A DNA stretch of 64,000 bases from Oscillospiraceae bacterium. GTDB taxonomy: Bacteria; Bacillota; Clostridia; Oscillospirales; Ruminococcaceae. Where the stretch lies: NCBI GenBank assembly GCA_017432285.1, contig JAFRJM010000019.1, forward strand, positions 18,291 through 82,290, written 5' to 3'. A program made the translations under genes and the position numbers. Below, piece after piece: positions 1-64,000 of the stretch (position 1 is the first letter of the stretch; each line of letters begins with the position of its first letter). The notes beneath the pieces are model-generated. The model did no database searches. It saw only the letters and a program-made list of their open reading frames with translations, and was not told where the DNA came from.

Positions 1-192
1 CAGTGTGACCTGCTGATAGTTATTACGAACGATGTCGGTTCGGGCGGTGACATATATGAGGATGGAACGAATGATTATATCCGTGCAGTCGGTGCGATCA
101 ATTCGGTTTTGGCTTCCCGGGCGGACACAGTCATTGAGATGGTAGCAGGTATACCTATTCTGGTGAAAGGAGAACTCCCGTTATGCAATTGA
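1..192 (+). CDS. cobU: CobU-like adenosylcobinamide kinase/guanylyltransferase, C-terminal part
   Basis: The reading frame is open from the first base and stops at 190-192, so only the last 63 residues are in the window. They contain the CobU C-terminal pattern: a TNDVGSG segment (usually NEVGxG), a YxxxxGxxNxxLAxxAD helix, then AGIPILVKG. CobU phosphorylates adenosylcobinamide and transfers GMP to it in cobalamin nucleotide-loop assembly. The stop overlaps the start of cobS by 10 bases, typical of a translationally coupled operon. The P-loop half lies outside the window, so full function cannot be checked. Confidence 0.75.
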   Translation, partial: QCDLLIVITNDVGSGGDIYEDGTNDYIRAVGAINSVLASRADTVIEMVAGIPILVKGELPLCN

Positions 193-962
193 TCTGGCAT
201 GCGATCGTATCCGCATTTTCAACATTTTCGATCATCCCGACGCCGCGCATCGAATGGAATTCAAAGAGCCTCAGCGGGCTTCTTGGAGCACTGCCGCTCG
301 TCGGAGTGGCGATCGGCGGGATAGGCTATCTGTATTATCTGCTTGCGGGAATGCTGGAACTTCCCGCTATCCTTTCTGCAGCAGCAATGACACTTATACC
401 GATAGGGATATCCGGAGGCATTCATCTGGACGGTTTTACTGATACGGTTGATGCGATCTCCAGTTACGGAGATGCAGAGAAAAAACGGGCGATCCTTAAG
501 GATCCTCACGTCGGTGCTTTTGCTGTTATCGGCATTGCATTCTATTTTCTATTTTATTTCTCTCTCTGTGCTTCGCTGCCATTCACAAGTGATATGGTGA
601 TCCTTCTGGGAGTCACCCATGTGCTTGGCAGAACAGTAGGTGCTCTTGCCAGTTCGCTTATCCCTACATCTACCAAGAAGGGAATGCTTCATGCTTTCCT
701 GGAAGATGCTTCCCGCGGGAATGTATATGCTCTTTTGGTCTGGGCTTTACTTAGTCTGGCGGTAGCTGCATATATTATGCCTATGGCATCAGGCGTTTTC
801 CTGTTGCTATCTGTATGTGTATTTTTCTATGTGAAAGGTCTGGCTCAGAAACAGTTCGGCGGTATGTCCGGCGACATAGCGGGTTTCTGTATCTCTCTTA
901 CTGAGATCGTGCTGTTGCTTGGCCTTGTGCTTTCTGAAAGGGTGGTGACACTGTGGTTCTGA
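183..962 (+). CDS. cobS: Adenosylcobinamide-GDP ribazoletransferase (cobalamin synthase)
   Basis: 259 residues, the normal CobS length. CobS is an integral membrane enzyme that joins adenosylcobinamide-GDP to alpha-ribazole (phosphate), the last condensation in B12 assembly. The family signature GGIHLDGFTDTVDA lies near residues 78-91, followed by KDPHVGAFAV, both typical of the metal- and phosphate-binding loops. The rest is strongly hydrophobic with several membrane segments. It overlaps the upstream cobU-like gene by 10 bases and the next gene by 10 bases, so all four cobalamin genes here are probably one transcript. Confidence 0.95.
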   Translation: MQLIWHAIVSAFSTFSIIPTPRIEWNSKSLSGLLGALPLVGVAIGGIGYLYYLLAGMLELPAILSAAAMTLIPIGISGGIHLDGFTDTVDAISSYGDAEKKRAILKDPHVGAFAVIGIAFYFLFYFSLCASLPFTSDMVILLGVTHVLGRTVGALASSLIPTSTKKGMLHAFLEDASRGNVYALLVWALLSLAVAAYIMPMASGVFLLLSVCVFFYVKGLAQKQFGGMSGDIAGFCISLTEIVLLLGLVLSERVVTLWF

Positions 963-1318
963 TACTTGGGGGCGTAGGTTCAGGAAAGCGGGATTATGCC
1001 CGTTCACTTGGATATACCGATGACGAGATGAGCCGGGATGTCTTTTCTGATGCTCCGGTGCTTATAGAACTGGAAGAAACGGTACGCAGAGCACCTCAGA
1101 AAGCAGAAGCCTTGCTTGAACCTCTGTGCACTAAAGAACTTGTGCTGTGTGCTGAGGTAGGAAGCGGAGTCATTCCGCTGTCAGCTGAGGACCGCCGTTT
1201 CCGTGAAGCGACGGGACGGCTCTGTGTTCAGCTTGCAAAACAGGCGCAGAGCGTAGTGAGGATCGTCTCAGGGATACCGACAGTGATCAAAGGAGAGATG
1301 CCATGCGAGCGTTGCTGA
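953..1318 (+). CDS. Short CobU-like P-loop protein
   Basis: 121 residues from a GTG start. The N-terminus has a CobU-type P-loop (LILGGVGSGKR, residues 3-13), and the C-terminus matches the CobU tail (EVGSGVIPLSAEDRRFREATGR, then SGIPTVIKGE, written here in two parts). CobU proteins are usually 170-190 residues. The middle part with the histidine that carries the guanylyl group is shortened, and no HRxxRP-like motif is visible. It may have kinase activity only, or act with the other cobU-like product upstream of cobS. It overlaps cobS by 10 bases and cobC by 16 bases. Family membership is fairly sure; the activity is inference. Confidence 0.7.
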   Translation: MVLILGGVGSGKRDYARSLGYTDDEMSRDVFSDAPVLIELEETVRRAPQKAEALLEPLCTKELVLCAEVGSGVIPLSAEDRRFREATGRLCVQLAKQAQSVVRIVSGIPTVIKGEMPCERC

Positions 1319-1884
1319 TACGCCATGGAAAGACACAGGGGAATTCAGAACGCCGCTACATTGGCATCACTGATGAACCTCTTAGCGATGTGGGAAGGGC
1401 TGAGGTCGAAAGAGTACGGCCTGACTCATCGTTGAAACTTGTATATGTTTCACCGCTTCTGCGTGCAAGACAGACAGCATCGATTCTGTTTCCCCAGGCG
1501 GAACAGCGTGTGATCCCTGACCTGCGAGAAACGGATTTCGGAGTGTTTGAGGGACGTTCAGCGGATGAAATGTTCGACGACGCTGATTACCGCGAATGGG
1601 TGGACGGAATGTGCCTCGGACCTTGTCCGGGAGGAGAATCCCGCGGAGATGTGACCCGCAGAGCTGTTCCGGCTTTCATCGAGGCTGTTCATGATGCGGA
1701 GGCAGCCGGAGTTGAAGAGGCTGTGTTTGTGACTCACGGAGGCGTGATAATGTCGATTCTGGAGGAACTGGCTGTGCCAAAGCGTGATTATTACGAATAC
1801 CAGTTGAAGAACCTCTGCGGATGGCGGGCTGAATGTACATGGGATGATGATAAACTGGTGCTTAGAGATATCAGGCTGATCTGA
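1303..1884 (+). CDS. cobC: Histidine phosphatase, probable alpha-ribazole phosphatase
   Basis: 193 residues of the histidine phosphatase superfamily. The phosphohistidine motif LIRHGKT is at residues 5-11. LxDxGRAEVER and SPLLRARQTA follow, and the second catalytic histidine is in VTHGGVIM (about residues 143-150). In a cobalamin operon this family member is CobC, which dephosphorylates alpha-ribazole-5'-phosphate or adenosylcobalamin phosphate. The 16-base overlap with the preceding gene supports co-translation. A perfect hairpin follows the stop. The superfamily is certain; the substrate rests on gene context. Confidence 0.88.
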   Translation: MRALLIRHGKTQGNSERRYIGITDEPLSDVGRAEVERVRPDSSLKLVYVSPLLRARQTASILFPQAEQRVIPDLRETDFGVFEGRSADEMFDDADYREWVDGMCLGPCPGGESRGDVTRRAVPAFIEAVHDAEAAGVEEAVFVTHGGVIMSILEELAVPKRDYYEYQLKNLCGWRAECTWDDDKLVLRDIRLI

Positions 1885-1900
1885 CTTATCTATACAAATA

Positions 1901-1936
1901 GAAAAGCGATGTAACTGCTGAGTTACATCGCTTTTC
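1901..1936. terminator. Bidirectional terminator hairpin between cobC and yjjW
   Basis: Perfect 16-bp inverted repeat with a GCTG loop (arms 1901-1916 and 1921-1936). It sits between converging genes. On the minus strand the hairpin is flanked by the A/T-rich run expected of an intrinsic terminator; on the plus strand the U-run is weak. Confidence 0.8.
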
Positions 1937-1949
1937 TGGTATTGCGAAA

Positions 1950-2792
1950 TCACACTACGGTGACATGAATCATTCCGTTATTGCGTGCTGTCTGTTCGAG
2001 GTGTGCCATCCAATCAGGAGATGGTTCTTTTATGGTCTGCCTGTAAGGTTCTCTTACTCCATAATGTCGGTACGAGATTATCCGGTAATGGATGTCTCCT
2101 TTATTCTGGTACTCAGCAAGTGACCTGCTGACATCGTCCACAGTCTTCTCTGAACTGAAATCAGGTGAGCATACAGTACGGACTTCCGTCAACTTCCCCA
2201 GGGAAGCAAGATAGATCGCTTTATCCATAATGCCGGAACCGTCACCACCTATAAGTGAACAGTATTCTTCAGTTTCTGTTGACTTGACATCCAGCATCAC
2301 TCCATCACATGCGTCAAGAAGATCCTGATTGTCCCTGAAATCCATTGACCCGTTGCTGTCTATCAGCGCGGTAAGGCCAAGACCCTTGACTTTACCGAAC
2401 AATTCAATAAGAAATGGTTTGTACAATGTGCATTCTCCGCCGGAAGTAGATATGCCCTTAATAAATGGGGCATTTCTTTTTATGCGTTCAAACACTTCAT
2501 CTGCTGTCATCCATTTGACTCGCGGCGAAGAGAGATGCGGACAGGTTTTAAGACATGTATCGCATTTGCAGCACAGATCTTCATTCCAGACAACTTTTCC
2601 GTCTACGATGGAGAGAGCATGTACGGGACATGTTTCAACACATAGACCGCAGTTCATGCACAGGTTTATCGTTTCCGGGTTGTGGCAGTATGCGCAGTGG
2701 TAGTTACAGCCCTGAAAAAAGACCGCAGTGCGGTTTCCGGGGCCGTCTACAAATGACTGATCTATTATCTTGTTTATCGGTGCTTTAATCAT
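1950..2792 (-). CDS. yjjW: YjjW-type glycyl radical enzyme activase (radical SAM)
   Basis: 280 residues. The radical SAM motif is CNYHCAYC at residues 29-36, just after FVDGPGNRTAVFFQG, the usual start of activases of the PflA group. Two cysteine-rich ferredoxin-like clusters follow (CMNCGLCVETCP near 46-57 and CCKCDTCLKTCP near 74-85). The GGE motif (TSGGECTLY) that contacts the SAM amino group is near 116-124. The role is to abstract a hydrogen from the glycine of the neighbouring YjjI-type enzyme. The ATG overlaps the yjjI stop by four bases (ATGA), so the pair is translationally coupled. The assignment to YjjW comes mainly from its partner. Confidence 0.88.
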   Translation of the reverse strand: MIKAPINKIIDQSFVDGPGNRTAVFFQGCNYHCAYCHNPETINLCMNCGLCVETCPVHALSIVDGKVVWNEDLCCKCDTCLKTCPHLSSPRVKWMTADEVFERIKRNAPFIKGISTSGGECTLYKPFLIELFGKVKGLGLTALIDSNGSMDFRDNQDLLDACDGVMLDVKSTETEEYCSLIGGDGSGIMDKAIYLASLGKLTEVRTVCSPDFSSEKTVDDVSRSLAEYQNKGDIHYRIISYRHYGVREPYRQTIKEPSPDWMAHLEQTARNNGMIHVTVV

Positions 2793-4324
2793 TCAACAGA
2801 ACGTACCTTGCGCTCAAGAGTGTGATGCTCCTGAAGAGTGACATATGCGACGCTGGACATGTCATTGATAGCGGCTTCATTGTTGTCGTGCACCGCCATG
2901 ACTTCGGACTTCTTCACCAGATATCCGGTGACACGGATCAGGTCACTGTCTTCAGCATATGTTGAGATGTAGCGCATTCCGAGTTTGAAAGCGCCTTTGA
3001 AGATATCCAGGATCGCTCCGGGGTTCTTCTTTGCAGTCACTTCGAAGGGGAAGATATCGCCAACACCTGTCTGGAAATAGTGGTGATACAAGGCACACTG
3101 ACGAAGATGGTCATAAAGCGGGATCTCTCTTCCGATTGGGATACGGGTAGCAGGAGTGACACCAGGCTCACCAAGGCCTACCTGTGCATGGAGAAGGAAT
3201 TTATGACCGAATGCAGGAGAGTATTTACTTTCATGCCGATTGACCAGTGCTTCCAGCGCATCCATTACACGAACGCCCATCTGGTTGGCGTCATCTGTTT
3301 CTCCGAAGAGATCCGGCTTACCATCCAGAGCCATAAGGGTATCTACGCATTCCGCCAGTCCGACCATTCCGAATAAGCCTACGAATTTGTCCAGATCGAT
3401 GAGGCCTTCCTTGACCAGCCATGAGCTCTTGAAAAAAGCAGATTTCTCAACGATGAATTCAATAGTAGTTTCCATCTGTCCTGCCATCACTTCGACTGCA
3501 TGAGGAAGAACATTATCAAAGAAATCATCAACGCTCTTTGATGCTCTTGCAGCGTGCCCGAGCTCTAAGCGGTGAAGCAGGAAAGCTCCGCCTCCCAAAG
3601 GAAGTCCGTTGTAGCAGCTGGCGATTGCGTACGGGTAAGGAGCAAAAGCTTTCTTATATTCCGGATCATATGCAAACGCCGGGTTTGCGCTGACGAGCGA
3701 AGTGGAGATGCAATGCTCTGCAAAACTGTCTGGAGTGATATCCGGGTCGTAAAGGAGCGTCATATTGGGAATTGCATTCTGCAGCTCGGCAACAAGATCC
3801 AGGATGATATTTCCGGCACGCGTCTCTTCAGGTCCGAGATTAGCATGAACGAAGCTGTCTCCGAGAGTGCGGTCAAGCTGGATCATGAATCCGCGAAGGA
3901 TCGTGCGGATCTCATCATCAGTCAGACCATCGCAGAAGGGCTCAAACAGTTCTCCGAAGTTTCCGAGATATACCGGGAAGTGGGTCACAGAAGGGGTGTT
4001 ATGGTACATAACTAGAAGATTCGTCACGGCCTCATAAAGATTCTTCGGAGGATCAAGACGGAGGAATTTGCTTCCGTTCTTCATGAATTTGGCGTAGTCG
4101 GGGAGTATATACCGGGCAACATAAGGGATGTGATCCATCTCAATCATCATCTGTTCTTCGTACAGCTTTACGAATTCCTCAGTATAAGGTCCTTCAATGC
4201 ATGGAAGGGTTTTACATGCAACACCTGCAAGCTGCATTACCTGCTGCTCATGTGTTAATGCCGGGTTCTGTACGACATCCATTACAGCCTGGCGGGCTTC
4301 ATCAATATTCTCAAACCAGATCAT
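2789..4324 (-). CDS. yjjI: YjjI-family glycyl radical enzyme
   Basis: 511 residues, close to the usual YjjI length (about 515) and shorter than pyruvate formate-lyase. The C-terminal RVTGYL (near residues 468-473) fits the glycyl radical loop RVxG. A cysteine in AIASCYNGLPLGGGAF (about residues 235-250) is the likely thiyl radical site. The reaction of YjjI is not established as far as I know, so no substrate is given. A good ribosome site (AAGGAG) precedes the ATG. The cognate activase follows with a four-base overlap. Glycyl radical chemistry implies an anaerobic lifestyle. Confidence 0.87.
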   Translation of the reverse strand: MIWFENIDEARQAVMDVVQNPALTHEQQVMQLAGVACKTLPCIEGPYTEEFVKLYEEQMMIEMDHIPYVARYILPDYAKFMKNGSKFLRLDPPKNLYEAVTNLLVMYHNTPSVTHFPVYLGNFGELFEPFCDGLTDDEIRTILRGFMIQLDRTLGDSFVHANLGPEETRAGNIILDLVAELQNAIPNMTLLYDPDITPDSFAEHCISTSLVSANPAFAYDPEYKKAFAPYPYAIASCYNGLPLGGGAFLLHRLELGHAARASKSVDDFFDNVLPHAVEVMAGQMETTIEFIVEKSAFFKSSWLVKEGLIDLDKFVGLFGMVGLAECVDTLMALDGKPDLFGETDDANQMGVRVMDALEALVNRHESKYSPAFGHKFLLHAQVGLGEPGVTPATRIPIGREIPLYDHLRQCALYHHYFQTGVGDIFPFEVTAKKNPGAILDIFKGAFKLGMRYISTYAEDSDLIRVTGYLVKKSEVMAVHDNNEAAINDMSSVAYVTLQEHHTLERKVRSVE

Positions 4325-4377
4325 AGTTTTCTCCTTAGGATATTATCTATCAATAATCTTAACATGACAGATATAAG

Positions 4378-4405
4378 TTAAGAAGTGACACAGGTCACTT
4401 CTTAA
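4378..4405. terminator. Hairpin downstream of cysK
   Basis: Perfect 12-bp inverted repeat with an ACAG loop (arms 4378-4389 and 4394-4405), 18 bases past the cysK stop on the minus strand. The T-run after it is weak, so it may stabilise the 3' end as well as terminate. It also precedes yjjI. Confidence 0.65.
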
Positions 4406-4423
4406 TCTGAAACAGAACATTTA

Positions 4424-5359
4424 TTAATCTTCATTGAAAAGGGGAGTCGAATAATAACGGTCTCCGCTGTCCGGAAGAAGAGCCACGATAGTTTTACCCT
4501 TGTTCTCAGGCTTCTTAGCAAGCACTATAGCAGCATACAGAGCGGCTCCGGAGGATATACCTACAGAGATTCCCTCTTTCTTTGCGAGCAGTTTTGCTGC
4601 GTAAAGAGCGTCATCTATCTCAGCAGGGAATATCTCATCGTATACCTTTGTGTTGAGAACAGAGGGAACAAAGTTTGCGCCGATGCCCTGGATCTTATGG
4701 GGACCTGCGTGTCCTTTGGAAAGAAGTGGAGAATCAGCAGGCTCGATGGCGATGACTTTGATATCCGGTTTTTTCTCTTTGAGATATTCGCCGACACCTG
4801 TTATAGTTCCGCCGGTTCCTATGCCTGCTATGAAGAAATCCACATTTCCGTCAGTATCATTCCAGATCTCAGGTCCGGTAGTCTTTTTATGCATGGCAGG
4901 GTTCGCCGGATTGTCGAATTGTCCGGCAATAATGCTGCCAGGGATCTCCTTCTTAAGCTCTTCAGCCTTGTCGATAGCTCCCTGCATGCCTTTTGCGCCT
5001 TCTGTCAGGACTATTTCTGCACCGTATGCCTTGAGGATATTCCTTCTTTCAACGCTCATAGTTTCAGGCATTGTAAGTATCATTCGGTATCCCTTTCCGG
5101 CAGCGATAGCGGCAAGCCCGATACCGGTATTTCCGCTTGTGGGTTCTATGATAGTTGAACCGGGTTTCAAAAGTCCCTTGGCTTCAGCATCTTCGATCAT
5201 CGCTTTGCCGATCCTGTCTTTGACGCTTCCTGCCGGATTCAAGTATTCAAGTTTTACAAGTATAGTAGCTTCAGCTCCGACCTCTTTTTCAAGATTCGTC
5301 ACTTCCACCAGAGGTGTGTTTCCTATAAGATCCAAGATCCCTTTGTATATTTTTGCCAT
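4424..5359 (-). CDS. cysK: Cysteine synthase A (O-acetylserine sulfhydrylase)
   Basis: 311 residues, the normal CysK length. It is PLP-dependent and makes L-cysteine from O-acetylserine and sulfide in the cytoplasm. The PLP lysine is in NPAGSVKDR (near residues 41-49). The substrate loop is EPTSGNTG (about 72-79), and the PLP phosphate loop is GTGGT (near 177-181). It follows iscU by 26 bases on the same strand, so cysteine supply and Fe-S cluster assembly are probably co-transcribed. A hairpin closes the unit. Confidence 0.95.
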   Translation of the reverse strand: MAKIYKGILDLIGNTPLVEVTNLEKEVGAEATILVKLEYLNPAGSVKDRIGKAMIEDAEAKGLLKPGSTIIEPTSGNTGIGLAAIAAGKGYRMILTMPETMSVERRNILKAYGAEIVLTEGAKGMQGAIDKAEELKKEIPGSIIAGQFDNPANPAMHKKTTGPEIWNDTDGNVDFFIAGIGTGGTITGVGEYLKEKKPDIKVIAIEPADSPLLSKGHAGPHKIQGIGANFVPSVLNTKVYDEIFPAEIDDALYAAKLLAKKEGISVGISSGAALYAAIVLAKKPENKGKTIVALLPDSGDRYYSTPLFNED

Positions 5360-5385
5360 AAATGTATTTCTCCGTTTCTGTTTGA

Positions 5386-5784
5386 TTATTCTTGTACTTC
5401 GGCGTCTTCTTTCGGCAGCTTGCTGTAGTAGTCATTAAGTGCGGACTGAATGGCTTCTTCAGCAAGCACAGAACAGTGCATCTTGTATGCCGGGAGTCCG
5501 TCAAGTGCTTCAGCGACAGCCTTGTTTGTCAGCTGCATGGCTTCTTCGACTGGCTTGCCCTTGATAAGTTCGGTAGCCATTGAGCTGGAAGCAATAGCGC
5601 TTCCGCAGCCGAACGTCTCAAACTTGACGTCTACGATGATTCCGTCCTCGATCTTGAGGTACATCTTCATGATGTCGCCGCATTTTGCGTTACCTACTTC
5701 TCCTATCCCGTTTGCGTCCTCGATCACACCGACGTTGCGTGGATTGCGGAAGTGATCCATAACTTTTTCACTATATAATGCCAT
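5386..5784 (-). CDS. iscU: Fe-S cluster assembly scaffold, IscU/NifU N-terminal type
   Basis: 132 residues when started at MALYSEKVMDHF. A start 14 codons further upstream is possible, but the GAGGAGG ribosome site six bases before 5784 decides for the shorter form. The three scaffold cysteines are visible: GNAKCGD (near residue 36), TFGCGSAIAS (near 62) and HCSVLAEEA (near 106). IscU receives sulfur from IscS and builds [2Fe-2S] clusters. It lies 11 bases after iscS, and its ribosome site overlaps the iscS stop region. Confidence 0.93.
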   Translation of the reverse strand: MALYSEKVMDHFRNPRNVGVIEDANGIGEVGNAKCGDIMKMYLKIEDGIIVDVKFETFGCGSAIASSSMATELIKGKPVEEAMQLTNKAVAEALDGLPAYKMHCSVLAEEAIQSALNDYYSKLPKEDAEVQE

Positions 5785-5795
5785 GATATGCCTCC

Positions 5796-6980
5796 TCAAA
5801 GAATGAATTGTGCTTTGCCGGAGCACAGATCCCGCCAGACAGGGGAGAAGCTCCGCAGATACTCTACAACTTCCTTAACAGATTTGATTATGTAATCTAT
5901 CTGTTCTTCAGTGATATCTTCGCCTACCGTAAGACGGAGGGAACCGTGCGCCACATCATGCACTCTTCCGATTGCCAGAAGAACATGGCTGGGATCAAGT
6001 GATCCGGATGTACATGCACTTCCGGAAGAAGCCGCGATCCCTTTATCATCGAGAAGAAGAAGCAGAGATTCTCCCTCGATACCCTCGAAACAGAAGTTAA
6101 CATTTCCGGGAAGTCTTCTTGTTGCATCGCCGTTGAGCGCGGAGTGGGGGATCCTGCTCAGACCTTCGATCAGTTTATCACGCATGGCTGTCATGACCTT
6201 GGCATTCTCTTCCATATGCTCACTGGCTTCTTTTATTGCTGCAGCCATCGCTGCTATTCCCGGAACATTCTCTGTACCGGCGCGTCTTCCTTGTTCCTGA
6301 GCACCGCCCTCTATGAGGTTGGTGATGCGGATCCCTTTCTTTACATATAGGAATCCCACACCTTTAGGCCCGTGATATTTGTGCGCGGAAGAGGAGAGCA
6401 TGTCAATATTGTCATCTACAACATTTACCGGAACATGACCTATAGCCTGAACAGCGTCGGTGTGGAAGAGAACTTTCTTCTCTCTGCAAACTGCTCCGAT
6501 CTCACGGATGGGCTGGATCGTTCCGATCTCATTGTTAGCGAACATGATCGTGACAAGACACGTATCATCACGGATAGCCGCTTCAACTTCTTCAGGTCTG
6601 ACTATGCCGTTTTCATGAACATCCAAAAGGGTGACTTCAAATCCTTCAGCTTCAAGTCTTTTCAGCGTATGAAGCACTGCGTGATGCTCAAAAGCGGTAG
6701 ATATGATATGTTTTTTGCCGTTTTTCTTTCCTATTTCAGCTCCGATACGGATAGCTTGGTTATCTGCTTCGCTTCCGCCGGATGTGAAGATGATCTCTCT
6801 GGGTTCAGCGCCGATAACAGAAGCTACATCTTCACGAGCTTTCTCTATTATCTCTTTTGCTTCCTGTCCAAGGCTGTACAAACTGGACGGATTGCCGTAC
6901 ATCTCTTTCATGACGGATGTCATTGTTGAGATAGCTGTGTCGCTCATCCTTGTGGTCGCGGCATTATCAGCATAGATCAC
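5796..6980 (-). CDS. iscS: Cysteine desulfurase, IscS/NifS type
   Basis: 394 residues. A PLP enzyme that takes sulfur from cysteine and hands it to the IscU scaffold. It starts with YADNAATT. The PLP lysine is in SSAHKYHGPKG (near residues 198-208). The persulfide cysteine lies in SSGSACTSGSLDPSHV (near 321-336), the class I (IscS) form. First gene of an iscS-iscU-cysK unit whose promoter faces the rrf2 gene. The -35 box is overlapped by a dyad that may bind the Rrf2 protein. Confidence 0.95.
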   Translation of the reverse strand: MIYADNAATTRMSDTAISTMTSVMKEMYGNPSSLYSLGQEAKEIIEKAREDVASVIGAEPREIIFTSGGSEADNQAIRIGAEIGKKNGKKHIISTAFEHHAVLHTLKRLEAEGFEVTLLDVHENGIVRPEEVEAAIRDDTCLVTIMFANNEIGTIQPIREIGAVCREKKVLFHTDAVQAIGHVPVNVVDDNIDMLSSSAHKYHGPKGVGFLYVKKGIRITNLIEGGAQEQGRRAGTENVPGIAAMAAAIKEASEHMEENAKVMTAMRDKLIEGLSRIPHSALNGDATRRLPGNVNFCFEGIEGESLLLLLDDKGIAASSGSACTSGSLDPSHVLLAIGRVHDVAHGSLRLTVGEDITEEQIDYIIKSVKEVVEYLRSFSPVWRDLCSGKAQFIL

Positions 6981-7015
6981 TGTGTTAGACTCCCTTCATT
7001 TTTATTACCTTATAA

Positions 7016-7044
7016 AGTGTATTCTTAATTACCTACCATGTCAA
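7016..7044 (-). promoter_or_regulatory. iscS promoter
   Basis: Read on the minus strand: TTGACA (7044-7039), a 17-base spacer, then TACACT (7021-7016), about 35 bases before the iscS start. A perfect -35 and near-consensus -10 with ideal spacing. The -35 is inside the dyad at 7032-7048. Confidence 0.75.
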
Positions 7045-7048
7045 TAGG
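7032..7048. promoter_or_regulatory. Probable Rrf2 operator over the iscS -35 box
   Basis: Dyad CCTA-N9-TAGG. It covers the iscS -35 box, so a bound regulator would block the polymerase. Its arms match those of the dyad at 7093-7108 beside the regulator's own gene. The link to the Rrf2 protein is inference from position. Confidence 0.55.
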
Positions 7049-7077
7049 CGAATAGTGCAATTAAAGATATAATGTGA

Positions 7078-7108
7078 TATACTCTAGATACGCCTATTAA
7101 CCTATAGG
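7078..7108 (+). promoter_or_regulatory. rrf2 promoter -10 and downstream operator dyad
   Basis: TATACT at 7078-7083 is a likely -10 (another AT-rich candidate TATAAT is at 7068-7073; the -35 is poor). Just downstream is CCTAT-N6-ATAGG at 7093-7108, near positions +4 to +19 of the transcript, where binding would repress. In addition AATAGGCG (7043-7050) and CGCCTATT (7091-7098) form a long-range inverted repeat that links the two sites. Confidence 0.5.
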
Positions 7109-7134
7109 GAAGGTGGGTATATGCAGGAGGCTTA

Positions 7135-7536
7135 ATGATGTTTTCTACAAAAGGACGCTATGCGCTTAGAGTAATGGTAGATCTTGCAGAGCACGCTGAC
7201 GAAGGATATATTCCTCTCAAGGATATCGCTGAGAGGCAGAATATCTCCAAGAAATACCTTGAAGTGATCATGAAGGAGCTTGTCAACGGGAAGCTCGTAA
7301 CCGGTGTCAGTGGAAAAGGCGGAGGCTATAAGCTTATTAAAAGGCCTGAAGAATACAGTGTGGGAGAGATCCTGGAATACTCAGAAGGACCTCTTGCTTC
7401 AGTTGCGTGTCTTGCAAATGATGCGATCCAATGTCCGCGGGCTGCTGTATGTGAAACACTTCCTTTATGGGAGGAATATGACAAAATGACCCATGATTTT
7501 TTCTATGGGAAGAAACTGAGCGACATGATCCGATAA
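7135..7536 (+). CDS. Rrf2-family transcriptional regulator (IscR/CymR-like)
   Basis: 133 residues. It begins MFSTKGRYALRVMVDLA, the typical Rrf2 winged-helix start. IAERQNISKKYLEVIMKEL (near 30-48) is the recognition helix, and GKGGGYKL (near 60-67) the wing. Three cysteines (near residues 93, 101 and 106: ACLAN, QCPRAAVC) sit where IscR carries its [2Fe-2S] ligands, so Fe-S sensing is plausible. Divergent from iscS-iscU-cysK, it is the obvious regulator of that unit, acting as an Fe-S or cysteine sensor. AGGAGG lies four bases before the ATG; a second ATG directly follows. Confidence 0.9.
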   Translation: MMFSTKGRYALRVMVDLAEHADEGYIPLKDIAERQNISKKYLEVIMKELVNGKLVTGVSGKGGGYKLIKRPEEYSVGEILEYSEGPLASVACLANDAIQCPRAAVCETLPLWEEYDKMTHDFFYGKKLSDMIR

Positions 7537-7538
7537 TT

Positions 7539-7952
7539 CTGAAACATATAGACGGTGCTTTTCCGCTGTCCGGGGCATATATAGAACTTATGAAAGAAGG
7601 GTTCTATGAGTTTTCCAATTTCCTTATTGAGACCGCAGACAATACTTCCATCCTTCTGTGGGGAGAGGGAGTAACAGATGATCAGATAGAAAAGGTCAGA
7701 GGGCTGCATCCGGATATCATCCTTATGCAGGTGCCGAGCAATCCTCCTGAGCAGATCGGGAAACTGGTGAGTGTGTGCGGGGCTTCATATGTTATTCCGC
7801 ACCATCATGATACATATTATGGAAAAAAGGATATGGATGCCATGATGAAAGAACTCGGGGAAGCAGTTACGTCTCATTCTCCGGGAACAGTTTTTGTGGA
7901 TCCCGTTCCGGGGAAATGGTATTCATTTTCCAAAATATTGAAAGTAGAATAA
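7539..7952 (+). pseudogene. C-terminal remnant of a metallo-beta-lactamase-fold hydrolase
   Basis: The frame is open directly after the rrf2 stop, but the first ATG is at 7590 (120 residues) and no ribosome site is seen. The translated segment (GAFPLSGAYIELM, then FLIETADNTSILLWGEG, then HPDIILMQVPSN, then YVIPHHHDTYYGKKD) resembles the last third of an MBL-fold hydrolase of the UlaG-like type, ending in the HHHDT metal or active-site loop. The N-terminal HxHxDH region is absent. I read it as a decayed or truncated gene left after a rearrangement; a small expressed protein is the alternative. Confidence 0.5.
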
Positions 7953-7969
7953 TATTATTACAAATATAT

Positions 7970-8006
7970 ACAGGGCTGATGCAAAGAAAATCTGCTTCAG
8001 CCCTGT
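7970..8006. terminator. Bidirectional terminator hairpin
   Basis: 10-bp arms ACAGGGCTGA (7970-7979) and TCAGCCCTGT (7997-8006), with extra pairing inside and a T-rich tail on the plus strand (TTTCTATATATA). It lies between the MBL remnant and the converging esterase gene that ends at 8025. Confidence 0.75.
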
Positions 8007-8024
8007 TTCTATATATAAATAGTA

Positions 8025-8873
8025 TTATAAAGGAAGATTTGAAGAATCAAGCCGGATCGGAAGCCATGCCATGAATGTCTGGATCCATCGATCCCAGTAT
8101 TCCCATGTATGTTCGCCGTAAGGTTCCTCATAGTAGGTGTAACGGAAAGGGTCACCCTCGAGACTCTGGAAGAAGTTTCTCATATCCTGAGACATGGCGA
8201 GGTTTCTGTCGAAACTTCCGCATGTGTGGAATATTGCGGGAAGAGGTTTTCCGGATCTCAGATCGTTTTCTGCGAGAGTGTACAGATCTTCTCCAGTTCC
8301 TCGCGGATTTCCTTCTTTTCCTATGCCCCAGCACAGCAGATGGCGTGCATCAGCTACAGCAGGGGAGAATTCCTCAAGAGAATTTCTTGCATGGAACCCT
8401 ATTGGGCGGATATAAGCATGGTTACCGTTGGAGATAGCGCCAATTGCTGCGTAACGTTCCGGATAGGTAAGTCCTATCTTGGAGGCGCCGTAACCTCCCA
8501 TAGAGCATCCTGCCACGAATGTGTCCTCACGTCTTGATGAGATAGGGTAGATCCTGCGAATGAGGGAAGGCAGCTCTTCTGTGAGGTAAGTGAAGAAAGA
8601 TTCACCGTATACCATATCAGCATATCCGGACAGTTGTGCGGAAGGCATAACGATAGCTACTTTTCTGTCTGTTGAGTACCGTTCTATGGAAGTGTATCTC
8701 ATCCAGTGGCTGTAGTCATGGGAAGTGCCATGGAGAAGGTACAGCACCGGCCACCCGGTCGAAGGCATATCAGGTTCAGGCGGAGCCATCTCACCTTTGT
8801 CAGGAAGTACGACCAGAACATCCTGGTCCATGCAGAGAGTCTGCGAATAGAATGAAAGTTTACTCACTGACAT
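8025..8873 (-). CDS. Alpha/beta hydrolase of the esterase D / tributyrin esterase type
   Basis: 282 residues, no signal peptide. The oxyanion loop is YLLHGTSHDYSHW (near 45-57). The nucleophile is Ser124 in AGCSMGGYGA, an acid candidate is Asp222 (GSFDRN), and the histidine is His255 in GEHTWEYWD. This family deacylates short acyl or feruloyl esters and also includes S-formylglutathione hydrolase; the substrate cannot be read from sequence. It starts inside the end of the next gene upstream (14-base overlap) and is probably the last gene of the esterase operon. Confidence 0.87.
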   Translation of the reverse strand: MSVSKLSFYSQTLCMDQDVLVVLPDKGEMAPPEPDMPSTGWPVLYLLHGTSHDYSHWMRYTSIERYSTDRKVAIVMPSAQLSGYADMVYGESFFTYLTEELPSLIRRIYPISSRREDTFVAGCSMGGYGASKIGLTYPERYAAIGAISNGNHAYIRPIGFHARNSLEEFSPAVADARHLLCWGIGKEGNPRGTGEDLYTLAENDLRSGKPLPAIFHTCGSFDRNLAMSQDMRNFFQSLEGDPFRYTYYEEPYGEHTWEYWDRWIQTFMAWLPIRLDSSNLPL

Positions 8874-9585
8874 GATTGCTGCCTCCTATTTGATCTATGT
8901 ATGATCCCAGCCAGTCAGACCATGTCTTCCAGTTTGATGTGCCGGGAAGGGTATACAATGTTGTATCAGAACCAAGAACAGAAGCGATGTGCTGAGCGGA
9001 AGCAGCGCCAGAATCCTGTTCCTTTGCGCAGATGAAGAAAGTCTGGCCATCATTTTTGGAGCAGAGATCTTCAAATTCTTTCTGCTTCTCAGAGCGCTGT
9101 TCCGATGTTCCGTACAGGCATTCCAGACGTTTCTCTGTGAACCATCCGCCGGATATCTGTGTAATATCCAGTCTTCCAGAGAATGATAATGCACCGGCAA
9201 ACAGTTCAGGCATATCCAGTGCTAGTCTTATAGCTGCAATACCTCCGGTAGAAACTCCTACAGCATAGCAGGATTTTTCTTTCAGAGGTACACCCGGAAG
9301 GTTTGTGGCGATATAAGACACCATTTCTTTGAGGGAAGAATAAAAGTTATATCCGTATGCCATATCTGTATAGCAGCCTTCCAGAGAGGGAACGATAACG
9401 AAAGCAGTCTTATACTGGTCGCACAGAACAGATACTTTTGTGCTCGTTATCCATTGAAGGCCGTTTCCTCCCTCCGGGCAGAGAAGGAAAACAGTCCGTT
9501 CTGCTTCAGCGTCAGGAAGAAGGACTCTGATCTCTGTAGCCATGGCAATGGCATTGGAAAAACAGTTGTGAGTGATAAGGATCAT
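8860..9585 (-). CDS. Esterase-fold protein lacking the catalytic histidine
   Basis: 241 residues, related to its neighbour at 8025-8873 (shared DMAYGYNFYSSL pattern matching DMVYGESFFTYL). The nucleophile elbow is kept (GVSTGG, Ser112). Where the neighbour has GEHTWEYWD, this protein reads GTSNWKTWSDW, so the histidine is Asn218 (codon 8932-8934). The oxyanion loop is also altered (CPEGGNGLQW instead of LLHG). It may be a pseudoenzyme, a binding protein or a subunit of the active neighbour. It has a clear ribosome site (AAGGAAC) and a 14-base overlap with the next gene, so it looks expressed. Confidence 0.75.
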   Translation of the reverse strand: MILITHNCFSNAIAMATEIRVLLPDAEAERTVFLLCPEGGNGLQWITSTKVSVLCDQYKTAFVIVPSLEGCYTDMAYGYNFYSSLKEMVSYIATNLPGVPLKEKSCYAVGVSTGGIAAIRLALDMPELFAGALSFSGRLDITQISGGWFTEKRLECLYGTSEQRSEKQKEFEDLCSKNDGQTFFICAKEQDSGAASAQHIASVLGSDTTLYTLPGTSNWKTWSDWLGSYIDQIGGSNHVSE

Positions 9586-9607
9586 AATTGTTCCTTTCTT
9601 TTTAGAA

Positions 9608-9640
9608 GATACACCCTGTTGGATTCCAGCAGGGTGTATC
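9608..9640. terminator. Hairpin at the end of the carboxylesterase array
   Basis: GATACACCCTG (9608-9618) pairs with CAGGGTGTATC (9630-9640), with TGG/CCA pairing continuing inward. It lies 44 bases after the Est1 stop on the minus strand and just before the ribosome site of the 8860-9585 gene. No U-run follows on the minus strand, so partial termination or mRNA stabilisation is likelier than full stop. Confidence 0.6.
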
Positions 9641-9683
9641 TGTGACCAAGACGAGAAAAACGTCTCAGTAGCATTGCAAAATA

Positions 9684-11240
9684 TTAGTCAGCAGCTCTTG
9701 CGTTGTTGCTGAGCTGGGATTTCTCTCCGCGTTCGTTCTCATATCTTGCTTCCTCGCTGTGGAGGAGGAAGTCATTGATGTCAAGCAGGCACTGAGTCTG
9801 TTTTGTGATCTCAGTTGTTGTCTTGATCTCATCGAAGAACAGCATCTGGTTCGGCTCTTCCTTGGAGTAGGTCTTCCATTCAGGCATCGGGGTGCCGTCC
9901 TGATCCAGTCCGTTGGGGTTGCCGGTCTTTGCGAAGTTTGTCCAGTAGTTGCACATCTTTCTTGCAAGATCATAATGATGGCCGTCGAATGGTCTCCAGC
10001 ATTTGTTCAGGGTCTCAAAAGTGAACCAGAGCTCTGAGCTGTGGAATGCACCTGCATCGTCGCCGGGGATCGTGGGTCCGAAGGTGTAATAGTATGCCGG
10101 ATGGCCTTTGTCTGCAAGAGCTTCGCACATCAGCTTCTCTGTGAGATCGAAACCAACGATCTTCTTGTTGATGTCGCCGTCGCATGCCTCACGGTATGCT
10201 TCTGCATACTCGCCGAAATTCTTCTTGAGCCACTCTTCTTCTTCGCCCGGTTTGGGAACGAGGAAGAACTCGTTGTTGGTGTTGCCGGTCATGAAGTACT
10301 CGGGGTTCATTACGCCCTGTGCTGCCAGCTCATACCACTGAGCAGGTACGAACTCACCGTCGATTGCGGGGTTGAAGAACTGGTGGGACTCATGATACTT
10401 CTCTTCGATGAACTTCCAGGGCAGTTTGCGTGCTTCTTCGATAGTATCGCAGCCAAGCACGTCCTTTACGAAGTGAACGCCCTTTTCAAGAGCAACTTCC
10501 ATCGGGTCAGCGATAGGCATGAAGCATTTCGGATATTTGGCAAGGATTCCGCCGCAGGACTGTGCGATAGCTTTCTCGAACAATCCCTTGCTCTTCGGAG
10601 AAGTGCAGTGATACATCGTGCTGCCGCCGCCAGCGGACTGACCGTAAATGGTGATGTTGTCTGGGTCACCGCCGAAATTGGCGATATTGCGTTTGATCCA
10701 TGCAAGAGCATATGCCTGGTCGAGCAGACCATAGTTTGCCGGATGCTCTGGATCCTCTTTGACGAGGTCGGGGTGGGTGAGGAAACCGAAGCAGTTCAGA
10801 CGGTATGCGATGGAAACGAGGATGACGCCTCTGCGGTTCAGAGCTTCTCCGTCGAACTCCATCTCGTGGCAGTAGCCTTCCTGCAGGCCGCCGCCGAAGA
10901 TCCATACCATGACAGGAAGTTTCTCATCGCCTGTCTTAGCAGGTGTCCAGATGTTAAGAGCAAGGCTTCCGGCCTCGTCCATCGGGACCTCAGGATCGCA
11001 GTGCCACTCTTTTGAATAGAATGCATCAGGATTGATGCCCGGCACTTTCTGAACAGTGATAGGTGCGAACTCAAGGCAGTCGCGGACGCCTTCCCAAGGC
11101 TCTACGGGCTGCGGAGCACGCCAACGGTTCTCGCCGACAGGATCGGCTGCAAAGGGGATGCCTTTGAAAACGGTGGTGCGAACATCAGAACCCTGAATGC
11201 CGCGGACCCAGCCGCTTTCGGTTTTTGCGATACGTAGCAT
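9684..11240 (-). CDS. Type-B carboxylesterase Est1
   Basis: 518 residues, family of para-nitrobenzyl esterase and cholinesterase-like enzymes (alpha/beta hydrolase, COesterase domain over the full length). No signal peptide, so cytoplasmic. Visible catalytic parts: oxyanion GGG at 116-118, Ser202 in GQSAGG, Glu324 in GNTNNEF, His400 in GAFHSSELWF. The downstream CWRPFDGHHYDLARKMCNYW block (414-433) is nearly invariant in all eleven paralogues here. Last gene of the array. Its first 200 residues are almost identical to Est2, but the 225-340 region, which lines the acyl pocket in this family, differs. Start chosen at MLRIAKTESG, as in every paralogue. Confidence 0.93.
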   Translation of the reverse strand: MLRIAKTESGWVRGIQGSDVRTTVFKGIPFAADPVGENRWRAPQPVEPWEGVRDCLEFAPITVQKVPGINPDAFYSKEWHCDPEVPMDEAGSLALNIWTPAKTGDEKLPVMVWIFGGGLQEGYCHEMEFDGEALNRRGVILVSIAYRLNCFGFLTHPDLVKEDPEHPANYGLLDQAYALAWIKRNIANFGGDPDNITIYGQSAGGGSTMYHCTSPKSKGLFEKAIAQSCGGILAKYPKCFMPIADPMEVALEKGVHFVKDVLGCDTIEEARKLPWKFIEEKYHESHQFFNPAIDGEFVPAQWYELAAQGVMNPEYFMTGNTNNEFFLVPKPGEEEEWLKKNFGEYAEAYREACDGDINKKIVGFDLTEKLMCEALADKGHPAYYYTFGPTIPGDDAGAFHSSELWFTFETLNKCWRPFDGHHYDLARKMCNYWTNFAKTGNPNGLDQDGTPMPEWKTYSKEEPNQMLFFDEIKTTTEITKQTQCLLDINDFLLHSEEARYENERGEKSQLSNNARAAD

Positions 11241-11291
11241 ATTGTTGCCTCCATATATAATATGAATTTTGTTTTTGTTTAAATGCCCTGT

Positions 11292-12857
11292 TTACGGGTG
11301 GGCTTTGCCGTATTTTGCGTTGCTGGTCGACGTGATCGAGAAGAAAGCGTCAAGGTTTTTCGCTCTGGCTTCAGGATCATTCAGCAGATAGCGGTTGATC
11401 TCAAGCAGGCATGCTGTCTGATCAGAGAGCTCTTTGGTCGTAGATACTTCATCCATGAAGAGCATCTGGTTCGGTTCTTCCCTGGAATAGGTCTTCCACT
11501 CTGGCATCGGAGTGCCGTCCTGATCGACTCCGTTCGGATCGCCTGTCTTGGCGAAGTTCGTCCAGTAATTGGCCATCTTTCTCGCCAGATCATAGTGATG
11601 TCCGTCGAAAGGTCTCCAGCACTTGTTCAGTGTCTCAAATACGAACCACAGATCGGAGCTGTGGAATGCACCTGCTTCGTCTCCGGGGATCGTCGGTCCG
11701 AATGTGTAGTAATAGATAGGACGTCCGATATCGGCGAGAGCCTCACATAGGAGCTTTTCAGTTAGATCGAATCCAAGCACTTTCTTATAGATGTCTCCGC
11801 CGCAAGCTTCACGGTATTTTTCTGCGTTGTCGCCGAAGCTGTCCTTGAGCCATTTTTCAGGATCGTCACCCGGGGTGTAGATGAACTCGTTGTCGGTATT
11901 TCCGATCATCAGATATTTGGGGTTCAGCTGACCGGCCATTGCGCGCTCATACCACTGGTCAAGAACGAATTTTCCGTCGATGTTTGCTGTGAAACGAAGG
12001 TGAGATTTCTGATACTGTTCTTCTACGAATCTCCAGTCAAGTTTCCTCGCTTCTTCGATAGTGTCGACGCCTAGCCAGTCGTGCAGGAAGCGTACGCCTC
12101 TTTCCTCTGCAGTCTCCATCGGATCTGCAAGAGGGATGAAGCAGCGCGGATAGGTAGTGGGGATACCCGCTGCGGACTGTGATATTGCCTTGTCAAACAA
12201 GCCTGCGCTCTTCGGGGAAGTGCACTGGAACATCGTGCTTCCTCCGCCGGCTGACTGTCCAAATATAGTGATGTTGTCCGGATCACCGCCGAAATTGGCG
12301 ATATTGCGTTTGACCCAAGCTATAGCATAGTTCTGGTCAAGCAAACCGAAGTTTGTCGGGTTTTCGGGGTCCTCTTTTGTCAGATCAGGGTGGGCAAGGA
12401 AGCCGAATACATTGAGACGATAGGGGATGGAAACGAGAATGACGCCTTTGCGGTTCATGGCTTCACCGTCGAACTCCATTTCGTGGCAATAGCCTTCCTG
12501 GAATCCGCCGCCAAAGATCCAAATCATGACGGGAAGTTTCTCGTCGCCTGTCTTGGCAGGTGTCCAGATATTGAGGGCCAGGCTTCCTGCTTCATCCATA
12601 GGAACTTCAGGGTCGCAGTGCCACTCTTTTGAATAGAAAGCATCAGGATTGATTCCTGGAACCTTCTGAACAGTGATAGGAGCGAACTCAATGCAGTCGC
12701 GGACCCCTTCCCAGGGTTCTACAGGCTGCGGTGCTCGCCAGCGATTCTCACCGACAGGATCGGCAGCAAAGGGAATGCCTCTGAAAACGGTGGTGCGGAC
12801 ATCAGAACCCTGAATGCCGCGGACCCAGCCGCTTTCGGTTTTCGCAACACGTAACAT
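11292..12857 (-). CDS. Type-B carboxylesterase Est2
   Basis: 521 residues. Triad: Ser202 (GQSAGG), Glu324 (GNTDNEF), His399 (GAFHSSDLWF). Closest to Est1: over residues 1-200 only scattered conservative changes are seen, and even the DNA of the first 60 bases is nearly the same. The middle (225-340) and the C-terminal tail (ending ITSTSNAKYGKAHP) have diverged. The gap to Est1 is 51 bases and to Est3 47 bases, both with a GGAGGC-type ribosome site. A recent duplicate of Est1 with altered specificity is the simplest reading. Confidence 0.92.
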   Translation of the reverse strand: MLRVAKTESGWVRGIQGSDVRTTVFRGIPFAADPVGENRWRAPQPVEPWEGVRDCIEFAPITVQKVPGINPDAFYSKEWHCDPEVPMDEAGSLALNIWTPAKTGDEKLPVMIWIFGGGFQEGYCHEMEFDGEAMNRKGVILVSIPYRLNVFGFLAHPDLTKEDPENPTNFGLLDQNYAIAWVKRNIANFGGDPDNITIFGQSAGGGSTMFQCTSPKSAGLFDKAISQSAAGIPTTYPRCFIPLADPMETAEERGVRFLHDWLGVDTIEEARKLDWRFVEEQYQKSHLRFTANIDGKFVLDQWYERAMAGQLNPKYLMIGNTDNEFIYTPGDDPEKWLKDSFGDNAEKYREACGGDIYKKVLGFDLTEKLLCEALADIGRPIYYYTFGPTIPGDEAGAFHSSDLWFVFETLNKCWRPFDGHHYDLARKMANYWTNFAKTGDPNGVDQDGTPMPEWKTYSREEPNQMLFMDEVSTTKELSDQTACLLEINRYLLNDPEARAKNLDAFFSITSTSNAKYGKAHP

Positions 12858-12904
12858 ATTGTTGCCTCCGTAATTATTAAATTAATAAAGCTTGGACACA
12901 GGGA

Positions 12905-14467
12905 TCATTTCTTGTTAATGTCTACCAGGAATCTGTCTCTCTCACTCGGGCCATCATCCATATAGACTTCGTCGTAGAAGCGCATGGAGCAGGGATTCTC
13001 GGTGGTGTACGGTGTCCAGGTGGGCATCGGTGTGCCGTCTTTGTCCAGACCATTGGGATCGCCGTACTTCGCGAAGTTGGTCCAGTAGTTGCACATCTTT
13101 CTGGCGAGATCGAAATGGTGACCGTCAAAAGGCCTCCAGCATTTCATCAGGGTCTCGAACTCGAACCACAGGTCGCTGGAATGGAACGCACCGGCATCGT
13201 CTCCGGGGATCGTCGGTCCGAATACGTATGTATAGAACTTGCGTCCCTGTTTTGCCACTGCCTCGTCGAACACTTCGTTGCCAAGCCACATCTGGCTGAC
13301 GGAAGCGTTCATGTAGTAATCGCCGGGCATGCTCTTGACAAGCTGACGATATTCTTCTGCGTGCGGTCCGAAGGTCTTGTCGATCCAGCGGTCCACTTTG
13401 GTGACTTCGTCCAATTCTTCCTCTTCACCGTTGTCAGTGACCTGCCCGAAAGCAAACATCTTCATGGTCTTGGCGTCTCCGTCCGGCTCCAGCAGGAACT
13501 CGTCCTTGGTGTTGCCGATCATGAATGTGTCGACATGGATATCGCCATCGAGGATAGCCTGATCGTTGGGCTTCACGACGATTTTGCCGTCAATGCAGGA
13601 GCCAAGTCTTAAAGGCAGTTCGTTGAAACGCTCAGAAAGGTCCTTCGCATCCAGGGCTCTCGCTTCCGCCAGCGTGCTGACACCGAGTGCTTTGAATACT
13701 TCCACACCAAGCTGTTCCTGCTCCGCAAGTGAACGTGTCAGTCTGGGAATAGGACGGCTGGGATAATCGAAGCCCATACCGCCGATGGATTCAATGATGC
13801 CTTTCTGGAAGAGACCCTTGGTCTTGGGGGACATCATTTGTGTCAGCGTGCTTCCGCCGCCTGCGGACTGCCCGAAGACTGTGATGTTCTCCGGATCGCC
13901 TCCGAAATTGGCGATGTTGCGTTTGACCCACGCGATACCTGCTGCCTGATCCTGATAGCAGAAGTTCGCCGGAGCTTCCGGGTTTTCTGCTGTGATCTCA
14001 GGGTGGGCGAGCAGTCCGAATACGTTAACACGGTAACCGATAGAGACAAGGATAACGCCGCGCGAGGCGATGCGCTCACCGTCGAACTCCATCTCATGGG
14101 GATAGCCTTCCTGCAGGCCGCCGCCGAAGATCCATACCATTACGGGAAGTTTTTCGTCCGTGGATTTGGCAGGCGTCCAGATGTTGGCTCTCAGGCAATC
14201 CTCGCCCATGGGGACTGCCGGGTCAACGTGCCACTCTTTGGAATAGAATTTTTCGGGGTCTTTGCCGGGAATGCGCTGCATGGGGATCGGTCCGAATTCG
14301 GAGCAGTCACGGACGCCTTCCCAATCCTTGGCGGGCTGTGGAGGACGCCAGCGGTTCTCACCGGCTGTGGTATCTGCAAAAGGAATGCCTTTGTAAACGG
14401 TGATCCGCGCGTCTGTGCCTACTACACCGCGGACGCGGCCGTTCTCAGTTCTGGTTTCTCTAAGCAT
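12905..14467 (-). CDS. Type-B carboxylesterase Est3
   Basis: 520 residues from MLRETRTENGRVRG; an in-frame ATG 14 codons earlier (14509) overlaps Est4, but the GGAGGC before 14467 and the start used by all paralogues favour this one. Catalytic motifs GQSAGGGS, GNTKDEFLLEP and GAFHSSDLWFEF are intact. It belongs with Est6 and Est7 (shared KGIPFADTTAGENRWRPPQP) but carries an insertion of about 15-20 residues after the Glu motif, including an acidic GEEEELDEV run, which may lengthen a surface loop by the pocket. Confidence 0.92.
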   Translation of the reverse strand: MLRETRTENGRVRGVVGTDARITVYKGIPFADTTAGENRWRPPQPAKDWEGVRDCSEFGPIPMQRIPGKDPEKFYSKEWHVDPAVPMGEDCLRANIWTPAKSTDEKLPVMVWIFGGGLQEGYPHEMEFDGERIASRGVILVSIGYRVNVFGLLAHPEITAENPEAPANFCYQDQAAGIAWVKRNIANFGGDPENITVFGQSAGGGSTLTQMMSPKTKGLFQKGIIESIGGMGFDYPSRPIPRLTRSLAEQEQLGVEVFKALGVSTLAEARALDAKDLSERFNELPLRLGSCIDGKIVVKPNDQAILDGDIHVDTFMIGNTKDEFLLEPDGDAKTMKMFAFGQVTDNGEEEELDEVTKVDRWIDKTFGPHAEEYRQLVKSMPGDYYMNASVSQMWLGNEVFDEAVAKQGRKFYTYVFGPTIPGDDAGAFHSSDLWFEFETLMKCWRPFDGHHFDLARKMCNYWTNFAKYGDPNGLDKDGTPMPTWTPYTTENPCSMRFYDEVYMDDGPSERDRFLVDINKK

Positions 14468-14495
14468 AAAAATGCCTCCGTTTATGTTTTTTGAA

Positions 14496-16022
14496 TTAAA
14501 GAAGTCCAAGATTTTTAAGGTTGATATTTACGACTGCCTGGATGACCGGATCTTCCTTCTCAAGAGGATAGATCTCATCGCCGAGGAAGAGGATGTTTCT
14601 TTCTTCGTTATATTTTTTCCACTCAGGCATATCTGTTCCGTCAGCATCCTTGCCGTTCGGGTTGCCTGTGCGGGCGAAGTTTGCGAAGTAGTTGCACATC
14701 TTTCTGGCAAGATCATAGTGGTGGCCGTCGAACGGTCTCCAGCAGTTGCGGATGTTGTCGAACTCGAACCAGAGGTCGCTGGAGTGGAATGAACCTGCAT
14801 CATCGCCCGGGATCTCAGGATCGAAGATCTCGAAGTATGTGTCTTTTCCGGCGTGGAGCAGAAGCTCTGCGCTCAGGAGGTTTGCAGCATGGAAGGATGA
14901 GAATGTGGCAGCTTTCTTGAGCGCTTCCGGATCATCGCTTCCAGCCTTCTCGCGTACAGCGGCCATGAATTCATCAGCATATTTGCCAAATGATTCATTT
15001 ACCCACTGATCGAGATCGCCTCTCGGACCTGTCGGGAATTCATCACCGGTAACCGTTAGCATGATGTCGATATCATTCATGTCGCCGTCAAGCATAGCCT
15101 GATTAGGATCCTTTACGCAGAACACGTTGTCTACCAGCGGGAACATGAATTTGAAGGTCTCGGCGCGGTACTGTACCTGTTTGTCGGAGACATATCTCGC
15201 ATCGAGTGCTCTTGCTTCTTCGATCGTCTTTACACCGAGGTAATCCAGGAATTCCTGTCCGAAAGCTTCACCATAGGCAAGGTCCTTGGTTCCGATTCCG
15301 AAGAATTTGCTCTCAGGAAGTGCAAGGGCACCGAAACCGGGGGACTGGAAGATAGCACGCTGGAACAGCCCTTTGGCAAGAGGAGATGCTGAAAGATATT
15401 CAGAGGCATGTCCGCCGCCGGACTGGCCGAAGATAGTTACGTTATCAGGATCTCCGCCGAAGTTGGCAATGTTGTTCTTTATCCACTTCAGGGCTGCGAT
15501 GCAGTCGAGGAGTCCATAGTTTGCAGGATCGCCTGGCTGAGCTTCTGTGATCTCTTTATGAGCCATGAATGCGAAAACGTTAAGACGGTATGTGATCGAC
15601 ACAAGAACGATGCCGCGTTTTGCGAACTGCTCTCCGTCGAACTCCATCTCATGGCCGTATCCTTCCTGCATTCCGCCGCCATGGATCCACATCATGACAG
15701 GCATCTTCTCGTCGCCGGTCTTTGCGGTAGTCCACACGTTCAGATAGAGGCAGTCTTCGTCCATTGAGATCTCCGGATCGACGTGCCATTCCTTTGAATA
15801 GAAAGCATTCGGATCGAGACCGGGTGTGGTCTGCATTGCGATCGGACCGTACTCATAGCAGTCACGGATGCCTTCCCAGTTGGCTGCAGGCTGGGGAGCG
15901 CGCCAGCGGAGCTCTCCTACAGGAGGTGCAGCATAGGGGATTCCCTTGAATACTGTTACACGGGCATTGGTTCCGGCAAAGCCGCGGACCATTCCGTTTT
16001 CAGTCTTTGTTACTCGAAGCAT
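14496..16022 (-). CDS. Type-B carboxylesterase Est4 (GQSGG subgroup)
   Basis: 508 residues. The nucleophile elbow is GQSGGGHASEYL, not GQSAGG, the oxyanion region reads MWIHGGGMQEGYGHE, and the Glu motif is VTGDEF. His is in GSFHSSDLWFEF. With Est8 it forms a distinct subgroup: both have PPVGELRWRAPQPAANW or a close match and end in NxNLKxxGL. Interleaved with members of the other subgroup, so the array did not grow by simple end-to-end doubling. The next gene (Est5) is 14 bases upstream. Confidence 0.92.
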   Translation of the reverse strand: MLRVTKTENGMVRGFAGTNARVTVFKGIPYAAPPVGELRWRAPQPAANWEGIRDCYEYGPIAMQTTPGLDPNAFYSKEWHVDPEISMDEDCLYLNVWTTAKTGDEKMPVMMWIHGGGMQEGYGHEMEFDGEQFAKRGIVLVSITYRLNVFAFMAHKEITEAQPGDPANYGLLDCIAALKWIKNNIANFGGDPDNVTIFGQSGGGHASEYLSASPLAKGLFQRAIFQSPGFGALALPESKFFGIGTKDLAYGEAFGQEFLDYLGVKTIEEARALDARYVSDKQVQYRAETFKFMFPLVDNVFCVKDPNQAMLDGDMNDIDIMLTVTGDEFPTGPRGDLDQWVNESFGKYADEFMAAVREKAGSDDPEALKKAATFSSFHAANLLSAELLLHAGKDTYFEIFDPEIPGDDAGSFHSSDLWFEFDNIRNCWRPFDGHHYDLARKMCNYFANFARTGNPNGKDADGTDMPEWKKYNEERNILFLGDEIYPLEKEDPVIQAVVNINLKNLGLL

Positions 16023-16036
16023 TATATTTCCTCCAA

Positions 16037-17551
16037 TTACGGTTTATTGACTCTGAGTAAGAATTTGCGTTTTTCTGTGTAGGGGCTGTGATCCATAACG
16101 ATCTCGTCACCGAAGAAGATATTGCATCTGTCTTCATCTGTGAATGCATCCCAGTGGAGCATCGGTGTGCCGTCTTTATCAAGTCCGTTAGGATCACCGG
16201 TCTTTACGAAGTTGGCCCAGTAGTTTGCCATCTTTCTGGAAAGATCGAAGTGGTGCCCGTCAAACGGTCTCCAGCATTTCAGAAGGTTCTCGCTCATGAA
16301 CCACAGATCACTTGAGTGGAATGCACCGGCATCGTCTCCGGGGATAGTGGGTCCGAAGATGTAATAATGTACATCGCGTCCCTGTTTTGCGAACTCTTCA
16401 AGTGCAAGCTGTGAGCCAAGCTCAAATGTGCCGACTGTAGCTACTTTGCGGAGAGATTCACCGGACTCTGCTGCCATCTTGCGGCAGATATCGAGATATT
16501 CGTCTGCGTTTTCACCGAAGCTGTCTTTTGCCCATGCTTCGATCTCTGCTTCGTCATCGGATCTCGGTCCGTTCATGAACTCATTTGTGGTATTGCCGAT
16601 AAGGATCGGGATGCGGGGCAGTTCATCATTCACGATAGCTTCATTCTGGCTCTTGGGAAGGAACTTGCCGTCTACCATCGGTCCGAACATGTATCCGGAC
16701 TCAAGGCATTTCTCTTCGATGAACCATGCATCGAGCTTCCTTGCTTCAGCAATAGTATCTACGCCGAGGACCTCTTTCAGGAACTTTGCGCCATACTGCT
16801 GAGCATCTTCAAAAGTGAAGGAGCGGAATCCGAGAATCGACTTCGGATATCTGAATCCGAGTCCGCCAGCGGACTGGATGATAACTTTCTGATAAAGGTG
16901 TCTGCTGCCGGGGGAGGTGAGGTGGTTCCATACGCTTCCGCCGCCTGCTGACTGACCGCCGATAGTGATGTTCTGGGGATCCCCGCCAAAATTGGCGATA
17001 TTCCTTACGATCCACTCAAGACCTGCTCTCTGGTCGAGCATACCAAAGTTAGTAGGAGCTTCCGGTGCTTCTGCTGTGAGTTCGGGATGGCAGAGGAATC
17101 CGAATACGTTTACACGGTATGCTACGGAGACATAGATGATTCCGCGGCTAGCGAGACGCTCGCCGTCGAATTCCATCTCGTGGGCATAACCTTCTTTGAA
17201 GGCACCGCCGAAGAACCATACGAATACCGGGAGCTTCTCATCTGTGCTCTTCGCAGGAGTCCAGATGTTAAGCCTCAGGCTGTCTTCGCCCATAGGTACT
17301 TCAGGGTCAACATGCCACTCTTTTGAATAGAATGCATCAGGGTTTTTGCCGGGGATCGCCTGCATAGTGATAGGCCCGAACTCAGAGCACTCGCGGACAC
17401 CTTCCCAGGGTTCTGCGGGCTGAGGAGCACGCCAGCGGTTATCACCGCATGTCGGTGCTGCATAGGGAATGCCTTTGTATGCAGTGATCCTTGCATCTGT
17501 TCCGACAACTCCGCGTACGCGTCCGTTCTCGGTAATAGTTTCACGCAACAT
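16037..17551 (-). CDS. Type-B carboxylesterase Est5
   Basis: 504 residues. Motifs: GGQSAGGGSVWNHL (nucleophile), GNTTNEFMNGP (acid), GAFHSSDLWFMSENL (histidine). The usual WFxFE after the histidine is WFMSE here, the only paralogue with this change. The N-terminus is of the ENGRVRGVVGTDARI type but reads ITAYKGIPYAAPTCG. The 205-300 segment is unlike that of any neighbour. Spacing: 14 bases before Est4 and 21 after Est6. Confidence 0.92.
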   Translation of the reverse strand: MLRETITENGRVRGVVGTDARITAYKGIPYAAPTCGDNRWRAPQPAEPWEGVRECSEFGPITMQAIPGKNPDAFYSKEWHVDPEVPMGEDSLRLNIWTPAKSTDEKLPVFVWFFGGAFKEGYAHEMEFDGERLASRGIIYVSVAYRVNVFGFLCHPELTAEAPEAPTNFGMLDQRAGLEWIVRNIANFGGDPQNITIGGQSAGGGSVWNHLTSPGSRHLYQKVIIQSAGGLGFRYPKSILGFRSFTFEDAQQYGAKFLKEVLGVDTIAEARKLDAWFIEEKCLESGYMFGPMVDGKFLPKSQNEAIVNDELPRIPILIGNTTNEFMNGPRSDDEAEIEAWAKDSFGENADEYLDICRKMAAESGESLRKVATVGTFELGSQLALEEFAKQGRDVHYYIFGPTIPGDDAGAFHSSDLWFMSENLLKCWRPFDGHHFDLSRKMANYWANFVKTGDPNGLDKDGTPMLHWDAFTDEDRCNIFFGDEIVMDHSPYTEKRKFLLRVNKP

Positions 17552-17572
17552 AGAATAGCCTCCGTTTATAAA

Positions 17573-19081
17573 TTATTTTGTTACTTTTTCAATATTCAGA
17601 TCGAGCAGGAACTGATCCTTCTCGCTTGACGGATCTTTTTCGACTGAGATCTCGTCATAGAATCGGATGGAATATGGGGTCTCCGTAGTGTATGCCGGCC
17701 AGGTCGGCATCGGTGTGCCGTCCTTGTCCAGACCGTTGGGATCGCCTGTTTTTGCAAAGTTAGTCCAGTAATTGCACATCTTGCGGGAGAGATCGAAATG
17801 ATGTCCGTCAAGAGGTCTCCAGCATTTCATAAGAGTCTCAAACTGGAACCACAGGTCACAGGAGTGGAATGCTCCGGCATCATCACCGGGGATAGTCGGG
17901 CCAAAGACGTAGCTGAAGAATTTCCGGCCCTGTTCGGCTGCAAAGTGATACATCATCTGGTTTCCGAGCCACATCTGATGTACTGTGGCATTTTCGCGGT
18001 AATCACCCGGCATAGCTTTCACTATGGCGCGGTACTCATCCGCTTTGTCACCGAATTCCTTATCAATATATGCATCAACAGATGCGTCATCGTTTCCCGG
18101 TATCTCGACCAGGAACTCGTCCTTTGTGTTGCCTATCATGAAAGCATCAGCATGATAGTCACCGTCGATGACAGACTGGTCGAGTGTTTTTGTCAGGAAT
18201 TTACCGTCGATGGTAGCGCCCCAGAATGTATAGCTCTCATTGAATTTGGTCTCGATATACTGGGCATCCAGTTTTCTGGCTTCAGCAAGGTTGCTGACAC
18301 CGAGTTTCTTGAAGAACTCCACACCGCGCTGTTCCATTGTTTCCAGACTGTCCTGAGGCATTCCATGGACGGTGGGAACAACAGGGTTCATTCCGCCGAT
18401 AGACTCGATAATGCCTTTCTGGAAGAGGCCTACGGTCTTTGGGGAGCACATCTGTGCAAGAATGCTCATTCCGCCTGCTGATTGTCCAAAGATAGTGATG
18501 TTTTCCGGATCACCGCCGAAATGGGAAATGTTCCTCTTTACCCATGCGATACCGAAAGCCTGGTCCTGGAAAGCAAAGTTCGCAGGTGCTTCAGGGCTTT
18601 CTGCAGTGATCTCCGGATGGCATAACAGTCCGAACACATTTACGCGGTATCCGATAGAGACGAGAATGACACCGCGTGAAGCGATACGCTCACCGTCAAA
18701 TTCCATCTCCTGGGGATAGCCCTGTTGCAGGCCGCCGCCGAAGATCCATACCATTACGGGCAGTTTCTCGTCTGTGGATTTGGCAGGTGTCCAGATATTA
18801 GCTCTGAGGCAGTCTTCGCCCATTGGAATGTCGGGATCCACATGCCACTCTTTAGCGTAGAATCCGCCATGGCTTATACCGGGGGTACGCTGGATCGGGA
18901 TAGGGCCGAATTCAGAGCAGTCTCTTGTCCCTTCCCAGTCCTTTGCGGGCTGGGGAGGGCGCCAGCGGTTCTCGCCGGCTGTGGTGTCTGCAAAAGGAAT
19001 ACCTTTATATACTGTTATTCTTGCATCTGTTCCGACAACGCCGCGAACACGGCCGTTTTCGGTAATGGTCTCGCGCAGCAT
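17573..19081 (-). CDS. Type-B carboxylesterase Est6
   Basis: 502 residues. Motifs GQSAGGMSILAQM, GNTKDEFLVEIPG, GAFHSCDLWFQF are complete. Very close to Est7 along the whole length (same GMNPVVPTVxGMPQDxLETM segment and the same last residues FLLxLNIxKVT), so this pair is the most recent full-length duplication. The gap to Est7 is 19 bases. The serine-to-cysteine change beside the catalytic histidine (FHSCD) is shared by Est6 to Est9. Confidence 0.92.
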   Translation of the reverse strand: MLRETITENGRVRGVVGTDARITVYKGIPFADTTAGENRWRPPQPAKDWEGTRDCSEFGPIPIQRTPGISHGGFYAKEWHVDPDIPMGEDCLRANIWTPAKSTDEKLPVMVWIFGGGLQQGYPQEMEFDGERIASRGVILVSIGYRVNVFGLLCHPEITAESPEAPANFAFQDQAFGIAWVKRNISHFGGDPENITIFGQSAGGMSILAQMCSPKTVGLFQKGIIESIGGMNPVVPTVHGMPQDSLETMEQRGVEFFKKLGVSNLAEARKLDAQYIETKFNESYTFWGATIDGKFLTKTLDQSVIDGDYHADAFMIGNTKDEFLVEIPGNDDASVDAYIDKEFGDKADEYRAIVKAMPGDYRENATVHQMWLGNQMMYHFAAEQGRKFFSYVFGPTIPGDDAGAFHSCDLWFQFETLMKCWRPLDGHHFDLSRKMCNYWTNFAKTGDPNGLDKDGTPMPTWPAYTTETPYSIRFYDEISVEKDPSSEKDQFLLDLNIEKVTK

Positions 19082-19100
19082 GGAAATTATCTCCTTAATA

Positions 19101-20609
19101 TTAGCCAGTAACTTTGTTTATGTTCAGATTGAGCAGGAACTGATCCTTCTCGCTTGACGGATCCTTTTCCATGAAGATCTCATCATAGAAACGGATTGAG
19201 CACGGGGCCTCCTCTGTATAAGGAGTCCATGTCGGCATCGGTGTGCCGTCCTTGTCGTTTCCGTTAGGATCGCCTGTCTTAGCAAAGTTTGTCCAGTAGT
19301 TGCACATCTTGCGGGAGAGATCGAAATGATGTCCGTCAAACGGTCTCCAGCATTTCATGAGTGTCTCGAACTGGAACCACAGGTCGCAGGAATGGAATGA
19401 TCCTGCATCGTCTCCGGGGATAGTCGGTCCGAAGACATAGCTGTAGAATTTGCGTCCCTGTTTCGCAGCAAAGTGATACATCATCTGGTTTCCAAGCCAC
19501 ATCTGATGGACTGTGGCATTTGTGCGGTAGTCACCGGGCATGGCTTTCACTATGGCGCGGTACTCATCCGCTTTGTCACCGAATTCCTTATCTATATATG
19601 CATCAACTGCTGCATCGTCATCACCGGGGATGTTTACCACGAACTCGTCCTTGGTATTGCCGATCATGAAGGCATCTGCATGATAATCGCCGTCGATGAC
19701 TGACTGGTCAAGAGTCTTTGTCAGGAACTTGCCATCGATGGTGGCACCCCAGAAGTTATAGCCTTCATTGAATTTGTCTTCGATGTACTGTGCGTCAAGT
19801 TTTCTGGCTTCAGCAAGGCTGCTGACACCGAGCTTCTTGAAGAATTCGACACCGCGCTGCTCCATAGTCTCCAGTGTATCCTGAGGCATACCCATTACTG
19901 TAGGGACAACAGGGTTCATTCCGCCGATGGATTCAATGATACCTTTCTGGAACAGGCCCTTTGTTTTGGGAGAGCACATCTGCGCCAGAACGCTCATGCC
20001 GCCTGCAGACTGTCCGAAGATCGTGATGTTCTCCGGGTCTCCGCCGAAGTTAGCGATATTTCTCTTTACCCATGCGATACCTGCAGCCTGATCCTGGAAT
20101 GCGAAGTTGGCGGGTGCTTCAGGGTTCTCAGCTGTGATCTCAGGGTGGCAGAGCAATCCGAATACATTTACACGGTATCCGATAGAGACAAGCACTACTC
20201 CTCTGGAGGCGATGCGCTCGCCGTCAAATTCCATCTCGTGAGGGTAGCCTTCCTGCAGTCCGCCGCCGAAGATCCATACCATTACGGGCAGTTTCTCATC
20301 TGCGGATTTGGCAGGTGTCCATACGTTGGCTCTGAGGCTGTCTTCGCCCATGGGGACTTCCGGATCCACATGCCATTCTTTTGAGTAGAAAGCATTGGGG
20401 TCTCTTCCCGGAACACGCTGCATTGAGATAGGACCGAATTCGGAGCAGTCCCTTACACCTTCCCAGTCCTTAGCGGGCTGCGGAGGACGCCAACGGTTCT
20501 CGCCGGCTGTAGTGTCTGCGAAGGGGATGCCTTTGTAAACAGTGATCCTTGCGTCTGTAGCCACTACACCGCGAACACGTCCGTTCTCAGTAAAAGTTTC
20601 TCTTAACAT
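19101..20609 (-). CDS. Type-B carboxylesterase Est7
   Basis: 502 residues. Nucleophile GQSAGGMSVLAQM, acid GNTKDEFVVNIPG, histidine GSFHSCDLWFQF. Near-identical twin of Est6; the visible differences are spread over the chain, not clustered in the pocket, which argues for dosage or slow drift rather than new specificity. Ribosome site AGGAGAAAC directly before the ATG. Gap of 36 bases after Est8. Confidence 0.92.
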   Translation of the reverse strand: MLRETFTENGRVRGVVATDARITVYKGIPFADTTAGENRWRPPQPAKDWEGVRDCSEFGPISMQRVPGRDPNAFYSKEWHVDPEVPMGEDSLRANVWTPAKSADEKLPVMVWIFGGGLQEGYPHEMEFDGERIASRGVVLVSIGYRVNVFGLLCHPEITAENPEAPANFAFQDQAAGIAWVKRNIANFGGDPENITIFGQSAGGMSVLAQMCSPKTKGLFQKGIIESIGGMNPVVPTVMGMPQDTLETMEQRGVEFFKKLGVSSLAEARKLDAQYIEDKFNEGYNFWGATIDGKFLTKTLDQSVIDGDYHADAFMIGNTKDEFVVNIPGDDDAAVDAYIDKEFGDKADEYRAIVKAMPGDYRTNATVHQMWLGNQMMYHFAAKQGRKFYSYVFGPTIPGDDAGSFHSCDLWFQFETLMKCWRPFDGHHFDLSRKMCNYWTNFAKTGDPNGNDKDGTPMPTWTPYTEEAPCSIRFYDEIFMEKDPSSEKDQFLLNLNINKVTG

Positions 20610-20645
20610 GATCGTTTCTCCTGTTCTATTTGCTGTATATATTTG

Positions 20646-22169
20646 TTATTTCAGACCGTAGTATTTAAGGTTCGCATCCAAAACGTAGCGAATGACCGGA
20701 TCCATGTATTCTTCCTGTTTGACTTCATCGCCAAATTCGATTGCGCGTCCGGTCTCTATATAAGGTCTCCACTCAGGCATTGGTGTGCCGTCCGCATCAT
20801 TGCCGTTCGGGTTGCCGGTGCGTGCGAAGTTAGAGAAGTAGTTGCACATCTTTCTTGCAAGGTCATAGTGGTGTCCGTCGAACGGCCTCCAGCATGCCGC
20901 CAGAGTCTCAAAAGCGAACCACAGATCGCAGGAGTGGAATGCGCCGACTCCGTCTCCCGGGATATACGGGTCAAACAGGCTGAAATAGACCTTATGGCCG
21001 TACTTGGTCAGGATCTCTGCGGTAAGCCTGTTGGATGCGTGCATGGATGAGAAGTTTGCTGCACGGAGCAGATCCTCTCTGCTGTCGTTCCCGGCTTTAT
21101 ATTTTGAGACTTTGATATAGCCGTCTGCATAATCGCCGAATTCTCTCTTTGCCCATTCCTCGAAAGGCTCTCTCGGATCGACAGGGAACTCATCGCGTGT
21201 GCAGGTAACCATGACGTCCACATCGTTGACCTCATTGGCTGCCAGTGCGCGGCCGGGTCCTTTTACACAGAATATCCCGTCTACGAGACCGGTCATGAAT
21301 TTGAAGGTCTCTGCGCGGAACTTGACCTGTTTGTCGTTGATATAGTCTGCGTCCAGTTTTCTGGCTTCCTCGATGCTGCTGACTCCGAGATAATCAAGGA
21401 ATGCCTTACCGAGCTCTTCTCCGTAAGCCAGATCATGTGTCTCGGTATCGAAAACACCTTTCGGGATGCGGGAAGCGTTGAACCCCGAAGACATTGTGAT
21501 CGCTCTCCTGCAGAGACCGACAGTCATAGGGGAGGTGATGAGGAAAAGGGTAGCGTCAGCACCGCCGGACTGTCCGAAGATGGTGACATTGTCCGGATCG
21601 CCGCCGAAGTTGGCGATATTCCTCTTGATCCACTTCATTGCAGCTACGCAGTCGAGAAGGCCGAAGTTGCATGGATCGCCGGGCTGTGCTTCCGTCAGAC
21701 CTTTGTGTGCCATGAAGGCAAACACATTCAGACGGTATGTAATTGAGACAAGAACTATTCCGCGTTTTGCGAAGTTCTCTCCGTTGAATTCCTGTTCGTG
21801 GCCATAGCCTTCCTGCATTCCGCCTCCGTGGATCCACATCATGACGGGAAGCTTCTCGTCGGTGGAATTTGCAGGGGTCCAGACGTTCAGGTAAAGGCAG
21901 TCCTCACTCATGGGGATCTCCGGATCCACATGCCATTCTTTTGAATAGAAAGCGTTGGGGTCGGTTCCGGGTCTGTTCTGCATTGCTATCGGGCCGTAAT
22001 CATAACATTCACGTACGCCATCCCAGTTTGCAGCGGGCTGGGGAGCACGCCAGCGGAGATCTCCTACAGGCGGTGCGGCATACGGGATTCCTTTATAAAC
22101 AGTGATACGTGCATTGACTCCCGCGACACCGCGGACACGTCCGTTCTCTGTAAAAGTCTCACGCAGCAT
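20646..22169 (-). CDS. Type-B carboxylesterase Est8 (GQSGG subgroup)
   Basis: 507 residues. The nucleophile elbow is GQSGGADATLFL, the acid motif TCTRDEFPVDP, the histidine GAFHSCDLWFAFETLAACW. Partner of Est4 in the MWIHGGGMQEGYGHE subgroup, but its first 16 residues (MLRETFTENGRVRGVA) are those of Est7, directly downstream. That mix suggests recombination between neighbours. 99 bases separate it from Est9, the longest gap in the array, and this gap holds a 10-bp hairpin. Confidence 0.92.
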   Translation of the reverse strand: MLRETFTENGRVRGVAGVNARITVYKGIPYAAPPVGDLRWRAPQPAANWDGVRECYDYGPIAMQNRPGTDPNAFYSKEWHVDPEIPMSEDCLYLNVWTPANSTDEKLPVMMWIHGGGMQEGYGHEQEFNGENFAKRGIVLVSITYRLNVFAFMAHKGLTEAQPGDPCNFGLLDCVAAMKWIKRNIANFGGDPDNVTIFGQSGGADATLFLITSPMTVGLCRRAITMSSGFNASRIPKGVFDTETHDLAYGEELGKAFLDYLGVSSIEEARKLDADYINDKQVKFRAETFKFMTGLVDGIFCVKGPGRALAANEVNDVDVMVTCTRDEFPVDPREPFEEWAKREFGDYADGYIKVSKYKAGNDSREDLLRAANFSSMHASNRLTAEILTKYGHKVYFSLFDPYIPGDGVGAFHSCDLWFAFETLAACWRPFDGHHYDLARKMCNYFSNFARTGNPNGNDADGTPMPEWRPYIETGRAIEFGDEVKQEEYMDPVIRYVLDANLKYYGLK

Positions 22170-22230
22170 GACATATTCTCCTTGTTATTTTTTGTTGATG
22201 TTTCAATACTTCTTGTATGAAAAGTTGCCA

Positions 22231-22259
22231 ATAGCGGCTGATATGGAACCAGCCGCTAT
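22231..22259. other. Intercistronic hairpin between Est9 and Est8
   Basis: Perfect 10-bp arms ATAGCGGCTG (22231-22240) and CAGCCGCTAT (22250-22259) with a 9-base loop, 10 bases beyond the Est9 stop. There is no strong U-run on the minus strand, so it may protect the upstream mRNA segment or cause partial termination, lowering expression of Est8 to Est1. Confidence 0.65.
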
Positions 22260-22268
22260 CTGTTCGTT

Positions 22269-23807
22269 TTAAAGGTTTGCTTTGATTAGAAGTTCTGTCT
22301 TGGGATCGACAGGATCATGTTTGACATAGAGCTCATCGACAAATTCAATCTGGCAGGGATCTGCTTCAGTGTAAGGATCCCACTCCGGCATCGGCGTGCC
22401 GTCCTTGTCATTTCCGTTAGGATCGCCTGTCTTTGCAAAGTTGGTCCAGTAGTTGCACATCTTTCTTGCGAGGTCAAAGTGATGGCCATCAAAAGGTCTC
22501 CAGCATTTCATGAGAGTCTCAAATTCGAACCAGAGGTCGCAGGAATGGAATGCGCCTGCGTTGTCACCCGGGATGGTCGGGCCGAAATGATACAGATATG
22601 TCTTCTGTCCGGCTTTTTCTCTCTGACGCGCAAGTACATAGAGGCTGAAGCAGCTGATGAACACTGTTGCCTCATGAGCAACGGTTGTTCCTTTCTCTGC
22701 TGCAGCTTTGCGGCAAACATCAAGATATTCGTCAGCGTACTCACCGAATTCGCTGCGGATCCATGCTTCTGTCTCTTCATCTGATGCGAATGCATCCGGA
22801 GGAGCCATAGGATGCTTCTGACCGGGGCCTCTGTAGAATCCCTCATTGGTGTTGTAACCCGTCATGATCGGGATCGGAAGCATACGTCCTTCACGTGCTG
22901 TTACCGTATAGTCTTCTGTTACATAATTGCCGTCGTCAACGACACGGAGCCAGAGATTGGACTCGAGGAATTTATCTTCAATGTATTTTGCATCGAGTTT
23001 TCTTGCTTCAGCGAGTGAGTTCACGCCGAGTGACTTGAAGAATTCCACGCCGATCTTTTCAGCTTCTTCAAGGGTGCCTACGCCGCCCATAAATGATTTA
23101 GGATATTTCGTGCCGGTTCCGCCGAATGACTGCGGGATAGCTTTCTGGAACAGGCCTTTATTCTGCGGAGCTGCGAGGTGGTGCATAACTGCCACACCGC
23201 CGGCAGACTGGCCAAATACTGTGATGTTCTCAGGGTCACCGCCGAAGTTGGCGATGTTTCTTTTTACCCATTCGATACCGAAACGCTGGTCAAGAAGTCC
23301 GTAGTTAGCTGGCTGATCGGGATTCTCTGCTGTGATTTCGGGGTGGCAGAGGAAGCCGAAGCAGTTGAGACGGTAACCGAGGGAAACGAGGATGACGCCT
23401 CTGGATGCGAAGCGCTCGCCGTCAAACTCCTGCTCATGTGGATATCCTTCGCGGAATCCGCCGCCGAAGATCCATACCATTACAGGGAGCTTGTCCTCAG
23501 TTGTTTTGGCAGGTGTCCAGATGTTGGCCCTGAGGCTGTCCTCGCCCATGGGAACTTCCGGATCCACGTGCCACTCTTTTGCATAGAATGCCTCAGGATC
23601 TTTTCCGGGGATGTCCTGCATGGAGATCGGTCCGAATTCGGAGCAGTCTCTCACACCTTCCCAGTCCTTTGCGGGCTGCGGGGGACGCCAGCGGTTCTCG
23701 CCGGACGTATCGGCTGCAAATGGAATGCCTTTGTAGACTGTGATGCGCGCATCGGTTCCTACGACACCGCGTACGCGGCCGTTCTCAGTTCTGGTTTCTC
23801 TTAGCAT
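22269..23807 (-). CDS. Type-B carboxylesterase Est9
   Basis: 512 residues. Motifs: GQSAGGVAVMHHL, TGYNTNEGFYRGP (acid motif nearer the classical TxxEG form), GAFHSCDLWFEF. The N-terminal 60 residues match Est3 (MLRETRTENGRVRGVVGTDA), while residues 225-370 are unique, with an EDYTVTAREGRMLPIPI stretch and a loop GQKHPMAPPDAFASD. A different pocket is therefore likely. Starts 18 bases after the Est10 stop. Confidence 0.92.
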   Translation of the reverse strand: MLRETRTENGRVRGVVGTDARITVYKGIPFAADTSGENRWRPPQPAKDWEGVRDCSEFGPISMQDIPGKDPEAFYAKEWHVDPEVPMGEDSLRANIWTPAKTTEDKLPVMVWIFGGGFREGYPHEQEFDGERFASRGVILVSLGYRLNCFGFLCHPEITAENPDQPANYGLLDQRFGIEWVKRNIANFGGDPENITVFGQSAGGVAVMHHLAAPQNKGLFQKAIPQSFGGTGTKYPKSFMGGVGTLEEAEKIGVEFFKSLGVNSLAEARKLDAKYIEDKFLESNLWLRVVDDGNYVTEDYTVTAREGRMLPIPIMTGYNTNEGFYRGPGQKHPMAPPDAFASDEETEAWIRSEFGEYADEYLDVCRKAAAEKGTTVAHEATVFISCFSLYVLARQREKAGQKTYLYHFGPTIPGDNAGAFHSCDLWFEFETLMKCWRPFDGHHFDLARKMCNYWTNFAKTGDPNGNDKDGTPMPEWDPYTEADPCQIEFVDELYVKHDPVDPKTELLIKANL

Positions 23808-23825
23808 ATTAATATCCTTCTTTCC

Positions 23826-25373
23826 TTAGTCTTTATTGAAATAAGGGTCATAGTTGATCTTAACGATGAATTCTGTAACTTCATCCGGACCAGACTCGGA
23901 TAGAGCGACTTCATCGAAGAAGTTCATGTTGCGGTGTCCGTCCTTGTATTCAGGCCAGTAGGGGAGATCTGTTCCATCGTTGTCTTTTCCGTTGGGGTTG
24001 CCGGTCTTAATGAAGTTGCTCCAGTAGTTGCACATCTTGCGGGCAACATCATAGTGATGTCCATCAAATGGTCTCCAGCTGTTGGCGAGGGTCTCGAATG
24101 AGAACCACAGGTCGCTTGAGTGGAATGAACCCGCATCGTCACCGGGCATCGTCGGGTTAAACTCATAGGTGTACACAGGTCTGCCCTGAGCCTCGAACAG
24201 TTTTCCGATCATATAGTTCGAAGTTCTGTTGATGTTGATCATAGCAGCTTTGCGCACTGCCTCAACATCGGTGGTTCCAGCTTGTTTTATAGCTGTATCG
24301 ATGTATTCTTTTCCGTGGCCGTTCAGCTTTTTGTCGCCCCATTCGACCATCTCTTCAAGGGTATCTCCCTCCGGATAGAAATTGACCTCGTCTGAAGTGT
24401 ATCCGGTGAGGAAGGGGACTCTGTGAGTCTCATCGTTGATAAGATAATCTGTAGGATCCTTGGGCAGGAACTTGCCGTCCACACACTGTACGAAGCGATG
24501 GAAGGTCTTTTCCATATATTCGACGAACTTGTCGCGGATGAAGAATGCATCCAGTTTGCGTGCTTCTGCGATAGTATCGCACCCAAGATACTCTTTCAGG
24601 AAAGCGGCACCCTGTTTTTCACACGATTCAAGAGAACGGTAAGGCCCGAAGAAGCAGGGAGGATATACTGCCGGGAAGCAGCCCCCTGAACTGGACTGAA
24701 CGGTAGCTCTCTGGAACAGGCCTTCTGTTGTAGGAGATGCCATCATTGCCATTACCTGCAGGCCGCCTGCAGACTGGCCACCTATAGTGATGTTTTCCGG
24801 GTCGCCGCCGAAATTGGCTATATTTCGTTTGATCCATTCAAGTCCGGCTTTCACATCAAGATAACCGAAGTTAGCAGGAGCATCAGGCTGGTCTCTTGTA
24901 AGGTCCGGGTGAGCTAAGAATCCGAACACGTTGACACGGTATGCGATGGATACGACAACTATGCCTCTGGAAGCCATGTGTTCACCGTCAAACTCCATCT
25001 CATGTGAATAACCTTCTGTAAGACCGCCGCCGAATATCCACGCATAAACCGGCAGTTTGTCATCGGTGCTGTTTGCGGGTGTCCAGATATTGAGTGCAAG
25101 GCTGTCTTCGCTCATGGCGATCTCAGGCTCTACATGCCACTCCTTTGAATAGAAGGCATCACGATCCTCACCGGGTGTCTTCTGCATGGTGATGGGCGGA
25201 AATACATAGCAGTCCCTTACACCTTCCCACGGCTCTACCGGCTGTGGTGCGCGCCAGCGGTTTTCACCGGATGTGTCAGCTGCGAAAGGGATGCCTTTAT
25301 ACACTGTGATTCTTGCGTTGTTGCCGGCTACTCCGCGAACGAGACCGGACTCAGTTTTTGTCATTCTAAGCAT
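23826..25373 (-). CDS. Type-B carboxylesterase Est10, first gene of the array
   Basis: 515 residues. Motifs: GGQSAGGLQVMAM, TGYTSDEVNFYPEG, GSFHSSDLWFSFETLANSW. The most divergent member of the minus-strand set; its N-terminus (MLRMTKTESGLVRGVAGNNA) is between the two main types and it has YAWIFGGGLTEGYSHE at the oxyanion hole. As first gene it has its own promoter about 40-70 bases upstream and a GGAGGGT ribosome site. All downstream esterases probably depend on this promoter. Confidence 0.93.
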   Translation of the reverse strand: MLRMTKTESGLVRGVAGNNARITVYKGIPFAADTSGENRWRAPQPVEPWEGVRDCYVFPPITMQKTPGEDRDAFYSKEWHVEPEIAMSEDSLALNIWTPANSTDDKLPVYAWIFGGGLTEGYSHEMEFDGEHMASRGIVVVSIAYRVNVFGFLAHPDLTRDQPDAPANFGYLDVKAGLEWIKRNIANFGGDPENITIGGQSAGGLQVMAMMASPTTEGLFQRATVQSSSGGCFPAVYPPCFFGPYRSLESCEKQGAAFLKEYLGCDTIAEARKLDAFFIRDKFVEYMEKTFHRFVQCVDGKFLPKDPTDYLINDETHRVPFLTGYTSDEVNFYPEGDTLEEMVEWGDKKLNGHGKEYIDTAIKQAGTTDVEAVRKAAMININRTSNYMIGKLFEAQGRPVYTYEFNPTMPGDDAGSFHSSDLWFSFETLANSWRPFDGHHYDVARKMCNYWSNFIKTGNPNGKDNDGTDLPYWPEYKDGHRNMNFFDEVALSESGPDEVTEFIVKINYDPYFNKD

Positions 25374-25411
25374 AAAAAAGACCCTCCTACTCCATTCTGT
25401 AAGTTGTCTAA

Positions 25412-25441
25412 ATCATACCACTTGTTAAGTAGTTAAATCAA
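25412..25441 (-). promoter_or_regulatory. Promoter of the ten-gene esterase array
   Basis: Minus strand: TTGATT (25441-25436), 18-base spacer, TATGAT (25417-25412), 39 bases before the Est10 start codon. The spacer contains TGTTAAGTAGTTAA when read on the plus strand (25423-25436), a degenerate relative of the two dyads at 28223-28277. Regulatory meaning is speculative. Confidence 0.55.
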
Positions 25442-25507
25442 TAAAACATACAACTTTTCTTTAAAATATATGGATATGAACAATACAAATCTGGGTTATT
25501 TGGCACA

Positions 25508-25528
25508 TTGTACAAATAAGTTGTACAA
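25508..25528. promoter_or_regulatory. Pair of TTGTACAA boxes upstream of the MFS gene (probable AraR operator)
   Basis: Two perfect TTGTACAA palindromes at 25508-25515 and 25521-25528, centres 13 bases apart. The same octamer occurs before araR and before Est11. AraR of Bacillus binds TTGTxCGTACAA-type palindromes, so AraR is the natural candidate. The site lies between the divergent Est10 and MFS genes and could act on both. Confidence 0.65.
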
Positions 25529-25617
25529 AAATGTATGGAAATATGTACGCAACAGGGTTTACAATCCGCAAGGGTATCAGTTATCATTGTAAAGTAGGCC
25601 AGAAGGGAGGTAGCGCT

Positions 25618-26820
25618 ATGGCAGAGAATAGAGCGGAAAACACCGAATTAGCTCAGGAAAAAGTATGGACGATACCTTTCTTAATGGTCTTTTTGAACAG
25701 TATGGTGGTCAGCAGCACACAGTGGGCTGTAGCTCCGATGATGAGCTCCTACTGCATCGATCTTGGTGCGACACTGAAAACAGCATCATTTGTTTCGACC
25801 CTTATGTCGATGACTGCGATGTTCCTTCGCCCGATATCCGGATATGTTGTTGACAGGATGAACCGCAAAAAGCTTCTGACGATCACTACTGCTGTCAACG
25901 TGGTACTCGCCATCATGCACACCTTTGCCAACAATATTCCTTTCCTGGCAGTGTGCCGTGTCCTGCAGGGCGTGACATTCGCCTTTTCAGGAGTAGCGTC
26001 TATGGCTTTAAGTACGTCAGTGGTTCCAACTTCGAGGCTCGGAGAGGGAATGGGATGGATGGCTCTTGCAAATGTCATCTCCCAGTCATTAGGCCCTTCT
26101 ATCGGAACGTTCCTTATTGAGAAATTCGGATATTCAGCATGTTTCGTGTTCTGTGCTTTTGCTAGCGCGCTTTCATTGTTCATTCTTAGGTTCATTCCAT
26201 ATACTTATGAACCTAGTACGACAGAGCGAAAGAAGTTCCACATCACAGATCTTATTTCACTTTATATCGTGCCTTACTCAGTGATCATGGGATTGTTCAG
26301 CAGCTGCAATGGTCTTGATAACACATTCCTCGCACTCTTGGGCAAAGAGAGGGGAATCACAGGATTTGCGTTGTTCTTTACTGCTTACTCCATCGTTATG
26401 TTCGTTTGCCGACCGATAGCAGGAAAACTGCTTGACCGCTACGGACTGGATTACACGATATATCCTGCTCTGATGCTTACTGCTGCATCTGCATGTCTGA
26501 CTGGCTCTGCGTATTCAATGGCAGCGATCCTGATCGCTGGAGCTCTTAAAGGAATCGGTCAGTCTGCCGGTTCTCCGGGTATTCAGGCAACATGTCTGAA
26601 GAAACTTGGAAAAGAGAGGGCGGGCATTATCAGCAGCACATGTTATATATTCCAGGATATCGGAAACTCTATCGCTCCGATAATTGGAGGATTTGTTGCT
26701 GAGCGCTGGGGATATACGACAATGTTCTGGGGTTACGGTATCATCCTTGTGGTATGCGGAAGCCTGATCTACAGGATCAAGTCCCAGTATGATAAGACGC
26801 ACCCGTACGTAGAAAATTGA
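25618..26820 (+). CDS. Major facilitator superfamily transporter
   Basis: 400 residues from the ATG at 25618, chosen because GGGAGG lies six bases before it; longer in-frame starts have no such site and would cover the operator boxes. Twelve hydrophobic segments are evident. The MFS loop 2-3 motif appears as GYVVDRMNRKKLL (near residues 78-90), and its second-half counterpart as GKLLDRYGLDY. No substrate can be read from sequence. Its position, divergent from the esterase array and beside araR, suggests uptake of the ester substrate or export of released acids. Confidence 0.85.
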   Translation: MAENRAENTELAQEKVWTIPFLMVFLNSMVVSSTQWAVAPMMSSYCIDLGATLKTASFVSTLMSMTAMFLRPISGYVVDRMNRKKLLTITTAVNVVLAIMHTFANNIPFLAVCRVLQGVTFAFSGVASMALSTSVVPTSRLGEGMGWMALANVISQSLGPSIGTFLIEKFGYSACFVFCAFASALSLFILRFIPYTYEPSTTERKKFHITDLISLYIVPYSVIMGLFSSCNGLDNTFLALLGKERGITGFALFFTAYSIVMFVCRPIAGKLLDRYGLDYTIYPALMLTAASACLTGSAYSMAAILIAGALKGIGQSAGSPGIQATCLKKLGKERAGIISSTCYIFQDIGNSIAPIIGGFVAERWGYTTMFWGYGIILVVCGSLIYRIKSQYDKTHPYVEN

Positions 26821-26867
26821 CACATATACTTTTTTCATATAACCTCCTATTCCTCATTAGGCAAGCA

Positions 26868-26886
26868 CCGCGATATGTGATCGCGG
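26868..26886 (+). terminator. Terminator after the MFS gene
   Basis: CCGCGAT (26868-26874), loop ATGTG, ATCGCGG (26880-26886), followed by a T-rich stretch (CGTTTGTCTTTTC). Located 48 bases past the MFS stop. Confidence 0.7.
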
Positions 26887-26917
26887 CGTTTGTCTTTTCA
26901 GGAGAAAAATACACAAA

Positions 26918-26940
26918 AAGCCATCCGCAAAGGATGGCTT
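26918..26940. terminator. Terminator at the end of araR
   Basis: AAGCCATCC (26918-26926), loop GCAAA, GGATGGCTT (26932-26940). On the minus strand it is followed by TTTTTGTG, a good U-run, 32 bases past the araR stop. It may also back up the MFS terminator on the other strand. Confidence 0.8.
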
Positions 26941-26971
26941 TATTTATTGATGTTTTTGCCAAAAATGTGGG

Positions 26972-28105
26972 TTATTTCTCCCAGGCTATCATTTCAGATT
27001 TTGTTTCTTTTCCTGCGATCATGTCAAGAAGTTTCTTTCCGACGATTTCGCCGATACTGTCTTTCGGGTATCCGAGAGAATATGTTTCGATGCCTCTTGC
27101 GCTGCGAAGCGGGATGTGACGGTCAAAACTGTATAGAGCACGTACGCTTATGTCACCCTCTACTTTGTCAAGAACATCCAGAATAGCTTGGGAAACGGTG
27201 TCATTATAACATACCAGAGCTGTGCATTTTGTGAACATGTTCTTGAACAGCGGGAAATCAGTCGTGCGTTCCTCAAGATAGTTGCGGATGATGGGAGAGG
27301 ATTCTGTCGTATACCAGATGACGTTCTTGTCATCGAAATCTGCTTTATGGTAGAGCATACAGTCGATATAACCTGAGAACCTGACGAAGCCCTGCATATC
27401 ATCGGATTTGAACACACCGCCGATGGCATGGTGTCCGTCATTGATCAGCTTTTCCGTAAGTGCATAGCCTCCGGCATAGTCATCAAGAACAACGTGTCTG
27501 ATATTTGCTACTTTATCGGAAAGAGCAGTTCCTCCAGCATCGTTATGACGGGAAATGACATGCGGATAATTTGGGATCTCTAGTCCAGGATAATAGTTAT
27601 TGAACATAACGATTGGTATGCCCATATCAGCCAGTTTGCTGTAGAGAAAAACGTTGGGGTTGGGCATGGTGGTCTTCGTGCCTTCGATAGCTATCCCGTC
27701 AACAGGATGCTCAAGCAGATCCTCTAGGATCTTGCGTTCGGTAGCGATGCTGTTGTTCGTAGCCCTGACATTCACTGTATATCCGGCCCCGCTCACAAGG
27801 TTGTCGATGCCGCGGAGTATGGAAGGGAAGATGTATTCACTGATGTACGAAGTGATGATAGTGATATGCATCGTCTTCGTACGGACAGGGACTTCAAAAG
27901 CAACATAAGAGCCGCTGCCCTGTACACTTGTGATAAGATTGTCTTTTGAAAGGTCATTCAATGCCTTGCGGATCGTCTGTCTGCTGACACCAAATCTTTC
28001 ACTGAGAGCGCTTTCCGTAGGAAGTTTATCACCCTTTTTGTATTCGCTGTTCAGTATCTGGGCGCGAAGTTCAGCAGCGATAGCCACCGATTTAGAATAT
28101 GCCAT
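26972..28105 (-). CDS. araR: AraR-type arabinose repressor (GntR DNA-binding domain, LacI-like sensor domain)
   Basis: 377 residues from MAYSKSVAIA; an ATG 46 codons earlier is in frame, but the AAAGGAGC ten bases before 28105 supports this start. Residues 1-75 are a GntR winged helix (LPTESALSERFGVSRQTIRKALNDL). The rest is a periplasmic-binding-protein-like sensor with AraR landmarks IPIVMFNNYYPGLE and DDYAGGYALTEKLINDGH, then FKSDDMQGFVRFSGY. AraR releases DNA when L-arabinose binds. It is divergent from the Est11-ABC-araA unit. Its own promoter -35 overlaps a TTGTACAA box, so it is probably self-repressed. Confidence 0.88.
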   Translation of the reverse strand: MAYSKSVAIAAELRAQILNSEYKKGDKLPTESALSERFGVSRQTIRKALNDLSKDNLITSVQGSGSYVAFEVPVRTKTMHITIITSYISEYIFPSILRGIDNLVSGAGYTVNVRATNNSIATERKILEDLLEHPVDGIAIEGTKTTMPNPNVFLYSKLADMGIPIVMFNNYYPGLEIPNYPHVISRHNDAGGTALSDKVANIRHVVLDDYAGGYALTEKLINDGHHAIGGVFKSDDMQGFVRFSGYIDCMLYHKADFDDKNVIWYTTESSPIIRNYLEERTTDFPLFKNMFTKCTALVCYNDTVSQAILDVLDKVEGDISVRALYSFDRHIPLRSARGIETYSLGYPKDSIGEIVGKKLLDMIAGKETKSEMIAWEK

Positions 28106-28129
28106 GGTGCAGCTCCTTTCGTTTTTTTC

Positions 28130-28174
28130 AGTATATACACCAACAGACAAAATGTACAACATTATTTTGTACAA
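28130..28174 (-). promoter_or_regulatory. araR promoter with overlapping TTGTACAA boxes
   Basis: Minus strand: TTGTAC (28159-28154), 18-base spacer, TATACT (28135-28130). The -35 lies in box ATGTACAA (28152-28159); a perfect box TTGTACAA is at 28167-28174, centres 15 bases apart. Repressor bound here would occlude the -35. Confidence 0.6.
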
Positions 28175-28222
28175 ATTTTTGCTGATTAGTGCGAAAGGGT
28201 GTGTTTTTGGCTCAAAAAATGC

Positions 28223-28277
28223 CATGTTAAGTACAGTTAACATGCCTTAATAAGCCATGTTAAGTGCGGTTAACATT
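28223..28277. promoter_or_regulatory. Two tandem dyads, CATGTTAA-N6-TTAACATG type
   Basis: Dyad 1 (28223-28244) has perfect 8-base arms CATGTTAA and TTAACATG around GTACAG. Dyad 2 (28256-28277) has arms CATGTTAA and TTAACATT around GTGCGG. Centres are 33 bases apart, about three helical turns, so two bound dimers would lie on the same face. The motif is unrelated to TTGTACAA, so a second regulator is likely. They sit in the 396-base gap between araR and Est11. Confidence 0.6.
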
Positions 28278-28356
28278 GAAAAATTTGGTGAAAATAACAA
28301 AAGTTGTCACTGTTTTGTAGGAAATATGTCATCATTTGTGGTGATAATCACGATTT

Positions 28357-28461
28357 TTGTACAACTTCATGTATCAATATGACAAAAAGCTCTAAAAATA
28401 ATTGACAACAATAGACAACTGATGATAAATTTTACAAAGATAGATGTTTAAACTTGTACAA
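28357..28461 (+). promoter_or_regulatory. Promoter of the Est11-arabinose operon with flanking TTGTACAA boxes
   Basis: TTGACA at 28402-28407 and TAAATT at 28426-28431 (18-base spacer) form the best promoter. A TTGTACAA box lies upstream (28357-28364) and another just downstream of the expected start (28454-28461), 97 bases apart. Two sites bracketing a promoter suit repression by looping, as known for AraR in Bacillus subtilis. The rest of the 28106-28501 gap is AT-rich, with only the dyads listed separately. Confidence 0.6.
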
Positions 28462-28501
28462 TTTACGCCGTCCCAAATCAGACAAATTTTGGAGGATAAA
28501 A

Positions 28502-30043
28502 ATGATCAAGGAAACCAGAGTAGAGAACGGATTTGTTCGAGGAGTGCCCGGTGCGGATCCCAGGGTTATCTCTTACAAAGGTATTCCTTTTGCTGCTCCT
28601 CCTGTAGGCGAGAATCGCTGGAGAGCTCCTCAGCCTGCAAAAGATTGGGAAGGCGTTTTAGATTGCTGCAGATTTGGCCCGATAAGCATGCAGCGTGCCC
28701 CTTGGCTTACACAGAACATTTATACTAAAGAATGGAACGTAGACCCCACGCTTGAAATGAGCGAGGACAGTCTTACATTAAATATATGGACCCCCGCACA
28801 GACAGTGGAAGACAGACTGCCTGTTTATGTATGGTATTTCGGCGGCGGTATGATGGAAGGCAACCCCACAGAGATGGAGTTCAACGGCGAGCGTCTCGCG
28901 CGCCGCGGCATCGTTGTTGTCACCATCAACTATCGTCTGAATGTCTTCGGCCTTCTGGCACATCCTGAGATCACGGCAGAAAGTCCGGAATTCCCGACCA
29001 ACTTCGGCCTTCTGGATCAGCGTTTTGGTACGATGTGGGTCAAGCGCAACATCACCGCTTTTGGCGGAGATCCTGAGAACATCACAATCGGAGGTCAGTC
29101 CGGCGGAGGAAGAAGCACTCAGATGCAGGTGTGCTCTCCTTTGAATAAGGGACTCTTCCAGAGAGCGATCGTTATGAGCTCGACTCGCTTCGGCGGCTAT
29201 GATGTTCTGACCAATCTCAGTTCATGCAGGACACTTGCTCAGGCGGAAGCAGACGGTGTAGAATTCTTCAAGGAAGCTGGCATAAAAGATCTTGCAGAAG
29301 CACGTGCACTTCCTGCTGAAGAATTGATGCAAAAGTTTGTTAAGTATGCTAGACTAGAAAATGGCCTTGGCCCCGGAATCAAATTCTGGCTTCCTGTCAT
29401 CGATGGAAACTTTTGCACAGGCAGTTTCAGCGATCAGCTCACAACTAACAAACGCAATATGGTTCCTCTGATGATCAGCAATACTGCTGATGAAGGCCGT
29501 ATCGCTCCTCAGGTAAGTTCTTTTGAAGAACTTGAGGCACTTGCAGCAAGGAATTTCGGCGACCGCGCAGGAGATTTCCTGGATGCCGTTAAAGCGGACA
29601 CTCTCGAAGAGACTTTGAAAAATGCCACTTATAGTCCGATGGAACTCGGAATGCGTCTCTATTTCGAGGGAACAGCAAAAGAGTATCCTGAGATCAACAA
29701 CTATGCAGTACTGTTTGACTGCGAGATCCCTGGTGATGATCATCCCGGAACATTCCATTCAAGCGATCTCTGGTTCCACTTTGAATCTCTTGGCGCATGC
29801 TGGAGGCCGTTCAAGGGCAAGAGCTACGACATGGCGAGACAGATAGCAAACTATGTTGCCAGCTTTGTAAAGGACGGTGACCCCAACTGCTGCGACTGTG
29901 ACGGTGTACCACAGGCTGAATGGAAGCCATACACACAGTGCCGCGGACAGATGCATTACACCGATGTCTGCAAGCAGGAAGATGATTCCTTCGAGACACC
30001 TGTAATGAGATTCTTGGTAGATTACTACCTCGCACAATTTTAG
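28502..30043 (+). CDS. Type-B carboxylesterase Est11, first gene of the arabinose operon
   Basis: 513 residues from MIKETRVENG, with GGAGG six bases upstream of the ATG; a longer in-frame start exists at 28454 but would run through the operator box. Catalytic motifs: GGQSGGGRSTQM, SNTADEGRIAPQ, GTFHSSDLWFHF. The invariant block reads CWRPFKGKSYDMARQIANYV here, unlike the FDGHHYDLARKMCNYW of the array. It is the only paralogue on the plus strand and heads the ABC transporter and araA genes, which ties this esterase family directly to arabinose metabolism. Confidence 0.93.
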   Translation: MIKETRVENGFVRGVPGADPRVISYKGIPFAAPPVGENRWRAPQPAKDWEGVLDCCRFGPISMQRAPWLTQNIYTKEWNVDPTLEMSEDSLTLNIWTPAQTVEDRLPVYVWYFGGGMMEGNPTEMEFNGERLARRGIVVVTINYRLNVFGLLAHPEITAESPEFPTNFGLLDQRFGTMWVKRNITAFGGDPENITIGGQSGGGRSTQMQVCSPLNKGLFQRAIVMSSTRFGGYDVLTNLSSCRTLAQAEADGVEFFKEAGIKDLAEARALPAEELMQKFVKYARLENGLGPGIKFWLPVIDGNFCTGSFSDQLTTNKRNMVPLMISNTADEGRIAPQVSSFEELEALAARNFGDRAGDFLDAVKADTLEETLKNATYSPMELGMRLYFEGTAKEYPEINNYAVLFDCEIPGDDHPGTFHSSDLWFHFESLGACWRPFKGKSYDMARQIANYVASFVKDGDPNCCDCDGVPQAEWKPYTQCRGQMHYTDVCKQEDDSFETPVMRFLVDYYLAQF

Positions 30044-30049
30044 TTAATA

Positions 30050-30074
30050 TCAGAGATGATCCTTAAATCTCTGA
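30050..30074. other. Short hairpin between Est11 and the binding-protein gene
   Basis: TCAGAGAT (30050-30057) and ATCTCTGA (30067-30074), loop of nine bases, then an A-rich run. Too weak for a firm terminator call; it may be an mRNA processing or stabilising element. Confidence 0.4.
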
Positions 30075-30111
30075 AAAATAAAAAAACAAAAATCTAAAGA
30101 GGAGAAAAACA

Positions 30112-31077
30112 ATGAAAAGGTTAGTAGCATTAATTCTTGTTCTTGTGCTTGCTTTCGCTCTCACATCCTGTGGCGGCGGCGGAAAATCCGATGCTAAGAA
30201 GTACAAGATCGGCGTTATCTACACAGCTAACTCAGCATTCTGGACCTCAGTTGGTGACGGCGCTGCTGCAAAAGCAGAAGAGCTGAACAAAACAGGCAAA
30301 TACAACATCACCACCTATGCAACAGGTCCTGCAGAGTCCGGTACATCTGCACAGGTCGCTCTCTTTGAGGACTTCCTGTCACAGGGCTATGACGGAATCA
30401 TCGTCGCAGTTTCTGACCCGGCAACGCTGACCAACAAAATCAATGAGGCTATGGACAAGGGCATCATGGTTGTTACCATGGATACAGACGCTCCGGATTC
30501 CAAGAGACTCTGCTTCGTTGGAACAGATAACTACAACTATGGCGTTCTCCAGGGCGAGACCTGCGTAGAAGTTATGGGCAACAAAGGTAAGCTCATCGTC
30601 TTCAACGCATTCCCGGAGACACTCGGCCAGGCTCAGCGTACAAAGGGCATTCAGGATGCTATCGCTGCTGCAGGCAACAAGATCGAACTCATTTACTCCA
30701 CATTCACAGGCCAGATCGACCTTCTGACAATGTGTGAGGACGCTTGGACACACTATGCAGATGCAGACTGCTGCGTTATGACCTACGCCGCTGGCGAGCA
30801 GGTTGCTAACGTCTTCAGAGAGAAAGGCTGGACAAAGGCCGACAAGCATGCAGTTCTTGCTGATGACCTCGATCCTATTATTCTTTCAATCAAAGACGGC
30901 ACATGCGACTGCTCCTGCGTACAGGGCCAGTATCAGTGGGGCTATGTCGGATGCCAGGTCGTTGTCGATGCACTCGACGGCAAGATGCCTGATTCCGACT
31001 TCATCGAGACCGCTGCTTTCGTCTGCGATGCAAGCAACGTCGAAGAGAAATATCCGAACGTCAAACCCGCTTCCTAA
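30112..31077 (+). CDS. Sugar ABC transporter substrate-binding lipoprotein
   Basis: 321 residues. A lipoprotein signal peptide ends in LTSCGGGG (Cys20 lipidated). The mature part is a periplasmic-binding-protein type 1 fold of the ribose/galactose group (IGVIYTANSAFWTSV near residues 32-46, GYDGIIVAVSDP near 95-106). It captures a pentose or related sugar, or sugar conjugate, outside the membrane and delivers it to the permease at 31201-32172. Context suggests L-arabinose or an arabinoside. A perfect 13-bp hairpin follows the gene. Confidence 0.92.
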   Translation: MKRLVALILVLVLAFALTSCGGGGKSDAKKYKIGVIYTANSAFWTSVGDGAAAKAEELNKTGKYNITTYATGPAESGTSAQVALFEDFLSQGYDGIIVAVSDPATLTNKINEAMDKGIMVVTMDTDAPDSKRLCFVGTDNYNYGVLQGETCVEVMGNKGKLIVFNAFPETLGQAQRTKGIQDAIAAAGNKIELIYSTFTGQIDLLTMCEDAWTHYADADCCVMTYAAGEQVANVFREKGWTKADKHAVLADDLDPIILSIKDGTCDCSCVQGQYQWGYVGCQVVVDALDGKMPDSDFIETAAFVCDASNVEEKYPNVKPAS

Positions 31078-31128
31078 TCTGAATAACTAAGGGTTTTGAT
31101 GCTTCAGATGCATTGAATTGACACTTAG

Positions 31129-31158
31129 GGATATCCCGGAGATTTCTCCGGGATATCC
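31129..31158. other. Strong intercistronic hairpin after the binding-protein gene
   Basis: Perfect 13-bp arms (31129-31141 and 31146-31158) with an ATTT loop, no U-run. Positioned between the binding-protein and permease genes, as in other ABC operons where such a hairpin keeps binding-protein mRNA more abundant than permease mRNA. Confidence 0.75.
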
Positions 31159-31200
31159 GACAATCAAAGGATATCATTATTTTGTGGAGGTACCTAAACA

Positions 31201-32172
31201 ATGAAGGGGAAAAAGGCCAATCTTCTTGCCTGGATTCTCGACCGCAGAGCGTTGAGCCTGGCAATATTAATCCTTACCCTGGCTATTATCATGTCGTTGA
31301 CTACGACAACATTCCTTAAATCAGAGAACCTGTTCAACATTTTCAAACAGGCTACAATTACTATCATTCTTGCTACCGGTATGACATTTATCATTTCCGG
31401 CGGCGGTATCGACCTCTCGGTCGCCAACATCATGTCGCTGTCATGTGTTATGACTTGTATCGTTTACAATGCAACACACAGCGACATTCTTTCTATCCTT
31501 ACCGGCGCATGCATCGGCATTGCAGCTGGTATTGCAAACGGTGTTCTTGCAACACACTTCGAGCTTCCTCCATTCATCGTCTCGATGGGCGTTTCCAACG
31601 TCTGCGGAGGTCTTGCTCTTGTTATCACAAAAGGTTTCCCGGTCCTTGTTAACGATCAGTCCCTGATGTACAAGATTGGACAGAAGTCCACACTGGGAAT
31701 CCCGAACCTTATCTTCATGATCCCGATTTTCGTAGCTATCGGACAGTTCGTCCTTCGTGAGACAGTTCTTGGTAGCCGCATGCAGGCTGTCGGTGGTAAC
31801 GCAACAGCAGCTGCTCTTTCCGGATTGAATGTCAAATTCATGAAAGTTCTCACAACCACAATTGGTGGTCTCTTCGCAGGAATTTCCGGCTATCTGCTTG
31901 CAGGACGTCTTAACAGCGGAAGCCCGAGCTCAGGCGGTACACTTGGTATGGACGCTATCTGCGCCACAGTCGTTGGTGGTACTTCCATGATGGGCGGCGG
32001 CGGAGACGTTGTCGGATCAATGGTTGGCGCTATCCTGATGCAGATCATCAAGAACGGCCTTACACAGTATGAAGTTAACATGTACTGGCAGACAGCTGTT
32101 ATCGGTGTCGTTCTTATCGCAGTCTGCGCAATCGACGTTATTGCTAGGAAAGCAAGCACACTGAAGAAATAA
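31201..32172 (+). CDS. Sugar ABC transporter permease, RbsC type
   Basis: 323 residues with about ten hydrophobic segments. The RbsC/AraH family signature GGIDLSVANIMSLS is near residues 68-81, and the C-terminal MDAICATVVGGTSMMGGGGDVVGSMVG block (here split as TVVGGTSMMGGGG) near 250-275 contacts the ATPase. It probably forms a homodimer channel in the membrane. Second of three transporter genes, 35 bases before the ATPase gene. Confidence 0.93.
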   Translation: MKGKKANLLAWILDRRALSLAILILTLAIIMSLTTTTFLKSENLFNIFKQATITIILATGMTFIISGGGIDLSVANIMSLSCVMTCIVYNATHSDILSILTGACIGIAAGIANGVLATHFELPPFIVSMGVSNVCGGLALVITKGFPVLVNDQSLMYKIGQKSTLGIPNLIFMIPIFVAIGQFVLRETVLGSRMQAVGGNATAAALSGLNVKFMKVLTTTIGGLFAGISGYLLAGRLNSGSPSSGGTLGMDAICATVVGGTSMMGGGGDVVGSMVGAILMQIIKNGLTQYEVNMYWQTAVIGVVLIAVCAIDVIARKASTLKK

Positions 32173-32207
32173 TTCTTGAATGAAACAATTAATCAGGAGG
32201 CAAAATT

Positions 32208-33737
32208 ATGAGCGAATATGTCCTTGAAATGAAGGGAATCGGCAAAGACTTCCCCGGTGTTCGCGCCTTGGACGATGTTTCATTCAACCTTAAAGCGGGG
32301 GAAATCCACTGCCTAATCGGTGAGAACGGTGCTGGTAAGAGTACTCTTATCAAATGCCTCGGCGGCATTCATATGCCTGATCAGGGCGAGATCCTTATTG
32401 ACGGAGAGCCTGTAACAATCGATACAGCTAGAGTCTCTAAAGATCATGGTATCGGTATCATTTATCAGGAGTTCAACCTTGTTCCCGGATTTACCATCGC
32501 AGAGAATATCTACCTTGGACGTGAATACACAAAAGGCAAAAGATTTAAGAGGATCGACCGCGAATCAATGTTCAGAGATGCGGATGAGATCCTTAAATCT
32601 CTGGGTCAGGAAGATCACCTGAACTCAAAAGTCAGAGTATATCAGCTTACGATCTCCCAGCAGCAGATGGTTGAGATCTCCAAAGCTGTTTCCAACAAAT
32701 CAAAAATAATCGTTTTCGACGAGCCTACTGCAGTTCTTACACAGAAAGAGACAGATCTTCTGTTTGAAATTATTGCAAAGCTCAAAAAAGAAGGTACAGG
32801 TATCATTTACATCACCCACCGTCTGGACGAGGTCCTGATGCTGGCAGACCGTATTACCGGACTTAGAGACGGTAAGGTCACAGGAACCATCGACAATGGT
32901 CCTGAAGTAACAAAGGATGACCTTGTTGCTATGATGGTCGGCCGTAAACTGGATGCCTACTATCCTGAGAGAAAGACAACTCCTACCGATGAAGTCGTCT
33001 TTGAAGCAAAGAACTTCAACCTCGCAGGTGTATTTGAGAATGTAAACCTGAAGCTCCACAAACGCGAGATTCTCGGAATCTGCGGACTTGTCGGCGCTGG
33101 CCGTACAGAAACGATGAAATCTTTCATCGGCGCTATGCCGCATGACACCGGCGAACTCTATGTCGACGGAGAACAGATCCACAACATTACTCCTTACGAA
33201 CTGATCAAACACGGAACAGTTCTTCTCCCTGAAGACCGTAAGAACGAGGGCTTGAGCCTGGCTCAGAAGGCTGGTACAAACCTTTGCATCCCGAACTATG
33301 ACCAGTTGACAAGAGAAAAAGCAAAGTGGATCCTCGACCACAAGAAAGAGAAGGAATTTATCGATAAGTACTTCAATTTGCTGATGGTCAAACCTGCACT
33401 GCCGGATCGTCTTGCAATGCACTTCTCCGGTGGTAACCAGCAGAAGCTCATCATTGCCAAGTGGATGGCTAGAAACCCCCATGTTCTTATCATGGACGAG
33501 CCGACCCGAGGCATTGACGTTAACGCTAAAGCTGAGATCTACAACATCATGAATGATCTTTCCGCTGACGGAATGAGCATCATCATGGTTTCTTCCGAAA
33601 TGCCTGAGCTGATGGGCGTTTGCGACCGTATCATGGTCATGTATGAAGGAAGATTTATTGACGAGTTCACAAGAGATGAGTTCAACGAGACAGACCTCGG
33701 ACGTGCTCAGTCTGGAATTCGTGTTCATACAAACTGA
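32208..33737 (+). CDS. Sugar ABC transporter double ATPase, RbsA/AraG/MglA type
   Basis: 509 residues with two nucleotide-binding domains. Domain 1: Walker A GENGAGKST (near 38-46), signature LTISQQQMVEI, Walker B IIVFDEPTAVL. Domain 2: degenerate Walker A GLVGAGRTE (near 295-303), signature FSGGNQQKLIIAKW, Walker B VLIMDEPTRGID. This asymmetry is normal for the family. It energises uptake through the preceding permease. The 388-residue frame on the opposite strand is a shadow. Confidence 0.95.
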   Translation: MSEYVLEMKGIGKDFPGVRALDDVSFNLKAGEIHCLIGENGAGKSTLIKCLGGIHMPDQGEILIDGEPVTIDTARVSKDHGIGIIYQEFNLVPGFTIAENIYLGREYTKGKRFKRIDRESMFRDADEILKSLGQEDHLNSKVRVYQLTISQQQMVEISKAVSNKSKIIVFDEPTAVLTQKETDLLFEIIAKLKKEGTGIIYITHRLDEVLMLADRITGLRDGKVTGTIDNGPEVTKDDLVAMMVGRKLDAYYPERKTTPTDEVVFEAKNFNLAGVFENVNLKLHKREILGICGLVGAGRTETMKSFIGAMPHDTGELYVDGEQIHNITPYELIKHGTVLLPEDRKNEGLSLAQKAGTNLCIPNYDQLTREKAKWILDHKKEKEFIDKYFNLLMVKPALPDRLAMHFSGGNQQKLIIAKWMARNPHVLIMDEPTRGIDVNAKAEIYNIMNDLSADGMSIIMVSSEMPELMGVCDRIMVMYEGRFIDEFTRDEFNETDLGRAQSGIRVHTN

Positions 33738-33787
33738 TTTCATAATCAGATGAACTGGTAAAAATTTAGAGAGGATGGGTATCGCAC

Positions 33788-34846
33788 ATGAGTATTCAGA
33801 AAGAATTGCTCGGAATGTCGCCTGAAGGCAAACAGTATGAAAGATATATCTTGAAAGACGAAGCAACAGGCGGCTATATTGCTGTCCTTAACCATGGCTG
33901 TGCACTGCAGCAGATATGCGTTCCTGACAGGGAAGGCAATCTGGTTGATGTAGCTGTAGGCTATGACACAGTAGAAGAATATGCTGCTACCCATTCTCTG
34001 TTTGGTACAATACTGGGTCGCTATGCGAACCGTATTGCTGGCGGAAAATTCACCATAGACGGCAAAGAATACCAGGTCACAGTAAATGAGCGTGGTTTTA
34101 ACTGCCTGCATGGTGGTGCCAGCGGTTTCCACAACAAAGTATTTGATGCTGAGGTTGATGGAGATACACTGGTTCTCCGCTATACCTCCCCAGATAATGA
34201 TGAAGGTTTTCCCGGAACTTTGACACTCACTGAAAGAGTGTCATTCCGGGATGGCCGAATCGATCTTCAGTATTCCGCAACATGCGATAAAGACACTGTA
34301 TGGAACTGCTCAAACCACAGTTTCTTCAATCTTAGCGGGCAGGGAACTGGAGACACACTCGATCATGAGCTGAAGCTGAATTGCAGCAGGTTCTGCCCCT
34401 GCAATGAGACGCTTATTCCTACAGGAGAACTCAGATCTGTGGAAGGCACAGTGTTTGACTTCACTAAAGGGAAGACTATCGGACAGAATATCCATGACCC
34501 TGATCCTATGCTTCAGGGGCCTCACGGATATGATGTCACATATTCAGTTGATGGTTGGGACGGAAATCTGAATCTTATCGCAGAAGCGAAATCACCGAAG
34601 ACCGGTATCGTCATGAAGACATATTCAACTTTACCGGCTCTCCAGCTGTACACCGGAAATGCTCTTGGCTTGTTCCCGGCTCTTACAGATGGAAAAGGCG
34701 GATGCAAGTACGTTGCTTACGGCGGATTCTGCCTTGAGACACAGAACTTCCCGAATGCTATGAATACCCCTGAATTCAACAATGACGTTATCCTGCGCGC
34801 AGGTACAACTCGTTCCTGCCACACAGTTTATGAGTTCAGTTTGTAA
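33788..34846 (+). CDS. galM: Aldose 1-epimerase (mutarotase)
   Basis: 352 residues of the GalM family, which interconverts alpha and beta anomers of aldoses. Motifs: ILGRYANRIAGGKF (near 78-91), LHGGASGFHNKVF with a conserved histidine (near 110-122), NHSFFNLSG with the catalytic histidine (near 178-186), and a C-terminal FCLETQNFPNA carrying the catalytic glutamate. Placed between the sugar transporter and araA, it likely supplies the anomer that the isomerase prefers. Confidence 0.93.
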   Translation: MSIQKELLGMSPEGKQYERYILKDEATGGYIAVLNHGCALQQICVPDREGNLVDVAVGYDTVEEYAATHSLFGTILGRYANRIAGGKFTIDGKEYQVTVNERGFNCLHGGASGFHNKVFDAEVDGDTLVLRYTSPDNDEGFPGTLTLTERVSFRDGRIDLQYSATCDKDTVWNCSNHSFFNLSGQGTGDTLDHELKLNCSRFCPCNETLIPTGELRSVEGTVFDFTKGKTIGQNIHDPDPMLQGPHGYDVTYSVDGWDGNLNLIAEAKSPKTGIVMKTYSTLPALQLYTGNALGLFPALTDGKGGCKYVAYGGFCLETQNFPNAMNTPEFNNDVILRAGTTRSCHTVYEFSL

Positions 34847-34890
34847 TACATTTTTGAATGCAAGCATAATCAAGAGAGAAGGATTTCATA

Positions 34891-36357
34891 ATGAAAAAAT
34901 ACGAATTTTGGTTTTTAGTCGGATCACAGGATCTTTACGGACCAGAAGTGCTTAAGATCGTTGCTACCAGAGCAGAAGAGATGGCAGAAGAGCTTTCAAA
35001 GGTCCTCCCGTATCCGCTGGTATATAAAGTAACTGCTGATACCAATGCACAGATCACTGAAGTCATCAAAGAAGCAAACTATGATGACAACTGTGCAGGT
35101 ATCGTGACATGGTGCCACACATTCAGCCCCAGCAAGATGTGGATCAACGGATTGACACAACTTCAGAAGCCGTATCTTCATTTTGCGACACAGTATAACA
35201 GAGAGATCCCGAACGAAGAGATCGACATGGACTTCATGAACCTGAACCAAGCTGCTCATGGAGACCGTGAGCACGGCTTCATCGGGACAAGACTGCGTCT
35301 CAACCGCAAGGTCATCGCAGGCTATTGGAAAAATGAGGATGTACAGAAGAGGATTGGCACATGGATGCGTACAGCTGTAGGTGTCGCTTTCTCTAGGTCC
35401 CTCAAAGTCATGAGATTCGGAGACAACATGCGCGAAGTCGCAGTCACCGAAGGCGATAAGGTTGAAGCTCAGATCAAGTTCGGGTGGCAGGTCAATACCT
35501 GGGCAGTTGGTGATCTTGTAAAGGTCATGAATGCTGTTACTGAGGAAGAGATCGATGAGCTTATGGCTACATATGAATCTCAGTATGACATTAATACAGA
35601 CAACATTGCTGCTATCCGCTATCAGGCAAAGGAAGAGATAGCAATTAAGAAGATGCTGGATGAGAATGGATGCAGAGCGTTTGCAAATACCTTCCAGGAT
35701 CTGTATGGTATGGAACAGCTTCCGGGACTTGCTTCACAGCACCTTATGTCACAGGGATATGGCTTCGGTGCAGAAGGCGACTGGAAAGTATCCGCAATGA
35801 CAGCCATCATGAAAGCTATGGGTGAAGGCGGAAATGGTGCTTCAGCATTCATGGAGGACTATACATATCACCTCGTGGACGACGAGAAACTTTCCCTTGG
35901 AGCACACATGCTTGAGGTTTGCCCGTCGATAGCTGCTGACAAACCGAGGATCGAGACCCACCATCTTGGCATCGGCATGAATGAGAAGGATCCGGCCCGT
36001 CTTGTGTTCTCAGGAAAAGAAGGAAACGCTATCGTTGTTTCCCTGATTGACATGGGCGGACGCATGCGCCTCATCTGCCAGGATATCGTAGCGGTTAAGC
36101 CGATAATGGAAATGCCGAATCTTCCGGTCGCGCGTGTTATGTGGAGAGGACTCCCGAACCTTGAGACCGGCGTAGAGTGCTGGATCCATGCAGGCGGCGC
36201 GCATCATACAGTCCTCAGTTTCGACGTCACTGCAGAAATGATGCATGACTGGGCAAATATGATGGATATAGAGTTCGTTCATATAGGAGAAGGTACAACA
36301 ACAGAAGCGTTCGAGAGAGAACTCTTCCTTAACGACATAGCCTGGAAACTCAGATAA
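34891..36357 (+). CDS. araA: L-arabinose isomerase
   Basis: 488 residues, close to the family norm of about 500. It converts L-arabinose to L-ribulose. The N-terminus (FWFLVGSQDLYG) is the AraA signature. Metal ligands are visible as the glutamates in GAEGDWK and MEDYTYH, and histidines in ETHHLGIG and GGAHHTVL. It strongly supports arabinose as the sugar of this operon. 44 bases after galM and 70 before the kinase gene. Confidence 0.96.
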   Translation: MKKYEFWFLVGSQDLYGPEVLKIVATRAEEMAEELSKVLPYPLVYKVTADTNAQITEVIKEANYDDNCAGIVTWCHTFSPSKMWINGLTQLQKPYLHFATQYNREIPNEEIDMDFMNLNQAAHGDREHGFIGTRLRLNRKVIAGYWKNEDVQKRIGTWMRTAVGVAFSRSLKVMRFGDNMREVAVTEGDKVEAQIKFGWQVNTWAVGDLVKVMNAVTEEEIDELMATYESQYDINTDNIAAIRYQAKEEIAIKKMLDENGCRAFANTFQDLYGMEQLPGLASQHLMSQGYGFGAEGDWKVSAMTAIMKAMGEGGNGASAFMEDYTYHLVDDEKLSLGAHMLEVCPSIAADKPRIETHHLGIGMNEKDPARLVFSGKEGNAIVVSLIDMGGRMRLICQDIVAVKPIMEMPNLPVARVMWRGLPNLETGVECWIHAGGAHHTVLSFDVTAEMMHDWANMMDIEFVHIGEGTTTEAFERELFLNDIAWKLR

Positions 36358-36427
36358 TTACACAATTTAACGGTCATCTCCTCTTAATATAGGGGAGGTG
36401 GCTGACTAATTTATAGGAGAAACGAAA

Positions 36428-37987
36428 ATGGATTGGAATCGTGCAGTAATCGGAATCGAATTCGGTTCAACCAGAATCAAAGCAGTTTTGATGGATGAGA
36501 ACCACCTTCCTGTAGCATCAGGAAGCTATGACTGGGAGAACCAGTTTGTGGACGGCATCTGGACATATTCAATGGATGAGATCCATAAGGGAATGCATGA
36601 GTGCTACGCAGATCTTGCTCGCGATGTGAAAGAGCAGTTCGGAACAGATCTCACAAAGGTCGGAGCTCTTGGAATCTCCGGAATGATGCATGGATATCTT
36701 CCTTTCGATGCAGAGGGCAATCTCCTTGTTCCTTTCCGTACATGGAGAAACACCATTACCGGTGAAGCGGCAGAGAAGCTCACAGAGCTGTTTGGATTCA
36801 ATATTCCTCAGCGCTGGAGTATTGCTCACCTTTATCAGGCTATTCTGAATAAAGAACCACATGTAGATAAGATCGCTTACATCACCACACTGGCCGGTTA
36901 TATCCATTGGAAGTTGACGGGTCAGAAGGTTATGGGAATCGGTGAAGCATCCGGTATGTTCCCGATAGACAGCGACGCTCTCGATTTCAATCAGACAATG
37001 GTTGAGAAATTCGACGAGATTTCCGGAATGCCCTGGAAATTCCGTGATATCTTCCCGAAGGTACTGGTTGCTGGAGATGATGCAGGTAAACTTACATCGG
37101 AAGGCGTTGAGTTCCTTGATCCGTCCGGATTGCTTGAGGCAGGTATCCCTGTAGCTCCTCCGGAAGGCGATGCAGGAACAGGAATGGCTGCAACCAACTC
37201 CGTACGTGTACGCACAGGTAACGTCTCTGCAGGAACATCCGACTTCGCTATGCTGGTAACTGAGAAGAATCCGGGTGTTCACAGAGAGATAGATATGGTA
37301 ACTACTCCGTCCGGAATGCCTGTTGCAATGGTGCACTGCAACAATTGCACGTCCGACCTCAATGCCTGGGGCAACCTCCTGAAAGAGTTCGCCGGACTTC
37401 TCGGCGTTGAACTGAATCTTGGACAGGTCCTCACCATGATATTCCAGAGATCTCTGGAAGCAGATGAAGACTGCGGCGGATTACTCAGTTACAACTATTT
37501 CTCAGGTGAAGGTGTCACAGATATCGATGAAGGCAGACCGGTATTCCTCCGCAAGCCGGACGCAAATCTTTCATTTGCAAACTTCGGAAGAGCGCACGTC
37601 ATGTCTGCTCTGGCAACATTGAAAGTCGGTCTGGATATCCTTATAAATGAGGAAAAAGTCACTGTAGATAAACTGTATGGACACGGCGGATTCTTCAAGA
37701 CCCCGGTCGCCGGACAGAAGATGCTTTCAGCAGCATGCGGAGTTCCAGTATCTGTAATGAAGACAGCAGGAGAGGGTGGCCCTTACGGAATGGCTCTGCT
37801 GTCCGCATACATGATTAACAGAGAAGACGGCGAAACGCTGGAAGACTATCTCGATAATAAAGTGTTCGCAGAAGCTGAATCCTCAACAGTCATGGCTGAG
37901 CCGGAACTTGTGAAGTCTTTCGATGCATATCTTGATGCATACGTAAAGGCATTCCCAGTTGAAAGAGCAGCAGTACATCTGTTTTAA
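36428..37987 (+). CDS. FGGY-family carbohydrate kinase, probable L-ribulokinase
   Basis: 519 residues. The N-terminal ATPase-fold loop is GIEFGSTRIKAVL (near residues 9-21). A substrate region ISGMMHGYL (near 83-91) resembles the xylulokinase MHG motif. GTSDFAMLV and DGxxGxxG-type ATP contacts (GGFFKTP, GEGGPYG) follow in the second half. It is not a classical AraB by its motifs. Clostridia are known to use a different, xylulokinase-like ribulokinase, and the position just after araA makes L-ribulose the likely substrate. Family certain, substrate inferred. Confidence 0.85.
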   Translation: MDWNRAVIGIEFGSTRIKAVLMDENHLPVASGSYDWENQFVDGIWTYSMDEIHKGMHECYADLARDVKEQFGTDLTKVGALGISGMMHGYLPFDAEGNLLVPFRTWRNTITGEAAEKLTELFGFNIPQRWSIAHLYQAILNKEPHVDKIAYITTLAGYIHWKLTGQKVMGIGEASGMFPIDSDALDFNQTMVEKFDEISGMPWKFRDIFPKVLVAGDDAGKLTSEGVEFLDPSGLLEAGIPVAPPEGDAGTGMAATNSVRVRTGNVSAGTSDFAMLVTEKNPGVHREIDMVTTPSGMPVAMVHCNNCTSDLNAWGNLLKEFAGLLGVELNLGQVLTMIFQRSLEADEDCGGLLSYNYFSGEGVTDIDEGRPVFLRKPDANLSFANFGRAHVMSALATLKVGLDILINEEKVTVDKLYGHGGFFKTPVAGQKMLSAACGVPVSVMKTAGEGGPYGMALLSAYMINREDGETLEDYLDNKVFAEAESSTVMAEPELVKSFDAYLDAYVKAFPVERAAVHLF

Positions 37988-38015
37988 TCGGACCGGGCGA
38001 TAGATCGTAATTAGT

Positions 38016-38046
38016 ATCGGCCGGAAGAGTTGTTCCGGCCGATTTC
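38016..38046 (+). terminator. Hairpin between the kinase and esterase-fold genes
   Basis: Perfect 11-bp arms ATCGGCCGGAA (38016-38026) and TTCCGGCCGAT (38033-38043) followed by TTCTG. GC-rich and stable; the short U-run suggests partial termination, so the two last genes of the operon may be expressed less. Confidence 0.65.
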
Positions 38047-38070
38047 TGCAAAATATGGAGGTACATTGTT

Positions 38071-38949
38071 ATGAGTTTGATGCGTATGAATTACCGCAGC
38101 CAACTGCTCGGAAAGTTTGTGGACATTTCTGTCGTGTTTCCTACTGACAGGATGACGCTGCCGGAAAATCTTATGCCTGATGCCTACCGCTATCATGCTG
38201 TAGATAATGTCAGGAACTTTGAGTACAAGCCTGGTATGAAATATCAGACCATCTATCTGATACATGGCGGCGGAGACGATGACACACTGGTATATCGTTA
38301 TTCCAATGCAGAGAGATATGCACAGGAGAACTGTGTCATGCTCGTCACACCGAATATTGCAAACAGCTTTGGTGTTGACACTGAATATGGCGTAAATTAT
38401 CAGAGCTTCCTTACCAAGGAGCTTCCGTGGCTGGTACAGACTCTCTTCCCGTCATCACCCAAACGTGAAGACAACTTTATCATGGGTTATGCAATGGGCG
38501 GAAATGTAGCGCTTGGTACTGCACTCATGCATCCTGAACTGTATGCTGGATGCTGCGACATGTCCGGCGGTATCGGCCTTACACTGGATACTGACAGATT
38601 CATGGAGGAACTCCGTCAGGATCACTTCGCCAAGGGATTCAAACTTTATCCGGCAACATTCGGAACCGGAGATCTTCACGGAACACGTCACGATATGATG
38701 AAGGCTGCGAAGGAAGCCATAGCCGGGGGCAATCCTGTTCCGGTGCGTATGGTTTGCGGCGGAGACGAGTTTATTCTCGGAAGAGTTGAGAATGACGTAA
38801 GGCTTCTCAAGGAGATCGGATATCCTGTAGAGTATATCTGCGATCCTGGTTACACTCATGACTTCCCGATTTGGGAGAAACATATCCCGCTTGCAATGTC
38901 TGAATTCTTCACACTGAAGCGCAGGCCAATCTATGAGGATGAACAATAA
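38071..38949 (+). CDS. Esterase-fold protein with alanine in place of the nucleophile serine
   Basis: 292 residues, esterase D-type alpha/beta hydrolase fold. It keeps the oxyanion region (YLIHGGGDDD, near 62-71) and a histidine near the end (YTHDFPIW, His263). The nucleophile elbow reads MGYAMGGNVA: Ala141 (codon GCA at 38491-38493) stands where Ser is expected. The fold is otherwise well kept, with a good ribosome site (GGAGG) and no frameshift, so this looks like a maintained non-hydrolytic protein, perhaps a carbohydrate-ester binder or partner subunit. A sequencing error would need a TCA or TCN codon; only one base differs. Confidence 0.8.
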   Translation: MSLMRMNYRSQLLGKFVDISVVFPTDRMTLPENLMPDAYRYHAVDNVRNFEYKPGMKYQTIYLIHGGGDDDTLVYRYSNAERYAQENCVMLVTPNIANSFGVDTEYGVNYQSFLTKELPWLVQTLFPSSPKREDNFIMGYAMGGNVALGTALMHPELYAGCCDMSGGIGLTLDTDRFMEELRQDHFAKGFKLYPATFGTGDLHGTRHDMMKAAKEAIAGGNPVPVRMVCGGDEFILGRVENDVRLLKEIGYPVEYICDPGYTHDFPIWEKHIPLAMSEFFTLKRRPIYEDEQ

Positions 38950-39030
38950 AGATAGTTTATTAATATTCTAAGTTTGATATCAGAGTATTCAAATAGTAAA
39001 AAAACACTCTAAGGAGGAAATAATAAAAAG

Positions 39031-40509
39031 ATGCAAAATGTTCCAGAAGTAAAACTCGGCATTATTGCTGTAAGCCGTGACTGCTTCCCAATTGCTCTCT
39101 CCACACAGAGGAGAAAGAACCTTGTTGCTGCATATAAGGGCGACATCTATGAGTGCCAGATCACTGTAGAGAACGAGCTCGATATGCTCAAAGCTTTGGA
39201 TGACGTCAAAGCTGCAGATTGCAATGCTTTGGTAGTATTCCTTGGAAACTTCGGCCCTGAGACCCCTGAGACTCTCATTGCTGAGAAATTTGACGGCCCC
39301 TGCATGTTCGTAGCAGCTGCTGAGGGAGACGGAGACCTCATCAACGGACGCGGCGATGCATATTGCGGTATGCTTAACTGCTCCTATAACCTTGGCATGC
39401 GCCATCTCAAAGCCTACATCCCGGAGTATCCTGTAGGCACTGCAGATGATCTTGCAAAGATGATTGCTGATTTCATCCCGATCGCACGTGCTGTTATCGG
39501 TGTAAGAAACCTCAAGATCATCACCTTTGGACCTCGTCCTCAGGACTTCTTTGCCTGCAACGCACCGATCAAAGGCCTCTATGAAATTGGCGTAGAGATC
39601 GAAGAGAACAGCGAGCTGGATCTTCTTGTCGCTTACAAAGCACACGCAAACGATCCTCGTATCGATGATGTCTGCAAAGACATGGCTGAAGAGCTTGGCC
39701 TTTCAGGAAACAGATATCCTGAACTTCTTCCTAGAATGGCTCAGTTTGAGCTCACGCTCCTTGACTGGGCAGACCAGCATAAAGGCGCCAGAAAGTATGT
39801 AGCTTTTGCTGATAAGTGCTGGCCGGCATTCCCGGAACAGTTTGGATTCGAGCCCTGCTTCGTAAACAGCCGTCTCGCAGCACGCGGAATCCCGGTATCC
39901 TGCGAAGTTGATATTTACGGATGCCTGTCCGAGTATATCGGATCCTGCATCAGTGATGATGCAGTCACACTGCTCGATATCAACAACTCTGTTCCTGCAC
40001 AGATGTGGGAGAAAGAGATCAAGGGCAAATATGACTATACCCTTACCGATACATTCATGGGCTTCCACTGCGGAAATACACCTTCCTGCAAGATGTGTTC
40101 AGACAGAGCTATCAAATATCAGCTCATTCAGCACCGTCTGCTTGAGCCAGAAGGAAGCGAGCCTGACTTCACACGCGGAACTCTGGAAGGAGATATCGCA
40201 CCCAGCGAGATCACATTCTATCGTCTGCAGTGCGACAGCGAGGGCAACCTCCGCTCCTATATCGCAGAGGGAGAAGTCCTGCCTGTTGCTACAACATCCT
40301 TTGGCGGAATCGGCGTATTTGCTATTCCTGAGATGGGACGCTTCTATCGTCACGTCCTGATCGAGAAACACTATCCGCACCACGGAGCAGTTGCTTTCGG
40401 TCATTACGGCAAGACCTTCTATGAAGTATTCAAGTTCCTCGGAGTAAAGGATATTGCCTACAATCAGCCGAAGAGCCTGCCGTATCCGACAGAGAATCCC
40501 TGGGCATAA
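39031..40509 (+). CDS. L-fucose isomerase-like protein
   Basis: 492 residues. The layout resembles the FucI/AraA superfamily: an N-terminal Rossmann-like part (LGIIAVSRDCFP) and a later metal-binding region (SCEVDIYGCLSEY, LLDINNS, TDTFMGFHCGNT, and HHGAVAFGHYG near the end). It is shorter than E. coli FucI (591). Members of this group isomerise aldoses such as L-fucose or D-arabinose; some have unknown substrates. As last gene of the operon it may process a second sugar from the same source. Family likely, substrate unknown. Confidence 0.8.
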   Translation: MQNVPEVKLGIIAVSRDCFPIALSTQRRKNLVAAYKGDIYECQITVENELDMLKALDDVKAADCNALVVFLGNFGPETPETLIAEKFDGPCMFVAAAEGDGDLINGRGDAYCGMLNCSYNLGMRHLKAYIPEYPVGTADDLAKMIADFIPIARAVIGVRNLKIITFGPRPQDFFACNAPIKGLYEIGVEIEENSELDLLVAYKAHANDPRIDDVCKDMAEELGLSGNRYPELLPRMAQFELTLLDWADQHKGARKYVAFADKCWPAFPEQFGFEPCFVNSRLAARGIPVSCEVDIYGCLSEYIGSCISDDAVTLLDINNSVPAQMWEKEIKGKYDYTLTDTFMGFHCGNTPSCKMCSDRAIKYQLIQHRLLEPEGSEPDFTRGTLEGDIAPSEITFYRLQCDSEGNLRSYIAEGEVLPVATTSFGGIGVFAIPEMGRFYRHVLIEKHYPHHGAVAFGHYGKTFYEVFKFLGVKDIAYNQPKSLPYPTENPWA

Positions 40510-40528
40510 TTATTGCTAAACAAATAGA

Positions 40529-40561
40529 ACGGAGACGTCCAGCCGGACGTCTCCGTTTTTG
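40529..40561 (+). terminator. Terminator of the arabinose operon
   Basis: ACGGAGACGTCC (40529-40540), loop AGCC, GGACGTCTCCGT (40545-40556), then a run of five T. Textbook intrinsic terminator 20 bases past the stop. Confidence 0.92.
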
Positions 40562-40572
40562 TGCAAAAGAAA

Positions 40573-40590
40573 AGGACCGTCAACGGTCCT
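40573..40590 (-). terminator. Terminator overlapping the permease stop codon
   Basis: AGGACCGT (40573-40580) and ACGGTCCT (40583-40590). On the minus strand it is followed by TTTTCTTTTG. The TGA of the permease gene (40582-40580) lies in the hairpin, so the coding region and terminator overlap. Confidence 0.75.
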
Positions 40591-41566
40591 CTCTGAAATA
40601 AGATTGCCCCAAACTTGCCGGCGGATCATTCTCTCTTTTTTTCTTCATTGAAACAATGACCAGAACAGCCAGAGTTACGACGTAGGGGATCATTTTGTAC
40701 AGTTCCTTGACTGCCATATGAGCACCTGTCGGGAGGAACAGGTTAAGGATGTATAAGCCGCCGAAAAGAAGGCTTGCAGGGACAGCAGATGCCGGATTCC
40801 ATACTGTAAAGATGACTAAGGCAATGGCCAGCCAGCCTCTGTCTCCGAAGCCGTTGTTGCTCCATACGCCGTTGGCATAGTCCATGATATAGTACAGACC
40901 GCCAAGACCTGCGATAACACTGCCCGCACATGTTGCGATGTATTTGTATTTGATAACGTTGATTCCTACGGCATCAGCAGTAGCCGGGTTTTCTCCGACA
41001 GATCTCAGATGAAGACCTACACGTGTCTTTTTAAGGAGCCATGCTGAAAAGAATGCGATCGCTAAGGAAAGATACACAAGGAAGCCATAACTGAGAAAGA
41101 CCTTTCCGATAGCGCCGAACTTATCTGCAAATGGTAAGGATGTCTTGAAAAACTTTGATGTCGTACTCAAAGCGATACTTGGAACATCACTGTTTGAGAG
41201 CTTTACCAAACTTCCTCCGAAGAAGTTTCCGACGCCTACACCGAAAGTTGTAAGTGCAAGACCGGTAACGTTCTGGTTTGCTCTCAGAGTCACTGTAAGG
41301 AAACAATAGATAAGTCCCATAAGCAGTGAAGCGAGTATGCAAGAGAGGAGAGGGATCAGTACTGCAAGGAGACCGTTCATCTCCGCTGCGTGCTCTTCAT
41401 ACAGGAATGCCCCGGTAACTCCGCCGATAGCGCCGACATACATTATTCCGGGGATACCGAGATTCAGGTTACCGCTTTTTTCTGTATAGATCTCACCGAC
41501 ACATCCATAGAGAAGGGGGACGCCCTGCATTACTGCACGTGGAATGAAAGATACAAGATCAAACAT
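40580..41566 (-). CDS. BMP-type ABC transporter permease 2
   Basis: 328 residues, polytopic, of the permease family found with BMP lipoproteins (NupQ/YufQ-like). Typical segments: EIYTEKSGNLNLGIPGIMYVGA near residues 26-47 (written here as EKSGNLNLGIPG) and VGENPATADAVGIN near 192-205. With the preceding permease it makes a heterodimeric channel, most likely for nucleosides. Its start and the stop of the upstream gene share a base at 41566. Last gene of the unit. Confidence 0.9.
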   Translation of the reverse strand: MFDLVSFIPRAVMQGVPLLYGCVGEIYTEKSGNLNLGIPGIMYVGAIGGVTGAFLYEEHAAEMNGLLAVLIPLLSCILASLLMGLIYCFLTVTLRANQNVTGLALTTFGVGVGNFFGGSLVKLSNSDVPSIALSTTSKFFKTSLPFADKFGAIGKVFLSYGFLVYLSLAIAFFSAWLLKKTRVGLHLRSVGENPATADAVGINVIKYKYIATCAGSVIAGLGGLYYIMDYANGVWSNNGFGDRGWLAIALVIFTVWNPASAVPASLLFGGLYILNLFLPTGAHMAVKELYKMIPYVVTLAVLVIVSMKKKRENDPPASLGQSYFREDR

Positions 41567-42663
41567 TATTTCGCCTCCTTAGAAGAATGCTTTGTTCTTG
41601 GAACAATACGGTAGGAGATGAAGAACTCACTTCCTATTATGAAGAACAGGATTATACCTGTCAGAATGTCTGAGAAACTTGTGTTTAACTCAAAAACCGT
41701 TGCGATCTCTCCGGCTCCTCGTTCCAGGAACACCAGTAAGAAACTGGTAAGAAGCATCGCTGCAGTGTTGAATTTTGACATCCAGCTGACCATGACAGCT
41801 GTAAAACCACGTCCTCCGGCAAGGGTGGTGGTTATAGTGTGGTTCGTTCCTGCTACCAGAAGCAATCCTGCAAGGCCGCATAAAGCTCCGCTTAAGGCAG
41901 CAGTTCGAATTATGACAGACGGGACTTTGATCCCCAGATATCTCGCTGTTCTTTCGCTTTCTCCAACTACGGAAAGCTCATAACCGTGCTTTGTGGTGCG
42001 GAGGTATATCGTAAGGAAGATACATACAGCGATTACTATCAGAATATTCAAAAGGTATTTCTGTCCGAGAAGGGAGGGGAACCATCCTTCATGATTGTCT
42101 GCATTGATTACTCCGACAGCGCCGCTGCCTTTTGGGTTTTCCCATAGCACCACATAATAAGCTACAAGCTGGGTGGCTATATAATTCAGCATCAGCGTGC
42201 TGAGTGTTTCATTCGTTTTCCAGCGCGATTTAAATATTGCCGGAATAGCAGCCCACACGGCTCCTGCGGCAATACTTGTAACTGCCATAACCGGATAAAG
42301 GATGGTAGGGGGAAGATTACCTAGTTTCAGCATACATGCTGCGGTAGCCAGGCATCCCATAAGTATCTGGCCTTCAGCGCCTACGTTCCAGAATTTCATC
42401 ATGAAAGCGGGGGTGACAGCAAGGCTGGCGCATAGGAGCATTGCAGTGTTTTGGAGGGTCGTCCATACTTTACGCTTTGTTCCTACAGCTCCGACTATTA
42501 TTGTTTTATAAACTTTGACAGGGTCAAGACCTGTAAGCATCGTTGTGAGAAGTCCGCATATAATCAGCGATATAACAATGGACAGAAGCCTTATCAGGGC
42601 TGCGCGGTACCAGGGGAGCAGCGGACGACGAACGATATGGAAAAGAGGTTCTTTATGTTGCAT
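41566..42663 (-). CDS. BMP-type ABC transporter permease 1
   Basis: 365 residues from ATG 42663 (MQHKEPLFHI), chosen because GGAGGAGG lies seven bases upstream; a TTG six codons earlier gives a slightly longer frame. NupP/YufP-like, with family segments FWNVGAEGQILMG and LSVVGESERTARYLGI and about eight or nine membrane helices. It overlaps the ATPase gene by 11 bases, showing tight coupling. Confidence 0.9.
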   Translation of the reverse strand: MQHKEPLFHIVRRPLLPWYRAALIRLLSIVISLIICGLLTTMLTGLDPVKVYKTIIVGAVGTKRKVWTTLQNTAMLLCASLAVTPAFMMKFWNVGAEGQILMGCLATAACMLKLGNLPPTILYPVMAVTSIAAGAVWAAIPAIFKSRWKTNETLSTLMLNYIATQLVAYYVVLWENPKGSGAVGVINADNHEGWFPSLLGQKYLLNILIVIAVCIFLTIYLRTTKHGYELSVVGESERTARYLGIKVPSVIIRTAALSGALCGLAGLLLVAGTNHTITTTLAGGRGFTAVMVSWMSKFNTAAMLLTSFLLVFLERGAGEIATVFELNTSFSDILTGIILFFIIGSEFFISYRIVPRTKHSSKEAK

Positions 42664-44188
42664 CGCTGATTCCTCCTCCAAGTTTAGTCATCATCAGTCC
42701 CACATCACGTTTTTGAGCATTTCGGCCTTCAATGATCCCGCTGACTTTCCCGCCGCACAGTACCAGGATGCGGTCGCTCAGTTCGAGAAGAACATCGAGA
42801 TCCTCACCGACATATATGACAGCGACTCCGTTCCGTTTCTGACGGTTTATAAGGTCATATATGGTGTAGCTGCTGTTAATGTCCAGACCTCTGACAGCAT
42901 AGGCTGTGAGCAGAACAGTCGGGGCAGCAGCGATCTCACGTCCTACAAGGACTTTCTGTATATTTCCTCCGCTAAGTGTCCTGACAGGAACTGTAATACC
43001 GGGAGTGTCTACAGACAGATCGGAAACAACGTTCTCAGCCAGACGGCGGGGGTCTTTTTTGTTCAGGAATGCAGTGCGTCCTTTGCGGTAGGACCTTAGC
43101 ATCATATTGTCGGAAAGGTCCATGTTTGCGACCAGACCCATCCCAAGTCTGTCTTCAGGAACGAAACTGAGGGTGATGCCCATTTTTGCTATATCAAAAG
43201 GATCTTTTCCTATAAGTTCGTCATTTGTGCCATCAGGAGCAAGATAAGTGATCGTTCCTGCATCTACAGGCTGAAGGCCTGCAATTGCTTCAAGAAGCTC
43301 CTTTTGACCGCTGTTGCTTATGCCAGCTATACCCAGTATCTCACCGCTGTATGCGGTAAAGCTCACATGGTCCAGTTTAAGGACGCCGTCTTCGCTTGTC
43401 ACTGTAAGATCCTTTACTTCAAGCCGCGGCTGCGGATCTACAGGGTCAGGACGTTCAATATTAAGTTCCACAGGACGGCCTATAAGCAGACTGGCCATCT
43501 CCTGTGCATTTGTGTCTTTTGTGAGCATGTCACCGACGAATTGTCCGTGCCTGAGAATAGCAACACGGTCAGACAATTCTTCGACTTCGTTCATTTTGTG
43601 AGTGATGATAACGATTGCCTTACCTGCGTCACGCATTGAACGGAGTATCATAAACAGACGGTCTGTTTCCTGAGGAGTGAGAACTGCTGTCGGTTCATCA
43701 AGAATGAGTATATCTGCTCCTCTGTAGAGGACTTTTAATATCTCAACTGTCTGTTTCTGGGAAACAGACATGTCATATACCTTCTGATCAAGGTCAACAG
43801 CGAATCCGTATTTTTTGCAGATCTCACGGATATCGCTTTTGGCCTTTTCCATATCAAGTTTTCCTTCATTGCCCAGAACGATATTCTCCGCGGCAGAAAA
43901 TACATCTACCAGTTTAAAATGCTGGTGGATCATTCCTATGCCACGGTCAAGGGCGTCTTTTGGAGAGCGTATTACTGTTTCTTCGCCATTCAGGTATATC
44001 GTGCCTGAATCCGGATAATACAATCCGGTAAGAATGTTCATGAGCGTAGTCTTGCCGCTTCCGTTCTCGCCGAGAAGAGCAAGGATCTCGCCGCGGTAGA
44101 TATCGAGCCAGATATCATCGTTGGCTTTACGGCCGCCGAAAGATTTGGTGATACCTCTTAGTTTTACGACAGGCGTATTTGTTGTCAA
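42653..44188 (-). CDS. BMP-type ABC transporter double ATPase
   Basis: 511 residues, NupO/YufO-like. Domain 1: Walker A GENGSGKTT (near 39-47), signature MSVSQKQTVEI, Walker B ILILDEPTAVL. Domain 2: degenerate Walker A GISNSGQKE, signature LSGGNIQKVLVGRE. The last Walker B is LLTAYAVRGLD; the usual DEP is replaced by AYA, a common loss in domain 2 of this family. It powers import through the two permeases. Confidence 0.92.
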   Translation of the reverse strand: MTTNTPVVKLRGITKSFGGRKANDDIWLDIYRGEILALLGENGSGKTTLMNILTGLYYPDSGTIYLNGEETVIRSPKDALDRGIGMIHQHFKLVDVFSAAENIVLGNEGKLDMEKAKSDIREICKKYGFAVDLDQKVYDMSVSQKQTVEILKVLYRGADILILDEPTAVLTPQETDRLFMILRSMRDAGKAIVIITHKMNEVEELSDRVAILRHGQFVGDMLTKDTNAQEMASLLIGRPVELNIERPDPVDPQPRLEVKDLTVTSEDGVLKLDHVSFTAYSGEILGIAGISNSGQKELLEAIAGLQPVDAGTITYLAPDGTNDELIGKDPFDIAKMGITLSFVPEDRLGMGLVANMDLSDNMMLRSYRKGRTAFLNKKDPRRLAENVVSDLSVDTPGITVPVRTLSGGNIQKVLVGREIAAAPTVLLTAYAVRGLDINSSYTIYDLINRQKRNGVAVIYVGEDLDVLLELSDRILVLCGGKVSGIIEGRNAQKRDVGLMMTKLGGGISDAT

Positions 44189-44231
44189 ACGGGTACCTCC
44201 TGCCCGCAGTAAAGCGGGGAAAAATACGAAA

Positions 44232-44257
44232 GGGGAAGCTTCATCAGAAGCTTCCCC
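44232..44257. terminator. Intercistronic hairpin after the BMP lipoprotein gene
   Basis: GGGGAAGCTTC (44232-44242), loop ATCA, GAAGCTTCCCC (44247-44257). On the minus strand CTTTCGTATTTTTC follows. Probably a partial terminator that keeps transporter-subunit expression below that of the binding protein. Confidence 0.7.
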
Positions 44258-44269
44258 CCGATATAAAGA

Positions 44270-45547
44270 CTAACCGATAATTGTGATTCCGTCGAGAAGG
44301 AGATAGAAATAAGGTGCGCTTCTTACTTCGCTTTCATGGATATATCCATCTTTTACTACTTCGGTGTCAGGTGTGTAATCAGGGTCGAATACACAGTCTG
44401 CCAGATAACTGGTCACGTATCCATCAGCATCCATTGTTGCGCTTGTGTTGGTGAATGTGTCAGGATTGACATAAGTGATGGTGAAAGTGCTGGTGTCATA
44501 GACATGGATCTCACCGCTCATGAGTTTTTCACGGACTTCTTCGAGTTTTTCTGCTGTGCCGGGAGCACATGCTTTTTCATTGATATCAGTAAGAGCAACA
44601 GAACCTGTAGCAAGAGTTCCGCACCAGTCTGTATCGAATGACTTACCGGCTTTAACTGCCTCGATCATGTAAGTCATATATGGACTCCAGTCGATACGGG
44701 AAGAAACAAGGAATGTGTTGGGGCATGAATCGATCGTGCTGCCGTTATAGGAGACGTTGGGAACACCTGCATTCTCGCATGCTGTAGGAGCACCCATAGA
44801 GTCAGCGTGCTGGCTTATAAGTTTGCATCCGCGGTCGATGAAGTGCTGAGCAGCTTCTTTTTCCAGTGTCTCTTCATACCATTCGCCTGTAAACGTTACT
44901 TCCATTTTGGCGGTCGGGCAGATGCTGCGTGCGCCAAGGTAGAAAGAAGTAAAGCCAGAATAAACTTCTGCGTAGGGTTTTGCTCCGACATAACCGATCA
45001 GTGCTTCTTCAGGTGTGAATTCGCCATTCTCGATCATCTCATTGAGCTTGAGACCTGCTACGACGCCTGCAAGATAACGGCCGTCATAAATGTGAGCAAA
45101 AGCATTGTGGAAGTTGGGAATATTCTCTGTCCATGCGCGGTCTCCGGTTGCAGAAACGAATTCAACATCGGGGAATTCTTTTGCTGCTTCGATCATGTAT
45201 GGCTGGTGACCGAAACTGTCGGAGAAAACGAGGGAGCAGCCTGCGTCGACAAGTTCTTCGGCTGCAGTCAGGCATTCGCTGTCTTCCGGAATACCGACTT
45301 TCTGGATGTACTCAACACCTTCTGCTTCGCAGACTTCTTTTGCAGAACGCATGAAGTTGAGGTCATAAGTGGAGTTCTCGTCATGAAGGAAGATAAATCC
45401 GATCTTGATCTTCTCCGGTTCTGACGGGGAAGGAGTGTCAGGTGTGCCTGGATCGGCAGGAGTGTCATTTCCGCCGCTGCTGCCACCGCAGGCAGCCAAT
45501 CCAAAGACGAGTACCAGTGCCATTAAAAGTGCAAAGAGTTTTTTCAT
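44270..45547 (-). CDS. BMP-family substrate-binding lipoprotein, probable nucleoside receptor
   Basis: 425 residues. Lipoprotein signal MKKLFALLMALVLVFGLAAC with lipidated Cys20, then a Gly/Pro/Asp-rich linker of about 25 residues. The mature domain is of the BMP/PnrA type (KIGFIFLHDENSTYDLNF, then ATGDRAWTENIPNF, then GYVGAKPYAEV). BMP proteins with this operon order bind purine nucleosides in several bacteria. The guanine-class riboswitch in its leader supports a guanine nucleoside or base cargo. Some members bind other ligands, so cargo is inference. Confidence 0.9.
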   Translation of the reverse strand: MKKLFALLMALVLVFGLAACGGSSGGNDTPADPGTPDTPSPSEPEKIKIGFIFLHDENSTYDLNFMRSAKEVCEAEGVEYIQKVGIPEDSECLTAAEELVDAGCSLVFSDSFGHQPYMIEAAKEFPDVEFVSATGDRAWTENIPNFHNAFAHIYDGRYLAGVVAGLKLNEMIENGEFTPEEALIGYVGAKPYAEVYSGFTSFYLGARSICPTAKMEVTFTGEWYEETLEKEAAQHFIDRGCKLISQHADSMGAPTACENAGVPNVSYNGSTIDSCPNTFLVSSRIDWSPYMTYMIEAVKAGKSFDTDWCGTLATGSVALTDINEKACAPGTAEKLEEVREKLMSGEIHVYDTSTFTITYVNPDTFTNTSATMDADGYVTSYLADCVFDPDYTPDTEVVKDGYIHESEVRSAPYFYLLLDGITIIG

Positions 45548-45594
45548 TTGATTTTCCGTCCTTTTTCATTTTTTGTACCAAGTTTAGGTCTGAA

Positions 45595-45623
45595 AATAAA
45601 AAAGAGAGACATTTACTGTCTCT
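45595..45623 (-). terminator. Riboswitch terminator (expression platform)
   Basis: AGAGACA (45623-45617 on the minus strand), loop GTAAA, TGTCTCT (45611-45605), then CTTTTTTATTTT. It ends 48 bases before the start of the BMP lipoprotein gene. Confidence 0.85.
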
Positions 45624-45747
45624 TCCGGAACCACAAATCAGAGGGATAGATACATATACGATTCCCTTGCTGTTTTGTGCCGGTAGTCCCGCCATTTTCG
45701 GCAGCGGGGTAGAGACTTCGGAACCATATCATCCGAGATATACCGAC
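45595..45747 (-). promoter_or_regulatory. Guanine-class purine riboswitch controlling the BMP transporter
   Basis: On the minus strand the aptamer runs 45747 to 45679. P1 is GTCGGTA / TACCGGC, P2 TCGGA / TCCGA with loop containing GATATGG, J2/3 AGTCTCTACC, P3 CCCGC / GCGGG with loop GCCGAAAAT. The GG and CC of the two loops can form the known loop-loop contact. J3/1 reads ACT, so the specificity base is C, as in guanine rather than adenine aptamers. A terminator follows (45623-45595). J2/3 GTCTCT can pair with AGAGAC, the 5' arm of the terminator, giving a simple switch: ligand holds J2/3 in the aptamer, frees the terminator arm and turns the operon off. Confidence 0.87.
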
Positions 45748-46034
45748 TCTTTTTTATTGTCGAAGAAAGGTTGATCTCTTTCTTCTAAGATTATCTTAAA
45801 CCCTGAAAAGCATCCGTTTCAAGATGGGGATTTGGTGAAAAACGACAGTACAAATTCAGTTAATATAGGCATGTTGCACAAACAAAAATTACAACAAAAA
45901 TACGGTTTAAAAACAGTCTAATTTGATTGCAGATTTCACAAAAGTGGAGTCTCAAAGTATGTACAAAAATACACTTTTCGATTTACAATAATAAATAATA
46001 GTTTTTTTTCATGGCGAAAAAAGGAGAGGAATTT
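45748..46034. other. Intergenic region between the riboswitch and the aldo/keto reductase gene
   Basis: 287 AT-rich bases between divergent genes. An 8-bp inverted repeat GAAGAAAG / CTTTCTTC (45762-45769, 45778-45785) and a dyad TAAGAT-T-ATCTTA (45786-45798) lie where the riboswitch promoter should be. ATGTACAA at 45959-45966 equals one half-site of the araR operator, but stands alone. No gene is seen. Confidence 0.4.
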
Positions 46035-47159
46035 ATGATTTCGGATTTATTCAGCAATGAGAAATTCAGACTCGGTTTCGGACTTATGCGTCTTCCGAAA
46101 CTTGAGGATGGAAAGACCATCGATGTTGAACAGATGAAGACGATGGTCGATATGTTCATCGAAGCAGGCGGAACATATTTTGACACTGCATATGTGTATG
46201 ACGGTGGCGGTTCGGAGAGAGCAGCAAAAGAGGCGCTGGTAGACCGCTATCCTCGTGACAAGTTCACACTTGCTACAAAACTCAATGCAAGGGCAGCAGC
46301 AGATGAAGAGAGCGCAAAACAGCAGTTCTTCACCAGCCTCGAGCGCACAGGAGCCGGTTATTTCGATTATTACCTCCTGCATGCGATCTCACGTGAGAAC
46401 TATGAGACATATGAAAAGTATCATCTCTGGGATTTCGTAAAAGAGCAGAAGGCAAAGGGCCTTATCAAGCATCAGGGATTCTCATTCCATGGTGACCCGG
46501 AGCTTCTGGAAGAGCTGCTCACAAAACACCCGGAGGTAGAGTTCGTTCAGCTGCAGATCAACTATGCTGACTGGGAGAACCCGGGCGTACAGGCACATAA
46601 GAACTATGATATCGTTCGCAAGTTCGGCAAAGGCCTTACAGTTATGGAACCGATCAAGGGCGGCGCACTTGCAAATCCGCTTCCGTCGATCCAGGAGATC
46701 TTCCGCGAGGCAAACCCGGATGCTTCTTTCGCATCATGGGCAGTCAGGTATGTCGCTTCCAAAGACGGGCTTATCACAGTCCTTTCAGGTATGAGCAATA
46801 TTGCTCAGATGGCGGACAACCTGTCTTACATGAAGGATTTCAAACCTCTTTCAGAAGAGGAGGAAGCAGTTATCGCGAAGGCGCAGGAAGCGCTTCTTGC
46901 AGACAAGTCCATTCCGTGCACAGCATGTCACTACTGCACTGAAGGATGCCCGATGAGCATTCCGATCCCGGAGATATTCGGAGTAAAGAACCACAATGGC
47001 ATCTATCCGAGCTTTGACGGCGGAAAAGGCGCATACAGGATCGCTACTCAGGGAAGAGGAAAGGCAAGTGACTGCTTGCAGTGCGGTCAGTGCGAATCCG
47101 TTTGCCCGCAGCATCTGCCGATCATTAAATATCTTGAAGAGTGCAGATCATTTGAATAA
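46035..47159 (+). CDS. Aldo/keto reductase with C-terminal iron-sulfur motifs
   Basis: 374 residues from MISDLFSNEKF; AAGGAGAGG lies before this ATG and inside the longer frame, so the start at 46035 is preferred to 46011. The catalytic tetrad is visible: Asp and Tyr in DTAYVYDGG (near 48-56), Lys in LATKLNAR, His in YYLLHAI. After the barrel come CTACHYCTEGCP and CLQCGQCESVCPQ, which look like two [4Fe-4S] binding sets. Such proteins are common in anaerobes and probably take electrons from ferredoxin-type donors as well as NAD(P)H. Natural substrate unknown. Confidence 0.9.
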   Translation: MISDLFSNEKFRLGFGLMRLPKLEDGKTIDVEQMKTMVDMFIEAGGTYFDTAYVYDGGGSERAAKEALVDRYPRDKFTLATKLNARAAADEESAKQQFFTSLERTGAGYFDYYLLHAISRENYETYEKYHLWDFVKEQKAKGLIKHQGFSFHGDPELLEELLTKHPEVEFVQLQINYADWENPGVQAHKNYDIVRKFGKGLTVMEPIKGGALANPLPSIQEIFREANPDASFASWAVRYVASKDGLITVLSGMSNIAQMADNLSYMKDFKPLSEEEEAVIAKAQEALLADKSIPCTACHYCTEGCPMSIPIPEIFGVKNHNGIYPSFDGGKGAYRIATQGRGKASDCLQCGQCESVCPQHLPIIKYLEECRSFE

Positions 47160-47174
47160 GCATTATTGCGATAA

Positions 47175-47204
47175 GCCTATGCCAATTAAAGGCATAGGCC
47201 TTTT
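47175..47204 (+). terminator. Terminator after the aldo/keto reductase
   Basis: GCCTATGCC (47175-47183), loop AATTAAA, GGCATAGGC (47191-47199), then CTTTTC. A TATAAT at 47213-47218 just beyond may be the -10 of the next unit, though no good -35 is seen. Confidence 0.8.
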
Positions 47205-47247
47205 CTGTGTTGTATAATTATCCTAGAAGAACACGGAGGGCTTATTC

Positions 47248-47883
47248 ATGGCTTTTGACTATAAAAAAGAATACAAAGAATTTTATATGCCTCCTAAGAA
47301 ACCAGGAATAGTTACCGTTCCGGTCTGCAATTATATCGCAGTGCGCGGCAAGGGAAATCCTAACGATGACAGCGGTGAGTATAAAGCTACTATAGGACTT
47401 CTATACGGTATCGCTTTTACGATCAAGATGTCATACAAAGGTGATCACAAGATAGACGGGTATTACGAGTATGTAGTACCTCCGCTTGAAGGCCTCTGGT
47501 GGCAGGATAAAAACAGACTTGGAATAGATTACAGTTCCAAAGAAACTTTTAACTTCATCTCGATGATAAGACTGCCTGAGTTCGTCACAAAAGAAGAGTT
47601 CGATTGGGCTGTTCAGGAGGCAACTAAGAAGAAAAAGCAGGACTTTTCTAAGGTGGAGTTCTTTACCTATGACGAAGGCCTTTGTGTACAGTGCATGCAT
47701 TTAGGATCATATGATGACGAGCCTGCAACGATAGACGCGATGCATCAGTTTGCCTCAGAACAAGGGTATGTTCTTGACGAGGGCGGTGAAAGGCTGCATC
47801 ATGAGATTTATCTGTCAGATCCCAGAAAAGTAGATGCATCCAAGCTCAAGACTGTGATAAGACATCCTATCAGAAAAGAATAG
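47248..47883 (+). CDS. GyrI-like small-molecule-binding protein
   Basis: 211 residues. It matches the GyrI-like stand-alone group by its start (DYKKEYKEFYMPPKKP, then VPVCNYIAVRGKGNPND) and the central YYEYVVPPLEGLWW, and by the C-terminal HHEIYLSDPRK. These SOUL/GyrI-fold proteins bind hydrophobic small molecules; some hydrolyse electrophilic compounds. No DNA-binding domain. It starts the unit 47248-52421 and ends 7 bases before the glycoside hydrolase gene. Confidence 0.8.
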   Translation: MAFDYKKEYKEFYMPPKKPGIVTVPVCNYIAVRGKGNPNDDSGEYKATIGLLYGIAFTIKMSYKGDHKIDGYYEYVVPPLEGLWWQDKNRLGIDYSSKETFNFISMIRLPEFVTKEEFDWAVQEATKKKKQDFSKVEFFTYDEGLCVQCMHLGSYDDEPATIDAMHQFASEQGYVLDEGGERLHHEIYLSDPRKVDASKLKTVIRHPIRKE

Positions 47884-47890
47884 TAGAGAT

Positions 47891-49942
47891 ATGGACAGAC
47901 AGGAGATCATAACCAAGATAGCAAAAAAGATGCTGAGCAAAAGTCCCGAGGTTAACGACAGTTATTCCAAAGGATTGGTTCAGATCGATTTCATGAGCGA
48001 CGGTTCATTCAGGTATATCCTGAAGGGATCGCCTGTTCATTTTGCGTTTTCCAAAGCAAGCGTAGCAGACGGAAGGACGATAGATACAAGGTCAGCCAAA
48101 CGCAAGGACGTGCTTACTGAAGAGAAGGAAGACAGTGTACATATCTATGCTTTTTATGAGCAGAACGGCTTGCGGCTAATTCAGCATTTTGTTCTGAAAG
48201 AGGAGATACGGTATTTCATTATTTCCTGCGTGCTTGAGGATCTGAGGCATAAGAAGACTGAATCCAACTATATCGCTCCGCTGGATTTCGGTTATCCGAA
48301 TGACACATGTGAGCCCTTGTTCAAGTCGCTGGAACAGAAGATGCTTCTGGTCCCTTATGACAATGACATGTGGGTCAGGTATGAATCTGCTCCTCTGAGA
48401 CCGGGGAGAACGAGTTACGATATAAGTGCCATCTATGATGCTGAGACCAACAAAGGCCTTGTCGTCGGTGCATTGGATTTCAGTGACTGGAAGAACGCTG
48501 TTCAATGTTCTGCCAACGATGCGAGATGCTATACCGCCTTTTCCGGAATCGCGGATGCCGGAACCCATGACTGCATGCCTCACGGGACTCTGATAGGAGA
48601 GAATGTGTCTTCATCGAGATTTTTGTGCGGCTGGTATCTGGATATACGGGCAGGGCTGGAGGAGTACGGAAAAGTATGTATGGAAGGCAAGCCTGCTTTT
48701 CGCTGGGACGGACCTGTGCCTTTCGGATGGAACAGCTATGCTGGACTGTCTTTCGAGATGCCCCTGATCCAGCACTGGAAAGAAACATCACGCTTTATAA
48801 AGGATGAACTGCCTGACTTCTGTGATTCAAACGGCAGCGCGTACATAAATCTGGATGCGAATTTCTTCCTGAGCAAGAAGGAACTGAGAGCAGCTATAGC
48901 TGAGATACATGAGAGAGGGCAGTATGCGGGAAGCTATATGGCTCCGCTGATATCCCATAATCTCCTGAATATGATCCCTTTGCGCGGATCGCCGGGGAAA
49001 ACGATGAAAAGCCTGGTGATGAAGGATAAGAATGGTAAAGCGTTTCCTGCCACGGACGGATCGGTTCCTGTGGATATCACTATCCCTGCAGCCGAAAAGA
49101 ACCTGAGACTGTGGATCAGGGAACTGGTGGAAGACGGGTTTGATTACATTAAGATTGACTTCCTATCACACGGAGCAGCAGAGGGACCCAGGCATGATAA
49201 GAGCGTAAGAACAGGCAGACAGGCTTTGTCCCGATTCTACGATATCCTTCGGGAAGAACTGGACCCGGCGAAAGTCGGAAGAGAGATATTCGTCGATCTG
49301 TCCATTGCACCGCTGTTTCCTCCGGGAGGAGGCCACGGAAGAAGATGCTGCTGTGATGCTTTCGGACATCATGAGGATGTAAAGTACGTGCTCAATGCCC
49401 TCAATTACGGATGGTGGACAAGCGGAAGCCTATACAGGTTCGCAGACCCCGACCATACAGTGCTGTATCATGCGTATCCTGACGGAAGAGGGAATACAGA
49501 TAAATGTTCTGCTCGCTCAAGATTCCTGGCATCAGCCATTTCAGGTACGGTGATGCTTCTGTCCGATAACTATGGACCAACAGGCGATGCTGAGGAGATC
49601 AGAAAAACAAGAGAAAGAACGGCAGAGATAGCGAATAATGCGGATATCAATGCTGTGGTGAGGCTTGGAAAAGCATTCAAGCCTCTGGAATTAAAAGACG
49701 ATGCTGCTGAGCTGTATTATCTGATTGAAGACGGTCTTGCGTATATTGCCGTGTTCAATTTGAAGCCGGAAGAAAGATTGATAAATATCCCGATAAGCCG
49801 ATTCTGGATCAGAAGGGAAGGAATCGCCAGGCATCTGTGGTCCGGTGAAACAGAGAGCTACAGCGGCGAGATCAATGTCAGACTTGATGGTTATGATTGT
49901 GATCTCGTTGAGTTCAAACAGATAGGATATATGGGGAAGTGA
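47891..49942 (+). CDS. Glycoside hydrolase, clan-D (GH36/GH27)-like
   Basis: 683 residues, no signal peptide. The N-terminal half looks like a beta-sandwich domain. From about residue 280 a TIM-barrel pattern begins: PFGWNSYAGLSF (near 278-289), then GFDYIKIDFLSHGAAEGP (near 417-434). The Asp in KIDF fits the nucleophile of clan-D alpha-galactosidases. A later SDNYGPTGD may hold the acid. Identity to known GH36 members cannot be measured here, so alpha-galactosidase, alpha-N-acetylgalactosaminidase or another alpha-glycosidase are all possible. Cytoplasmic oligosaccharide cleavage fits the neighbours. Confidence 0.65.
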   Translation: MDRQEIITKIAKKMLSKSPEVNDSYSKGLVQIDFMSDGSFRYILKGSPVHFAFSKASVADGRTIDTRSAKRKDVLTEEKEDSVHIYAFYEQNGLRLIQHFVLKEEIRYFIISCVLEDLRHKKTESNYIAPLDFGYPNDTCEPLFKSLEQKMLLVPYDNDMWVRYESAPLRPGRTSYDISAIYDAETNKGLVVGALDFSDWKNAVQCSANDARCYTAFSGIADAGTHDCMPHGTLIGENVSSSRFLCGWYLDIRAGLEEYGKVCMEGKPAFRWDGPVPFGWNSYAGLSFEMPLIQHWKETSRFIKDELPDFCDSNGSAYINLDANFFLSKKELRAAIAEIHERGQYAGSYMAPLISHNLLNMIPLRGSPGKTMKSLVMKDKNGKAFPATDGSVPVDITIPAAEKNLRLWIRELVEDGFDYIKIDFLSHGAAEGPRHDKSVRTGRQALSRFYDILREELDPAKVGREIFVDLSIAPLFPPGGGHGRRCCCDAFGHHEDVKYVLNALNYGWWTSGSLYRFADPDHTVLYHAYPDGRGNTDKCSARSRFLASAISGTVMLLSDNYGPTGDAEEIRKTRERTAEIANNADINAVVRLGKAFKPLELKDDAAELYYLIEDGLAYIAVFNLKPEERLINIPISRFWIRREGIARHLWSGETESYSGEINVRLDGYDCDLVEFKQIGYMGK

Positions 49943-49952
49943 GGAGGAAAAG

Positions 49953-50831
49953 ATGTCATTTGTCAGTCAGCTGATGTGCTGGACGTTTAAAAGAGGCGAT
50001 GATAAAAGGGATGCCGGACTTACGACGCCCGATACTGTAGAAAGATTCGACGATATAAGATATGGCAGTGATCCTAAATGGAACGTTCTTGATGTCTATC
50101 GTCCTAAAGGCGAGAATGGAAAGCTTCCGGTCATTGTCAGTGTGCACGGCGGCGGTTGGGCGTACGGAGACAAGGAGAGATATCAGTACTACTGTATGAG
50201 CCTGTGCAAGCATGGGTTTGCCGTTGTCAACTACACTTACCGGCTTGCTCCCAGGTCGAAATACCCTGCACAGATGGAGGACACAGACAGAGTATTTGCA
50301 TGGGTGCAGGAAAATGCAGATGAGTACGGTCTGGATACAGACAACATCTTTGCTGTAGGAGACAGCGCCGGAGGACACCTGCTGGCTCTGTACTGTTGCC
50401 TGATCAATGACAAAGCTCTTGCTGAAAGATCAGGTCTACAGATGAGAGGGAAGCTGCCGAAAGCTGTAGCACTGAACTGCGGAGTATATGAGATCTACAA
50501 AACAAAGAAATTCAACCTGACAACAGCGATAATGAAGGACCTTCTGCCAGGCAAAGGAACAGACGATGAACTGGATATGATAAGTCCGCTGAGATATGTT
50601 ACTTCAGATTTCCCGCCTGCTATAGTGATGACGGCTGAAGGAGATTTCCTGAAGGAACTGGCGATGCCTATGGTCGATAAACTGAAAAGTGCAGGCGTTC
50701 CTGTGGAATACAAGTATTACGGTGATGAGGATCATGTGCTCGGGCACGTTTTCCATGTGAATATGAAGCTTGAAGAAGCTGAGATATGCAACAGGGACGA
50801 ATGTGATTTCTTTAGGTCATATATCTCCTGA
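49953..50831 (+). CDS. Alpha/beta hydrolase of the hormone-sensitive-lipase type
   Basis: 292 residues. HSL-family oxyanion motif VSVHGGGWAYGDKE (near 63-76), nucleophile AVGDSAGGHLLAL (Ser near 141), acid candidate in TAEGDFLK (near 228-235), histidine in DEDHVLGHVFH (near 259-269). All triad elements are present. It likely removes acyl groups from sugars in the cytoplasm. It starts 10 bases after the glycoside hydrolase and 21 before the GH20 gene, so the three would act on one substrate. Confidence 0.88.
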   Translation: MSFVSQLMCWTFKRGDDKRDAGLTTPDTVERFDDIRYGSDPKWNVLDVYRPKGENGKLPVIVSVHGGGWAYGDKERYQYYCMSLCKHGFAVVNYTYRLAPRSKYPAQMEDTDRVFAWVQENADEYGLDTDNIFAVGDSAGGHLLALYCCLINDKALAERSGLQMRGKLPKAVALNCGVYEIYKTKKFNLTTAIMKDLLPGKGTDDELDMISPLRYVTSDFPPAIVMTAEGDFLKELAMPMVDKLKSAGVPVEYKYYGDEDHVLGHVFHVNMKLEEAEICNRDECDFFRSYIS

Positions 50832-50852
50832 GCTACTTGAAGGGGTATAAAA

Positions 50853-52421
50853 ATGAGATGTGCAAACAAGCTGGTCCCAAAACCAGATAAGGTCATCGAA
50901 AAAGACGGCGTTTTTATCGTTCCTGAAGTTTTCACTTTCAGTAACGATTCTTTCCCTTCATGGTGTTTCACTGCTTTTGAAGAGAGGATGAACAGCCGTA
51001 GCGGTACAGGGCAGGTCTGTATAACTGTGACCAGGAAAGATGACATTCCTAAAGAGGGATATGTTCTTGAAGTGGAGGAGAAGAGCATACAGATCTTTGC
51101 TTCTGATGAACGCGGGGTGATCTGGGCACTTACATCACTTTATCTGCTGGCTCAGGACGGTGAGGCAGCCTGCTGTACAGTGGAGGACTCACCGAGATAT
51201 GAACACAGAGGGCAGTCTCTTGACTGCTCACGCCATTTCTTTACCGCAGAGGAAGTGAAAAAGATAATCGAGGGTCTCGCGCTGGCTAAGATAAATGTAC
51301 TCCACTGGCATCTGGCGGATGACCAGGGCTGGCGCATCGAATCTAAAAAGTATCCTTTGCTTCAGCAGATGAGCGGAGAATATTACACACAGGAAGAGAT
51401 AAGGGAGATAGATCTGTATGCCAGAGACCGCGGAGTTGAGGTCGTTCCTGAGATAGATATGCCCGGACACAACAGCGCGCTGCTGGCTGCATATCCGCAA
51501 TACAGCTGCACCGGTGAAAAGGTGGAAGTAAAAAAGACCGGTGGAATCTATCCGGTCATTCTGTGCCCGGGAAAAGAGGACACCTTCGTTTTCCTGGAGG
51601 ATCTGATAAAAGAAGTATCTTCTTTGTTCAGATCGAAACGGTTCCATATGGGTGGAGACGAGGCTCCGAAAGATAAATGGAAGGAGTGCCCGGACTGCCG
51701 GAAGCGAATGGCAGAAGAAGGGCTATCTTCAGAAGATGATCTTCAGGGATATTTTTCATGCCGTGTTGCTCAGACTCTCAGGGCTCTGGGAAAGACAGTT
51801 ATCCTGTGGAATGAAGGGCTGCTTACCGAGCTTGTTCCGGAAAATGCTCAGATACAGTACTGGACCCTGAATTACAGAGAAACAGCAGAAAAGTGGGCAA
51901 GGGAAGGGAAGCCTTGGATCTACTCTGATATGTTCGAACTGTATTTGGACTATCCTCACAGTATGACGCCACTGAAAAAAGTGTTTGAAACAGTACCGCA
52001 TTTCGGCAAAGACAATTGGACTGGGTCCATGCTTGGAATGGAGTCATGTATGTGGTGCGAGCATGTTGCTTCCGGCGAACTTCTTGAAGAGAGGATATTC
52101 CCAAGAGTACTGGCTCTTGCTGAAACTACATGGTGCAGAGAAGGGGGAGATTACCAGGATTTCCTTGACCGTCTGAGAAAAGTATTGGACGCGTACGATG
52201 CAGCTGGAATATGTTTTACAAAAGAAGATCATTGGGATCCTGAGGGAAAAGCACGCCGTGATGAGGCAATCAGTTACATGACCGGTTCGCTGTCACAGGT
52301 TGAGCCTGGGACGAAGAAAAGAGCGGCTCCAAGCAGAGAGTTCGTGAGCAGCTTTTTCAAAAAGTTCTTCAAGCTCTCAGACATCATCTTTCTTATCAAA
52401 GCGATGATATTTAAAAAATAA
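50853..52421 (+). CDS. Beta-N-acetylhexosaminidase, GH20
   Basis: 522 residues, no signal peptide. N-terminal GH20b-like domain, then the catalytic barrel starting at RGQSLDCSRHFF (near 117-128). LHWHLADDQGWRIE (near 149-162), EIDMPGHNSALL, and the catalytic Asp-Glu pair in HMGGDEAP (near 264-271) are clear. It removes terminal beta-GlcNAc or beta-GalNAc by substrate-assisted catalysis. With a clan-D-like hydrolase and an esterase it suggests intracellular breakdown of host or microbial glycans, a different diet from the arabinose locus. Confidence 0.93.
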   Translation: MRCANKLVPKPDKVIEKDGVFIVPEVFTFSNDSFPSWCFTAFEERMNSRSGTGQVCITVTRKDDIPKEGYVLEVEEKSIQIFASDERGVIWALTSLYLLAQDGEAACCTVEDSPRYEHRGQSLDCSRHFFTAEEVKKIIEGLALAKINVLHWHLADDQGWRIESKKYPLLQQMSGEYYTQEEIREIDLYARDRGVEVVPEIDMPGHNSALLAAYPQYSCTGEKVEVKKTGGIYPVILCPGKEDTFVFLEDLIKEVSSLFRSKRFHMGGDEAPKDKWKECPDCRKRMAEEGLSSEDDLQGYFSCRVAQTLRALGKTVILWNEGLLTELVPENAQIQYWTLNYRETAEKWAREGKPWIYSDMFELYLDYPHSMTPLKKVFETVPHFGKDNWTGSMLGMESCMWCEHVASGELLEERIFPRVLALAETTWCREGGDYQDFLDRLRKVLDAYDAAGICFTKEDHWDPEGKARRDEAISYMTGSLSQVEPGTKKRAAPSREFVSSFFKKFFKLSDIIFLIKAMIFKK

Positions 52422-52440
52422 CTCCAAAAGAAAAACAAAA

Positions 52441-52465
52441 GGCCGCCCTCCGGAAGATGGCGGCC
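52441..52465. terminator. Terminator between converging GH20 and TPR genes
   Basis: GGCCGCC (52441-52447) and GGCGGCC (52459-52465). On the minus strand it is followed by TTTTGTTTTTC, a strong U-run, serving the TPR gene; it can also stop the GH20 transcript. Confidence 0.8.
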
Positions 52466-52483
52466 ATGTTCTTGTTGTTGGTA

Positions 52484-53512
52484 TTATTTTTTGCTTACAG
52501 TGCTTTTGACGAGATTATAAGCATTCTGGAAGTCGTTCAGCGTAGAATAGTCATATTTATAGCATTTTTTGGCTACAGCCAGCGCTTTTTCGGCATACTT
52601 CAGAGCATCTTTATCTGCTCCTGTCTTACAGCAGATCAAAGCTGTTGTCTGAAGGACAGAAGCAAGCGACTTCCTTCCGTCATTTCCCATTTCCTGAAGG
52701 ATAGGTATGAGTTTCCTGCCGCAGTCCAGCGCGGATTCATATTGTTTTGTTGCATAGAAGCCATCAAGCAATGTGGAATACGCATTAGCTATGTCAATGC
52801 TTTCAGCTCCAAGCGCGTTAAGATTGATTATATGTTTCTCTGCGGCCTTCCGCTGTTCGGAATACATATTGAGCTGAGTAGCACAGCGGAAGATACAAAG
52901 CTGCAGCAGCTCATCAACATAGCCTATAGATTCTTCTGCGTGCTCCAGGGCAAGGAATACGTCCATGGCTTCTTCCCACCTGCCGGCGACAGTCAGCATA
53001 TCCCCATGATTTCTTCTGGCAAGGAATGATTCCGGTGAGCCGGAGCCGTAACAATCGGAGACTCTTTGAAGGAACTCCTTATCCAGTTCCAGTGCTTTGT
53101 CATCTTCCTCCATTTCGAACAGAACGGTAACATACCATTCCAGGATGTCTACGGTAAGTGAGTCTGTTTTTCCAAGAGATGCTTCAGCTTTTTCAAGATA
53201 CTTTTCAGCCCATTCCTTCGCGCTTATCAGGTCGTTGCTGTTGAAGAAATACTGGATCAGAAGAAGGCTGGTTTTTAGTGAATTGCGCGAATCCTCACCT
53301 TCGAGATGGTCATAGACATCCTTGAGGTCCTGCAGAGCTAGTCCCGAGGTATCAGGTCTGTTTGCCATCAGGTAGCGGGCGTATTCCTGCTGTATAGAAA
53401 GATATTCATAGGAATACTTGCCGAATTCATCCGAGGCCTTCTTCTTATCGATGATGAACCGCATTATTTTGGATTGAACCTCGGACTTTTTTTCTTCCTG
53501 TATATTGCTCAC
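52484..53512 (-). CDS. Tetratricopeptide-repeat protein
   Basis: 342 residues from a GTG start with GGAGCG upstream. All-helical, with TPR-like units such as DKALELDKEFLQRV, GRWEEAMDVFLALEHA, KQYESALDCGRKLIPI and GADKDALKYAEKALAVAKK. No enzyme domain, signal or membrane segment, so a cytoplasmic protein-protein scaffold is likely. Partner unknown. Single-gene unit with its own terminator, divergent from the MscS-type gene. Confidence 0.8.
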   Translation of the reverse strand: MSNIQEEKKSEVQSKIMRFIIDKKKASDEFGKYSYEYLSIQQEYARYLMANRPDTSGLALQDLKDVYDHLEGEDSRNSLKTSLLLIQYFFNSNDLISAKEWAEKYLEKAEASLGKTDSLTVDILEWYVTVLFEMEEDDKALELDKEFLQRVSDCYGSGSPESFLARRNHGDMLTVAGRWEEAMDVFLALEHAEESIGYVDELLQLCIFRCATQLNMYSEQRKAAEKHIINLNALGAESIDIANAYSTLLDGFYATKQYESALDCGRKLIPILQEMGNDGRKSLASVLQTTALICCKTGADKDALKYAEKALAVAKKCYKYDYSTLNDFQNAYNLVKSTVSKK

Positions 53513-53595
53513 AATAGCGCTCCTTCAACAAATTATATCCAGATAATTGTACATTAATATTCAGAAATCGTGCAACGATATAGCGTCAGGGAATG

Positions 53596-53649
53596 TTGTG
53601 TATCCCATAATATAAGATGTATAATGTTTTTAATATGGGTTATTATGGG
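53596..53649 (+). promoter_or_regulatory. Promoter of the MscS-type gene inside an inverted repeat
   Basis: TTGTGT (53596-53601), 18-base spacer, extended -10 TGTATAAT (TATAAT at 53620-53625). CCCATAAT (53604-53611) and ATTATGGG (53642-53649) form an 8-bp inverted repeat flanking the -10, a possible operator or mRNA-leader stem. Confidence 0.55.
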
Positions 53650-53672
53650 AAATAATCGTATCAGGAGCATAA

Positions 53673-56459
53673 ATGAACGATAATAAACCAAAACTTTATT
53701 TCCACCAGGCGATTCTGAGAGAGATCGTCATTCTTCTCGTTATCGCTATTGTGTTGTTCGTGGCAGAAACTGCTGTTACTGAACGCTCGATGGGCCAGAA
53801 TCTCAGGGAGAGGCTGGATACCATTACTGTTACTTTCACAAAAGCGTACGAGGAGACTCAGGAACTGACGCAGCTCTATAATCAGGCTATGAAGTCCAAA
53901 GCGGAAAGTTTGGCGTTTTTACTGGATCACAGTGACCGGTATAACTTGCTCAACGTTTCTGAGCTTTGTGATCTTTATGATGTGGAAGAGATCTATGTTG
54001 AGGACAGTTCATTCGACCATTACGATTCAGAGGGTTACCGTTTTTACAGGGCTCTCAGGGAAAACGGACAGTACGTTACCATTCGCCAGTCAGTGGAGGA
54101 ACTGGATGCTATCCTAAACGACGTTTATACCCAGAACAAAGTCCTTGAAAACATGATCACAATGGATGGCATGTTCTTTATCGTTACGACTAGCACAGGC
54201 GATATAGTATACTTCCCTGATGAATCATATATCGGAAAAAACATCTCGGCACTTGGGATCGAGATGTCCGATCTGGATATGGAAAAAGCAGTCTGGCTTC
54301 GTATAGCCGGAAAATCATATTATTTATCTAGTGTTGAGAATGAGCCTCTGAATATCACGCTGTCATGCGGTATAGATGTGTCAGACATGACGCGAAACAG
54401 CTATATCGCTGTAGGTATCCTGAATGCTGTAATAGTTATCGTGTTTACAGCAATGGTGGCCTTTGCATATTTCTGCCGCCAGGAAGAGATAGAAGGCGAG
54501 AATGCACACCTTTATACCCAGGACATGGTGAAAAGAAAACTTAAGATCTTCATGGCAGCAGGTCTTCTCCTTATCGCTGTAGTCACGTTCTATGTCCAGA
54601 CGCTGTTCGCTCTTTCTCTGCACTCATTGGATGCGGAAGACACTAAAACAAATATTGCGTCCAATGTTGCTGAAGCTTCAAATTCTGTTGAGCATCTGAC
54701 GGATATCTATGACAACAGATATCTTAATGAAGCTAAGATCGTAGCTCATATTCTATCTGTGAATCCTGACCTGAGAAACAAAGAGGATCTTTCAAAACTG
54801 TCAAATATGTTTGGACTTCAGTACATCATGATGTTTGACAGGAATGGAGTGGAATATATATCGGACTCTGATATTTTCGGATTCGTGATATCAGACGATC
54901 CTGAAGATCAGTCATATCCTTTCAACGTTCTGAAGTATGGTATTCCGTATTATATCCAGGAAGCAAGAGAGGATGATCTTACGGGCGAATACCATCAGTT
55001 TATCGGAGTGACCACCACTGATCAGGATGGCGTTTATGACGGATTCCTGCAGATAGCAGTAGCCCCTGAGATCCTCGAACAGGTTCTGGAAGAACTGGAT
55101 TTTGAGCATATCCTGACAAATGCTGTTTCTGTAACCAGTGATACTGTTTTTGCTATAAACAAGAGCGATGAAACGATTGCATACACCAGTGATAAGCAGA
55201 ACATACTTGGGGAATCAGCCAGAGCGGTCGGAATGAGAGATGAAGCTATCCGTACCAGATATTTAGGATATGTTCAGCTTGGTACGAAGAGATATTATGT
55301 AGATTCTTTTGATACAACGGATCACTACATTTATATCGCTTCGGATCCCAATCTGCTGTTCAGCGGAAGAGGCACGATGACGATATTTACCGTTCTGGTG
55401 TGTATTCTGGGAATGCTTGCATATTCTCTTTTCTTCAACCAGCATGATGTTGTCTCACATGCCAAGTCTGCAGATAACTCCTATGTGGCAGTTACTACAG
55501 CTGACGGCGTCTCAAAGATAACGCTCAGTATCGTTGCAAGAGTTCTCGGTTCAAGAACTGAGTGGCATAGTAAGACTCCGGAAGAAAAGACCGGACGTAT
55601 CCTGGGAATAGCGTTCAGCTTTGTTGGACTGACATTCATAGCCGCATATGCGCTTAAGGATATTCTATATACGGAAGACTCCATATTTGGCTTTATCACC
55701 AGCAACCGCTGGACAAAAGGTTTCAACGTCTTTGCATTTACCGAAGTTATCTTGTTCGTATGTATTTACGGAATTGCAATGGCTATTTTCAGAAGGGTAA
55801 TGGATCAGATAATTTCTGTTGTCAGCCCAAAAGCGGAGACGGTCTGCAGACTTATCAAGAGCTTTGTGAGATATATAGGTATACTTGCAGTCGCTTACTA
55901 CTGCCTGACAGTATTCGGCTTCGATTCGGCGTCGCTTCTTGCCTCTGCCGGATTGTTGACATTGGTCATAGGTCTTGGAGCCAGAGACCTTATCACAGAT
56001 ATTCTTGCGGGAATGTTCATTATCTTTGAGAACGAGTTCCAGGTCGGAGATATCATCGAGGTAGGCGGATTCAAGGGCAGGGTAGTTGAGATCGGCATCA
56101 GATCAACGAGGCTTGTCAACACGAAGCAGGATGTTAAGTCCGTGAATAACCGCGATCTCACAAACATCGTCAACAAGACAAGACGGAACTCATACTGTGA
56201 CATTATTGTCTCAGTACCGTTTTCTGAAGATATTAATGCCATTGAGAAGATGCTTAATGAAGAGCTCCCGAAGATCAAGGATATGTGCCCGTTTATCATC
56301 TCCGGACCGACATATGGCGGCGTGGATGAGATGTCAGGAAGAGACATGAAGCTGTCCATAAGAACGGAATGCCTTGAGAACCACAAATTCGAGGTCAGAT
56401 CTGTTGTCAACAGAGAGGTAAAGAACCTGTTTGATAAGTACGGATTCAAGCTCGGCTGA
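53673..56459 (+). CDS. Large MscS-family mechanosensitive channel with two extracytoplasmic segments
   Basis: 928 residues. Order: membrane helix near 12-30; extracytoplasmic segment about 33-240; helices near 243-268 and 292-312; a second extracytoplasmic segment about 318-565; helix near 570-590; three or four helices from about 640; then the MscS pore helix and beta domain. The pore region ASAGLLTLVIGLGARD (near 752-767) and FQVGDIIEVGGFKGRVVEIG (near 788-807) are typical. Both outer segments have the N-terminal-helix-plus-sensor look of Cache-type domains, which is inference. Small MscS is about 290 residues, so this is a sensor-equipped form. Confidence 0.85.
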   Translation: MNDNKPKLYFHQAILREIVILLVIAIVLFVAETAVTERSMGQNLRERLDTITVTFTKAYEETQELTQLYNQAMKSKAESLAFLLDHSDRYNLLNVSELCDLYDVEEIYVEDSSFDHYDSEGYRFYRALRENGQYVTIRQSVEELDAILNDVYTQNKVLENMITMDGMFFIVTTSTGDIVYFPDESYIGKNISALGIEMSDLDMEKAVWLRIAGKSYYLSSVENEPLNITLSCGIDVSDMTRNSYIAVGILNAVIVIVFTAMVAFAYFCRQEEIEGENAHLYTQDMVKRKLKIFMAAGLLLIAVVTFYVQTLFALSLHSLDAEDTKTNIASNVAEASNSVEHLTDIYDNRYLNEAKIVAHILSVNPDLRNKEDLSKLSNMFGLQYIMMFDRNGVEYISDSDIFGFVISDDPEDQSYPFNVLKYGIPYYIQEAREDDLTGEYHQFIGVTTTDQDGVYDGFLQIAVAPEILEQVLEELDFEHILTNAVSVTSDTVFAINKSDETIAYTSDKQNILGESARAVGMRDEAIRTRYLGYVQLGTKRYYVDSFDTTDHYIYIASDPNLLFSGRGTMTIFTVLVCILGMLAYSLFFNQHDVVSHAKSADNSYVAVTTADGVSKITLSIVARVLGSRTEWHSKTPEEKTGRILGIAFSFVGLTFIAAYALKDILYTEDSIFGFITSNRWTKGFNVFAFTEVILFVCIYGIAMAIFRRVMDQIISVVSPKAETVCRLIKSFVRYIGILAVAYYCLTVFGFDSASLLASAGLLTLVIGLGARDLITDILAGMFIIFENEFQVGDIIEVGGFKGRVVEIGIRSTRLVNTKQDVKSVNNRDLTNIVNKTRRNSYCDIIVSVPFSEDINAIEKMLNEELPKIKDMCPFIISGPTYGGVDEMSGRDMKLSIRTECLENHKFEVRSVVNREVKNLFDKYGFKLG

Positions 56460-56478
56460 GAGATCAATACATTAAAAC

Positions 56479-56510
56479 AAACCTGCATGCGCAGTGCATG
56501 CAGGTTTTTC
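56479..56510. terminator. Bidirectional terminator between MscS-type and ABC-FtsX genes
   Basis: AACCTGCATGC (56479-56489 approx.) and GCATGCAGGTT (56496-56506), loop GCAGT, followed by TTTC on the plus strand and A/T-rich sequence on the other side. Confidence 0.88.
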
Positions 56511-56521
56511 TGTGTCATAAA

Positions 56522-59500
56522 TTATTCGGTTCTTAGCGCTGCTACCGGATCGCTCTTAGCAGCTTTCCGTGAGGGGATGATCCCTCCGATCAGCGTGAGG
56601 ATTATACTGAGGGCAATCAGGACCACAGAGTTCTTTATCGGTAGGAAAGCATTTACGTTGGGATTCTCAGTAAAGTGATGGATCAGCATATTGCCTGGGA
56701 TCAGTATCAGCCTTGACAATTCTACTCCTATAAGTCCTGCCAGCGTGCCGATGATAAATGTTTCTGCGTTGAAAACAGAAGAGATATTGCGCTTTGAAGC
56801 GCCGATAGCTCTCAGTATACCGATTTCTTTCCTTCTTTCCAGGACACTTATGTATGTAATAACACCTATCATGATCGAAGAAACGATAAGCGATATCGCC
56901 ACGAAGGCGATAAGAACATAGGATATGGTGTCGATTATAGTTGTTACAGATGACATCAATGCTCCTACGGTATCGGTGTACTGGATGACCTTTGTCTCAT
57001 CTGTTTTTTGCATTCTGTCGTTATACTCATCGAGCATGCGGACGACTTCTGCTTTAGAATCAAAATCTTTTGGGTAGATGGAGATGATGGAAGGTTTTGA
57101 AAGATCGGCATAACCCAGTTTCTTCAGATTTGATTCGTAGGTTACAGTTCCGGATTCCATCATTGCGGTCATCAGCTCCTGCAGAGACTTTTCATCCATG
57201 TTGAACTGGAAGCCTCTGGAGAAGGCAGTCGTGTCAAATGAGATAGCACTTGCCATAGATTCCGCAAATGAACCCATGCTTTTCTGCATGCTGTTCATGA
57301 CTTCTTTTGCAAGAGTCTGCATTATGGTATTCGTTACAGACTGTATTGCTGCTCCGGCTGCGGCCTGAATCTGAGAAGTGGCTTCATTTGCCGCGTCTTG
57401 TAACTGCTTATTCAGTTTGTCCTGATCTATTACTTTTGAGATCTCTTTATCAACGAGATTTTTGCCTTCAGAAGAATTCAGGTATTCCTCGAAAGATTCG
57501 TTGAGCTTGGATGGCTGAGGCAGTCCGTTTTCCTGAGCATACGCATCATAGCCGTCAGATATGGCAACAATGACTTTTTGCACATCTTCATCTGATATCT
57601 GAACATCGCTGTATTTTTCAGACAAAGAGTTGAGAGCCTCAGATGTTCTTGCCGAGCCGGAATCAGACAAAAGATATTCAGATAGATATTCGGTCATCCT
57701 TTCCGGATCATTGAACTCGTGCTCTGCAGCATACTCAGGGTATCCGCCCATGATATATATAACAGCGTCCCTGAGGTCATCCATGGAGATCGTGTTCAGC
57801 CCGGAATTGTTGATAGCTTCCTGCATTGCCTGCCGTACGGCAGATGAAGTCCCTTCATCCTGAAGATATTGCCTGAATGCATCCGGTAAGTTTGAGTAAT
57901 CTGTAGACTGATCTTTTGATGCATATTCAAGATATCCGGAAAGGATGTTCGTCACTGCTTCGCTTATGTTTTCTGTCTTTATATCTATATCGAGATTAGA
58001 AAGGATCGATGCGATGTCCACACCTTGGATCGAGGACGGATCAATCTGGATATTCTCAGCAGAGATCAGTGATCCTATATCGATGCTTGAAAGGTTGGAG
58101 AAGGCAGAAGTATCTATAGCTAATTTGCTTGTGTCGACCTTGAATGCATCTTTGAAGACGTTTTCGTCAAAAGTGAAGAGAGAATTCATATCAAATCCTG
58201 TGTCCTCTTCAGAGCCGAATTCATTGCCTGTGAACACGTTGATAAGTTTGTTGCCAAGCTGGGACTGAGTGATCCTGCTGTTCGTTGCCTTTTCTACCAT
58301 GTGTTCGATAAGCTGGAACGGATAGCCGATACCGGTCGTGAGCATAGCCATATCGCTGTCTTCTGCCGGAGCCACGACTCCTACTATAGTTATATCCTCT
58401 CCATTCGCAATCAGCTGCGACATGTACGCTTTATCTTCCTGCTTGTCTACCCAGACATTATATTCAGGGTCATAGGAATAAAGATCTGCATAGTTGACAA
58501 CTTTATAAGTCAGGCCGATAAAATCCTCATAATCATATTCGCCCGGTACCAATTCCTTGGAATACGTTTCCTCCTTGGCGAACGCCTCTACCATAGCATC
58601 AAGCTCTGCAGGGTCTTTCAGGCCAAGAGTATACAGAGTTATATCCGGAATGTTCCCGCTGTGAAGAAGGACAAGAACGCATTCGTTATATCTTGCTGGC
58701 CATCTTCCGGCTTTTATGTCGTACTGGTGTTTGTAAAGGGATTCTTCAGCCGGAAGGGGATAAAAGGAGTTGGATGACATCGTGAGGGACATCAGAGAGT
58801 TTGAACTGGAACCGAATCCCAGCGAATCGAAAGTCTTGTCCGGATTGATCTGCCTGTATCCGCTGTCAGTCACGTTATAGATCAGAGGACTGACGCTGAA
58901 AGAGTATTCGATGGCATTTGTATATGTTTTTATCTCATCATTGCTGTCAAGATACTTTTTAAGCGATCCGAGATCATTGGATGTGGTCTTAGACAGCATT
59001 CCGTTTATCATCTGCCGCTCTTTGACCTTTTTGAGCTGAGTGCCTGTATCTTTCTGTTCATCTTCAGTGCTGTCCGAAGAATCCATGTTCATCATCATGA
59101 AAGAGGACAGGTCGAAACTGGTGCTTTGTATCTGAAGAGGGTATTCAGACAATGTTTCTTTCTCTATTGAATGAATGTAGTCATTGACGCCGTTTGACAA
59201 AGAGAGAATAAGAGCGATGCCTATGATACCGATACTGCCTGCTGCGGAAACAAGAATTGTCCTTGCGCTTTTTGTCCTCAGGTTATTGAAACTGAGTGAC
59301 AGAGCGGTCAGGAAAGACATGGAAGATCTGCCCATGTTCCTGTGTACAGGAGGAGGGGAGACAGATTCATCAATTATGAAGGGATCTGAATCTGCGCGGA
59401 TCGTGCCATCTCTGAGATTGACGATCCTTGTAGCATATTTTTCTGCCAGTTCAGGGTTGTGAGTGACCATAACGACCAGTCTGTCCTTGGCAACTTCTTT

Positions 59501-60052
59501 CAGAAGGTCCATGACCTGAACGCTCGTCTCTGTATCAAGAGCGCCAGTGGGTTCATCTGCAAGAAGGATCTGCGGATCGTTCACCAAAGCTCTGGCTATC
59601 GCCACGCGCTGCATCTGACCTCCGGACATCTGACTGGGTTTCTTGTGCATTTGGTCTCCCAGACCTACTTTTGTGAGTGCATCTGCAGCTCTTTTACGTC
59701 TTTCTGCCCTGGATACGCCGGAGATAGTGAGGGCAAGTTCAACGTTAGAGAGAACAGTCTGATGCGGAATCAGATTGTAACTCTGAAACACGAAACCTAT
59801 TGTGTGGTTTCTGTATGAGTCCCAGTCTCTGTCAGAATATTTCTTTGTAGAGATTCCGTTGATGATGAGGTCGCCTGAGTCATATCTGTCAAGACCGCCG
59901 ATTATGTTCAGCAAAGTAGTCTTACCCGATCCGGAAGGACCGAGTACAGCGACGAACTCGTTGTCTCTCAGGTTCAGACTGACATGGTCAAGAGCCTTTT
60001 GAACAAGAGTACCTGTTTTATATTCCTTGGATATGTCTTTTAGTTGAAGCAT
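56522..60052 (-). CDS. ABC transporter ATPase-FtsX permease fusion with a very large outer domain
   Basis: 1176 residues. Residues 1-230 are a MacB/LolD-type ATPase: Walker A GPSGSGKTT (near 38-46), signature MSGGQMQRVAIARAL (near 143-157), Walker B ILLADEPTGALD. A first membrane helix is near 262-285. About 750 residues of extracytoplasmic sequence follow, and the FtsX domain with three helices closes the chain (ISYVLIAFVAISLIV near 1040, ERRKEIGILRAIGASKRN, last helix near 1145-1165). The outer part contains about three related units of 60-75 residues (see findings). Likely a mechanotransmission-type exporter or resistance system, not an importer. No partner subunit is nearby. Confidence 0.88.
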   Translation of the reverse strand: MLQLKDISKEYKTGTLVQKALDHVSLNLRDNEFVAVLGPSGSGKTTLLNIIGGLDRYDSGDLIINGISTKKYSDRDWDSYRNHTIGFVFQSYNLIPHQTVLSNVELALTISGVSRAERRKRAADALTKVGLGDQMHKKPSQMSGGQMQRVAIARALVNDPQILLADEPTGALDTETSVQVMDLLKEVAKDRLVVMVTHNPELAEKYATRIVNLRDGTIRADSDPFIIDESVSPPPVHRNMGRSSMSFLTALSLSFNNLRTKSARTILVSAAGSIGIIGIALILSLSNGVNDYIHSIEKETLSEYPLQIQSTSFDLSSFMMMNMDSSDSTEDEQKDTGTQLKKVKERQMINGMLSKTTSNDLGSLKKYLDSNDEIKTYTNAIEYSFSVSPLIYNVTDSGYRQINPDKTFDSLGFGSSSNSLMSLTMSSNSFYPLPAEESLYKHQYDIKAGRWPARYNECVLVLLHSGNIPDITLYTLGLKDPAELDAMVEAFAKEETYSKELVPGEYDYEDFIGLTYKVVNYADLYSYDPEYNVWVDKQEDKAYMSQLIANGEDITIVGVVAPAEDSDMAMLTTGIGYPFQLIEHMVEKATNSRITQSQLGNKLINVFTGNEFGSEEDTGFDMNSLFTFDENVFKDAFKVDTSKLAIDTSAFSNLSSIDIGSLISAENIQIDPSSIQGVDIASILSNLDIDIKTENISEAVTNILSGYLEYASKDQSTDYSNLPDAFRQYLQDEGTSSAVRQAMQEAINNSGLNTISMDDLRDAVIYIMGGYPEYAAEHEFNDPERMTEYLSEYLLSDSGSARTSEALNSLSEKYSDVQISDEDVQKVIVAISDGYDAYAQENGLPQPSKLNESFEEYLNSSEGKNLVDKEISKVIDQDKLNKQLQDAANEATSQIQAAAGAAIQSVTNTIMQTLAKEVMNSMQKSMGSFAESMASAISFDTTAFSRGFQFNMDEKSLQELMTAMMESGTVTYESNLKKLGYADLSKPSIISIYPKDFDSKAEVVRMLDEYNDRMQKTDETKVIQYTDTVGALMSSVTTIIDTISYVLIAFVAISLIVSSIMIGVITYISVLERRKEIGILRAIGASKRNISSVFNAETFIIGTLAGLIGVELSRLILIPGNMLIHHFTENPNVNAFLPIKNSVVLIALSIILTLIGGIIPSRKAAKSDPVAALRTE

Positions 60053-60253
60053 ACAGACGGTTTTTCACCACAAATAACAATACTAAAAAAAGTAACATGG
60101 GATTTGACCCCATACACAATAATTCTAACATAAGAAATGGATCCGATAACAAATCGAATCAGATAATTAGACAATTGTTAACAATTAAGAGGAAAAAAGA
60201 AAACCGCACAAGACGGACTTGCACGGCTTTCTATGGGTATTGCCTTGTTCGAA
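60053..60253. other. Gap upstream of the ABC-FtsX gene
   Basis: AT-rich promoter region. It holds a perfect 14-bp palindrome AATTGTTAACAATT (60173-60186) and a smaller dyad ATGGG-N7-CCCAT near 60098-60114. Either could be an operator. No clear -35/-10 pair and no gene is visible. Confidence 0.4.
60203..60229 (-). terminator. Probable terminator of the GntR gene
   Basis: Imperfect hairpin (CCG and CAAG arms with two mismatches) followed on the minus strand by GGTTTTCTTTTTTCC. The long U-run is the stronger part of the evidence. Confidence 0.55.
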
Positions 60254-61012
60254 CTAAAGTTTTGTCATAAAGACCATTCCCCATTGGAAGAGCTTTGAAT
60301 CGTAAGAAATTCTTGAAGCAAACAGCGGCATTCCGTGTATGTCAAACTGAAGATCAGTCAGACGCACAATAGGAGTGTTTGCATCCAGTTCTAGATGTAA
60401 CCGCTCTTCCTCATCAGGGAAACTGGCAGTAGTATACCTTCTTCCTTCGATTCTGTCTATATGAAATTTGTTTTTAAACAATTGATATAGCGAGCTTTCC
60501 AGTTCTTCTTTTGATGCGGATTCCACAGCCAGATATTTTGGTGAAAAATATGAATATTCATACATGCAGGGTATGTCATTGACATATCTGAGCCTCAGAA
60601 GTGTCAGGACGGCTTCTCCTTGCTTCACCTTGAGGAATTCATACAGATCATCTGGAGATGGTGCCATTGAGAAGAAGAGAATATCCGAATGCGAACTGTA
60701 GCCAGCCATCTCACAGCTCTTTGTGAATCCCTCAAGCTCTGTGAAGCGGTATGTTGGCTGCATTTCACGGACAAAGGTCCCAAGACCCTGTTTACGTACA
60801 ACGATCTCTTTTTTCACCAGATCAGAGATGGCAGCGCGAACGGTTATGCGGCTGACATTGAACATATCGATAAGTTCCGGTTCCGGAGGAAGCTGCTCGC
60901 CGGGCTTGAGATTTCCGCTTCTTATGTTTTCGGTGATAATCTGCGATATTATCTGATATTTTGGGACCTGATATTCACTATCCAGGATATTGGGATCAAA
61001 CTGGATTGCCAT
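60254..61012 (-). CDS. GntR-family regulator with UTRA domain (HutC subfamily)
   Basis: 252 residues. Winged helix at about 15-80 (LKPGEQLPPEPELIDMF, then NVSRITVRAAISDL, wing KQGLGTFV). Residues 95-250 form a UTRA effector domain (FTELEGFTKSCEMAG, later YEYSYFSPKYLAVE). UTRA members sense sugar phosphates or related metabolites, for instance glucosamine-6-phosphate. A perfect palindrome at 61051-61064 upstream is the likely self-operator. The target genes may be the ABC-FtsX gene downstream or distant loci. Confidence 0.9.
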   Translation of the reverse strand: MAIQFDPNILDSEYQVPKYQIISQIITENIRSGNLKPGEQLPPEPELIDMFNVSRITVRAAISDLVKKEIVVRKQGLGTFVREMQPTYRFTELEGFTKSCEMAGYSSHSDILFFSMAPSPDDLYEFLKVKQGEAVLTLLRLRYVNDIPCMYEYSYFSPKYLAVESASKEELESSLYQLFKNKFHIDRIEGRRYTTASFPDEEERLHLELDANTPIVRLTDLQFDIHGMPLFASRISYDSKLFQWGMVFMTKL

Positions 61013-61050
61013 AATATACCTCCACTGATAACACTACAATACCTTAAGTA

Positions 61051-61064
61051 ACGTTATATAACGT
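61051..61064. promoter_or_regulatory. Palindromic operator upstream of the GntR gene
   Basis: Perfect 14-bp palindrome ACGTTATATAACGT, 39 bases upstream of the start codon, followed by a second half-site ACGTAATATAAC and another ACGT at 61088-61091. AT-rich dyads of this size suit GntR/HutC dimers. It includes a TATA-like core that could be part of the promoter. Confidence 0.6.
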
Positions 61065-61130
61065 AATATAACCTTTACCATTATAGAACGTATTTTGGAG
61101 TAATGGAAGTATTTTTTCAAACAAAATAAA

Positions 61131-61155
61131 AAAACACGATAAAATATCGTGTTTT
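61131..61155 (-). terminator. Terminator of the GT-C-like gene
   Basis: AAAACACGATA (61131-61141), loop AAA, TATCGTGTTTT (61145-61155). On the minus strand it is followed by TTTATTTTG. Confidence 0.85.
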
Positions 61156-61179
61156 CTAGATACTGAGAATTGTGTTAGT

Positions 61180-62379
61180 TTATTCTGCCTGTTCTGCAGC
61201 GAGTTTTGTCCTGGGATAGACAGTTCCTTTCCATATCTTATAACTTACTACTGCATACAGGAAGCAGTTGGCTACAGCGACATACACTAAAGGGATCGGA
61301 GTGTAATCAAGAAGGAAGGGAACATAAGCCAGGATAGCTACCATGATGGAAGCAGCTGCTTCGAAATACATCTCTTTGAATATGATCGCATACAGAACCA
61401 GCATGATCTCAACCGGGAATCCGTATCTGTCATGCATGGCAGGCAGGAACATTATGCATGTATATCCTGTCCAGATAGCAAATCTGAGATAGTCATGAAA
61501 AGCATATCCTTTTTTCTGTCCGGAAGAGATTATCACACAGTAGACGATGAGCATCAGTGAAAAAGTCAGAATGATCCCTGGCTTGGAAAAGAGCCGGTAG
61601 TCATTGGGAACGAAATAATATATGTTCGGGTAATCCATGGTAAGGTAAGGATACATCTCTGCCTGTTCCTTATAGATCTGCCAGAAATCGAAGATACTTC
61701 TTCCATAGTAAACACCGGGCAGGGAAGTTACCGCCATCGTTGCGGGTATCCACAGGAAGTGAAGCAGAGAAAATTTCTTGCTGCAGAAATAATAAAGAAG
61801 AACAGCAGGAAAAAGGAGGATAGCCTGAAGTTTGAAACAGAGGGCAAGACCATAGAAGATCATTCCCAGAGCAGGCTTGTCCTTAAGGAATCCCCAGATG
61901 CTTAGTATAAGGAATGACGTAAAGATTGCGTCGCACTGTCCCCAGATAGCTGAGTTGATGAACACGGTGGGGAGAGCAAGAACGAGGAAGAAAGCGATAA
62001 AAGTAAGGAGGTTCCTTTCCTTACGATCCGAAGGAATAGCAGCCCTTACTACCAGAGCTCCTGCCACGGCGAGAACATAGTCAAAGAAGATGGAAAGGTA
62101 TTTGATAAGATATACTGCTTCTCCCTGGAACTGTGCAACAACGCACATAAGGAAGTGATATGGGATATTGTAGTTTCCTATCCGGTATGCGAGAGAGGGG
62201 AAGCCATGGTGATCAAGTATCTGGTAATACCAGGAGATAAGATAAGCTTTCATATCTCCGCTCAGGTAATACAGGACATTCCTCCTTGCATAAAAAGAGA
62301 TATACAGAAGTATTGCTCCGGCGATCCAGAGTAAATGCTTCTCTATAAAAGACAGAAGTTTGTTCTCAGCCTGTTTCAT
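61180..62379 (-). CDS. Polytopic membrane protein, GT-C glycosyltransferase-like
   Basis: 399 residues with about ten to twelve membrane helices. The first outer loop has SGDMKAYLISWY (near residues 40-51), an aspartate placed like the catalytic Asp of GT-C enzymes. WGQCDAIFTSFL (near 146-157) and CFKLQAILLFP (near 180-190) match the pattern seen in DUF2029/GT87-like mannosyltransferases. Such enzymes use polyprenyl-phosphate sugars to build cell-envelope glycans. No polyprenyl-phosphate sugar synthase lies next to it. Substrate unknown. Confidence 0.75.
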   Translation of the reverse strand: MKQAENKLLSFIEKHLLWIAGAILLYISFYARRNVLYYLSGDMKAYLISWYYQILDHHGFPSLAYRIGNYNIPYHFLMCVVAQFQGEAVYLIKYLSIFFDYVLAVAGALVVRAAIPSDRKERNLLTFIAFFLVLALPTVFINSAIWGQCDAIFTSFLILSIWGFLKDKPALGMIFYGLALCFKLQAILLFPAVLLYYFCSKKFSLLHFLWIPATMAVTSLPGVYYGRSIFDFWQIYKEQAEMYPYLTMDYPNIYYFVPNDYRLFSKPGIILTFSLMLIVYCVIISSGQKKGYAFHDYLRFAIWTGYTCIMFLPAMHDRYGFPVEIMLVLYAIIFKEMYFEAAASIMVAILAYVPFLLDYTPIPLVYVAVANCFLYAVVSYKIWKGTVYPRTKLAAEQAE

Positions 62380-62463
62380 CGTGTAAGCCTCGTTATTATT
62401 GTGTTCCTAATTATTATAGATGAAAAAGAATGCATGCAAAAGGTAAAAACACACAAATAATCG

Positions 62464-62493
62464 ATAATCGATATATCGATTATATGATATAAT
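62464..62493 (+). promoter_or_regulatory. fucO promoter region with a 20-bp perfect palindrome
   Basis: ATAATCGATATATCGATTAT (62464-62483) is a perfect 20-bp palindrome ending just before TATAAT (62488-62493), the likely -10. It would cover the -35 region, so a bound dimer should repress. It does not fit the Rex consensus that often controls alcohol dehydrogenases. Confidence 0.6.
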
Positions 62494-62537
62494 AATATCA
62501 GAGATCCCTGAAAATAATGATTTAAAGGAGAGTAAAT

Positions 62538-63695
62538 ATGGCCAGTCGTTTTATTCTTAATGAAACCTCTTATCACGGTTCAGGCGCTATCAAAGAGATC
62601 GTTACCGAGTTCAAAGCCCGCGGATTCAAAAAAGCATTCGTTGCTTCTGACCCGGATCTTGTGAGGTTCGGTGTAACAGCTAAAGTTACAGATCTTCTTG
62701 ATGCAGCCGAGATTCCCTATACACTGTATACAAATATCCAGCCAAACCCCACAATCGAAAATGTTCAGTCCGGTGTTAAGGCTTTTGCAGAGTCAGGAGC
62801 AGACTGCATCATTGCAATCGGCGGCGGTTCCTCGATGGATACAGCCAAAGCGATCGGTATCATCAATACCAACCCTGAATTTGCAGATGTCCGTTCTCTT
62901 GAGGGCGTAGCACCTACAAAGAACCCCTGCACCCCGATCCTTGCGGTTCCAACCACAGCCGGAACAGCAGCAGAGGTCACCATCAACTATGTTATTACAG
63001 ACCCTGAGTTCAAACGCAAATTCGTCTGCGTGGACGTTCATGACATTCCGGTCGTAGCTTTTGTTGACCCGGATATGATGTCTTCAATGCCCAAGGGACT
63101 GACAGCAGCGACCGGTATGGATGCTCTTACACACGCAATTGAGGGATTCATCACCGGAGGCGCATGGGAACTTTCCGATATGTTCCATCTCAAAGCCATC
63201 CAGATGATAGCAAAGAGTCTGCGCAGCGCAGTTGCCGGTGAGCCTGAAGGCAGAGAGGCAATGGCTCTCGCACAGTATATCGCCGGAATGGGATTCTCCA
63301 ACGTAGGACTTGGTGTAGACCACTCGATGGCACATACGCTTTCAGCATATTACGGAATGCCGCACGGCAAAGCCTGTGCTACACTGCTTCCGACAGTCAT
63401 GGCATACAATGCACCGGTATCTGGTGAAAAATATCGTGACATTGCTGCAGCATTCGGCGTAGAGGACGCCTATACAGCAGATCTCGAGACAGCTAGAGCA
63501 GAGGCAGTAGCTGCTGTAAAGAAGCTCGGCGAGGACGTCGGTATCGAAATGTCTCTCAAGGATGTAGTACCGATTGAGGATGTTGACGCGCTGTCGGCAG
63601 ACGCGTTGAAAGACGCCTGCACACCTGGCAACCCTCGTCCTGTTACAGTGGAAGACATCAAAGAGATGTTCCTGTCACTTGTCAATTACTCATGA
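62538..63695 (+). CDS. fucO: Iron-containing alcohol dehydrogenase, lactaldehyde reductase (FucO)-like
   Basis: 385 residues, group III metal-dependent dehydrogenase. NAD loop GGGSSMDTAKAIG (near 95-107), metal region GMDALTHAIEGF with Asp and His (near 194-205), and HSMAHTLSAYYGMPHG with two further histidines (near 263-278). It reduces L-lactaldehyde to 1,2-propanediol in the FucO case, or related aldehydes. That would suit a FucI-like isomerase in the same window, though the genes are 22 kb apart. The stop codon lies in the hairpin of a mobile-element end, so the last two or three residues may come from the element. Confidence 0.9.
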   Translation: MASRFILNETSYHGSGAIKEIVTEFKARGFKKAFVASDPDLVRFGVTAKVTDLLDAAEIPYTLYTNIQPNPTIENVQSGVKAFAESGADCIIAIGGGSSMDTAKAIGIINTNPEFADVRSLEGVAPTKNPCTPILAVPTTAGTAAEVTINYVITDPEFKRKFVCVDVHDIPVVAFVDPDMMSSMPKGLTAATGMDALTHAIEGFITGGAWELSDMFHLKAIQMIAKSLRSAVAGEPEGREAMALAQYIAGMGFSNVGLGVDHSMAHTLSAYYGMPHGKACATLLPTVMAYNAPVSGEKYRDIAAAFGVEDAYTADLETARAEAVAAVKKLGEDVGIEMSLKDVVPIEDVDALSADALKDACTPGNPRPVTVEDIKEMFLSLVNYS

Positions 63696-63708
63696 CTGAA
63701 GTCACGAG
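63689..63708. repeat. Right-end hairpin of a putative IS200/IS605-family element
   Basis: CTCATGACT / AGTCACGAG, nine base pairs with one G-T wobble and a two-base loop. IS200/IS605 elements carry imperfect subterminal hairpins of this size instead of inverted repeats. It contains the TGA of fucO (63693-63695). Confidence 0.5.
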
Positions 63709-64000
63709 CTTGTGCCTGTCCGGTGGTATATTAATTGTCGGCGGTAAGCCTCCCACCTTAGATATAAGCATATCTGGACCAGCTGTTGGAACAGCGGGCT
63801 GACGGCACATCGCGGGGTGATTGACGGCACCCCTCCTGAAAGAGCTTGCTCTTTCAGTGCGGTATCGTATTCCGACACCACTGCCTTCAGGAGATAATAT
63901 GAAATGACCCCCGTTCTTGTAGCAACGTGGATTTACCTGCATACTAGTTACATCACAAACCGTATGTTGGGATTACCGCATACAATGAAGGGAGTCACTA
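63709..64000 (-). mobile_element. Putative 3' region of an IS605-type element with a structured RNA (omega-RNA candidate)
   Basis: 292 bases with no convincing gene on either strand but many hairpins: AGATAT-AAGC-ATATCT (63760-63775), GCTGTT-GG-AACAGC (63782-63795), CTGAAAGAGC-TT-GCTCTTTCAG (63836-63857), and a long-range pair CTCCTGAA / TTCAGGAG (63833-63840, 63886-63893) enclosing the last. This is the pattern of the guide-RNA scaffold found between tnpB and the right end. If so, tnpB lies on the minus strand beyond base 64000. No transposase sequence is in the window, so this is inference. Confidence 0.45.

Follow-up and report, generated by a model that had tools for sequence, protein, structure and literature searches.

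Tandem type-B carboxylesterase genes at an arabinose locus of an Oscillospiraceae bacterium: a possible module for the de-acylation of arabinosides

Introduction

The locus described here raises the question of why a bacterium related to gut species should harbor, next to its arabinose genes, a long row of similar esterase genes, and on which compounds the encoded enzymes might act. It lies in a stretch of 64,000 nucleotides (hereafter the window) of the Oscillospiraceae assembly GCA_017432285.1 (contig JAFRJM010000019.1). We assign a probability of about 0.5 to the idea that this is an AraR-controlled module for the cytosolic de-acylation of acyl-arabinosides in which each paralogue would have its own preference among the acyl groups; ferulate, coumarate and acetate are guesses as to what these groups might be. 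If this idea was correct, the specialisation of the bacterium would concern the acyl groups that decorate plant sugars and not the sugars themselves, and the acids would be released inside the cell.

Organization of the esterase and arabinose genes

Ten intact type-B carboxylesterase genes (PF00135) are organized head to tail on the minus strand between positions 9684 and 25373, spanning 15,690 bp. In order of position, and with the values of their PF00135 matches, they are E1 (9684..11240, 1.1e-88), E2 (11292..12857, 2.4e-86), E3 (12905..14467, 1.5e-84), E4 (14496..16022, 1.3e-93), E5 (16037..17551, 4.7e-87), E6 (17573..19081, 6.6e-85), E7 (19101..20609, 8.4e-86), E8 (20646..22169, 2.5e-92), E9 (22269..23807, 5.5e-88) and E10 (23826..25373, 2.1e-90), the last being the first gene of the array. 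They are separated by 51, 47, 28, 14, 21, 19, 36, 99 and 18 bp, a series that takes ATG 14467 as the start of E3, for which TTG 14509, from which its Pfam scan was run, is also possible. An eleventh PF00135 gene, E11 (28502..30043, plus strand, 2.3e-83), heads the divergent ABC-galM-araA operon and starts at ATG 28502 or at TTG 28454, the latter used for its scan. The match exceeds the curated cut-off in all eleven genes. These coordinates and matches are in agreement with the first-pass annotation, which had described ten tandem paralogues in about 15.7 kb of one strand with gaps of 14-99 bases, and an eleventh at the head of the arabinose operon.

That annotation did not include three PF00756 esterase genes flanking the PF00135 set. 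Two of them, a (8025..8873, minus strand) and b (8860..9585, minus strand), lie downstream of the array behind E1, and relatives of both are found behind the E1 orthologue (for a, in G148, G080, G239 and G174); the third, c (38071..38949, plus strand), identified by profile scan, follows the FGGY kinase gene and has its counterpart beside AraR in G080, G239 and G174. Since eleven PF00135 and three PF00756 genes are present, fourteen esterases surround the arabinose genes. The closest solved structures of a and c are 4rgy and other general esterases; ferulic acid esterases were far weaker matches.

Between the array and E11 lie an MFS transporter gene, divergent from the array (25531..26820, plus strand, PF07690 4.1e-49), and the gene for an AraR-type regulator with GntR DNA-binding and sugar-binding domains (26972..28243, minus strand), whose best solved chains are 3tb6 and 4egy, the arabinose metabolism repressor. 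E11 is followed on the plus strand by the genes for the sugar-binding protein of an ABC importer (SBP; 30112..31077, PF13407 1.5e-48), a permease of the RbsC/AraH type (31201..32172, PF02653 6.4e-37), an ATPase of the AraG/RbsA type (32208..33737), assigned by profile scans although it stays below the cut-off of each of the 25 NCBIfam models shown, the aldose 1-epimerase GalM (33788..34846, PF01263 2e-73), the L-arabinose isomerase AraA (34891..36357, NF002795, 740.6 bits against a cut-off of 622) and, adjoining araA, an FGGY kinase (36428..37987), assigned by profile scans and position; by its position only, the kinase would be a ribulokinase. An AraR-type regulator and araA thus share one locus, and the locus is assigned to arabinose because AraA lies above its curated cut-off and the best chains of AraR are those of the arabinose repressor. 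The ABC importer resembles the monosaccharide systems for ribose, arabinose and xylose; among the models shown, neither it nor the FGGY kinase nor the MFS protein reached an NCBIfam equivalog cut-off, and for the kinase no solved relative was found at E 1e-5. No glycoside hydrolase (GH51, 43, 8 or 39) was found among the operon genes scanned.

Candidate regulatory motifs

Two motifs were recognized in the promoters, both of them derived from the very regions in which they were later counted. The first, AGACAACTT, lies on the minus strand in the promoter region of the array (25401..25409), where G332 and G148 have copies that align with it. It occurs three times in L067 and three times in L059 (shuffle means 0.04 and 0.09), and all six copies fall in the array/MFS and AraR/E11 gaps. 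In the window the array gap contains a single exact copy and the AraR/E11 gap an 8-base match, with other copies at 2588, 38469 and 32974 (8 bases); no copy was found in the scanned stretches of G080, G239, G174 and G150.

The second is a candidate AraR box, GTACAAATAAGTTGTAC (25510..25526), located in the array/MFS gap upstream of both the MFS gene (4 bp from its ATG) and E10 (136 bp). In 349 kb, made up of 21 stretches that we chose, RTACAANNNNNTTGTAY was matched exactly four times, always in a relevant promoter: once in the array/MFS gap of the window, and otherwise upstream of the operons FGGY-araA-esterase in G080, G239 and G174. A complement-only control gave no site in the same 349 kb. 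When up to two mismatches are allowed, the 17-base motif shows no enrichment either in the window (4 sites against 5.85 expected) or over the 21 stretches (28 two-mismatch sites, 31 in the control), so that it is the exact sites alone that are remarkable. At the aligned place in G332 and G148 the right arm is kept, with two mismatches in all, and the scanned stretches of G150 contain no such motif. The half-sites of the candidate box match AraR half-sites, the motif having been derived from the same regions. In B. subtilis, the ara boxes are described, in the portion of the source available, as having GTaCGTAc-centred half-sites (PMC4218819); the exact B. subtilis consensus has no close site in the window regions, the best one being mismatched at 6 of 16 positions. 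The array and the arabinose promoters share motifs of candidate status.

Linkage of esterase and arabinose genes in related genomes

A profile of the eleven proteins (E <= 1e-100; at most three candidates scored per genome) found array-type genes in 30 of 396 genomes of the family, seven of which, among the matches listed, belong to the genus of the window; araA was sought in two sets of 10 and 25 genomes. Because the genomes lacking a match are listed only in part, the genus may also include members with no array genes. In five of these seven, araA and the array lie on one contig, at distances of 9.5, 4.9, 6.2, 6.2 and 5.7 kb, and in the remaining two (G290 and G148) the contigs end before a linkage could appear. 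Indeed, both araA and the array of G290 are on contigs shorter than 6 kb, and in G148 (the same places as in G370) one contig ends and another begins inside E10, which suggests a gene order like that of the window.

Three gene orders can be distinguished. The first (array, MFS, AraR, then E11-SBP-AraH-AraG-GalM-AraA-FGGY-PF00756c) is that of the window, of G332 up to the end of its contig and, in pieces, of G148. In the second (G080, G239 and G174), PF00756c-AraR is divergent from FGGY-AraA-AraH-AraG-GalM followed by esterases on the same strand, while E9-E1-PF00756b-a are located elsewhere. In the third (G150, a genome outside the seven), SBP-AraH-AraG, one esterase, GalM, five esterases and MFS follow one another, so that a six-esterase array encloses the ABC and galM genes; AraA, AraR and the E11 orthologue of this genome are on a different contig from the array, and its AraG is 75% identical to that of the window. 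The linkage, present in three gene orders, thus travels with the array and has outlived rearrangement, although the genus is a single lineage. The genomes of one genus are non-independent observations.

G039, a member of another genus whose places are those of the L010 genome, harbors a run of eight esterases that is not flanked by arabinose genes, its araA being on another contig. In none of the seven other-genus genomes with both a match to the array profile and araA (G043, G090, G180, G286, G302, G334 and G397) are the two on one contig. Some adjacency in these seven could be hidden by broken assemblies.

The first-pass annotation had made the conservation of the linkage between tandem esterases and arabinose genes one test of its proposal, and the linkage holds in the genus and in G150, in all three gene orders. 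Its broader claim of a connection with arabinose is upheld by the genus-wide linkage, together with the candidate shared promoter motifs and the purifying selection reported below.

The esterase expansion outside the locus

The window genome, rated at 54.57% completeness, contains 41 PF00135 genes. As 30 of them sit elsewhere in the genome, the expansion of the family extends well beyond this locus; the first-pass annotation had been made without these 30. According to their scores against the profile of the eleven, 14 of the 41 are A-type (631-932 bits), 23 are B-type (166-218 bits) and 4 fall between. Their number is beyond chance, and the genome is an outlier in the samples seen: it had 47 first-look PF00135 candidates, and the highest counts among the other genomes listed were 26 in the order sample (394 genomes) and 12 in the phylum sample (398 genomes). 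In the family sample of 148 genomes, a PF00135 match at E <= 0.001 was found in 72, and one above the cut-off in 58. About 40 esterase genes in a small genome call for an ecological reason.

One such reason might be a general scavenging of many plant esters (glycosides, phenolic esters, acyl-sugars), in which AraR would act as a signal of plant material and the substrates of the array would not need to contain arabinose. We regard this as a serious possibility, if short of an even chance. It is in agreement with the location of most PF00135 genes outside the locus and with a second cluster, on C28, of 12 B-type genes whose neighbors encode an aldo-keto reductase, sugar-binding proteins, an FGGY kinase, a HAD protein and an MFS protein 52% identical to that of the window. 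It also fits G066, where B-type arrays occur with MFS genes and with genes similar to the PF00756 esterases of the window. However, it does not readily account for the rearranged forms of the locus, in which esterase genes are found on both sides of galM and thus within the very operon for arabinose transport.

Glycoside hydrolases near the esterases

In the window genome, GH51 and GH43 genes are on contigs other than that of the arabinose locus. Over nine genomes, GH51 was found in 18 places, five of which (in G080, G290, G239, G174 and on C11 of the window genome) are within 2.7-4.2 kb of A-type or intermediate esterases; four of the five are probably one inherited arrangement, and on C11 a PF00756 esterase lies between the GH51 gene and the esterase. 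One GH43 gene lies behind the array of G148 and another near an A-type esterase on C41 of the window genome. Single neighborhoods of this kind are weak evidence, because there are about 40 esterase genes per genome.

These data bear on the possibility that the main substrates are acylated arabinosides that do not come from the cell wall, for instance those of flavonoids or saponins. The importer, with its resemblance to monosaccharide systems, would suit such compounds, and so would G150, in which, though the genome may be incomplete, neither GH51 nor GH43 was found; the occurrence of both hydrolases near related esterases in several relatives speaks against it, and we consider it unlikely.

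Phylogeny of the paralogues and selection

In a tree of 75 sequences (rows shorter than 400 residues left out and three long-branch rows, with prefixes L051, L042 and L048, dropped), the ten tandem genes fall into six clades, namely E4/E8, E1/E2, E5, E10, E9 and E3/E6/E7. Members from G150 are found in all six and members from G039 in four, the exceptions being E9 and E3/E6/E7; because the clades include these sequences, those of G039 from another genus, most lineages of the array are older than the genus. Some deeper forks of the tree are weak or open. In 15 of 18 pairs, dN/dS ranged from 0.011 to 0.131, the highest value being that of the paralogue pair E1/E2; these are rough values, since dS exceeded 1 in all 15, and it was saturated in the other three. 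Such estimates show the tested pairs to be under strong purifying selection. One array gene of G148 is broken by stops, through either decay or an assembly error. An amplification that was neutral or served gene dosage, with no division of labour among the copies, might be suggested by the tandem layout, the copy number differing between genomes and the broken G148 copy. It is very improbable, given that the lineages are old and divergent and have orthologues in relatives, and given the low dN/dS; the same data make neutral decay or a recent amplification unlikely.

Catalytic residues, localization and variability of the esterases

The catalytic Ser, Glu and His (S202, E324 and H400 of the first sequence) are invariant in all eleven window esterases, as the first-pass annotation had read from the motifs. 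Over the 41 PF00135 proteins of the genome, Ser and His are always present, the acid being Glu in 32 and Asp in 9. A simple hydropathy test, run in place of a signal-peptide predictor, revealed no hydrophobic N-terminus in any of the eleven, and only one clear case in 40 PF00135 proteins of the genome; this fits the predicted cytoplasmic location of the window esterases and is in line with the earlier reading that they lack signal peptides. The model of E7 is confident (mean pLDDT 90.3) and has the carboxylesterase fold; its best matches are a polyurethane-degrading esterase, cholinesterases, mammalian carboxylesterases and pNB esterase, and the fold search gave no information on the substrate.

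The paralogues are 44-77% identical to the first one. The residues that follow the nucleophile of carboxylesterases line the acyl pocket, and residues 205-212, which follow it, are strongly variable in the ten tandem paralogues. Variability is also high just after Glu322, at the C-terminus and over the greater part of 221-395, and is thus confined to no pocket; it is lowest at 421-440, after His406. Downstream of the catalytic His, a stretch around FETLxxCWRPFDGHH that hardly varies is present in all 14 A-type proteins of the window genome, in one of the four intermediate ones (WRP) and in none of the 23 B-type.

On this basis we tentatively put forward a more specific idea, possible but rather doubtful, according to which the array is a combinatorial battery, a new carbohydrate-esterase family in which a constant arabinose-binding side, formed by this stretch, is combined with diversified acyl pockets under one AraR regulon. 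Such a cell could remove the acyl group of any arabinoside that it imports, of whatever kind this group may be.

A possible model

In the acyl-arabinoside module that we favor, small plant arabinose esters, released by other enzymes or microbes, would enter the cell via the MFS transporter and perhaps also via the ABC importer. The ten tandem type-B esterases, E11 and the three PF00756 esterases would then strip different acyl groups in the cytoplasm, the paralogues differing mainly in the acyl group accepted while the alcohol side stays constant. GalM would mutarotate the freed arabinose, AraA would isomerise it and the FGGY kinase would add the phosphate; arabinose would also lift the repression of the esterases by AraR. 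In this model we infer the co-regulation, the import of intact esters, the substrates and the division of labour.

In favor of the module we counted the linkage in three gene orders, the separate contigs of araA and the profile match in all seven other-genus genomes, the low dN/dS, the old clades, the exact motif sites, the WRP stretch, the variable residues 205-212 against the near-fixed 421-440, and GH51/GH43 near related esterases. Against it we counted the 30 of 41 genes located elsewhere, the G039 array apart from araA, G150 without GH51/GH43, the importer below the cut-offs shown, the circularity and the absences of the motifs, the lack of enrichment of the two-mismatch form, the unfocused variation, the broken G148 gene, the roughness of dN/dS at such high dS and the non-independence of genomes from one genus. 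The locus also provides some dozen divergent natural enzymes of a single family, predicted to have their alcohol side in common, which would be a suitable set for mapping acyl specificity.

Comparison with known systems

In the open-licence literature, searched with some narrow terms, we found no account of type-B esterase genes arrayed in tandem next to arabinose genes. That arabinoxylan fragments can be imported and then de-acylated in the cytosol is known from the Xua system of Ruminiclostridium cellulolyticum, whose cytosolic feruloyl esterase was reported in 2024 as a first in a system importing such fragments (PMC11127375, from the sections available). Like Xua, the window has predicted cytosolic esterases linked to a sugar importer. 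However, on the same sections of PMC11127375, Xua has two esterases, XuaH (CE1) and XuaJ (CE20), against 11 type-B and 3 PF00756 in the window; its importer takes up arabinoxylodextrins, whereas that of the window is monosaccharide-like; it includes four glycoside hydrolases, against none among the operon genes scanned here; and its regulator is a two-component system instead of AraR.

A second parallel is the esterase-enriched PUL of Bacteroides intestinalis, where several esterases of differing specificity are likewise gathered in one locus for complex arabinoxylan (PMC7815789, available text). Its five putative esterases are CE1, CE6/CE1 or unassigned and have predicted signal peptides, and the same text contains neither "carboxylesterase" nor "PF00135" (0 occurrences). 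The type-B carboxylesterases pNB esterase (1qe3), Est50 (2ogt) and fumonisin esterase (8s6d) share family, length and fold with the array proteins, E7 being 28% identical to 1qe3 and 26% to 8s6d in the fold comparison. As for regulation, the AraR regulon of B. subtilis is alike in its AraR-type regulator and in the TTGTAC/GTACAA-like half-sites of the candidate box; the arms of this box have a 5-base spacing and the opposite orientation to those of the B. subtilis ara box, and the available part of the source names no esterase in that regulon (PMC4218819). Thus, the locus resembles Xua and the B. intestinalis PUL in outline, and differs from them in enzyme family, regulator and importer and in its far higher number of esterases.

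A second cluster of esterase genes was found in the genome from which the window derives; it lies on another contig (C28:20252-52018, stretches L023-L025) and comprises 12 divergent PF00135 genes, accompanied by genes for two sugar-binding proteins, an FGGY kinase, a HAD phosphatase, and an aldo-keto reductase. An MFS gene near this cluster shares 52% identity with the MFS gene of the window (25531-26820, + strand). The C28 cluster is perhaps a sister ester-sugar locus. Contig C18 of the same genome encodes, close to an A-type esterase, a Bmp-type binding protein as well as a protein of RuBisCO-like type (PF00016) (L030:4504-5706).

Downstream of a B-type esterase, stretch L031 carries eight open frames in a head-to-tail run (9824-18001), each of about 325 codons; both of the frames scanned (two of the eight) gave weak PF00756 matches. 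In the second gene order, in which PF00756c-AraR is divergent from FGGY-AraA-AraH-AraG-GalM-esterases, about 1 kb devoid of a convincing gene separates araA from araH (L032:5586-6585 and L063:11220-12235), and a relative of the window's sugar-binding protein was sought in these two intervals and not found.

As for the window itself, the G+C content of the esterase array, calculated per 4 kb over 12001-24000, is higher (0.505-0.530) than that of the remaining sequence (0.435-0.498). Other enzymes encoded in the window include the pair formed by a YjjI glycyl radical enzyme and a YjjW activase (1950-4324) and an isomerase with a fucose-isomerase C-terminal domain (39031-40509), whose match to sulfoquinovose isomerase falls far under the cut-off. 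Lastly, a gene adjoining a GH20 gene codes for a BD-FAE family protein (49953-50831; E 1.2e-37), a family whose name comes from feruloyl and acetyl xylan esterase activity (PMC8165983).
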